Part shown: one piece after another, positions 1 through 64,000 of the stretch
Layout of the letters: each line of letters starts with the position of its first letter
Numbering within the stretch: the first letter of the stretch is position 1
Assembly (NCBI RefSeq): GCF_964204865.1
Contig: NC_135250.1
Span: 19,583,395 to 19,647,394, forward strand
DNA length: 64,000 nucleotides
DNA from: Styela clava
Taxonomy: Eukaryota; Chordata; Ascidiacea; Stolidobranchia; Styelidae
Reading direction: 5' to 3'
Notes under the pieces: generated by a model
The model's input: the letters and a program-made list of their open reading frames with translations, nothing else
Told to the model about the DNA's origin: nothing
The model's database searches: none
Made by a program: the position numbers and the translations under genes

Positions 1-3000
1 AGGGTTATTGGTGTTTTTTGACGGTTTTTCACTGTTTTTAAGCGTTTTAGCAGGTTATTGGTGTTTTTTGACGGTTTTTCACTGTTTTTAAGCGTTTTAG
101 CAGGGTTATTGGTGTTTTTTGACTGTTTTCCACTGTTTTTAAGCGTTTTAGCAGGGTTATTGGTGTTTTTTGACGGTTTTTCACTGTTTTTAAGCGTTTC
201 AGCGGGGTCATTGGTGTTTTTTGACGGTTTTTCACTGTTTTTAAGCGTTTTAGCAGGGTCATTGGTGTTTTTTGACGGTTTTTTCACTGTTTTTAAGCGT
301 TTTAGCAGGGTTATTGGTGTTTTTTGACGGTTTTTTACTGTTTTTAAGCGTTTTAGCAGGGTTATTGGTATTTTTTGACGTTTTTCACTGTTTTTAAGCG
401 TTTTAGCAGGGTTATTGGTTTTTTTTTGACGGTTTTTCACTGTTTTTAAGCGTTTTAGCACGTATATTGGTGTTTTTTGACTGTTTTTCACTGTTTTTAA
501 GCGTTTTAGCAGGGTTATTGGTGTTTTTTGACGGTTTTTCACTGTTTTTAAGCGTTTTAGCAGGATTATTGGTGTTTTTTGACGGTTTTTCACTGTTTTT
601 AAGCGTTTTAGCAGGGTTATTGGTGTTTTTTGACGGTTTTTCACTGTTTTTAAGCGTTTAGCAGGGTTATTGGTGTTTTTGACGGTTTTTCACTGTTTTT
701 AAGCGTTTTAGCAGTGTTATTGGTGTTTTTGACGGTTTTTCACTGTTTTTAAGCGTTTTAGCAGGGTTATTGGTGTTTTTTGACGGTTTTCCACTCTTTT
801 TAAGCGTTTTAGCAGGGTTATTGGTGTTTTTTGAAGGTGTTTCACTGTTTTTAAGCGTTTTAGCAGGGTTATTGGTGTTTTTTGACGGTTTTTCACTGTT
901 TTTAAGCGTTTTAGCAGGGTTCTTGGTGTTTTTTGACGGTTTTTCACTGTTTTTAAGCGTTTTAGCAGGGTTATTGGTGTTTTTCGACGGTTTTTCACTG
1001 TTTTTAAGCGTTTTAGCAGGGATATTGGTGTTTTTTGACTGTTTTCCACTGTTTTTAAGCGTTTTAGCAGGGTTATTGGTGTTTTTTGACGGTTTTTCAC
1101 TGTTTTCAAGCGTTTTAGCGGGGTCATTGGTGTTTTTTGACGGTTTTTCACTGTTTTTAAGCGTTTTAGCAGGGTCATTGGTGTTGTTTGACGGTTTTTT
1201 CACTGTTTTTAAGCGTTTTAGCAGGGTTATTGGTGTTTTTTGACGGTTTGTTACTGTTTTTAAGCGTTTTAGCAGGGTTATTGGTATTTTTTGACGATTT
1301 CACTGTTTTTAAGCGTTTTAGCAGGGTTATTGGTGTTTTTTGACGGTTTTTCACTGTTTTTAAGCGTTTTAGCAGGTATATTGGTGTTTTTTGACTGTTT
1401 TTCACTATTATTAAGCGTTTTAGCAGGGTTATTGGTGTTTTTTGACGGTTTTTCACTGTTTTTAAGCGTTTTAGCAGGATTATTGGTGTTTTTTGACGGT
1501 TTTTCACTGTTTTTAAGCGTTTTAGCAGGGTTATTGGTGTTTTTTGACGGTTTTTCACTGTTTTTAAGCGTTTTAGCAGGGTTATTGTTGTTTTTTGACG
1601 GTTTTTCACTGTTTTTAAGCGTATTAGCAGGGTTATTGGTGTTTTTTGACGGTTTTTCACTGCTTTTAAGCGTTTTAGCAGGGTTATTGGTGTTTTTTGA
1701 CGGTTTTTCACTGTTTTTAAGCGTTTTAGCAGGGTTATTGGTGTTTTTTGACGGTTTTTCACTGTTTTTAAGAGTTTTAGCAGGATTATTGGTGTTTTTT
1801 GACGGTTTTTCACTGTTTTTAAGCATTTTAGCAGGGTCATTGGTGTTTTTTGACGGTTTTCCACTGTTTTTAAGCGTTTAGCAGGGTTATTGGTGTTTTT
1901 TGACGGTTTTTCACTGTTTTTAGGCGTTTTAGCAGTGTTATTGGTGTTTTTGACGGTTTTTCATTGTTTTTAAGCGTTTTAGCAGGGCTATTGGTGTTTT
2001 TTGACGGTTTTTCACTTTTTTTAAGCGTTTTAGCAGGGTCATTGGTGTTTTTTGACGGTTTTTCACTGTTTTTAAGCGTTTTAGCAGGGTCATTGGTGGT
2101 TTTTGACGGTTTTTCACTGTTTTTAAGCGTTTTAGCAGGGTCCTTGGTGTTTTTTGACGGTTTTTCACTGTTTTTGAGCGTTTTAGCAGGGTAATTAGTG
2201 TTTTTTGACTGTTTTTCACTGTTTTTAAGCGTTTTAGCAGGGTTATTGGTGTTTTTTGACGGTTTTTCACTGTTTTTAAGCGTATTAGCAGGGTTATTGG
2301 TGTTTTTTGACGGTTTTTCACTGTTTTTAAGCGTTTTAGCAGGGTTATTGGTGTTTTTTGACGGTTTTTCACTGTTTTCAAGCGTTTTAGCAGGGTTATT
2401 GTTGTTTTTTGACGGTTTTTCACTGTTTTTAAGCGTTTTAGCAGGGTTATTGGTGTTTTTTGACGGTTTTTCACTGTTTTTAAGCGTTTTAGCAGGGTTA
2501 TTGGTGTTTTTGGGCGGTTTTTCACTGTTTTTAAGCGTTTTAGCAGGGTTATTGGTGTTTTTTGACGGTTTTTCACTGTTTTTAATCGTTTTAGCAGGGT
2601 TATTGGTGTTTTTTGACTGTTTTTCACTGTTTTTAAGCGTTTTAGCAGGGTTATTGGTGTTTTTTGACGGTTTTTCACTGTTTTTAAGCGTTTTAGCAGG
2701 GATATTGGTGTTTTTTGACTGTTTTTCACTGTTTTTAAGCGTTTTAGCAGGGTTATTGGGGTTTTTTGACGGTTTTTCACTGTTTTTAAGCGTTTTAGCG
2801 GGGTCATTGGTGTTTTTTGACGTTTTTTCAATGTTTTTAAGCGTTTTAGCAGGGTCATTGGTGTTTTTTGACAGTTTTTCACTGTTTTTAAGCGTTTTAG
2901 CAGGGTTATTGGTGTTTTTTGACGGTTTTTCACTGTTTTTAAGCGTTTTAGCAGGGTCATTGGTGTTTTTTGACGGTTTTTTACTGTTTCTAAGCGTTTT

Positions 3001-6000
3001 AGCAGGGTTATTGGTGTTTTTTGACTTTTTTCACTGTATTTAAGCGTTTTAGCAGGGTTATTGGTGTTTTTTGACGGTTTTTCACTGTTTTTTATGCGTT
3101 TTAGCAGGGATATTGGTGTTTTTTGACTGTTTTTCACTGTTTTTAAGCGTTTTAGCAGGGTTATTGGTGTTTTTTGACGGTTTTTCACTGTTTTTAGGCG
3201 TTTCAGCAAGATTATTGGTGTTTTTTGACGGTTTTTCACTGTTTTTAAGCGTTTTAGCAGGGTTATTGGTGTTTTTTGACGGGTTTTTTACTGTTTTTAA
3301 GCGTTTTAGCAGGGTTATTGGTGTTTTTTGACGGTTTTCCAATGTTTTTAAGCGTTTTAGCAGGGTTATTGGTGTTTTTTGACGGTTTTTCACTGTTTTG
3401 AAGCGTTTTAGCAGGGTTATTGATGTTTTTTGAAGGTTTTTCACTGTTTTTAAGCGCTTTAGCAGGGTTATTGGTGTTTTTTGTCGGTTTTTCACTGTTT
3501 TTAAGCGTTTTAGCGGGGTTATTGGTGTTTTCTGACTGTTTTTCACTGTTTTTACGCGTTTTAGCAGGGTTATTGGTGTTTTTTGACGGTTTTTCACTGT
3601 TTTTAAGCGTTTTAGCAGGGATATTGGTGTTTTTTGACTGTTTTTAACTGTTTTTAAGCGTTTTAGCAGGGTTATTGGTGTTTTTTGACGGTTTTCACTG
3701 TTTTTAAGCGTTTTAGCGGGGTCATTGGTGATTTTTGACGGTTTTTTACTGTTTTCAAGCGTTTTAGCAGGGTCATTGGTGTTTTTTGACGGTTTTTTCA
3801 CTGTTTTTAAGCGTTTTAGCAGGGTTATTGGTGTTTTTTGACGGTTTTTTACTGTTTTTAAGCGTTTTAGCAGGGTTATTGGTGTTTTTTGACGTTTTTT
3901 ACTGTTTTTAAGCGTTTTAGCAGGGTCATTGGTGTTTTTTGACGGTTTTTTCACTGTTTTTAAGCGTTTTAGCAGGGTTATTGGTGTTTTTTGACGGTTT
4001 TTTACTGTTTTTAAGCGTTTTAGCAGGGTTATTGGTGTATTTTGACGGTTTTTCACTGTTTTCAAGCGTTTTAGCAGGGTTATTGGTGTTTTTTGACGGT
4101 TTTTCACTGTTTTTAAGCGTATTAGCAGGGTTATTGGTGTTTTTTGACGGTTTTTCACTGTTTTTAGGCGTTTTAGCAGAATTATTGGTGTTTTTTGACG
4201 GTTTTTCACTGTTTTTAAGCGTTTTAGCAGGGTTATTGTTGTTTTTTGACTGTTTTTCACTGTTTTTAAGCGTTTTAGCAGGGTTATTGGTGTTTTTTGA
4301 CGGTTTTTCAATGTTTTTAAGCGTTTTAGCAGGGCTATTGGTGTTTTTTGACGGTTTTTCACTTTTTTTAAGCGTTTTAGCAGCGTCATTGGTGTTTTTT
4401 GACGGTTTTTCACTGTTTTTAAGCGTTTTAGCAGGGTCATTGGTGGTTTTTGACGGTTTTTCACTGTTTTTAAGCGTTTTAGCAGGGTCCTTGGTGTTTT
4501 TTGACGGTTTTTCACTGTTTTTGAGCGTTTTAGCAGGGTAATTAGTGTTTTTTGACTGTTTTTCACTGTTTTTAGGCGTTTTAGCAGTGTTATTGGTGTT
4601 TTTGACGGTTTTTCATTGTTTTTAAGCGTTTTAGCAGGGCTATTGGTGTTTTTTGACGGTTTTTCACTTTTTTTAAGCGTTTTAGCAGGGTCATTGGTGT
4701 TTTTTGACGGTTTTTCACTGTTTTTAAGCGTTTTAGCAGGGTCATTGGTGGTTTTTGACGGTTTTTCACTGTTTTTAAGCGTTTTAGCAGGGTCCTTGGT
4801 GTTTTTTGATGGTTTTTCACTGTTTTTGAGCGTTTTAGCAGGGTAATTAGTGTTTTTTGACTGTTTTTCACTGTTTTTAAGCGTTTTAGCAGGGTTATTG
4901 GTGTTTTTTGACGGTTTTTCACTGTTTTTAAGCGTATTAGCAGGGTTATTGGTGTTTTTTGACGGTTTTTCACTGTTTTTAAGCGTTTTAGCAGGGTTAT
5001 TGGTGTTTTTTGACGGTTTTTCACTGTTTTCAAGCGTTTTAGCAGGGTTATTGTTGTTTTTTGACGGTTTTTCACTGTTTTTAAGCGTTTTAGCAGGGTT
5101 ATTGGTGTTTTTTGACGGTTTTTCACTGTTTTTAAGCGTTTTAGCAGGGTTATTGGTGTTTTTGGGCGGTTTTTCACTGTTTTTAAGCGTTTTAGCAGGG
5201 TTATTGGTGTTTTTTGACGGTTTTTCACTGTTTTTAATCGTTTTAGCAGGGTTATTGGTGTTTTTTGACTGTTTTTCACTGTTTTTAAGCGTTTTAGCAG
5301 GGTTATTGGTGTTTTTTGACGGTTTTTCACTGTTTTTAAGCGTTTTAGCAGGGATATTGGTGTTTTTTGACTGTTTTTCACTGTTTTTAAGCGTTTTAGC
5401 AGGGTTATTGGGGTTTTTTGACGGTTTTTCACTGTTTTTAAGCGTTTTAGCGGGGTCATTGGTGTTTTTTGACGTTTTTTCAATGTTTTTAAGCGTTTTA
5501 GCAGGGTCATTGGTGTTTTTTGACAGTTTTTCACTGTTTTTAAGCGTTTTAGCAGGGTTATTGGTGTTTTTTGACGGTTTTTCACTGTTTTTAAGCGTTT
5601 TAGCAGGGTCATTGGTGTTTTTTGACGGTTTTTTACTGTTTCTAAGCGTTTTAGCAGGGTTATTGGTGTTTTTTGACGTTTTTCACTGTATTTAAGCGTT
5701 TTAGCAGGGTTATTGGTGTTTTTTGACGGTTTTTCACTGTTTTTTATGCGTTTTAGCAGGGATATTGGTGTTTTTTGACTGTTTTTCACTGTTTTTAAGC
5801 GTTTTAGCAGGGTTATTGGTGTTTTTTGACGGTTTTTCACTGTTTTTAGGCGTTTAAGCAATATTATTGGTGTTTTTTGACGGTTTTTCACTGTTTTTAA
5901 GCGTTTTAGCAGGGTTATTGGTGTTTTTTGACGGGTTTTTTACTGTTTTTAAGCGTTTTAGCAGGGTTATTGGTGTTTTTTGACGGTTTTCCAATGTTTT

Positions 6001-8363
6001 TAAGCGTTTTAGCAGGGTTATTGGTGTTTTTTGACGGTTTTTCACTGTTTTGAAGCGTTTTAGCAGGGTTATTGATGTTTTTTGAAGGTTTTTCACTGTT
6101 TTTAAGCGCTTTAGCAGGGTTATTGGTGTTTTTTGTCGGTTTTTCACTGTTTTTAAGCGTTTTAGCGGGGTTATTGGTGTTTTCTGACTGTTTTTCACTG
6201 TTTTTACGCGTTTTAGCAGGGTTATTGGTGTTTTTTGACGGTTTTTCACTGTTTTTAAGCGTTTTAGCAGGGATATTGGTGTTTTTTGAATGTTTTTAAC
6301 TGTTTTTAAGCGTTTTAGCAGGGTTATTGGTGTTTTTTGACGGTTTTCACTGTTTTTAAGCGTTTTAGCGGGGTCATTGGTGATTTTTGACGGTTTTTTA
6401 CTGTTTTTAAGCGTTTTAGCAGGGTCATTGGTGTTTTTTGACGGTTTTTTCACTGTTTTTAAGCGTTTTAGCAGGGTTATTGGTGTTTTTTGACGGTTTT
6501 TTACTGTTTTTAAGCGTTTTAGCAGGGTTATTGGTGTTTTTTGACGTTTTTTACTGTTTTTAAGCGTTTTAGCAGGGTCATTGGTGTTTTTTGACGGTTT
6601 TTTCACTGTTTTTAAGCGTTTTAGCAGAGTTATTGGTGTTTTTTGACGGTTTTTTACTGTTTTTAAGCGTTTTAGCAGGGTTATTGGTGTATTTTGACGG
6701 TTTTTCACTGTTTTCAAGCGTTTTAGCAGGGTTATTGGTGTTTTTTGACGGTTTTTCACTGTTTTTAAGCGTATTAGCAGGGTTATTGGTGTTTTTTGAC
6801 GGTTTTTCACTGTTTTTAGGCGTTTTAGCAGAATTATTGGTGTTTTTTGACGGTTTTTCACTGTTTTTAAGCGTTTTAGCAGGGTTATTGTTGTTTTTTG
6901 ACTGTTTTCACTGTTTTTAAGCGTTTTAGCAGGGTTATTGGTGTTTTTTGACGGTTTTTCAATGTTTTTAAGCGTTTTAGCAGGGTTATTGGTGTTTTTT
7001 GACGGTTTTTCACTGTTTTTAAGCGTTTTAGCAGGGTTATTGTTGTTTTTTGACGGTTTTTCACTGTTTTTAAGCGTTTTAGCAGGGTTATTGGTGTTTT
7101 TTGACGGTTTTTCACTGTTTTTAAGCGTTTTAGCAGGGTTATTGGTGTTTTTTGACGGTTTTTCACTGTTTTTAAGCGTTTTAGCAGGGTTATTGGTGTT
7201 TTTTGACGGTTTTTCACTGTTTTTAAGCGTTTTAGCAGGGTTATTGGTGTTTTTTGACGGTTTTTCACTGTTTTTAAGCGTTTTAGCAGGGTTATTGGTG
7301 TTTTTTGACTGTTTTTCACTGTTTTTAAGCGTTTTAGCAGGGTTATTGGTGTTTTTTGACGGTTTTTCACTGTTTTTAAGCGTTTTAGCAGGGATATTGG
7401 TGTTTTTTGACTGTTTTTCACTGTTTTTAAGCGTTTTAGCAGGGTTATTGGTGTTTTGTGACGGTTTTTCACTGTTTTTAAGCGTTTTAGCTGGGTTATT
7501 GGTGTTTTTTGACGGTTTTTTACTGTTGTTAAGCGTTTTAGCAGGGTTATTGGTGTTTTTTGACGGTTTTTCACTGTTTTTAAGCGTTTTAGCATGGTTA
7601 TTGGTGTTTTTTGACGTTTTTCAATGTTTTTAAGCGTTTTAGCAGGGTTATTGGTGTTTTTTGACGGTTTTTCACTGTTTTTAAGCGTTTTAGCAGGGTT
7701 ATTGGTGTTTTTTGACGGTTTTTCACTGTTTTTAAGCGTTTTAGCAGGGTTATTGGTGTTTTTGTAGGTTTTTCCCAGTTTTTAAGCGTTTTAGCAGGGT
7801 TATTGGTGTTTTTTGGCGGTTTTTCACTGTTTTTAAGCGTTTTAGCAGGGTTATTGGTGTTTTTTGACGGTTTTTCACTGTTTTTAAGCGTTTTAGCAGG
7901 GTTATTGGTGTTTTTTGACGGTTTTTCACTGTTTTTAAGCGTTTTAGCAGGGATATTGATGTTTTTTGACGGTTTTTCACTGTTTTTGAGCGTTTTAGCG
8001 GGGTCATTGGTGTTTTTTGACGGTTTTTCACTGTTTTTAAGCGTTTTAGCAGGGTCATTGGTGTTTTTTGACGGTTTTTCACTGTTTTTAAGCGTTTTAG
8101 CAGAGTTATTGGTGTTTTTTGACGGGTTTTAACTGTTTTTAAGCGTTTTAGCGGGGTTATTGGTATTTTTTGACGTTTTTCACTGTTTTTAAGGGTTTTA
8201 GCAGGGATATTGGTGTTTTTGGACTGTTTTTCACTGTTTTTAAGCGTTTTAGCAGGGTTATTGGTGTTTTTTGACGGGTTTTCACTGTTTTTAAGCGTTT
8301 TAGCAGGATTATTGGTGTTTTTTGACCGTTTTTCACTGTTTTTAAGCGTTTTAGCAGGGTTAT
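1..8363. repeat. 51-bp minisatellite array, about 164 units
   Basis: The stretch is an uninterrupted head-to-tail array. On the plus strand each 51-base unit has the recurring blocks ttattggtg, ttttttgacgg, ttcactg, ttttaagcg and ttttagcaggg. Units differ by single substitutions and occasional one-base indels, mostly in T runs. The plus strand is strongly T-rich and the minus strand A-rich. Since 51 is a multiple of three, a 17-residue periodic peptide can be read in one plus frame (hydrophobic) and two minus frames (Lys/Thr/Asn-rich). These frames have no convincing start or splice signals and are broken repeatedly by indels, so I call it non-coding satellite DNA. The array is cut by the window start on the left. 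On the right it stops inside a unit at about 8363, where the U6 repeat begins. Confidence 0.97.
1910..6912. repeat. 2652-bp higher-order duplication inside the minisatellite
   Basis: Rare variant units recur at a fixed spacing of 2652 bases, which is 52 units of 51. Examples are the gtaattagtg variant at about 2192 and 4844, the gtgatttttg variant near 3727 and 6379, and the gatgttttttgaagg variant near 3420 and 6072. The block from about 1910 to 4260 is therefore repeated almost exactly at about 4562 to 6912, with only scattered differences. This points to a recent tandem duplication by unequal exchange within the satellite. Confidence 0.9.
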
Positions 8364-10194
8364 TAGACAGAGATTGAACTGTTAGTAATATTCCACTTTT
8401 TTCCTGAAATTGATTGAAATTAGAGATTTCCCACAAAATAGAGGAACGCTTCACGATTGTGCGTGCCATCCTTGCCCAGGGGCCATGCTAATCTTCTGTG
8501 TATCGTTCCATTTTTTTCACACGTACACTCGAAAGTAGTACACTCCACACACTCCCAGTGGTCGTATATGTACGTAGTAATTAGAAGTCAAATATCTATT
8601 ATGGTGGCTGTAATAGTAGTAGCAAAACGTTTCCTTCGAAATGACCATTGCTTGAAGGTATTTAATTTAAATACGATATGTCTGTTTAAGAGGAGAAACA
8701 AACCGTAATATATAATATTACCATTGATTGAAAGTTTATAACTTAGACTTACCACTCATCGATTCATACTTTTTAGACAAATATTCAAATTAACTGGTTT
8801 AATTTAACAGAGTTTGAACTGTTAGTAATATTCCACTTTTTTCCTGAAATTGAGTGAAATTAGAGATTTCCCACAAGAAAGAGGAGCGCTTCATGATCGT
8901 GCATGTCATCTTTGCGCAGGGGACATGCTAATTTTCTCTGTATCGCTCAATTTTTTTCATATGTACACTGGAAAGTAGTATACTCCACACACTCCGAGTG
9001 GTCGTATATGTACGCAGTAATTAGAATTCAAATATCTATTATGGTGGCTGTAATAGTAGTAGCAAAATGTTTCCACCGAAATTACCATTGGTTGAAGGTA
9101 TTTAATTTAAATACGATATGTCTGTTTAAGAGAAGAAACAAACCGTAATATATAATATTACCATTGATTGAAAGTTTATAACTTAGACTTACCACTCATC
9201 GATTCATACTTTTTAGACAAATATTCAAATTCACTGGTGTAATTAAACAGAGATTGAAATTTTAGTAATATTCCACTTTTTTCCTGAAATTGAGTGAAAT
9301 TAGAGATTTCCCACAAAATAGAGGAACGCTTCACGATTGTGCGTGCCATCCTTACCAAGGGGCCATTCTAATCTTCCATGTATCGTTCCATTTTTTTCAT
9401 AAGTACACTCGAAAGTAGTACACTCCACACACTCCCAGTGGTCGTATATGTACGTAGAAATTAGAAGTCAAATATCTATTATGGTGGCTGTGATAGTAGT
9501 AGAAAAATGTTTCCTCCGAAATTACCATTGGTTGAAGGTATTTAATTTAAATACGATATGTCTGTTTAAGAGGAGAAACAAACCGTTATATATGATATTA
9601 CCATCGATTGAAAGTTTATAACTTGGAATTTTCACTCATCGATTCATACTTTTTAGAGAAATAGTCAAATTAACTGGTTTAATTGAACAGAGATTAAACT
9701 GTTAGTAGTATTCCACATTTTTCGTAAAATTTATTAAAATTAGAGATTTCCCACAAAATAGAGAAACGCTTTACGATTGTGCGTGTCATCCTTGCGCAGG
9801 GGCCATGCTAATCTTCTCTGCATCGTTCCAATTTTTTAATATGTACACTCGAAAGTAGTACACTACACACACTCCCAGTGGTCGTATATGTACGTAGTAA
9901 TTAGAAGTCAAATATCTAATATGGTGGCTGTAATAGTAGTAGCAAAATATTTCCTCCGAAATGACCATTGGTTTAAGGTATTTAATTTAAATACGATATG
10001 TCTGTTTAAAAGGAGAAACAAACCGTTATATATGATATTACCATCGATTGAAAGTTTATAACTTGGAATTTCCACTCATCGATTCATACTTTTTAGACAA
10101 ATAGTCAAATTAACTGGTTTAATTGAACAGAGATTGAACTGTTAGTAATATTCCACTTTTTTCCTGAAATTGAGTGAAATTAGAGATTTCCCAC

Positions 10195-10303
10195 AAAAAA
10201 GAGGAACGCTTCACGATTGTGCGTGTCATCCTTGCGCAGGGGACATGCTAATCTTCTCTGTATCGCTCAAATTTTTTCATATGTACACTCGATAGTATTA
10301 CAC
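10195..10303 (-). ncRNA. U6: U6-like snRNA, ACAGAGA-type divergent copy
   Basis: ACAGAGA and the AGC triad are intact. Other positions differ: TTTGAGCGATACAGAG before the box, CATGTCCCC after the triad, and a changed 5' hairpin (aatactatcgag on the minus strand). A T run follows GCGTTCCTC. It may be a pseudogene or a weakly functional variant; similar sequences occur at about 8881, 10637, 12396 and 17245. Confidence 0.6.
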
Positions 10304-11516
10304 TCCACACACTCCCAGTGGTCGTATATGTACGTAGTAATTAGAAGTCAAATATCTATTATGGTGGCTGTAATAGTAGTAGCAAAATGTTTCCTCCGAA
10401 ATGACCATTCGTTGAAGGTATTTTATTTAAATACGATATGTCTGTTTAAGAGGAGAAACAAACCGTTATATATGATATTACCATCGATTGAAAGTTTATA
10501 ACTTGGAATTTCCACTCATCAATTCATACTTTTTAGACAAATAGTCAAATTAACTGGTTTAATGGAACAGAGATTGAACTGTTAGTAATATTCCACTTTT
10601 TTCCTGAATTTGAGTGAAATTAGAGATTTCCCACAAAAAAGAGGAACGCTTCACGATCGTGCGTGTCATCCTTGCGCAGGGGACATGCTAATCTTCTCTG
10701 TATCGCTCAAATTTTTTCATATGTATACTCGATAGTAGTACACTCCACACACTCCCAGTGGTCGTATATGTACGTAGTAATTAGAAGTCAAATATCTATT
10801 ATGGTGGCTGTAATAGTAGTAGCAAAATGTTTCCTCCGAAATGACCATTCGTTGAAGGTATTTTATTTAAATACGATATGTCTGTTTAAGAGGAGAAACA
10901 AATCGGTATATATGATATTACCATCGATTGAAAGTTTATAATTTGGGCTTTTTTCTCATCAATTCATACTTTTTAGACAAATAGTCAAATTCACTGATGT
11001 AATTAAACAGAGATTGAACTGTTAGTAATATTCCACTTTTTTCCTGAAATTGATTGAAATTAGAGATTTCCCACAAAATAGAGAAACGCTTCACGATTGT
11101 GCGTGTCATCCTTGCCCAGGGGCCATGCTAATCTTCTGTGTATCGTTCCATTTTTTTCATACGTACACTCGAAAGTAGTACACTCCACACACTCCCAGTG
11201 GTCGTATATGTACGTAGTAATTAGAAGTCAAATATCTATTATGGTGGCTGTAATAGTAGTAGCAAAACGTTTCCTTCGAAATGACCATTGGTTGAAGGTA
11301 TTTAATTTAAATACGATATGTCTGTTTAGGAGGAGAAGCAAAAACCGGTATATATGATATTACCGTCGATTGAAAGTTTATAACTTGGGATTTTTACTCA
11401 TCGATTCATACTTTTTAGACAAATAGTTAAATTCACCTGTGTAATTAAACAGAGATTGAACTGTTAGTAATATTCCACTTTTTTCCTGAAATTGAGTGAA
11501 ATTAAAGATTTCCCAC

Positions 11517-11566
11517 AAAACAGAGGAACGCTTCACGATTGTGCGTGTCATCCTTGCGCAGGGGCC

Positions 11567-11597
<31 letters not shown>

Positions 11598-11625
11598 CTC
11601 ATATGTACACTCGAAAGTAGTACAC
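11517..11625 (-). ncRNA. U6: U6 spliceosomal snRNA, canonical copy
   Basis: U6 snRNA is the catalytic RNA of the spliceosome. This copy reads, 5' to 3' on the minus strand, a stem-loop with a UUCG loop, then TTGGAACGATACAGAGAAG (ACAGAGA box intact), GATTAGCATGG (AGC triad intact), CCCCTGCGCAAGGATGACAC (internal stem-loop intact), a 3' arm ending GCGTTCC, and a T4 terminator. The length of 109 bases is close to the 107 of vertebrate U6. One base differs in the A-rich linker after the 5' stem-loop. A TATA-like element lies about 22-26 bases upstream. Confidence 0.9.
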
Positions 11626-11955
11626 TCCACACACTCCCAGTGGTCGTATATGTATGTAGTAATTAGAAGTCAAATATCTATTATGGTGGCTGTAATAGTA
11701 GTAGCCAAATGTTTCCTCCGAAATTACCATTGGTTGAAGGTATTTAATTTAAATACGATATGTCTTTTTAAGAGGAGAAACAAACCGTTATATATGATAT
11801 TACCATCGATTGAAATTTTATACTTGGAATTTTCACTCATCGATTCATACTTTTTAGAGAAATAGTCAAATTAACTGGTTTAATTGAACAGAGATTGAAC
11901 TGTTAGTAATATTCCACTTATTTCGTAAAATTTATTAAAATTAGAGATTTCCCAC

Positions 11956-12005
11956 AAAATAGAGGAACGCTTCACGATTGTGCGTGTCATCCCTGCGCAG
12001 GGGCC

Positions 12006-12036
<31 letters not shown>

Positions 12037-12064
12037 TTCATATGTACACTCGAAAGTAGTACAC
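11956..12064 (-). ncRNA. U6: U6 snRNA, near-canonical copy
   Basis: Same architecture as the canonical copies, with intact ACAGAGA box, AGC triad, 5' stem-loop with UUCG loop and T4 terminator. It differs by one base in the internal stem-loop (GCGCAGGG where canonical U6 has GCGCAAGG), which would weaken a stem pair. Its TATA-like element is at about 12086-12090, 22-26 bases upstream of the inferred start. Confidence 0.85.
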
Positions 12065-12200
12065 TCCACACACTCCCAGTGGTCGTATATGTACGTAGTA
12101 ATTAGAAGTCAAATATCTATTATGGTGGCTGTAATAGTAGTAGCAAAATGTTTCCTCCGAAATTACCATTGGTTGAAGGTATTTAATTTAAATACGATAT
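12065..12200 (-). promoter_or_regulatory. Pol III snRNA-type upstream region of a U6 unit (representative)
   Basis: Counting upstream from the inferred U6 start at 12064, a TATA-like ATATA lies at about -22 to -26 (12086-12090). A conserved block, whose plus strand reads attagaagtcaaatatc (12101-12117, about -37 to -53), sits where animal snRNA genes carry their proximal element. A perfect 17-base palindrome, GTATTTAATTTAAATAC (12179-12195), lies at about -115 to -131. The same arrangement recurs in nearly every unit, including those with damaged U6 bodies. TATA at this distance and a T4 terminator fit Pol III type 3 genes. The proximal-element assignment is an inference from position. Confidence 0.55.
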
Positions 12201-23953: not shown

Positions 23954-26900
23954 TCCACACACTCCCAGTGGTCGTATATGTGCGTAGTAATTAGAAGTCA
24001 AATATCTATTATGGTGGCTGTAATAGTAGTAGCAAAATGTTTCCACCGAAATTACCATTGGTTGAAGGTATTTTATTTAAATACGATATGTCTGTTTAAG
24101 AGGAGAAACAAATCGGTATATATGATATTACCATCGATTGAAAGTTTATAATTTATGCTTTTTTCTCATCAATTCATACTTTTTAGACAAATAGTCAAAT
24201 TCACTGATGTAATTAAACAGAGATTGAACTGTTAGTAATATTCCACTTTTTTCCTGAAATTGAGTGAAATTAGAGATTTCCCACAAAATAGAGGAACGCT
24301 ACACGATTGTGCGTGCCATCCTTGCCCAGGGGCCATGCTAATCTTCTGTGTATCGTTCCATTTTCTTCATACGTACACTCGAAAGTAGTACACTCCACAC
24401 ACTCCCAGTGGTCGTATATGTACGTAGTTATTAGAAGTCAAATATCTATTATGGTGGCTGTAATAGTAGTAGCAAAACGTTTCCTTCGAAATGAGCATTG
24501 GTTGAAGGTATTTAATTTAAATACGATATGTCTGTTTAAGAGGAGAAGCAAAAACCGGTATATATGATATTACCGTCGATTGAAAGTTTATAATTTATGC
24601 TTTTTTCTCATCAATTCATACTTTTTAGACAAATAGTCAAATTCACTGATGTAATTAAACAGAGATTGAACTGTTAGTAATATTCCACTTTTTTCCTGAA
24701 ATTGAGTGAAATTAGAGATTTCCCACAAAATAGGGGAACGCTTCACGATTGTGCGTGCCATCCTTGCCCAGGGGCCATGCTAATCTTCTGTGTATCGTTC
24801 CATTTTCTTCATACGTACACTCGAAAGTAGTACACTCCACACACTCCCAGTGGTCGTATATGTATGTAGTAATTAGAAGTCAAATATCTATTATGGTGGC
24901 TGTAATAGTAGTAGCAAAATGTTTCATCCGAAATTACCATTGATTGAAAGTTTATAACTTAGACTTTTCACTCATCGATTCATACTTTTTAGACAAATAG
25001 TCAAATTAACTGGTTTAATTGAACAAAGTTTGAACTGTTAGTAATATTTCACTTTTTTCGTAAAATTTATTGAAATTAGAGATTTCCCCAAAAAAAAAGG
25101 AACGCTTCACGATTGTGCGTGTCATCCTTGCGCAGGGGCCATGCTAATCTTTTCTGTATCGTCCCAATTTTTTCATACGTACACTCGAATGTAGTACACT
25201 CCACACACTCCCAGTGGTCGTATATGTACGTAGTAATTAGAAGTCAAATATCTATTATGGTGGCTGTATTAGTAGTAGCAAAATGTTTCCTCCGAAATTA
25301 CCATTGGTTGAAGGTATTTAATTTAAATACGATATGTCTGTTTAAGAGGAGAAACAAACCGGTATATATGATATTACCATCGACTGAAAGTTTATAATTT
25401 GGGCTTTTTATTCAACAATTCATACTTTTTGGACAAATAGTCAAACTCACTGGTGTAATTAAACAGAGATTGAACACTCTTAGTAATATTCCACTTTTTT
25501 CCTGAAATTGAGTGAAATTAGAGATTTCCCACAAAATAGGGGAACGCGCCGCGATTGTGCGTGCCATCCTTGCCCAGGGGCCATGCTAATCTTCCCTGTA
25601 TCGTTCCATTTTTTTCATAAGTACACTCGAAAGTAGTACACTCCACACACTTCCAGTGGTCGTATATGTACGTAGTAATTAGAAGTCAAATATCTATTAT
25701 GGTGGCTGTAATAGTAGTAGCAAAATGTTTACTCCGAAATTACCATTGGTTGAAGGTATTTAATTTAAATACGATATGTCTGTTTAAAGAAACAAACCGT
25801 TATATATGATATTACCATCGATTGAAAGTTTATAACTTGGAATTTTCACTCATCGATTCATACTTTTTAGACAAATAGTCAAATTAACTGGTGTAATTGA
25901 ACAGTGATTGAACTGTTAGTAATATTCCACTTTTTTCGTAAAATTTATTAAAATTAGAGATTTCCCACAAAATAGAGGAAGGCTTCACGATTGTGCGTGT
26001 CATCCTTGCGCAGGGGCCATGCTAATCTTCTCAGTATTGTTCCAATTTTTTCCTATGTACACTCAAAAGTAGTACACTCCACACACTCCCAGTGGTCGTA
26101 TATGTGCGTAGTAATTAGAAGTCAAATATCTATTATGGTGGCTGTAATAGTAGTAGCAAAATGTTTCCACCGAAATTACCATTGGTTGAAGGTATTTTAT
26201 TTAAATACGATATGTCTGTTTAAGAGGAGAAACAAATCGGTATATATGATATTACCATCGATGGAAAGTTTATAATTTATGCTTTTTTCTCATCAATTCA
26301 TACTTTTTAGACAAATAGTCAAATTCACTGATGTAATTAAACAGAGATTGAACTGTTAGTAATATTCCACTTTTTTCCTGAAATTGAGTGAAATTAGAGA
26401 TTTCCCACAAAATAGAGGAACGCTTCACGATTGTGCGTGCCATCCTTGCCCAGGGGCCATGCTAATCTTCTGTGTATCGTTCTATTTTCTTCATACGTAC
26501 ACTCGAAAGTAGTACACTCCACACACTCCCAGTGGTCGTATATGTACGTAGTTATTAGAAGTCAAATATCTATTATGGTGGCTGTAATAGTAGTAGCAAA
26601 ACGTTTCCTTCGAAATGACCATTGGTTGAAGGTATTTAATTTAAATACGATATGTCTGTTTAAGAGGAGAAGCAAAAACCGGTATATATGATATTACCGT
26701 CGATTGAAAGTTTATAATTTATGCTTTTTTCTCATCAATTCATACTTTTTAGACAAATAGTCAAATTCACTGATGTAATTAAACAGAGATTGAACTGTTA
26801 GTAATATTTCACTTTTTTCCTGAAATTGAGTGAAATTAGAGATTTCCCACAAAATAGGGGAACGCTTCACGATTGTGCGTGCCATCCTTGCCCAGGGGCC

Positions 26901-28974
26901 ATGCTAATCTTCTGTGTATCGTTCCATTTTCTTCATACGTACACTCGAAAGTAGTACACTCCACACACTCCCAGTGGTCGTATATGTATGTAGTAATTAG
27001 AAGTCAAATATCTATTATGGTGGCTGTAATAGTAGTAGCAAAATGTTTCATCCGAAATTACCATTGATTGAAAGTTTATAACTTAGACTTTTCACTCATC
27101 GATTCATACTTTTTAGACAAATAGTCAAATTAACTGGTTTAATTGAACAAAGTTTGAACTGTTAGTAATATTTCACTTTTTTCGTAAAATTTATTGAAAT
27201 TAGAGATTTCCCCCAAAAAAAAGGAACGCTTCACGATTGTGCGTGTCATCCTTGCGCAGGGGCCATGCTAATCTTTTCTGTATCGTCCCAATTTTTTCAT
27301 ACGTACACTCGAATGTAGTACACTCCACACACTCCCAGTGGTCGAATATGTACGTAGTAATTAGAAGTCAAATATCTATTATGGTGGCTGTATTAGTAGT
27401 AGCAAAATGTTTCCTCCGAAATTACCATTGGTTGAAGGTATTTAATTTAAATACGATATGTCTGTTTAAGAGGAGAAACAAACCGGTATATATGATATTA
27501 CCATCGACTGAAAGTTTATAATTTGGGCTTTTTATTCAACAATTCATACTTTTTGGACAAATAGTCAAACTCACTGGTGTAATTAAACAGAGATTGAACA
27601 CTCTTAGTAATATTCCACTTTTTTCCTGAAATTGAGTGAAATTAGAGATTTCCCACAAAATAGGGGAACGCGCCGCGATTGTGCGTGCCATCCTTGCCCA
27701 GGGGCCATGCTAATCTTCCCTGTATCGTTCCATTTTTTTCATAAGTACACTCGAAAGTAGTACACTCCACACACTTCCAGTGGTCGTATATGTACGTAGT
27801 AATTAGAAGTCAAATATCTATTATGGTGGCTGTAATAGTAGTAGCAAAATGTTTACTCCGAAATTACCATTGGTTGAAGGTATTTAATTTAAATACGATA
27901 TGTCTGTTTAAAGAAACAAACCGTTATATATGATATTACCATCGATTGAAAGTTTATAACTTGGAATTTTCACTCATCGATTCATACTTTTTAGACAAAT
28001 AGTCAAATTAACTGGTGTAATTGAACAGTGATTGAACTGTTAGTAATATTCCACTTTTTTCGTAAAATTTATTAAAATTAGAGATTTCCCACAAAATAGA
28101 GGAAGGCTTCACGATTGTGCGTGTCATCCTTGCGCAGGGGCCATGCTAATCTTCTCAGTATTGTTCCAATTTTTTCCTATGTACACTCAAAAGTAGTACA
28201 CTCCACACACTCCCAGTGGTCGTATATGTGCGTAGTAATTAGAAGTCAAATATCTATTATGGTGGCTGTAATAGTAGTAGCAAAATGTTTCCACCGAAAT
28301 TACCATTGGTTGAAGGTATTTTATTTAAATACGATATGTCTGTTTAAGAGGAGAAACAAATCGGTATATATGATATTACCATCGATGGAAAGTTTATAAT
28401 TTATGCTTTTTTCTCATCAATTCATACTTTTTAGACAAATAGTCAAATTCACTGATGTAATTAAACAGAGATTGAACTGTTAGTAATATTCCACTTTTTT
28501 CCTGAAATTGAGTGAAATTAGAGATTTCCCACAAAATAGAGGAACGCTTCACGATTGTGCGTGCCATCCTTGCCCAGGGGCCATGCTAATCTTCTGTGTA
28601 TCGTTCCATTTTCTTCATACGTACACTCGAAAGTAGTACACTCCACACACTCCCAGTGGTCGTATATGTACGTAGTTATTAGAAGTCAAATATCTATTAT
28701 GGTGGCTGTAATAGTAGTAGCAAAACGTTTCCTTCGAAATGACCATTGGTTGAAGGTATTTAATTTAAATACGATATGTCTGTTTAAGAGGAGAAGCAAA
28801 AACCGGTATATATGATATTACCGTCGATTGAAAGTTTATAACTTGGGATTTTTACTCATCGATTCATACTTTTTAGACAAATAGTCAAATTCACCGGTGT
28901 AATTAAACAGAGATTGAACTGTTAGTAATATTCCACTTTTTTCCTGAAATTGAGTGAAATTAAAGATTTTCCAC

Positions 28975-29024
28975 AAAACAGAGGAACGCTTCACGATTGT
29001 GCGTGTCATCCTTGCGCAGGGGCC

Positions 29025-29055
<31 letters not shown>

Positions 29056-29083
29056 TTCATATGTACACTCGAAAGTAGTACAC
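28975..29083 (-). ncRNA. U6: U6 snRNA, canonical copy
   Basis: Intact 5' hairpin with UUCG, ACAGAGA box, AGC triad, internal stem-loop and T4 terminator. Its unit is repeated about 11.0 kb downstream (copy at 39987-40095). Confidence 0.9.
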
Positions 29084-30599
29084 TCCACACACTCCCAGTG
29101 GTCGTATATGTATATAGTAATTAGAAGTCAAATATCTATTATGGTGGCTGTAATAGTAGTAGCAAAATGTTTCATCCGAAATTACCATTGGTTGAAGGTA
29201 TTTAATTTAAATACGATATGTCCGTTTAAGAAGAGAAACAAACCGTTATATATGATATTACCATTGATTGAAAGTTTATAACTTAGACTTTTCACTCATC
29301 GATTCATAATTTTTAGACAAACAGTCAAAGTAACTGGTTTAATCGAAAAGAGTTTGAACTGTTAGTAATATTTCACTTTTTTCGTAAAATTTATTGAAAT
29401 TAGAGATTTCCCCAATAAAAGAGGAACGCTTCACGATTGTGCGTGTCATCCTTGCGCAGGGGCCATGCTAATCTTTTCTGTATCATCCCAATTTTTTCAT
29501 ACGTACACTCGAAAATAGTACACTCCACACACTCCCAGTGGTCGTATATGTACGTAGTAATTAGTAGTCAAAGATCTATTATGGTGGCTGTAATAGTAGT
29601 AGCAAAATGTTTCCTCCGAAATGACCATTGGTTGAAGGTATTTCATTTAAATACGATATGTCTGTTTAAGAGGAGAAACATATCGGTATATATGATATTA
29701 CCATCGATTGAAAGTTTATAATTTGGGCTTTTTTTCTCATCAATTCATACTTTTTAGACAAATAGTCAAATTCACTGATGTAGTTAAACAGGGATTGAAC
29801 TGTTAGTAATATTCCACTTTTTTCCCGAAATTGAGTGAAATTAGACATTTCCCACAAAATAGAGGAACGCTTCATGATTGTGCGTGCCATCCTTGCCCAG
29901 GGGCCATGCTAATCTTCTCTGTATCGTTCCATTATTTTCATATGTACACTCGAAAGTAGTACACTTCACACACTCCCAGTGGTTGTATATGTACGTAGTA
30001 ATTAGAAGTCAAATATCTACTATGGTGGCTGTAATAGTAGTAGCAAAATGTTTTCTCCGAAATTACCATTGGTTGAAGGTATTTAATTTAAACACGATAT
30101 GTCTAATTAAGAGGAGAAACAAACCGTTATATAAGATAATACCATCGATTGAAAGTTTATAACTTGGAATTTTCACTCATCGATTCATACTTTTTAGACA
30201 AATAGTCAAATTAACTGGTTTAATTGAACAGAGATTGAACTGTTAGTAATATTCCACTTTTTTCCTGAAATTGAGTGAAATTAGAGATTTCCCACAAAAC
30301 AGAGGAACGCTTCAGGATTGTGCGTGTCATCCTTGCGCAGGGGCCGTTCTAATCTTCTCTGTATCGCTCCAATTTTTTCATATGTACACTCGAAAGTAGT
30401 ATACTCCACACACTCCCAATGGTCGTATATGTACGTAGTAATTAGAAGTCAATAATCTATTATGGTGGCTGTAATAGTAGTAGCAAAATGTTTCCTCCGA
30501 AATTATCATTGGTTGAAGGTATTTAATTTAAATACGATAGGTCTGTTTTTAGAGTAGAAACAAACCGTTATATATGATATTACCATTGATTGAAAGTTT

Positions 30600-33500
30600 A
30601 TAACTTAGACTTTTCACTCATCTATTCATACTTTTTAGACAAATAGTCAAATTAACTGGTTTAATTGAACAAAGTTTGAACTGTTAGTAATATTTCACTT
30701 TTTTCGTAAAATTTATTGAAATTAGAGATTTCCCCCAAAAAAGAGGAACGCTTCACGATTGTGCGTGTCATCCTTGCGCAGGGGCCACGCTAATCTTTTC
30801 TGTATCGTCCCAATTTTTTCATATGTACACTCGAATGTAGTACACTCCACACACTCCCAGCGGTCGTATATGTATGTAGTAATTAGAAGTCAAATATCTA
30901 TTATGGTGGCTGTATTAGTAGTAGCAAAATGTTTCCTCCGAAATTACCATTGGTTGAAGGTATTTAATTTAAATACGATATGTCTGTTTAAGAGGAGAAA
31001 CAAACCGGTATATATGATATTACCATCGATTGTAAGCTTATAATTTGGGCTTTTTATTCAACAATTCATACTTTTTGGACAAATAGTCGAATTCACTGGT
31101 GTAATTAAACAGAGATTGAACACTCTTAGTAATATTCCACTTTTTTCCTGAAATTGAGTGAAATTAGAGATTTCCCACAAAATAGAGGAACGCGCCGCGA
31201 TTGTGCGTGCCATCCTTGCCCAGGGGCCATGCTAATCTTCCCTGTATCGTTCCATTTTTTTCTTAAGTACACTCGAAAGTAGTACACTCCACACACTTCC
31301 AGTGGTCGTATATGTACGTAGTAATTAGAAGTCAAATATCTATTATGGTGGCTGTAATAGCAGTAGCAAAATGTTTCCTCCGAAATTACCATTGGTTGAA
31401 GGTATTTAATTTAAATACGATATGTCTGTTTAAGAGGGGAAACAAACCGTTATATATGATATTACCATCGATTGAAAGTTTATAACTTGGAATTTTCACT
31501 CATCGATTCATACTTTTTAGACAAATAGTCAAATTAACTGGTTTAATTGAAAAGCGATTGAACTGTTAGTAATATTCCACTTTTTTTGTAAAATTTATTA
31601 AAATTAGAGATTTCCCACAAAATAGAGGAACGCTTCTCGATTGTGCGTGCCATCCTTGCCCAGGGGCCATGCTATTCTTCTGTGTATCGTTCCATTTTCT
31701 TCATACGTACACTCGAAAGTAGTACACTCCACACACTCCCAGTGGTCGTATATTTACGTAGTAATTAGAAGTCAAATATCTATTATGGTGGCTGTAATAG
31801 TAGTAGCAAAACGTTTCCTTTGAAATGACCATTGGTTGAAGGTATTTAATTTAAATACGATATGTCTGTTTAAAAGGAGAAGCAAAAACCGGTATATATG
31901 ATATTACCGTCGATTGAAAGTTTATAACTTGGGATTTTTACTCATCGATTCATACTTTTTAGACAAATAGTCAAATTCACCGGTGTAATTAAACAGAGAT
32001 TGAACTGTTAGTAATATTCCACTTTTTTCCTGAAATTGAGTGAAATTAAAGATTACCCACAAAACAGAGGAACGCTTCACGATTGTGCGTGTCATCCTTG
32101 CGCAGGGGCCGTTCTAATCTTCTCTGTATCGCTCCAATTTTTTCATATGTACACTCGAAAGTAGTATACTCCACACACTCCCAATGGTCGTATATGTAGG
32201 TAGTAATTAGAAGTCAATAATCTATTATGGTGGCTGTAATAGTAGTAGCAAAATGTTTCCTCCGAAATTATCATTGGTTGAAGGTATTTAATTTAAATAC
32301 GATAGGTCTGTTTAAGAGTAGAAACAAACCGTTATATATGATATTACCATTGATTGAAAGTTTATAACTTAGACTTTTCACTCATCTATTCATACTTTTT
32401 AGACAAATAGTCAAATTAACTGGTTTAATTGAACAAAGTTTGAACTGTTAGTAATATTTCACTTTTTTCGTAAAATTTATTGAAATTAGAGATTTCCCCC
32501 AAAAAAGAGGAACGCTTCACGATTGTGCGTGTCATCCTTGCGCAGGGGCCATGCTAATCTTTTCTGTATCGTCCCAATTTTTTCATATGTACACTCGAAT
32601 GTAGTACACTCCACACACTCCCAGCGGTCGTATATGTATGTAGTAATTAGAAGTCAAATATCTATTATGGTGGCTGTATTAGTAGTAGCAAAATGTTTCC
32701 TCCGAAATTACCATTGGTTGAAGGTATTTAATTTAAATACGATATGTCTGTTTAAGAGGAGAAACAAACCGGTATATATGATATTACCATCGATTGTAAG
32801 TTTATAATTTGGGCTTTTTATTCAACAATTCATACTTTTTGGACAAATAGTCGAATTCACTGGTGTAATTAAACAGAGATTGAACACTCTTAGTAATATT
32901 CCACTTTTTTCCTGAAATTGAGTGAAATTAGAGATTTCCCACAAAATAGAGGAACGCGCCGCGATTGTGCGTGCCATCCTTGCCCAGGGGCCATGCTAAT
33001 CTTCCCTGTATCGTTCCATTTTTTTCTTAAGTACACTCGAAAGTAGTACACTCCACACACTTCCAGTGGTCGTATATGTACGTAGTAATTAGAAGTCAAA
33101 TATCTATTATGGTGGCTGTAATAGCAGTAGCAAAATGTTTCCTCCGAAATTACCATTGGTTGAAGGTATTTAATTTAAATACGATATGTTTGTTTAAGAG
33201 GGGAAACAAACCGTTATATATGATATTACCATCGATTGAAAGTTTATAACTTGGAATTTTCACTCATCGATTCATACTTTTTAGACAAATAGTCAAATTA
33301 ACTGGTTTAATTGAAAAGCGATTGAACTGTTAGTAATATTCCACTTTTTTTGTAAAATTTATTAAAATTAGAGATTTCCCACAAAATAGAGGAACGCTTC
33401 TCGATTGTGCGTGCCATCCTTGCCCAGGGGCCATGCTATTCTTCTGTGTATCGTTCCATTTTCTTCATACGTACACTCGAAAGTAGTACACTCCACACAC

Positions 33501-33850
33501 TCCCAGTGGTCGTATATTTACGTAGTAATTAGAAGTCAAATATCTATTATGGTGGCTGTAATAGTAGTAGCAAAACGTTTCCTTTGAAATGACCATTGGT
33601 TGAAGGTATTTAATTTAAATACGATATGTCTGTTTAAAAGGAGAAGCAAAAACCGGTATATATGATATTACCGTCGATTGAAAGTTTATAACTTGGGATT
33701 TTTACTCATCGATTCATACTTTTTAGACAAATAGTCAAATTCACCGGTGTAATTAAACAGAGATTGAACTGTTAGTAATATTCCACTTTTTTCCTGAAAT
33801 TGAGTGAAATTAAAGATTACCCACAAAACAGAGGAACGCTTCACGATTGT
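30600..33850. repeat. Four-unit (1764-bp) duplication in the U6 array
   Basis: Units with landmarks at 30759, 31201 and 31641 recur at 32523, 32965 and 33405, always 1764 bases apart. They share rare variants such as gctattcttc at about 31670 and 33434, tcttaagtac at about 31261 and 33025, and the gccgttc AGC-triad change at about 30347 and 32109. Confidence 0.85.
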
Positions 33851-33874
33851 GCGTGTCATCCTTGCGCAGGGGCC

Positions 33875-33905
<31 letters not shown>

Positions 33906-33933
33906 TTCATATGTACACTCGAAAGTAGTACAC
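33825..33933 (-). ncRNA. U6: U6 snRNA, canonical copy
   Basis: Full match to the canonical class in the hairpin, ACAGAGA box, AGC triad, internal stem-loop and T4 terminator. The unit carries private changes in the upstream region (tattgtggctg, gcgaaatgttcc), so its promoter may differ from the others. Confidence 0.88.
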
Positions 33934-36027
33934 TCCACACACTCCCAGTGGTCGTATATGTATGTAGTAATTAGAAGTCAAATATCTATTATTGTGGCTG
34001 TAATAGTAGTAGCGAAATGTTCCATCCGAAATTACCATTGGTTGAAGGTAATTAATTTAAATACGATATGTCTGTTTAAGAGGAGAAACAAACCGTTATA
34101 TATGATATTACCATTGATAGAAAGTTTATAACTTAGACTTTTCACTCATCGATTCATACTTTTTAGACAAATAGTCAAATTAACTGGTTTAATTGAACAA
34201 AGTTTGAACTGTTAGTAATATTTCACTTTTTTCGTAAAATTTATTGAAATTAGAGATTTCCCCAAAAAAAGAGGAACGCTTCACGATTGTGCGTGTCATC
34301 CTTGCGCAGGGGCCATGCTAATCTTTTCTGTATTGTCCCAATTTTTTTCATATGTACACTCGAATGGAGTACACTCCACACACTCCCAGTGGTCGTATAT
34401 GTACGTAGTAATTAGAAGTCAAATATCTATTATGGTGGCTGTATTAGTAGTAGCAAAATGTTTCCTCCGAAATTACCATTGGTTGAAGTTATTTAATTTA
34501 AATACGATATGTCTGTTTAAGAGGAGAAACAAACCGGTATATATGATATTACCATCGATTGAAAGTTTATAATTTGGGATTTTTATTCAACAATTCATAC
34601 TTTTTGGACAAATAGTCGAATTCACTGGTGTAATTAAACAGAGATTGAACACTCTTAGTAATATTCCACTTTTTTCCTGAAATTGAGTGAAATTAGAGAT
34701 TTCCCACAAAACAGAGGAACGCGCCGCGATTGTGCGTGCCATCCTTGCCCAGGGGCCATGCTAATCTTCCCTGTATCGTTCCATTTTTTTCATAAGTACA
34801 CTCGAAAGTAGTACACTCCACACACTTCCAGTGGTGGTATATGTACGTAGTAATTAGAAGTCAAATATCTATTATGGTGGCTGTAATAGTAGTAGCAAAA
34901 TGTTTTCTCCGAAATTACCATTGGTTGAAGGTATTTAATTTAAATACGATATGTCTGTTTAAGAGGGGAAACAAACCGTTATATATGATATTACCATCGA
35001 TTGAAAGTTTATAACTTGGAATTTCCACTCATCGATTCATACTTTTTAGACAAATAGTCAAATTAACTGGTTTAATTGAAAAGAGATTGAACTGTTAGTA
35101 ATATTCCACTTTTTTTGTAAAATTTATTAAAATTAGAGATTTCCCACAAAATCGAGGAACGCTTCACGATTGTGCGTGTCATCCTTGCGCAGGGGCCATG
35201 CTAATCTTCTCTGTATCGTTCTAATTTTTTCATATGTACACTCGAAAGTAGTACATTTCACACACTTCCAGTAGTCGTATATGTACGTAGTAATTAGAAG
35301 TCAAATATCTATTATGGTGGCTGTAATAGTAGTAGCAAAATGTTTCCACCGAAATTACCATTGGTTGAAGGTATTTTATTTAAATACGATATGTCTGTTT
35401 AAGAGGAGAAACAAATCGGTATATATGATATTACCATCGATGGAAAGTTTATAATTTAGGCTTTTTTCGCATCAATTCATACTTTTTAGACAAATAGTCA
35501 AATTCACTGATAATTAAACAGAGATTGAACTGTTAGTAATATTCCACTTTTTTCCTGAAATTGAGTGAAATTAGAGATTTCCCACAAAATAGAGGAACGC
35601 TTCACGATTGTGCGTGCCATCCTTGCCCAGGGGCCATGCTAATCTTCTGTGTATCGTTCCATTTTCTTCATACGTACACTCGAAAGTAGTACACTCCACA
35701 CACTCCCAGTGGTCGTATATGTACGTAGTTATTAGAAGTCAAATATCTATTATGGTGGCTGTAATAGTAGTAGCAAAACGTTTCCTTCGAAATGACCCTT
35801 GGTTGAAGGTATATAATTTAAATACGATATGTCTGTTTAAGAGGAGAAGCAAAAACCGGTATATATGATATTACCGTCGATTGAAAGTTTATAACTTGGG
35901 ATTTTTACTCATCGATTCATAATTTTTAGACAAATAGTCAAATTCACCGGTGTAATTAAACAGAGATTGAACTGTTAGTAATATTCCACTTTTTTCCTGA
36001 AATTGAGTGAAATTAAAGATTTCCCAC

Positions 36028-36077
36028 AAAACAGAGGAACGCTTCACGATTGTGCGTGTCATCCTTGCGCAGGGGCC

Positions 36078-36108
<31 letters not shown>

Positions 36109-36136
36109 TTCATATGTACACTCGAAAGTAGTACAC
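36028..36136 (-). ncRNA. U6: U6 snRNA, canonical copy
   Basis: All U6 core elements are intact, with the standard TATA-like upstream element. It lies in a block that closely resembles the one about 15.7 kb upstream. There the matching copy (about 20331-20439) has a damaged box (GGAAGGAAACAGAGAAG), so this copy is the intact member of the pair. Confidence 0.9.
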
Positions 36137-39100
36137 TCCACACACTCCCAGTGGTCGTATATGTATGTAGTAATTAGAAGTCAAATATCTATTATGGTGG
36201 CTGTAATAGTAGTAGCAAAATGTTTCATCCGAAATTACCATTGGTTGAAGGTATTTAATTTAAATACGATATGTCTGTTTAAGAGGGGAAACAAACCGTT
36301 ATATATGATATTACCATTGATTGAAAGTTTATAACTTAGACTTTTCACTCATCGATTCATACTTTTCAGACAAATAGTCAAATTAACTGGTTTAATTGAA
36401 CAAAGTTTGAACTGTTAGTAATATTTCACTTTTTTCGTAAAATTTATTGAAATTAGAGATTTCCCCAAAAAAAAGGAACGCTTCACGATTGTGCGTGTCA
36501 TCCTTGCGCAGGGGCCATGCTAATCTTTTCTGTATCGTCCCAATTTTTTCATACGTACACTCGAATGTAGTACACTCCACACACTCCCAGTGGTCGTATA
36601 TGTACGTAGTAATTAGAAGTCAAATATCTATTATGGTGGCTGTATTAGTAGTAGCAAAATGTTTCCTCCGAAATTACCATTGGTTGAAGGTATTTAATTT
36701 AAATACGATATGTCTGTTTAAGAGGAGAAACAAACCGGTATATATAATATTACCATCGACTGAAAGTTTATAATTTGGGCTTTTTATTCAACAATTCATA
36801 CTTTTTGGACAAATAGTCAAACTCACTGGTGTAATTAAACAGAGATTGAACACTCTTAGTAATATTCCACTTTTTTCCTGAAATTGAGTGAAATTAGAGA
36901 TTTCCCACAAAATAGAGGAACGCGCCGCGATTGTGCGTGCCATCCTTGCCCAGGGGCCATGCTAATCTTCCCTGTATCGTTCCATTTTTTTCATAAGTAC
37001 ACTCAAAAGTAGTACACTCCACACACTTCCAGTGGTCGTATATGTACGTAGTAATTAGAAGTCAAATATCTATTATGGTGGCTGTAATAGTAGTAGCAAA
37101 ATGTTTACTCCGAAATTACCATTGGTTGAAGGTATTTAATTTAAATACGATATGTCTGTTTAAAGAAACAAACCGTTATATATGATATAACCATCGATTG
37201 AAAGTTTATAACTTGGAATTTTCACTCATCGATTCATACTTTTTAGACAAATAGTCAAATTAACTGGTGTAATTGAACAGTGATTGAACTGTTAGTAATA
37301 TTCCACTTTTTTCCTGAAATTGAGTGAAATTAGAGATTTCCCACAAAATAGAGGAACGCTACACGATTGTGCGTGCCATCCTTGCCCAGGGGCCATGCTA
37401 ATCTTCTGTGTATCGTTCCATTTTCTTCATACGTACACTCGAAAGTAGTACACTCCACACACTCCCAGTGGTCGTATATGTACGTAGTTATTAGAAGTCA
37501 AATATCTATTATGGTGGCTGTAATAGTAGTAGCAAAACGTTTCCTTCGAAATGACCATTGGTTGAAGGTATTTAATTTAAATACGATATGTCTGTTTAAG
37601 AGGAGAAGCAAAAACCGGTATATATGATATTACCGTCGATTGAAAGTTTATAATTTATGCTTTTTTCTCATCAATTCATACTTTTTAGACAAATAGTCAA
37701 ATTCACTGATGTAATTAAACAGAGATTGAACTGTTAGTAATATTCCACTTTTTTCCTGAAATTGAGTGAAATTAGAGATTTCCCACAAAATAGAGGAACG
37801 CTTCACGATTGTGCGTGCCATCCTTGCCCAGGGGCCATGCTAATCTTCTGTGTATCGTTCCATTTTCTTCATACGTACACTCGAAATTAGTACACTCCAC
37901 ACACTCCCAGTGGTCGTATATGTATGTAGTAATTAGAAGTCAAATATCTATTATGGTGGCTGTAATAGTAGTAGCAAAATGTTTCATCCGAAATTACCAT
38001 TGGTTGAAGGTATTTAATTTAAATACGATATGTCTGTTTAAGAGGAGAAACAAACCGTTATATATGATATTACCATTGATTGAAAGTTTATAACTTAGAC
38101 TTTTCACTCATCGATTCATACTTTTTAGACAAATAGTCAAATTAACTGGTTTAATTGAACAAAGTTTGAACTGTTAGTAATATTTCACTTTTTTCGTAAA
38201 ATTTATTGAAATTAGTGATTTCCCCAAAAAAAAAGGAACGCTTCACGATTGTGCGAGTCATCCTTGCGCAGGGGCCATGCTAATCTTTTCTGTATCGTCC
38301 CAATTTTTTCATACGTACACTCGAATGTAGTACACTCCACACACTCCCAGTGGTCGTATATGTACGTAGTAATTAGAAGTCAAATATCTATTATGGTGGC
38401 TGTATTAGTAGTAGCAAAATGTTTCCTCCGAAATTACCATTGGTTGAAGGTATTTAATTTAAATACGATATGTCTGTTTAAGAGGAGAAACAAACCGGTA
38501 TATATGATATTACCATCGACTGAAAGTTTATAATTTGGGCTTTTTATTCAACAATTCATACTTTTTGGACAAATAGTCAAACTCACTGGTGTAATTAAAC
38601 AGAGATTGAACACTCTTAGTAATATTCCACTTTTTTCCTGAAATTGAGTGAAATTAGAGATTTCCCACAAAATAGAGGAACGCGCCGCGATTGTGCGTGC
38701 CATCCTTGCCCAGGGGCCATGCTAATCTTCCCTGTATCGTTCCATTTTTTTCATAAGTACACTCGAAAGTAGTACACTCCACACACTTCCAGTGGTCGTA
38801 TATGTACGTAGTAATTAGAAGTCAAATATCTATTATGGTGGCTGTAATAGTAGTAGCAAAATGTTTACTCCGAAATTACCATTGGTTGAAGGTATTTAAT
38901 TTAAATACGATATGTCTGTTTAAAGAAACAAACCGTTATATATGATATTACCATCGATTGAAAGTTTATAACTCGGAATTTTCACTCATCGATTCATACT
39001 TTTTAGACAAATAGTCAAATTAACTGGTGTAATTGAACAGTGATTGAACTGTTACTAATATTCCACTTTTTTCGTAAAATTTATTAAAATTAGAGATTTC

Positions 39101-39986
39101 CCACAAAATAGAGGAAGGCTTCACGATTGTGCGTGTCATCCTTGCGCAGGGGCCATGCTAATCTTCTCAGTATTGCTCCAATTTTTTCCTATGTACACTC
39201 AAAAGTAGTACACTCCACACACTCCCAGTGGTCGTATATGTGCGTAGTAATTAGAAGACAAATATCTATTATGGTGGCTGTAATAGTAGTAGCAAAATGT
39301 TTCCACCGAAATTACCATTGGTTGAAGGTATTTTATTTAAATACGATATGTCTGTTTAAGAGGAGAAACAAATCGGTATATATGATATTACCATCGATGG
39401 AAAGTTTATAATTTATGCTTTTTTCTCATCAATTCATACTTTTTAGACAAATAGTCAAATTCACTGATGTAATTAAACAGAGATTGAACTGTTAGTAATA
39501 TTCCACTTTTTTCCTGAAATTGAGTGAAATTAGAGATTTCCCACAAAATAGAGGAACGCTTCACGATTGTGCGTGCCATCCTTGCCCAGGGGCCATGCTA
39601 ATCTTCTGTGTATCGTTCCATTTTCTTCATACGTACACTCGAAAGTAGTACACTCAACACACTCCCAGTGGTCGTATATGTACGTAGTTATTAGAAGTCA
39701 AATATCTATTATGGTGGCTGTAATAGTAGTAGCAAAACGTTTCCTTCGAAATGACCATTGGTTGAAGGTATTTAATTTAAATACGATATGTCTGTTTAAG
39801 AGGAGAAGCAAAAACCGGTATATATGATATTACCGTCGATTGAAAGTTTATAACTTGGGATTTTTACTCATCGATTCATACTTTTTAGACAAATAGTCAA
39901 ATTCACCGGTGTAATTAAACAGAGATTGAACTGTTAGTAATATTCCACTTTTTTCCTGAAATTGAGTGAAATTAAAGATTTTCCAC

Positions 39987-40036
39987 AAAACAGAGGAACG
40001 CTTCACGATTGTGCGTGTCATCCTTGCGCAGGGGCC

Positions 40037-40067
<31 letters not shown>

Positions 40068-40095
40068 TTCATATGTACACTCGAAAGTAATACAC
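39987..40095 (-). ncRNA. U6: U6 snRNA, canonical copy
   Basis: Core boxes, internal stem-loop and terminator are intact. A single change affects the 5' hairpin stem (taatacac where the consensus has tagtacac on the plus strand). It is the duplicated counterpart of 28975-29083. Confidence 0.87.
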
Positions 40096-40921
40096 TCCAC
40101 ACACTCCCAGTGGTCGTATATGTATATAGTAATTAGAAGTCAAATATCTATTATGGTGGCTGTAATAGTAGTAGCAAAATGTTTCATCCGAAATTACCAT
40201 TGGTTGAAGGTATTTAATTTAAATACGATATGTCTATTTAAGAAGAGAAACAAACCGTTATATATGATATTACCATTGATTGAAAGTTTATAACTTAGAC
40301 TTTTCACTCATCGATTCATAATTTTTAGACAAACAGTCAAGTCAAAGTAACTGGTTTAATTGAACAGAGTTTGAACTGTTAGTAATATTTCACTTTTTTC
40401 GTAAAATTTATTGAAATTAGAGATTTCCCCAATAAAAGAGGAACGCTTCACGATTGTGCGTGTCATCCTTGCGCAGGGGCCATGCTAATCTTTTCTGTAT
40501 CGTCCCAATTTTTTCATACGTACACTCGAAAATAGTACACTCCACACACTCCCAGTGGTCGTATATGTACGTAGTAATTAGTAGTCAAAGATCTATTATG
40601 GTGGCTGTAATAGTAGTAGCAAAATGTTTCCTCCGAAATGACCATTGGTTGAAGGTATTTCATTTAAATACGATAGGTCTGTTTAAGAGGAGAAACAAAC
40701 CGTTATATATGATATTACCATTGATTGAAAGTTTATAACTTAGGCTTTTCACTCATCGATTCATACTTTTTAGACAAATAGTCAAATTAACTGGTTTAAT
40801 TGAACAGAGTTTGAACTGTTAAGATTATTTAACTTTTTTCGTAAAATTTATTAAAATTAGAGATTTCCCAAAAAATAGAGGAACGCTTCACGATTGTGCG
40901 TGTCATCCTTGCGCAGGGGTC

Positions 40922-40952
<31 letters not shown>

Positions 40953-42694
40953 TTCATATGTACACTCGAAAGTAGTACACTACACACACTCCCAGTGGTC
41001 GTGTATGTACGTAGTAATTAGAAGTCAAATATCTATTATGGTGGCTGTAATAGTAGTAGCAAAATGTTTCCTCCGAAATTACCATTGGTTGAAGGTATTC
41101 AATTTAAATACGATATGTCTGTTTAAGAGGAGAAACAAACCGTTATATATGATATTACCATTAATTGAAAGTTTATAACTTAGACTTTTCACTCATCGAT
41201 TCATACTTTTTAGACAAATAGTCAAATTAACTGGTTTAATTGAACAGTGTTTGAACTGTTAAGATTATTTAACTTTTTTCGTAAAATTTATTAAAATTAG
41301 AGATTTCCCACAAAACAGAGGAACGCTTCACGATTGTGCGTGTCATCCTTGCGCAGGGGCCATGCTAATCTTTTCTGTATCGTTCCATTATTTTCATACG
41401 TACACTCGAAAGTAGTACACTCCACACCTTCCCAGTGGTCGTATATGTACGCACTAATTAAAAGTCAAATATCTATTATGGTGGCTGTAATAGTAGTAGC
41501 AAAACGTTTCCTTCAAAATGACCATTGGTTGAAGGTATTTAATTTAAATACGATATGTCTGTTTAAGAGGAGAAGCAAAAACCGGTATATATGATATTAC
41601 CATCGATTGAAAGTTTATAACTTGGGATTTTTACTCATCGATTCATACTTTTTAAACAAATAGTCAAATTTATAACTTGGAATTTTCACTCATCGATTCA
41701 TACTTTTTAGACAAATAGTCAAATTAACTGGTTTAATTGAACAGAGATTGAACTGTTAGTAATATTCCACTTTTTTCGTAAAATTTATTAAAATTAGAGA
41801 TTTCCCACCAAATAGAGGAACGCTTCACGATTGTGCGTGTCACCCTTGCGCAGGGGCCATGCTAATCTTTTCTGTATCGTTCCAATTTTTTCATATGTAC
41901 ACTCGAAAGTTATACACTTCACACACTCCCAGTGGTCGTATATGTACGTAGTAATTAGAAGTCAAATTTCTATTATGGTGGCTGTAATAGTAGTAGCAAA
42001 ATGTTTTCTCCGAAATTACCATTGGTTGAAGGTATTTAATTTAAATACGATATGTCTGTTTAAGAGGAGAAACAAACCGTTATATAAGATAATACCATCA
42101 ATTGAAAGTTTATAACTTGGAATTTTCACTCATCGATTCATACTTTTTAGACAAATAGTCAAATTAACTGGTTTAATTGAACAGAGATTGAACTGTTAGT
42201 AATATTCCACTTTTTTCCTGGAATTGAGTGAAGTTAGAGATTTCCCACAAAACAGAGGAACGCTTCAGGATTGTGCGTGTCATCCTTGCGCAGGGGCCGT
42301 GCTAATCTTCTCTGTATCTGTATCGCTCCAATTTTTTCATATGTACACTCGAAAGTAGTATACTCCTCACACTCCCAATGGTCGTATATGTACGTAGTAA
42401 TTAGAAGTCAAATATCTATTATGGTGGCTGTAATAGTAGTAGCAAAATGTTTCCTCCGAAATTATCATTGGTTGAAGGTATTTAATTTAAATATGATAGG
42501 TCTGTTTGAGAGGAGAAACAAACCGTTATATATGATATTACCATTGATTGAAAGTTTATAACTTAGACTTTTCACTCATCGATTCATACTTTTTAGACAA
42601 ATAGTCAAATTAACTGGTTTAATTGAACAGAGTTTGAACTGTTAAGATTATTTAACTTTTTTCGTAAAATTTAAAAAAATTAGAGATTTCCCAC

Positions 42695-42744
42695 AAAACA
42701 GAGGAACGCTTCAGGATTGTGCGTGTCATCCTTGCGCAGGGGCC

Positions 42745-42775
<31 letters not shown>

Positions 42776-42803
42776 TTCACATGTACACTCGAAAGTAGTA
42801 CAC
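42695..42803 (-). ncRNA. U6: U6 snRNA, ACAGAGA-type copy
   Basis: ACAGAGA, AGC triad and GCGCAAGGATGACAC are intact. Differences from canonical copies are a CAATCCTGAAGC 3' arm (usual CAATCGTGAAGC) and a change just after the 5' hairpin (catgtg for catatg). The T4 terminator is present. Confidence 0.8.
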
Positions 42804-43574
42804 TACACACACTCCCAGTGGTCGTATATGTACGTAGTAATTAGAAGTCAAATATCTATTATGGTGGCTGTAATAGTAGTTGCAAAATAATTCCTCCGAA
42901 ATGACCCTTGGTTGAAGGTATTTAATTTAAATACGATATGTCTGTTTAAGAGGAGAAACAAACCGTTATATATGATATTACCATCGATTGAAAGTTTATA
43001 ACTTGGAATTTTCACTCATCGATTAATACTTTTTAGACAAATAGTCAAATTAACTGGTTTAATTGAACAGAGATTGAACTGTTAGTAATATTCCACTTTT
43101 TTCCTGAAATTGAGTGAAATTAGAGATTTCCCACAAAACAGAGGAACGCTTCAGGATTGTGCGTGTCATCCTTGCGCATGGGCCATGCTAATCCTCTCTG
43201 TATCGCTCCAATTTTTTCATATGTACACTCGAAAGTAGTACACTCCACACACTCCCAGAGGTCGTATATGTACGTAGTAATTAGAAGTCAAATATCCATT
43301 ATGGTGGCTGTAATAGTAGTAGCAAAATGTTTTCTCAGAAATGACCATTGGTTAAAGGTATTCAATTTAAATACGATATGTCTGTTTAAGAGGAGAAACA
43401 AATCGGTATATATGATATTACCATCGATTGAAAGTTTATAATTTGGGCTTTTTTCTCATCAATTCATACTTTTTAGACAAATAGTCAAATTCACTGGTGT
43501 AATTAAACAGAGATTGAACTGTTAGTAATATTCCACTTTTTTCCTGAAATTGAGTGAAATTAGAGATTTCCCAC

Positions 43575-43683
43575 AAAACAGAGGAACGCTTCACGATTGT
43601 GCGTGTCATCCTTGCGCAGGGGCCATGCTAATCTTCTCTGTATCGCTCCAATTTTTTCATATGTACATTCGAAAGTAGAACAC
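43575..43683 (-). ncRNA. U6: U6 snRNA, ACAGAGA-type copy with GGAGCG upstream of the box
   Basis: ACAGAGA, AGC triad and internal stem-loop are intact. The bases before the box read TTGGAGCGATACAGAG rather than TTGGAACGATACAGAG. The hairpin has changes at both arms (acattcg and agaacac on the plus strand), which weakens it. It is one of the last units before the array edge. Confidence 0.7.
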
Positions 43684-44014
43684 TCCACACACTCCCAGTG
43701 GTCGTGTATGTACGTAGTAATTAGAAGTCAAATATCTGTTATGGTGGCTGTAATAGTAGTAGCAAAATGTTTCCTCCGAAATTACCATTGGTTGAAGGTA
43801 TTTAATTTAAATACGATATGTCTGTTTAAGAGGAGAAACAAACCGTTATATATGATATTACCATCGATTGAAAGTTTATCACTTGGAATTTTCTCTCATC
43901 GATTCCTAATTTTTAGACAAATAGTCAAATTCACTGGTGTAATTAAACAGAGATTGAACTGTTAGTAATATTCCACTTTTTTCCTGAAATTGAGTGAAAT
44001 TAGAGATTTCCCAC

Positions 44015-44123
44015 AAAACAGAGGAATGCTTCACGATTGTTCGTGTCATCCTTGCGCAGGGGCCATGCTAATCTTCTCTGTATCGCTCCAATTTTTTCAT
44101 ATGTACATTCGAAAGTAGTACAC
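44015..44123 (-). ncRNA. U6: U6 snRNA, ACAGAGA-type, last complete unit of the array
   Basis: Core boxes are intact, with the same GGAGCG variant as the preceding unit. The 3' part reads CGAACAATCGTGAAGCATTCC, with a change in the terminal arm. Its upstream region is complete (TATA-like element and palindrome), and the array ends about 200 bases further on. Confidence 0.7.
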
Positions 44124-44329
44124 TCCACACACTCCCAGAGGTCGTGTATGTACGTAGTAATTAGAAGTCAAATATCTATTATGGTGGCTGTGATAGTAGT
44201 AGCAAAATGTTTCCTCCGAAATTACCATTGGTTGAAGGTATTTAATTTAAATACGATATGTCTGTTTAAGATGAGAAACAAACCGTTATATATGATATTA
44301 ACATCGATTGAAAGTTTATAACTTAGACC

Positions 44330-45125
44330 AGTTAGGTCTAAGGCTGTCATCTTCGCGGGCCACAAAAATATTTTTGCATTGTCCGCGGGCCACAATAGCG
44401 TCAGAAATATGTAAACAACGAACACTTTTATTGTGCAAACGATTGATCACTGTTTGTCATTTATCGAGCTAAATCATACAAAATAGGTTAGAAAAATCAC
44501 TGAAACATGCAAAAATGTTGCTATATCTACATTGAAGGAAAGATTTCAAACTCTTCTTAACGGAGAAAGTGCTCCCGCAAATGTAAGAGCTCTCGAACTT
44601 CGATGGGGTTCTCAAAGCAAAGTTCCTCAAAATTTGAAAATGCTGATTGCTCACATGATAGCAAAATGCCACTGATTGATTGATTATCATATTATACAAA
44701 ATGTTAAGTATAGGAGAGTAATTACTAATTTTTCTAAAATATTAGAAGCATTTTTTTGCAAACTGTTTAGGCTGGTTGCAAAACATCACCGCAACAAATT
44801 ATATTCTCAGGCCATAACATTAATATTTAGTTATCATATTTAGTTATTATACCTGTTGGAATATATTCCCAACCAAATAAATAAAAAGCCAGTTAACAAT
44901 TTAGACTACCCAATCACACTCAATTCAACTTCGCTAGTTGCTTCAGCTAGCCGTGACACTAGTCAATTCAGTGACATTAAGGATGTAACAAGATGTCGAA
45001 AGATTTTCTGTTATTTATATGACGAAACAACATCAAATGCGAGTTTTCGATTATACTTCAGCAAAGGCGACGCGGGCCACAGACAATGACGCTGCGGGCC
45101 ACATTTTTGTAATTTGTTAGTACGG
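44330..45125 (-). mobile_element. Transposon-like relic at the edge of the U6 array
   Basis: The U6 unit stops abruptly at cttagac (44329), and the following sequence has gcgggccac motifs at both ends (near 44356, 44386, 45072 and 45094). The part from about 44760 to 45125 is the diverged reverse complement of 61940-62350, which shows that it is a dispersed repeat family. Such ends rich in gcgggccac are common in hAT-type elements, but I cannot identify matching terminal repeats or target duplications here. Short open frames inside, such as 44856-45089, are not convincing transposase. Confidence 0.6.
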
Positions 45126-45526
45126 GATTTGAACTTAAATATCTTTCATCTTTCAAATAGTTTCAATGTGGTACACAACTTTTAAGCAAATAATAACAAG
45201 ATAACCTCTAATCAGCACCCAAACGTATATGTGTAATCAGAAATCGAAATATATATGTTTCGTTTTATTCTACTACTGATCTGTTGTGAAAAAATGGTTC
45301 ACAAACAGTACAAAAAAATAATATCCACTCGGTAAAAATAGATCGTATAAATGAAAGTTGACTGTTGTTCAGAATTTTGCTTACTAATGTGGGAAAACAC
45401 TAGTTAGTTCTAATATGAGATGAAAGCCACGAACCTAAATTTAAACAAAATATCACAATAAACTGAGAACGAAAAACGATCAATTTGCAAAATTTTTCTC
45501 TGATAGAGGAACAATAACAATAAAAA
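45126..45526. other. AT-rich intergenic stretch without recognisable genes
   Basis: I see no splice-flanked coding exon, RNA gene or repeat in these bases. The segment separates the transposon relic from the 3' end of the minus-strand CRIP-like gene. Confidence 0.5.
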
Positions 45527-45532
45527 TTTATT
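45527..45532 (-). terminator. Polyadenylation signal AATAAA of the CRIP-like gene
   Basis: The minus strand reads AATAAA 36 bases after the stop codon of the CRIP-like gene. A second, overlapping-type AATAAA directly follows the stop at 45561-45566. Either could direct 3' end formation. Confidence 0.6.
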
Positions 45533-45567
45533 ACACATTCAACCTGTCTATCTCTTCAAATTTATTA

Positions 45568-48446
45568 CTAATATTTGTGCTTTTGTCCTCCTCTTCCGCA
45601 ACCTAAAAATAAATGATATAGAAACGTTTAATTGAGATGGTAGGCACTTTGCACTAAACGAGTAACTATATGCAAGCATGCATTTATGTTAGATAAACTA
45701 AATTTCAAAGTGTGAAATACTGTATGTTACCGTCAGGTCCAAATAAAGCATTGTAACATGGCTGATTGCAGTATGGCATTCCATCATGCTGAAAAAAAAA
45801 GAAATTCTGGGTTATCAATTGAATGCAGTCGTGAAATCAATACCTTCTCGGACCTTTTTTCCAGATAAATAATGCATTTGTAGTTTACGAACCATTTCTC
45901 GTTCACAAGTTGGTAATAAAATTGTAACTTCCAATCTCACGGGGCGAGGTATTGTGAGAAGAAAGAATCACATATGTTTATATATTGCACCGACTAGAAC
46001 ACTGAAAACATTATTGCAACACCCTGGTGGATCATGGATTAATAAAGATTGTACAAATTTGTGGGTATTGTGGGTATTTTTATAACAGTATCAAACTTTG
46101 TAACCGCTAGCAGCTGTGCTGATGACTAAGGACAAATTTGGAGTTGCAAAGCCGCAGACAAGAGAATTTGAATCCACTTAAACAGTTTCTAGTCTGGGCG
46201 ACTACAACATGCATACGAATTATAATCTTATAATCTGTTCATCTGTTGAAATGATAATTATAAATGATATTTCCTCATAATTACATTATGATTATATTTA
46301 TGTATGAAATATTATTCTACACGAAGTGGACCTATACATCGTTTTGATATTATGTTGTTGTTAGTATTATTTTTTATGTTGATGTTACGGAAAAATCGCT
46401 TCTCTTTTTATTTACTAGATCAACTGCTTCGAAATTTTCTGTGGTCCAAGAATGTATTTGGCGATAGAAGGCTATTACTTTCATTTATTTCAAATATTTC
46501 TGTGGTCTCTATGGAATTCGTTTGTGTGTGCGATGAAGTCATCAGAATTTAACAACTTTTGCAATCTGTTATCACCTCGCTCATTATCCTTTGGGAATAT
46601 TGTTGAACGAACTTTCGCTGCGTAAGAGCTAAACACTGTTGTTATTGGCCTATTTTGGGGCTTGTCTTGGGCGTGGCTCATCTTTGTGGCGTAAGATTTG
46701 TACTATGATGTCACAGCAAGTAATCTCAATCATACACGTTTGTACATACTGTTTTCAAGGGCGAACAAAATATTGATATATTTTCAGCTACTTTGGTTGA
46801 ATTTCATTAAATCACGTAGATCCATGTGATAAAACATTACTAGGCGTACATTCTGGAGGTTCTGATCGAGACATTGCCACATCCTTCTTAACTTGTTCCA
46901 GTATTTTACATTGCAGCTGGCGTGTGAATGACAAGTCATTTACGAAAATAGAATACGCAAATTCCTACGGTGCCAAATGACGACCTCACATGGGGAAGGT
47001 TTTACTGCGATATTAAAATTTCACAAATTAGAATATGGTCACAGGATTAATGTATTTTAGGAGCAGCATCTTGGTTCTAAAGCGTTAAACGAATGCGATT
47101 TCAAATCCCAAATGTTAAAAAACATGAAAAAGCTGTTGCGGGTCAATCATTTGCACTTGCGTATGCACTTGCATGCCATTTGGCTCAGTGATGAATATAA
47201 CAAGTTTCAACATAAAGGCAAATAGAATAATTCATTTTTCTAAATTTAAATTAACTTGTCAAAAATAGAAAACAATTTGCAGCCAATTACAAACTATACC
47301 GAAATGGATGGATTCAAACAAAATGAGAATGCAAAAATACAGCGCTCTACATTATATCAAATCACGTTTTGTTTGTTTTTGATATGCTGTTTTTAACACA
47401 ATGTTTGATTGCTGATTTCCAACTGAGCTATCCAATTTCAACCCACACCATGGAAGCCTCAACAGACATGAACTATAAATTACATGAAACATATATGAGA
47501 GATTTATCTGCAATATATCCGGAGTGCTTGAATTGTAAATATGTAGTCAATGTAATATGAGATTGTGTTGTAATCATTTGTTTCACATAAGCAAGCTTAC
47601 GGATTTCATGTATACACTTGTATATGATCGAAAAACTTCTCCAATACAGTGGTATCTGTCTGTGAATAGTGAAGTTGAGAGGCGGTTCATTTAAACGAAA
47701 GAGAACTATAATACTAGGAAAGCGCCTTTAAGTCGCAATAATTTAGATCAATTCGTATTGGTAATAAAATGTAACTCGTAAAAATGTCTTGACTACAAAT
47801 TTTCTTATTCCAGAAAAGCTTCAACTTAATACGCGAATAAGTAACAATATTAAAAACCCCTGAACTCACCGCTGAAAATGAGCCGGGTTGAAGCCCCTTT
47901 TTGCATTTCTCACATTTCAGGCAAGCCTTATGCCAGTCTGCTCCTGCTGCTGGTATCTTCTCCGCTGTTTAAAAAAGAGATTAATTATCATAAAATAATT
48001 CATTTCTTCTATTTAATGGCCAATTATTACCGCATAAAAAGCTACGTAATTCTATTTTATTTTGTTTAAATTTTTGAAATGTCTCAAACGACTTTCACTT
48101 AAAATTACTATTGGAAATTGGAAATTTGAGTTTTCATCATATATTTCGCTGAAAATTTTATTTTATCACATTCATTTTTGTAATTTTTCAAAAAATATTG
48201 GGAAAAGCGAATTGTTCTAATTTCGGGTATTTGTTTGAGATGCTCGAAGACGTATTTCACGCACAAGTACAAAATAAAAATTTAACAGCAAATAACTTTA
48301 TTTTAGTACTAAATACTCTAAATTCTCAATTTTATTAATAAGGAATAAAATTAAACCCTCTAATTTTTGCATTCTGATTATACACTCAACAAGAAAAATA
48401 TATTACCATGGTAAACCTCCTTTGTGCACCTTGGACATTTCCCCAT
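45568..48446 (-). CDS. Cysteine-rich protein, CRIP-type single LIM domain
   Basis: Four coding exons on the minus strand join in phase: 48446-48407, 47964-47870, 45788-45731 and 45602-45568 (stop TAG). All introns are GT-AG. The product has 75 residues, the usual size for CRIP1-like proteins. It is one LIM zinc-binding domain with ligands C4, C7, H25, C28 (first zinc) and C31, C34, C52, C56 (second zinc), followed by a glycine-rich tail [11 protein letters not shown]. Recognisable family stretches are [24 protein letters not shown] and [17 protein letters not shown] domains mediate protein-protein contacts; the CRIP family is cytoplasmic or nuclear and its exact role varies. The start is set by the family's short N-terminus. 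An in-frame ATG at 48578 exists upstream, but the extra residues do not resemble the family, so I treat them as 5' UTR. Which CRIP paralogue this is cannot be decided. Confidence 0.93.
45789..47869 (-). other. Second intron of the CRIP-like gene, about 2.1 kb
   Basis: This is the largest intron of the gene, between the exon encoding the middle of the LIM domain and the exon starting HDGMPYC. I see AT-rich sequence with no convincing nested exon, tRNA or repeat. Short open frames at 46304-46552 and 47369-47560 lack splice or start context that would support them. Confidence 0.6.
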
Positions 48447-48589
48447 TTTCACTGTCTTCGATATTCGGCGGACGTTATAATGACAGATTCCTGAATCAAA
48501 TGGCGACTTGGGACTTAGAAACAGACAAGAGAGAGGATAACTGCCGTAGAAGAAATGGCATCTTCCATTTCTTTCCACGTATTTAATTA

Positions 48590-49640
48590 CATAACGTAGT
48601 GATGTGATTGTGCCGCGTCGGTCTGCTATTAATTGCGCAAGGATCGTTTTGTCGCTATTGTTGGATCAAAAGAATATTTTTTTTGTACCTGCCGAACAAA
48701 TCGTTTCTAAATTTGAAGTAGCTGAAGGCCTTAAGCGAGTTTTTACTTGCACATATTTTATTGAATTCTATTCGAGTTCTGACTCTCGCTTGTTGTTTAA
48801 TTTTGCTTATTGTTGAAACTGCGCCATCAAGTGGTAATTAAATTTCGTGGGCTTTGAACATATCTTTTCGAATTTTTTTCGAAATGTAAACAACCGGATG
48901 TCCCAAAATAAGCATTGCCTTACATTGCCTTACCTTGCCATTGGAAGTAGTTGGTGTCGATAATCATCTGTGGTAGCAAAATAGTAACAATCAACGCAAG
49001 TGCGCCATCGGAACCACAATATCAAAGTATTTTGGTTATTTTAAACATTTATTAGGCGGAAAAAAAGTTAATTTTATATTTCATGTTATTATACTAAGTG
49101 ATTTGCTTTTTTAGGAAATATTTGATTTCAAAACAGAAAGAGTACGAAATATCCAATAATTTGCGACCGGAATATATTATTTTACAAAGTAGATTCCATA
49201 TTTATATATTCGTATCAAAGTTTCGAATATCAACTAAATAACCACAAATTCTTTGCGAATTTGATTTGGGTTGGTTTCAGTGATGCTCGAATATGTTTAA
49301 TTCTCAAATTAATAAGATGGCCCTCCACCCGAATCCATGACTTATTGAATGAAAATAACCCCAATATCGCGTTGACTGGGGCAAGGTCGCGAGGCCTCAA
49401 ACCTTGAGCGCGAGACAATTTCAAATGTAAATAGACATATTTGACATTTTATTGTGGTGAAGGGCATTCGAATGTACCAGTGTGTTCAAATTGTTGTTGG
49501 TAACATGTCAGCCTTTAATTGTGTTTTTGTCTCGTTTGTTGGAAATAAATTTCCTAAGAATCCCAAATCAAATGATGATAAACAGGAAGCGTTCTTGACG
49601 CAATTGTGGCCACAAGCCAGCAGTTCATATCCACACAGAT
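48590..49640. other. Upstream region of the CRIP-like gene, no clear gene
   Basis: This stretch contains the presumed promoter of the minus-strand CRIP-like gene. A plus-strand open frame at 48604-48816 has no supporting features. At 49525-49640 a minus-strand frame follows an AG acceptor (ATCATCTGTGTGGATATG), but two different reading frames are open and neither can be joined with confidence to another exon. Confidence 0.35.
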
Positions 49641-50022
49641 GATCTAAAATGGAAAATTTATTATGTCAAATAATGAATTGTTTACCTTAATCTAGCGTGA
49701 AGATCAATAGTTAAAAAACTGAGTATAACATTATCTATAAGGGTTGACAAGTAGTTTTGACAGCCTTGTAATCTCGATCCAACATTATTCAAATTACAAC
49801 TTCGATAAGACAAGCAAATTCAAAGGCAAAAATTTTTTGAGACTCTTGTTTTTAACTTTTTGCAGTCTACGTCATAAAAACCTTTTTGAAGGAATTGAAA
49901 CCGCAAAATCACGTAACACTAACAATTCATTGGCCATCGACTGTAATGATACAGTAATGATACAGTCGAAGGTCATATTAAACATAAAACTCAAAGCACC
50001 ATAAAATTTCACCGTTATTTAC

Positions 50023-50258
50023 CGAAATTGTATTAAAATCGGATAACAATTGATTTTGCTGCTGGCAGGGAAAAATTTTATCATGGGAAAAATAAACATT
50101 ACTGATAGGATAGCTAATGTAAGTGAAATTCGTCAGCATTGAGAAGTTCTTCGAATCGTACTGTATCGCCCATATCATTTGAAAGCCAGGCCAATGATAT
50201 ATTTTATACATCGCGTAACAAGGCTGGGGTGGCTTTATCCAATTAATCCATATTTCAC
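50023..50258 (-). CDS. Possible internal exon of an unrecognised minus-strand gene
   Basis: A 236-base open segment is bounded on the minus strand by an AG acceptor (aaaccag before GTGAAATATGG) and a GT donor (GTAAAT after ATTTCG). Its translation is rich in aromatic residues and Cys (for example CYAMYKIYHWPGFQMIWAIQ and FPCQQQNQLL), unlike random AT-rich translation, and it has a possible glycosylation site NFT. I do not recognise a family. A following exon at about 49640 is possible in phase 0 but short. It may instead be a decayed gene fragment or chance. Confidence 0.25.
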
Positions 50259-50946
50259 CTGGTTTGATATTTAAGCATAAATAAGTCAAGAGTTTATACA
50301 ATAGCCAAAGATCTCATGCTAATATTCTCAATTTACTTATTCGAAATTTTGGTTTAGTAATTTGGAGTAATATTAAACGGTTTTTGTACCGGCCGTTTTA
50401 ATGGTAAATCATCAAATCAAAACTTGCGGATTTTTTATTCTAATATAAATAACCAATAGATTATATGTCTAACATCGAATTAACAAGACTAATAAAGCAG
50501 AGTCCAGTTTAAATAAAATCTTAAGTTGATTATTAATTTTTTAATGTTTAAACACAATATTTCATTTCAAACCAATACCAATATTATCCGTTTTTAGCGG
50601 GACCGTCTGCCCAATTGAAGCATCGCAGATTAAATATCTCGGATTCAAGCCCTCTCCTAGGGGGCAATAAATTGATAGGCAATGGCAACGAGAAAGATTT
50701 AAGACCTTTTCTAATATATAAGGTACTAGTCAGGTTTGAATTAGTCTTGTTTGAAACGGGAGACTTATGAGGCTTTGAATAAAAATACATAGCAAATTAA
50801 ATTGAATTTCAGAGTATTCGTATTCAAAAATATTTCAGAAAAGAATAGAATTTGGAAATAATTATACACGCCATGTTAGTATATTACATCTATCAATTTG
50901 GCAATAACACAAAAATAACCAAAGTACTAAAAATCCATTTGTTAAC

Positions 50947-51066
50947 TCAGATTTCAAATTTGTTCCGTTGTAAGGCTTCCGCAAAAATACGTGCTATGTG
51001 TTTGCATGCCTCAGTTATGTGGAATTCGAAATCTCCAACATACTTGGGAACTGGGTGATTCACGTC
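50947..51066 (-). CDS. Possible 3' terminal exon of an unrecognised minus-strand gene
   Basis: After a minus-strand acceptor (tattgcag) the sequence is open for 39 codons to TGA at 50947-50949. It gives a plausible mixed-composition peptide (DVNHPVPKYVGDFEFHITEA, then CKHIARIFAEALQRNKFEI). No upstream exon was found between here and 53.4 kb, and no AATAAA is obvious just downstream. I cannot assign a function; it may be a pseudogene fragment. Confidence 0.25.
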   Translation of the reverse strand, partial: DVNHPVPKYVGDFEFHITEACKHIARIFAEALQRNKFEI

Positions 51067-51279
51067 CTGCAATACAGAATGTTTTAACGCGAACGTGACA
51101 TTTGTTGAAATATATCAGCAAATATTTTTATATGCAATACTGATAGCATATCAACATAAATAAAATGAGAGCGGCAAGTATTAGGTTTAGTTACGAAATC
51201 TCAAGCGAATGTAAATATTTTACATATATAACAATCTAAGATCCGGTGAATATTTGTTATTTTTAGTATTAAACTTTGG

Positions 51280-53400
51280 GGCAGCACGGTTGACTCATAA
51301 TATATTTTCGCGAAAATGAATATTTTGACGAAAATATTTCGTATTAGATTTGTCGGATGAAGTTGGGAGAAAGGAGCTTGCTATAGCCAACGATGTTTTC
51401 ACTTCAGTTTCAAGCTATTTACTCTACCGTTTAGTGCCTGAAACTGGAACTATAGTTTTTCAGAGACGAGACTTCAGAGACCAGAGTTAGGTTACAGAAA
51501 TAGCTAGATTTTCCATAGTAGCAACCTGGAAATCATGTCGTTTTCGTCAACCGTTCAATACCGTTAACCGTCGGCCTGATTTTTTAATTGTCAAGTTTAC
51601 AGCAAGTTTTTTAATTTTACCATAGACTAAATTTTTTGAAAACTACCCCCTTTAATGGATAATTGGCTTAGAACTGGAAGCCTCAAAAATGTCATGATAA
51701 GCCGGTTTTGCACACTAATTCACAAAGTAAATCCGTTACACAACATTTTTGGGATCAATTTTACCTTCTAAATTCTTGGTGTTCCGTGAGGCGAAATAAA
51801 AAGAAATAGGGTTTCCGAGGCAAAACGTTTGAGAAACGCTGCCCTAGCCTAGACCACCGCAGCAAACGGTACGTCATCACTGATTGCATCTGTAAATAAA
51901 AGTGAAACCCTATTGACCTACCTATTGTCACTAAACAGGAAATAGGTCTTGACGTAATGAATATTCATATGGCATGAGGTGTCAAAACAATTTTAATAAA
52001 ACGTAACTGACTAAATTTGTAATAAATTTTTTTTTATAATTTTATTGTAAAAATATAATTTATTTTAAAATATTTAAAATTATAGTTTGTGTGTAATTGA
52101 AAATAGTGGTATTGGTGAAAATAGTCTGGAATAAATATGAAGATCTATTATTATTTTTTTTCGGATATACTTTGGACATTTCTAACCAATTTGACACGTT
52201 TGTCTTCAACACCATAACAGCTTAACAGTTAGAAATTCAATTTGAATTTTAGTGCCTCATTGCAGGGCGCAATATGTGTCTACAAAACACATTATGCTTC
52301 ATATAAGTGTGTTCATCCGTTTTCAATAAATATGTGGTAGTCAAGTTGAAATATTATTGGGGGTAGTTGAAACACGATCAAGATTACCAATCTCTAATGG
52401 TCGTTTTGAAATGGGGCGTCTTTATCGGCTAGGGCGTGAAGTTGAAATAATCTGAGACTTAAATCAAGTTTGGTTACTGCTGTTCAAGTTTGACCTCCTT
52501 TCCAAGAGATATTTTAATTCAAAAAATAGGTTGAGACGAAACTATGGGAAAATTTCACAGTTTGAACCCTTCCTAAAACACAAAAATAAATCACGAATCT
52601 GATTGAAATTTGTTGAACACCAAAATAAAAATTACGTTACGAGTAAAACAGAAGCACACGCGACAGAAAATGGTGCGGTACATTTTGTGCTTTAGCGTGT
52701 TTTTATGACTCGCCCCCACGTATGTACGATTTGCAAACGTCATCTGAGTAAAGAAGAAAGTGTTCGCCATCTTTGGAGTAGTGTACAATGAGGATGATTC
52801 ACATTTGTGTATTCTCAGCATCTGGCGAGCGATGCAAATTTAAACCTGGCTTATTTACATATCAAATGAGAATGCATTGATACGCAGGAGATCAAGCCAG
52901 TTCTAGAAAATGTAACAACGTATCTACAACTGTTTTTTATAATGTTATGTTGGTTTACCAAGGAAATGAACGTAACGAATTGATATTCAATTTCTCCAAA
53001 CTATGGAATCGCTTTCATTTCACGCGTATACTGCTTTCACGTACATGCGATACAGCGTTATACTCCAATGAACATTTGTGGGCAGATAAGCGTCTTCTTG
53101 TGCGTTTGTTTTAGAATTTTAGGAAATAATCCTTACCTAAATATTGATTCTTATTTACCATTATGTAATATGCAGCGTTGGTAAAATAATAACATTGAAT
53201 TAGACCGCTATGATCGACGAACCAAAACCACATTTCTTTGAATTACGGCAATTCTTGCGATTGGGTAAATTCTTCGAATTTTTGAGGCCATTGTAACATC
53301 GGTACGGCGTAATAAGACCCATTTTTTCGTTGTTAGAATCTTGTATATAAATTTAGGCGAAACTATTCTACGTTGGATAAATAGAGAATTGAATAATTGA
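51280..53400. other. AT-rich intergenic region with a hAT-like terminus, no clear gene
   Basis: I find no exon supported by both splice signals and protein-like composition. The segment ending near 51846 reads, on the minus strand, TAGGGCAGCGTTTCTCAAAC, which is typical of the end of a hAT-type transposon. The other end of that element is not identifiable. The remainder is simple AT-rich sequence upstream of the receptor gene promoter. Confidence 0.45.
51781..51846 (-). mobile_element. Probable hAT-type transposon terminus
   Basis: On the minus strand the sequence begins TAGGGCAGCGTTTCTCAAAC followed by a GTTTTGCCTCGG stretch, the form seen at many hAT element ends (CAGxGTTTCTCAAAC). No matching inverted end or 8-bp target duplication was found, so length and boundaries beyond this end are unknown. 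Confidence 0.4.
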
Positions 53401-53430
53401 ATTCAGTTTGACTGTATCTTTCAGCAGGTG

Positions 53431-53440
53431 TATATATATA
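53431..53440 (+). promoter_or_regulatory. TATA box candidate of the IL-1-receptor-like gene
   Basis: The run tatatatataag lies 45-54 bases before the ATG at 53485, leaving room for a start site near 53460-53470 and a very short leader. An AG at about 53422-53423 (tctttcag) could alternatively be a splice or trans-splice acceptor. Confidence 0.4.
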
Positions 53441-53484
53441 AGACTACATATATATTATTAGGAAGAAGAATTTCTGATTGTGCA

Positions 53485-56400
53485 ATGGCGATGACTTCTG
53501 TCTCATTGAATATATTGTTTGGACTTATTTGTGGATGTATTGTAGGTTCACAAGAAGTAGATGGTAAGGGAAATTATGTATGTTTATTGCTAATTTTAGA
53601 GGTATGGAAATGTGTTTATAGATAAAGATGGTTTCATATGTTCACGCTTGCTTGCGCATTAAACAATGTCATTAACAGAAAATATGTGATCTGCAGTGCC
53701 AAATTTAGAATTAGTTTTCGACACTACTCATTTGGCAAGACAGATTTATAATATTTGCTTGAACGGTCACTGAAGCCTGGTCTGTATTTTGAAAGTACAT
53801 ATAATCTAATATATATATATATATATATATTCTAACGTTACCATCAACCACGTTACGATTTTCCAGTGGTGGGACTATGGAAAGATTTCCCGGTTGGAAT
53901 TCCATGTGAAGAAGCCGTCAAAAGTTTGGATCCGCGGCATCCATTTGATCCAGATCCACCGACAGATCGCCCAGGCGATGACAATGAAAATATTACAGTA
54001 CGAATTTTTCATCAATGTTATCTTTTATTCGAATTTCAAGTTATATTTTAATCCTGTTGGTTCAACTAAATATTATTCTAATTTTAAAATTAATAATAGT
54101 GAAATTCTCGACAATTGAAAATGAGATCAATAGACTCCAATCATTCAGTTTCTATCCAACACGGAAACAATATAAAGTTTCATCAACAAACTATTTTCAG
54201 CAGTTCTCATTGATAATGTTGGTACCAGAGTATTTCCTCTGCAGTATTGTGCTAATTATTGTCAGAATCAGTCTTGTTTTCCGGACATCTATGGAAAGTT
54301 CAGCTTGTTAAGATATTCTCCCATACTTCCGATAACAGAAATAAACACATTGTTTATCAACAATCACAAAACACTGAAGTCTGTGATATTTTTGCGCGGA
54401 AACTTCATATGAAACGTTGGTATTATGCCAATATCACATCGGGGTTACCAGTCTGATTCTGACGTGGCAATAGCTAGCCAAGTTATTGTTTCAACGCATG
54501 AACGTAAATAGCAACTTCATATCTATTAACCAGCACGCCAAGAGTGGAATGCTAATCTTATCTATGATTCGGAATTACCAGAGACAGGTTAATCAGAAAG
54601 AGGCCTGATCTAGTATTTATGTACCATCTTAACGCCATAACGCGACTGGCCATGACGAAAATTTATTCAGCAGATACTTTCTGGGTAATATTGACAGAAT
54701 GTGAAAAACTTCAGACCAAACTTGCACGCGAAAACTTCAAGCTCACCTGTTTTTAAGAATATTTTGACGACAGTTAGCATTTATTTATTATTGAAAGTTT
54801 TTTGCTTATCGTCACTAATCTGCCCGACAAACAATTAACTTAATGCAAACGCATGCATTAGAAACCACATTCTCTATAAAGCCTAATGTTACAATCTCAT
54901 GTGTTTATGCCACTTTTAATTTTCCGCTCAGGAATTGTTTAGGTGCTATATGGCCCATTGATAATTTGAAATAAATATTTTATATTATTCTTTCAGTGCA
55001 CCATCACTAGAAATGGTAATGTTGAATTCAACAAAACCATAATTTGGGGTGACAGACGTAAAGAAGGATACTTTGGTGATGCGGACGAAAAATGGAACAA
55101 TGCTAATATTTCCGTTAAAATTGTATGTATTAAAATTTTGAAAATTTGAGAAAAAAATTTAAAATTTTTTTATTTTGGTTAGTTGACGCAATCTGATGAA
55201 TAATTTAATTTTATTTAATTGTATTCGGGATAGAAACAAGCTACCATTGACGAAGACAATTAATAAATGAATAATTATATCATAGTATTTATGCAATTAT
55301 TTATAACAAAACAGCGGTTCAGTTTGGTGTTTATTTACTCAAAGAAATATAAGAGATATGAATCCTAATTCCGTGCATTATTGGCTGGCGCTGTGGCTGT
55401 TATTAGCAGACTCGCCGACAATTGTTATCTATCAATTGACCATATCTTTTTCAGTTTTGGGCCGGCGACCCATTTGAATATATTTTTCAAACCGAATTGG
55501 AAACTATTCCAGAAATGAATTGCTCACGTACATTACTTGATAGTACCAAAGACCGAGAAGAAGAGATCACTTTAAGTTGCTACGGTATATACTATAAAGT
55601 TTTTTTTTTACTTTCATTGTTACTTCTGTTCATACAGTATATTTTAATACTTTTTGCCTATTATGAATATTGCTTATTATCAACTGACTGGAATAGATCA
55701 CTTGAGGTAACCGGATACGATATTATTCAATTTTTTGAATATAACTAAATTATTATTGGCTATTAAAACTGGTCTGTTTGATTGTTACCCTCTCGAAAAT
55801 ATAAAGAGAAATCTTTCCAATATCATCTCCTTTACACTCAGTTGAATATTGTAATTTTCCATAGTGAAATAGATGCACCACATGCCTAGCAAAATGTACT
55901 AGCACTACGAACAGTATCGATTTAGGACTACCAACCGTCCCGGAATGGCCGGGACAGTCCCAGAATTGACGTGTGGCGTCCCGTTTCCCGGGCTGGGCTA
56001 CGATTGTCCTGGAATTTACTGACAACTAAGGCGTTGTAAAATAAAAGGCCATGTAAGCGTGTCGACTTCGTTTAAAACTGGAAACGGATGTAATTCACGC
56101 GAATATTTATTTTTCAAATAAAAACGATTACAAAATATAATTTGTATAAGGTAGTTTTGAAACGTTTCTGTAGCTGTAAGCTGGTAAAAGGCAAGTAAGG
56201 GCGAGGACAGGATTGGATTTTATTAGTTTGTATAAACTCAAATTGATCTTCAGTACTTATTAATATCTTTCATATGAAAAAGTGGCAAAATGTTTAGATT
56301 TCCCTTAAGACCACAAAGAGAAAGGGGGGTGGGGGGGGGGGGGGGCAAACTTAGAAAAGCTAGCACAAGGGGGCCTTTTCAATGTTCGAATATTAATTTT

Positions 56401-59400
56401 TTAAATTAGTACAGTAAGTTAGACAGAGCTTTAAAACACTTAATCCAGTGAAAGTTGAAAAAAATTTAGTCGTTAAAGTTACGGTGTGTAACAATATTTT
56501 GTGTTTTTAGTTTATAATGCACTGCTAGTGTAAGGCTTTTTGGTGAACAGGTTTTGAATATTCATTTAGTTTTCAGGCTTGCATAGCCTTCTATTTTAGG
56601 ACGCCATGCTGACAGCTCTCTGACTTAGCAAGAGTACTTTGATTATTATATTTTCGTAAGGATTGCAAATTTTAACAAACTTGTGACAGGAAATTAAAAT
56701 CAAAATTCACTTGTGGAAACTAACAAAGATGTTCTTATAGCGGCAAAATCACAAGAAAAATACTAATTTAAATACCTGGAAGACCTCATTATTTTTTGTG
56801 TCTTTTGTTTAAGTGATTAAATAAGCTTGGCACAAATTGTACATTTTTCCTGTTTTTTACATTGCATTTGCATTTATGCCTCAAAGAGTCAATATTTCAC
56901 AAGTTTCTTTGATTATGATAAAATTATTTACAACGCGCATATTTATTGACGTGCAGCGCACACTGTTGCTCTGACTTCTTTTATGTTTCACAAACTTCTG
57001 TTGCATCAATTTTAAAATTCTAGACATTGAGGTGTCCCGGAATGGTTTAACACAAAGTTGGCAACCCTATATTGATTTTGAAATATAAGACAAATTGAAG
57101 TTAAAACTTATGAAAGCGAATGAAGATCTTTATTTTGAGAGAAACTAATGTAATTGCTTGTTCATTTCAGCTGCGAAAGTAAGTCAAAACAATAAAATGA
57201 AAATGTCTGAAGAGCAATACAATGTAATTACGACAACATGGTACAAGGACTGTGAAATAATTTCTGAAAATAACGAACACTTTAACCAAGAGGATGGGAA
57301 CTATAACTATAATGAAATAAAATTCAAATCACTAAAGGTGAGATAATTAAATATATAAACGTATGTTAAAAGGCATGACATTTCTAGATGAAATAAATCG
57401 AAATAAATAACTCGAAGTTAAAGTTGAAATTGGAAAGAAAGTTTGGAATAGCATGGACTAAAATGATTTCTTCTTATAGATTCCAAAACCGTCATACAAC
57501 ACTACACCGGGATTATATCACTGTGTTCTGGATTACAAAGGAAATGAGCTGACGTCAATATCGTATAAAGTCTGTATACGAGGTAAGAAAATATTTGAAT
57601 ATTTAACGGTGTGCAAAATTTCATAACAATGTATGTTGATATTTGCATTTTCTTCCGATTGAATAAACAAGACGATCTCCGAGGTTGGTAATTGAAATAT
57701 TGGCAGCAGCGTGGACACTTTTTTACCTTGATGATATTTCAGGCGCAAGTTTTCGTGGATTTCCAGCAATTTGTAGGTTTTTAGTTTTCCAAAATTTGGG
57801 TACAAATAAAATGACTGTGTGATTATTTTTTTTTGTAGGAGTTTCAACTCAGTTGCCCTGATCAGACATTAGTCCAGATGAAAATATAAAATAAAAAGCC
57901 CTCAAAAAAAAAACTATTTTTCTGGGTCAAGAATAGAAAAAATATCCAGTGATACAGTATATTGATATCGTATTCAGGTACTAATTGCGTTGACCATGCA
58001 AACCCAGAGGTCTCTGGTTTAAAAATCCCTTTAACTAATTTTTGTTTATTTTCTCATTGTATGCGCAACATTCTTAAAACAGCACTCTGCCTGAAAAAGC
58101 AACATTCTAACGTACTTGTTGAAATAACCTGAAGATGGCATATTCAAAAATTTGAATGAACACACTCTCTATGTCAACAAGGAAGCATTGCAAAAATATT
58201 CTGCCAAAACTGCTGTCTACACGACATAGCTATTTTTAATTCGCTAAATTTAAAACCATTATGTCTCTGGTACTTCAGCAAATCAAAAACTAGAGAATAA
58301 TAATAGCGTTCTAGAAAAAATGATTTTTGTTTTATTAGAAAAATTCGAGTATGCAAACAATCCTACAATAGTTGCATCAGAAGATGAATATATTGTGGAG
58401 CCTGGAAAAAGTTTAGACGTTCATTGCAAAGGAAATATTGGGGGAAATAATGATCAAACCACTGTAATCTGGTTGAGGTAGAAAATCTTAGATAATGTCG
58501 GACAAGAGTCTGTAAATAGTCAAGAAACTCAAGTTTCATGATGAATCAGTTAAATAAACGATTGAGTTCAAATTAATATACAAACTTCTTTTCGAAATAA
58601 CTTTATTTTAACTTATTAAAATATAGTTTACCGATATATATATCTTTTGCTGTTGGCAATCCCATCCCATGGGAAATGATGGTTAAACATTCCGTTATGG
58701 ACTTCGTGTTCATATATTCGAGCATAGCTCTTTTGTTAGATATAAAGAGCAAAATATATCCAGCATTAAAAATATACTTCATGAAGGTTGATGGACACAT
58801 GTATAATAGTTATGAATATAAAGGTAACAAAGTCCGTAAATTTTGTTGTTTTGCATGTTTCTTTGTACATGTAGTCCTATTTAGTAGATGCTAAACCTAA
58901 ATTTAACAATTTTTATTGCATTTTATTCCAATGGGAATCCAATGGGATGGGATGGGACGGGCATAGTTGCTATGCGGTGATATGGGAATAGGACAGAAAA
59001 ATATTTTCCATGGACAAGCTTGGCTATACTTGTGCCTGCTTCATCCGCAGGTTGGAAACCACCAACTTGAATTCCATCCATTCCTTTATGTTATGTTAAC
59101 ATAAATGTGATGCAAAAATTGCAATGAAATTTTTTAATAAATATTTTATAACTATGGCTCAAATATATAACTTGGTTAGGATTGCTGAAGATCGCCAAAA
59201 CACAGCTGTGGATTTTTTTACCATGTTGCATTGCTTGCCTACTGTAGCTGATATGTCAAAATTTTACATTCAACCGTTTTACATTCTATATTACCTAATA
59301 TTTTATTAATTAAAATTGTTCCAATATTTTTTTCATCTAGGAACAACACTGAAATATGCCGCTCAAGGGTAAATGAAAAGAGCGACAACTGCTCATCGTA

Positions 59401-62400
59401 AGTATTCACGGATATGCGTACTATATGACTAAGGAGGAAGTTCCCTTTCGATGAACATGGGCAAATAATTATGCTTTCGGAGTCGACTTGTGATATCGAC
59501 AACGGGAAAGAGTTCGCATATCTATTTATTCGATTTTCTCATTACCGTTAACGTTTTTGCCGGAACACAAAATCTTCTGATGAGCTGTTAAAATAAAAAC
59601 CATATGGCTTGAAACAGTAGATTGTTATATGTGGTAAAAAACGACTTTTCGGCAATCGAATCTCAGAATCTGAGCCTTACCGTACAACACAACAAAAATT
59701 AAAGCAAATGTTTTTGCTGTTTTCTGAGTATCTTACAAATACGCGAAATACGTCCTTTACAGAGAACGTCACATAAACGAAGCTTCTTGTGAAACGCTAA
59801 CAGAAGCTGAGGCAATTGAGGCTCAAAAAAGGCGGCTTGCTGACAATTTTACTGCGACCTATACATTCAGGTGGGTTGGTTTTTGCGTTTGAATTGACAA
59901 AAGAAACTGCCAAAATCAAGCAACGCTATTTAACCATCTATCTCTTTATTTTGCCAGGGCTACATCCATAAAAAATACTGCAAAGGGTCGCATTGGAATT
60001 TTTTTTTTAAATACCAAGATAGTCATATATAATATAGTGTCGAAATTAATTGTGGCAGACATTATGGAACCGGAGATGAAAAAAACCTTAATAATATTTT
60101 ACCAAATTAATGGTTGGAATACAAAAAATAGACACAAAATAATACACAAAATAAAAAAATAGGATGAATTTTCCTGAGGCAAAGGATCGGCCAAACATGC
60201 CTATTAATTACTTGAAATTTCAAATTATTTTTTTTTTGCTCAAAATGCTTATTTAATCCGTACGTTGAAGATAGATTCGTCAAACTTACTTGTGACTTGA
60301 TTTCCTTTCAAGTCGTGGAATGTTTTATCATACACGTCCTTTACCTTATATGTAGGTTAAACCAACAAAAAAGGATAAGATTCTAAATGGAGAGCATAAA
60401 TATGAAAATGCATTAAACTTGCACTTGTCATAATGCACTAGTGACATTAGCAGCCCCAGCACTAATATTTCAAATTTTGCCGCATTGTCCACAGAGAACG
60501 ACCCACGCCCGCAAACCCACATATTCTACCAACATATTATGAGAGTAATATGTAAATGAAAGTATTTGGTATTTGTAGATGTAATGAAAACTTGGGCCAT
60601 TTTTAGGTGGACTACACAAGGACAAAATAGTTATTTCTAAATCTATTGCTTTTTGTTTCCAGTAATGCAGATTTTTCAGATAGCGGCGTCTACACCTGTC
60701 TTTTGGCAACTATCGGGGATGACCCAAGAGATAAATTCCGAGTTACTGTTCGCTATGCGGAATCAAGACACAAAACATTGATAATATTTTGGATAATTCT
60801 AGGAGGTAAGGGGGGGTTGAAGTTTGACAATTATGTTGATATTACTATTTAGGCAAATGTTCAATGTAAAAAATCAAGCTTCTAGGAGCTGAAGTTTTTA
60901 GAATCAGGATTTTCAGCATTCTTTGAAAAAATCATGCAAAGTCAAATATTTCTAGTCAATTTTTGATTATCATGGGGATCGGAAGCTAGATTTGGAATTG
61001 AATATTTTCGGACATTGATGTAAAAAGTAGAATTAAATAAAAATAAATCTGTCAATTAGGAAGTCGGAGCTGGAGTCACGCCTTTTAAAATAAGTAAGTC
61101 AGATGGAACCGCCCTCGGTTAAAAAAAATTAATAGTTGATTCGCCTTCTTGACGAGAAACGCAAGTTCTTAATAACAAAGTAACACAAAAATGACTCGGC
61201 AAACTACCATTAAAAGTTATATTTCAAAATTTGATCGAATAAATGACATCATTTTTCGTTTCAGCTTGCGGGGTCATTGCAGTTATTTTTGGAATTCTTT
61301 ATCGGCAATTTTCGACCGAAATACGTTATTTTTGGAAAAAATGCTTTGGAAAGAAAAAGGAAAGTAAGTGATCAATCAATATAAACGTGCAGTGACATCT
61401 AATATAGCGTTCCTAAATAAAAATAAAAAATAATCATTGAAATTGGACACGAGAAATTGGAGCAAAATCGAGATAGCCAGTGTCATGAATTTTCTGACAG
61501 AGGCTTGGATCATTTCAAGTTAACATTGTAAACCAGGTGGAGAAACAAAACGGGAAAGAACGCTAAGCATAGAATAGTTAATACTATCTCGTATCCGGCA
61601 AATGATAGCTCCGAGTCCGAAGTCCGAAGTCCGAAGTAATTATTAAATAAAGGGAAAAACTTATTATTCACAGTATTAACAAAACCATTGCGCTCAACTG
61701 TAGGTTGAATTCGAATTTTCCAATTTTTCATATAAATTCTATTTTGCTTTGTTTCAATTCAGCTGACAAGTATTTAGCATATTTGGTCTACATGCCTGAT
61801 GCATTTGACAACCATAACAATAACGGTCTTGATGTTCTGATGAAGTATTTGAATGAATCAAAAGGGACTTACTATGATCCAAACAAAAGTCACAATGATA
61901 TTTTTAGTAAGTATAAAACTATTCCATCTAGATCAGGGTAGTTCAGGCCTACGGGCCACATTTGATCAGCGGCTTCATTATCTGTGACCCGCGTCGCATT
62001 CGGAGAGTAATCAAAAAATCTCATTTGGTGTTGTTTCGTGATAAAATTAACCAGAAAAGTCTTATTGTTACATCCCTGATATCACTGCATTAGCCGGCGG
62101 TATGGCTAGCTGACGCAACTAGCATGTTGAACGACGTGCTCGGCAGTAAATTGTTACCTGGCTTTCTAACTATTTGGTCGAGAATATATGCTAACAGTTT
62201 TGGCATCATAGAAAACTAAAAATTGAATGTGGATTCTATTAGCCTATTGACTATGCCCGATAACGGAATATTAATGTTTAGGCCCATCAATATAATTCAT
62301 GCTTGGTGTTTCCGGTAACCAGCCTAAAGAGTATTACAGTACAGCACAGTGATTTTTGGCCCCCGGACAACCTTAGACCATCCTGACCTAGATGTTGGCA

Positions 62401-63965
62401 TTAAAGATATTTCTTGGTAAACCCACCCCTTTGATTTTCAGACATGACCCTTTCATTTAATAATTTCTACAGCAGGAGTATCAACCAATTTCTGTTATAA
62501 ACCCTGCAAAGTTTGGCCACTGGAGCAAGGGTCATGTGACATTGGTTTCCTTGCGAACCTCTGAAATTTTGTAAAAAGCCGTCTCTAGTTATGAGCTTCA
62601 ACTATTTGGCCAATACTTAACCGCTTCAAGGATTTTGTAACATTTTAGCTTATACAACACATCGTATATTAGATCCCGCCAAATATGACTGCGCTATAAT
62701 GGAAATCTAAAACTGTGAAATCGAGAAATGTTAACATGAAATTTTTTCGCGTTTTCAAAGTTATTCCCATTGGTGATTTTGGAGGCCAAACTAAGTTAAC
62801 CGATTACCTAACATGTGCAGGCCACAATTTCTTCAGATCACATTACAGTACAGTATATATATATAGTGAGTAAGTTATGTTTCCGTGATTTTGAAAATTA
62901 ACACTTTTTAGTGACCATTGGAAACGACTTCAGATCAACTCTGGAAAAATGTATGAAAATGGTGGTAATTGTGACCCCAGAATTAATTCAACAAAACGAT
63001 ATTGAAATATTCAAAACATACGAGGTGAGCATAATGGACTGGTGCCGTTGTCAAAAAACTTTTCGTGCTAATTTTTCGTGCTATTATTTTTGGCGTGAAT
63101 ACAACTTTGTTTGCTTAATTTTTGCCTACTACGTTATATATATGCCTGCTTTGCCCCTACCGCAACCACTCGGGTAAGGTATATATCCTGAAGGGCGCAA
63201 AAATTTGCCGCACAAAAGGTCAGCCTCCGTGTTTGTAAGCATCGAGTAAGTGATGAGTTTTACGTATTCAACCCTCTTGTTCGAAATGTATTTGATAGAA
63301 TAGATATCGTTTTGATTCAATAAAAACCATTTCATTACACCCAGCGTGAGATGATTGGTTTTATTTGGGGTTCATTCAAAATTTTATTCAAACGATTCAT
63401 TGAATATCGTAAGTTTCATTTTCAAATTCGAAAAAATATCTTTGATTGCTTACTCCAGACTATATGATGTACTAGTTGTAATAGAAGATTACTGTATTGA
63501 TTATTTTAAATATGACCACTCAGGGACTTCGAGAAAGTGTGAAAAAAGACTTGGGAATAGTTTTTGTGTGCTCTAAAGACATGAAGAAAGAGTTGACTAA
63601 AAGAGCTAGGGAAAATGATACCGTCGCCATCACCATAAAAAAATTTATGAAAAAGCAGGTATTATCCATAACATATATTTACACATTACAATAGAAATGG
63701 CAGATTCGTAACTGACTTGTAAGGCCTTCATAAAAATTTCAAACGTTAATAAACTTGCATAATTCCTAATAAACGAATCCTTTGCCATCGTCCAACAAAA
63801 GTATTTTTATAACAATTATTATTTTAGGGTAACACGAACATAGTGTGGAAGAAAAATAAGACAAGAAGAATGAAACGGGCTTTGTATGTTGCACTTCCAA
63901 ATGTTGAAACAGTTGAATACAGAGATGATATTGAAGATAAATGCTATGAGAACACAGTTGTGTAG
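53485..63965 (+). CDS. Interleukin-1-receptor-like protein: Ig domains, TM, TIR
   Basis: Fifteen coding exons join in phase: 53485-53563, 53867-53997, 54997-55122, 55455-55584, 57171-57337, 57480-57582, 58339-58477, 59341-59397, 59763-59870, 60663-60805, 61265-61363, 61763-61906, 62912-63024, 63485-63658, 63828-63965. All introns are GT-AG; the product is 616 residues, near the family's usual 550-700. Residues 1-22 are a signal peptide (MAMTSVSLNILFGLICG). Three Ig-like regions follow: the first is poorly defined (C71, W87, C135); the second has C154, W179 in WYKDC and C226 in GLYHC; the third has C275, W290 and C359 in DSGVYTC. Residues about 384-408 form the membrane span, split by an intron. 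A TIR domain covers about 429-600: DKYLAYLVY (box 1), a diverged BB-loop region, VVIVTPELI, LGIVFVC, and a C-terminal IVWKK...RALYVALP equivalent to box 3. IL-1R-family receptors bind cytokines and signal through TIR contacts with MyD88-type adaptors; the ligand here is unknown. The exon 14 start could also be 63488. The 3' UTR runs off the window. Confidence 0.88.
53808..53831. repeat. (AT)n microsatellite in intron 1 of the receptor gene
   Basis: About twelve uninterrupted AT dinucleotides lie 35 bases before the acceptor of exon 2. Likely length-polymorphic; no function is implied. Confidence 0.9.
55915..57077. mobile_element. Non-autonomous hAT-type DNA transposon, 1147 bp, with 8-bp target duplications
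   Basis: The element spans 55923-57069, inside intron 4 of the receptor gene. Its ends are imperfect inverted repeats: the left begins TAGGACTACCAAC and the right, read as reverse complement, begins TAGGGTTGCCAAC, 10 of 13 bases matching. Flanking 8-base direct repeats are tatcgatt (55915-55922) and tattgatt (57070-57077), 7 of 8 identical, the target size of hAT transposons. Subterminal cccggaatgg motifs occur near both ends. No long transposase frame remains. A G-rich run (56324-56345) interrupts it. It inserted between exons and left the splice sites intact. Confidence 0.75.
56324..56345 (+). repeat. Poly-G tract
   Basis: About 21 of 22 bases are G, broken by one T, inside the hAT-type element in intron 4. 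Such runs can form G-quadruplexes and are prone to length errors in sequencing, so the exact length is uncertain. Confidence 0.85.
58600..59000. other. Intron 7 sequence with opposed cccatccca / gggatggga blocks
   Basis: The stretch between exons 7 and 8 of the receptor gene begins near 58660 with cccatcccatggga and ends near 58945 with gggatgggatgggacggg, in opposite orientation about 280 bases apart. It could be a small inverted-repeat element, but no target duplication is evident. The open frames inside are not supported as exons. Confidence 0.3.
61934..62350 (+). mobile_element. Second copy of the array-edge transposon relic, in intron 12 of the receptor gene
   Basis: Starts CAGGGTAGTTCAGG at 61934. 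It shares recognisable blocks with the reverse complement of 44760-45125: gacccgcgtcgc against gcccgcgtcgc, ggtgttgtttcgt against gatgttgtttcgt, ttgttacatccctgat against ttgttacatccttaat, gctagctgacgcaactagc against gctagctgaagcaactagc, and aaccagcctaaa near 62320. The copies are well diverged, so the insertions are old. The CAGGG start suits a hAT-type end. Confidence 0.6.
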
Positions 63966-64000
63966 ATCCATGTGACATCTTCACCGGAATCATGACAAAA

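Follow-up and report, generated by a model that had tools for sequence, protein, structure and literature searches.

Is a very large tandem array of U6 genes a gene family or a satellite? This question is raised by a 64-kb stretch of the Styela clava genome (the window), in which U6 copies are repeated in tandem. The features of an intact U6 catalytic core are the ACAGAGA box, the AGC, and an internal stem-loop with U74. In this work we analyzed the extent of the array, the promoter, terminator and core of its copies, the order of its units, and the U6 genes found elsewhere in the genome.

Results

U6 copies and extent of the array

A covariance search (cmscan) of the whole 64 kb gave 82 above-threshold matches to the U6 model RF00026, the array copies and none besides; all are on the minus strand, between 8435 and 44121, and all cover model positions 1-105. 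Their scores go from 76.2 to 106.4 bits, the gathering score being 44, with a worst E-value of 1.5e-17; by full-model score the 82 copies are members of the U6 family, and the approximately 82 minus-strand homologues described in an earlier note were recovered. These copies occupy a tandem repeat of period 440 at positions 8362-44328 (minus strand), with 82 units of ~440 bp and one U6 copy each. The unit spacings are mostly 436-442 bp, the exceptions being 443, 445, 446, 497 and 364 (twice), with a mode of 440 bp; the repeat previously proposed, with a unit of 439 bp, is there. Antisense frames of about 94 codons, which had also been anticipated, are present on the plus strand, mostly with TTG starts. 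The top-scoring canonical copy of the window (14157-14263, minus strand, 106.4 bits) is identical to the array consensus and to the copy at 17685-17791.

The window contains the right-hand end of a larger structure. The whole array comprises 352 U6 copies at C1:19458839-19627515 (168.7 kb), with no U6 copy in the 25 kb fetched beyond its left end. A start at 8364 had been claimed; this position is the limit of a 51-bp satellite block of 13.4 kb in total, whose right part occupies positions 1-8364 and which interrupts the array, and the copies continue leftward behind it. To the left of the satellite there are 270 further copies (left block), and the 82 copies of the window form the right block; the possibility that the window holds the complete array was consequently rejected, and the size of about 82 copies given in the earlier note is an understatement. 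The 51-bp satellite is found genome-wide, given that a 43-mer of it has 37798 forward and 33334 reverse exact matches. All 352 U6 copies are on one strand, with a modal spacing of 440 bp, and the units differ on average by 7.3% within the left block (pair subsample), 7.5% within the right block and 8.2% between blocks (subsample); this head-to-tail, single-orientation, homogenised arrangement is the one expected of a tandem snRNA gene array in concerted evolution. On the right, a CRIP-like LIM gene adjoins the array (~45569-48446, minus strand), as expected from the proposal that it lies beside an ordinary gene. When this flank was read through stops, LIM was the one Pfam family above its cut-off, and POLQ_helical gave 14.4 bits, below its cut-off of 27.

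Promoter and terminator

In the copy at 14157-14263, the PSE core CCACCATAA is located at 14321-14329 (minus strand; -66 to -58) and the TATA-like sequence ACATATACG at 14285-14293 (minus strand; -30 to -22). An exact CCACCATAA or CCACCACAA is present in 79 of the 82 window copies, and CCACCATAA is found at -66 in 273/352 units. CATATA was observed in 75/82 window copies and a terminal TTTT in 73/82; in the whole array the TATA is present in 329/352 and T4 in 327/352. The TATA-type upstream region and T-run attributed to every unit are therefore a property of most copies and are missing from the rest. The motif [CT]CACCA[TC]AA was also found at -58 to -60 in 14/14 fetched U4/U2 loci, many of them mutually related, nine being U4 copies from one C4 cluster. 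As judged by these sequence features, PSE and TATA upstream and a T-run at the end, the units have the layout expected of type-3 RNA polymerase III genes, which supports the earlier suggestion of a large U6 array with promoters of this style.

The idea that canonical copies have better promoters was rejected: the PSE is no different, and in the right block the TATA boxes are worse in canonical copies than in the others (circular-shift fraction 0.991). Intact T-runs are commoner in canonical copies of the left block (circular-shift fraction 0.012, one of 14 comparisons), an advantage that was not found in the right block (0.271).

Integrity of the core

The 45-nt core is intact in 12 of the 82 window copies versus 107/270 in the left block. 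In the window these are, all on the minus strand, the copy at 14157-14263 and those at 11517-11623, 16803-16909, 17685-17791, 18567-18673, 28975-29081, 33825-33931, 35148-35254, 36028-36134, 39987-40093, 42695-42801 and 43575-43681. The ACAGAGA box is intact in 28/82 window copies according to the alignment (a regular expression gave 27, missing one copy), and one left-block copy is devoid of the box region altogether. The array contains 119 exact canonical cores in the raw sequence versus 120 in the gap-trimmed alignment, and 33 copies share one identical canonical U6 sequence. Core, PSE, TATA and T-run are all intact in 9/82 copies of the window and in 74/352 of the array, the latter count being built on the gap-trimmed alignment (120 cores); in 162/352 units PSE, TATA and T4 are intact, yet the core is not. 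With these figures, the view that every one of the ~82 copies is a U6 gene was not supported as stated.

The array consensus is predicted to fold into the U6 5' stem-loop, with a UUCG cap, one bulge and -4.6 kcal/mol (equalled by 13/200 shuffles). Among 210 distinct copies the pairs of this hairpin are kept in 96.0% of cells (shuffle mean 95.2%), those of the 3' stem in 0.911 (shuffles 0.907), and those of the internal stem-loop in 0.969 (shuffles 0.960); since retention is only slightly above the shuffles, strongly visible selection on RNA pairing was rejected. The pair 36-96 is changed on both sides in 10/210 distinct copies (shuffle mean for the stem 4.3, maximum 9); relatedness of the sequences can produce such changes without selection.

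Unit types and higher-order repeats

Four recurrent types were identified in the window, each with one change in the ACAGAGA box, at positions 43, 44, 45 and 46, and they recur in a higher-order order of 4-5 units. The clearest repeat (22967-28639, minus strand) reads D-C-E-B-B, D-C-E-B-B, D-C-E-B, with starts at 22967, 25091 and 27215, i.e. 2124 bp apart. Type D, whose 5' hairpin is predicted to have a different fold, is followed by type C in 12/14 cases (shuffle mean 2.6). Near-identical units occur at fixed lags, as in higher-order-repeat satellites: window pairs differing by <2% are 14/77 at lag 5 and 0/81 at lag 1. With a limit of <1.5% they are 13/77 at lag 5 and 0/81 at lag 1 in the right block, and 27/265 at lag 5, 28/261 at lag 9 and 3/269 at lag 1 in the left block.

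Sequence constraint

Constraint was expressed as the diversity of a feature relative to base-matched upstream sites; the sites are non-independent and the P values uncorrected, which applies to every ratio given here. Over the 352 copies, diversity is below that of the matched sites at the PSE (ratio 0.40, P 0.016), the TATA (0.29, P 0.009), the 5' hairpin (0.43, P 0.016) and the U6 core (0.63, P 0.017). The ACAGAGA box showed no conservation over all 352 copies (1.15, P 0.66). A measure based on alleles per site was weaker (P 0.075 for the PSE, 0.038 TATA, 0.150 hairpin, 0.099 core). By block, the P values are 0.058 (left) and 0.001 (right) for the PSE, and 0.001 (left) and 0.273 (right) for the TATA. 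The whole U6 is constrained in the left block, weakly (ratio 0.72, P 0.018), and in the right block it varies like the base-matched upstream sites (1.00, P 0.50). In the window, U6 has a raw diversity of 0.087, the spacer of 0.077 and the promoter of 0.049; given that U6 exceeds the spacer and that the matched ratio is 1.00, we rejected the proposition that every copy is a U6 gene under constraint.

Dispersed U6 genes and other snRNA clusters

A genome-wide search for the exact core gave 121 matches, the 119 of the array and two dispersed U6 genes, both on C4. One of these is equal to the array consensus at 104/107 positions, with flanks at shuffle level; this indicates that the lineage remained under selection or, long after the copies had separated, underwent conversion. 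The three differences are at positions 6, 8 and 13 (A/U/A in the array, G/C/G in the dispersed type), in the 5' hairpin, which is preserved, the dispersed gene being predicted to have the same fold as the array consensus (-7.1; equalled by 4/200 shuffles). Allowing up to 2 mismatches to the first 52 nt of the dispersed type, the two C4 genes are the only matches. They share -70 to -1 (0.89 identity) and the gene body (0.99) only, the upstream region beyond -70 and the downstream region being at shuffle level.

The U4, U2 and U1 genes are also clustered, with counts that are lower bounds because 42, 46 and 42 candidates were scored for U1, U2 and U4, respectively. For U2, four dispersed copies reach 171-179 bits. 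In the C6 array the 39 copies that were scored have 140.8-153.6 bits, and three further scored copies, of which two lie on C16 and one on C10, have 134-136 bits.

As to the origin of the sequence, a glycoside hydrolase 6 stretch on C9 (35.4 bits, cut-off 27) agrees with a tunicate genome, GH6 being known in tunicates. A 16-base Ciona spliced leader gave 2 hits versus 1 for the reversed control and hence no support, and COX1 gave 0 matches among the 2 candidates scored, a result of little weight.

Discussion

Many copies of the array look intact and most are altered at normally invariant U6 sites, therefore it behaves in part like a gene family and in part like satellite DNA. Our preferred reading, with a probability of roughly 0.7, is that of an array of Pol III U6 genes with the turnover of a satellite and a minority of working copies. 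Each unit, with its snRNA-type PSE, TATA box, U6 body and short T-run, has the layout of a type-3 RNA polymerase III gene, and we infer that the array is transcribed. Unequal exchange would duplicate units singly and in blocks, leaving near-identical units at lags 4-5 and, in the left block, also 9, and variants would thereby be propagated as higher-order repeats; copies whose catalytic boxes are damaged would accumulate, above all in the terminal block past the satellite. The U6 supply would come from the about one-third of copies with a canonical core, presumably functional and 74 of them fully intact by the features checked, together with the two dispersed genes.

It could be argued that this is a dead U6-derived satellite, none of whose copies is used now, with the two C4 genes supplying all U6 and the preserved boxes reflecting recent amplification only. 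The unconserved ACAGAGA box, the 70/82 window copies without an intact core, the interruption by a genome-wide satellite, and the pattern of the C4 genes, which share only -70 to -1 and the gene body as selected genes do, are in agreement with it. We consider it unlikely, given the reduced diversity over the 352 copies at the PSE, TATA, 5' hairpin and core, the 33 identical canonical copies, and a consensus that matches a dispersed gene at 104/107 sites whose flanks are at shuffle level. Compatible with the partly working gene array, and a refinement of it, is a two-tier supply in which the array would provide a germline- or egg-specific U6 and the dispersed pair would be the body-cell source. 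The three 5'-hairpin differences, the restriction of the dispersed type to the two C4 genes, the U2 parallel of four high-scoring dispersed copies, and the maternal-specific U1 and U6 genes on zebrafish chromosome 4R, in the available part of that report (PMC11075544), point in this direction; nonetheless, three bases may differ by drift, and the three other U2 copies outside C6 score only 134-136 bits, so we regard this refinement as a tentative possibility.

It is also conceivable, with a very low probability, that the ACAGAGA-variant types are retained for a function, either altered 5' splice-site choice or non-productive dosage buffering. Four recurrent types with one box change each at four different positions, and the 162/352 units with intact PSE, TATA and T4 but not core, would fit this idea; however, the box is about as variable as base-matched upstream sites, hence block duplication would by itself be enough to produce recurrent types. 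Slighter still is the chance that promoter-intact box-variant copies are transcribed into a set of U6 RNAs whose altered boxes shift the choice of 5' splice site, or which compete with normal U6; if this were true, a eukaryote would run on mixed U6 catalytic boxes.

Tandem U6 arrays are a known kind, and this one is large and degenerate. U6 genes are tandemly repeated in Xenopus tropicalis, as are the units described here. Human alpha satellite is a higher-order-repeat satellite that resembles this array in having ordered multi-unit repeats homogenised in blocks; in contrast, the unit here contains a gene and its promoter. In zebrafish, maternal-specific U1 and U6 genes are present in large numbers on chromosome 4R; according to the part of the report available, the likeness is the presence of many U6 copies in one satellite-rich chromosome region, whereas the array of S. 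clava, known from sequence, is strand-uniform, with 440-bp units, higher-order repeats and mostly altered cores (PMC11075544). In morabine grasshoppers, the genomic tandem repeats likewise include U snRNA families, U6 among them, but the data are read-based and the accessible portion of the report gives no anatomy of a U6 array (PMC7754599). Didemnum vexillum is also a tunicate with a high U6 copy number, with a family of 83 loci, although a tandem array is not mentioned in the portion of that report at hand (PMC5006418).

The array of S. clava provides an end-to-end assembled U6 array and dispersed paralogues in one genome. It poses the question of how an essential gene is kept working inside DNA with satellite-like turnover, and whether U6 copies that have a promoter but an altered ACAGAGA box are tolerated by the cell. 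Given that array-type and dispersed U6 are separable by three bases of the 5' hairpin, ordinary small-RNA data could give the answer.

Results

In an Rfam search of the 64-kb window, U6 was matched 82 times, always on the minus strand, over the whole model and with scores well clear of the cut-off; no other RNA family exceeded its own threshold in these 64 kb. The tandem U6 array proposed in the earlier note is therefore real, and its size, put there at about 82 copies, was understated: when 150 kb to the left of the window (C1:19583395-19647394, in an assembly of 376.6 Mb and 379 contigs) was added and searched with a profile built from the window's U6 copies (E up to 1e-5), the array reached 352 copies at C1:19458839-19627515, all 352 on the minus strand. 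The window copies, which represent 59 distinct sequences, belong to tandem units of about 440 bp (window positions 8362-44328), and the remaining 270 form a left block. A 13.4-kb stretch of a 51-bp satellite, its right part at window positions 1-8364, breaks up the array; this satellite is a major one in the genome, a 43-base piece of it having 71132 exact matches (37798 forward and 33334 reverse). One spacing of 1407 bp is found near the left end of the array (C1:19461968), and left-block spacings are shortened to 112-283 bp at four sites (C1:19468628, 19497940, 19501374 and 19522848).

Directly beside the right end of the array, the stretch 44340-45120 has GCGGGCCAC motifs close to each end, in a single orientation throughout, and resembles a hAT-type element. 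Beyond it, about 1.2 kb from the array, lies a CRIP-like LIM gene of four exons on the minus strand (45569-48446, exon borders read by eye); comparing exon 2 with solved structures gives matches to cysteine-rich proteins (best E 3.8e-8).

Upstream of U6, the array unit carries CCACCATAA at -66 to -58 and ACATATACG at -30 to -22, and two dispersed U6 genes, at C4:24212211 (plus strand) and C4:24519378 (minus strand), carry CCACCACAA and TATATATT at the corresponding positions. All 14 U4 and U2 loci examined have the motif [CT]CACCA[TC]AA at -58 to -60; they do not amount to 14 independent cases, being the best-scoring copies (ten U4, nine on C4 and one on C10; four U2, three on C10 and one on C3). 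The shared motif is very likely the PSE of this genome. An additional TATA box marks the U6-type snRNA promoter.

The canonical core was defined as the 45 nt at U6 positions 38-82, in a numbering that we take to match that of human U6. It is intact in 12 of the 82 window copies versus 107 of 270 in the left block (Fisher P 1.6e-5, ignoring the relatedness of neighbours); exact cores number 121 in the assembly, 119 in the array and two in the dispersed C4 genes. The ACAGAGA box is canonical in 28/82 and 213/270 copies, respectively, the other window boxes being ACACAGA (17), ACAGAAA (16), ACAGGGA (13), ACTGAGA (5) and three singletons. An intact PSE, TATA, T-run (T4) and core occur together in 9/82 and 65/270 units, and 162 of the 352 units bear the promoter without an intact core.

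In the unit's upstream region, G/C sites are about twice as variable as A/T sites, and sites were therefore compared by matched base. Across the 352 copies, the diversity ratio to matched upstream sites was 0.40 for the PSE, 0.29 for TATA, 0.43 for the 5' hairpin and 0.63 for the core; diversity of the ACAGAGA box was not reduced (1.15), and positions 20-37 were more diverse (1.69). Counting alleles per site gave weaker contrasts (P 0.075, 0.038, 0.150 and 0.099 for PSE, TATA, 5' hairpin and core). The whole-U6 ratio was 0.72 in the left block (P 0.018) and 1.00 in the window block, which we read as weak constraint in the former and none demonstrable for U6 in the latter, a cautious reading given that sites are non-independent and the tests uncorrected.

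Near-identical units recur in the window at a lag of five units, and in the left block at lags of five and nine. The recurrent U6 types of the window succeed one another as D-C-(E, B or canonical)-...; in 12 of 14 cases, the unit after a D is a C (shuffles: mean 2.6, maximum 8). The correlation between the U6 type and the sequence upstream of it is weak in the window (rho 0.11), which points to exchange inside units too. Such repeat patterns are usually explained by unequal exchange and conversion, which would drive unit turnover here.

Only positions 6, 8 and 13 distinguish the array consensus copy at window position 14157 from the first C4 gene; from array to C4, U8C together with A13G preserves a pair, A6G changes A-U to G-U, and computed folding gives similar 5' hairpins. 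The C4 genes differ from each other only at position 107, the second having TTT at 104-106, C at 107 and a ten-T run a few bases further on. On either flank, alignment of this array copy with the first C4 gene is at shuffle level; between the C4 genes identity is 0.99 in the gene, 0.89 at -70 to -1, and at shuffle level further up and downstream.

Discussion

As the genes are similar while their flanks are at shuffle level, array and dispersed U6 have both been kept, through selection or conversion, past the age of alignable flanks.

Judged from the matches listed, large snRNA clusters seem to be a frequent feature of this genome, against which the U6 array stands out less. U4 clusters lie at C4:20092264-20161924 (all plus among the copies listed) and C10:7360266-7434107 (strands mixed among those listed), and the main U1 site among the copies listed spans about 2.2 Mb on both strands (C5:2501946-4664346). 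A U2 array at C6:17529476-17788488, where the distances between copies are for the most part multiples of about 1169 bp, holds 39 of 46 scored U2 copies (140.8-153.6 bits); the others are four on C10 and C3 at 171-179 bits and three on C16 and C10 at 134-136 bits. The assembly also contains a GH6 domain, which would fit a tunicate genome.

A search of the top-ranked, mostly non-subscription literature found no account of a U6 array that combines box-variant copies with higher-order repeats, which is weak evidence of novelty; the nearest precedent found is that of the maternal U1/U6 genes of zebrafish (PMC11075544). The array is of a known kind, and what is notable in it is its size of 352 copies, its higher-order repeats and its many promoter-bearing copies without an intact core.
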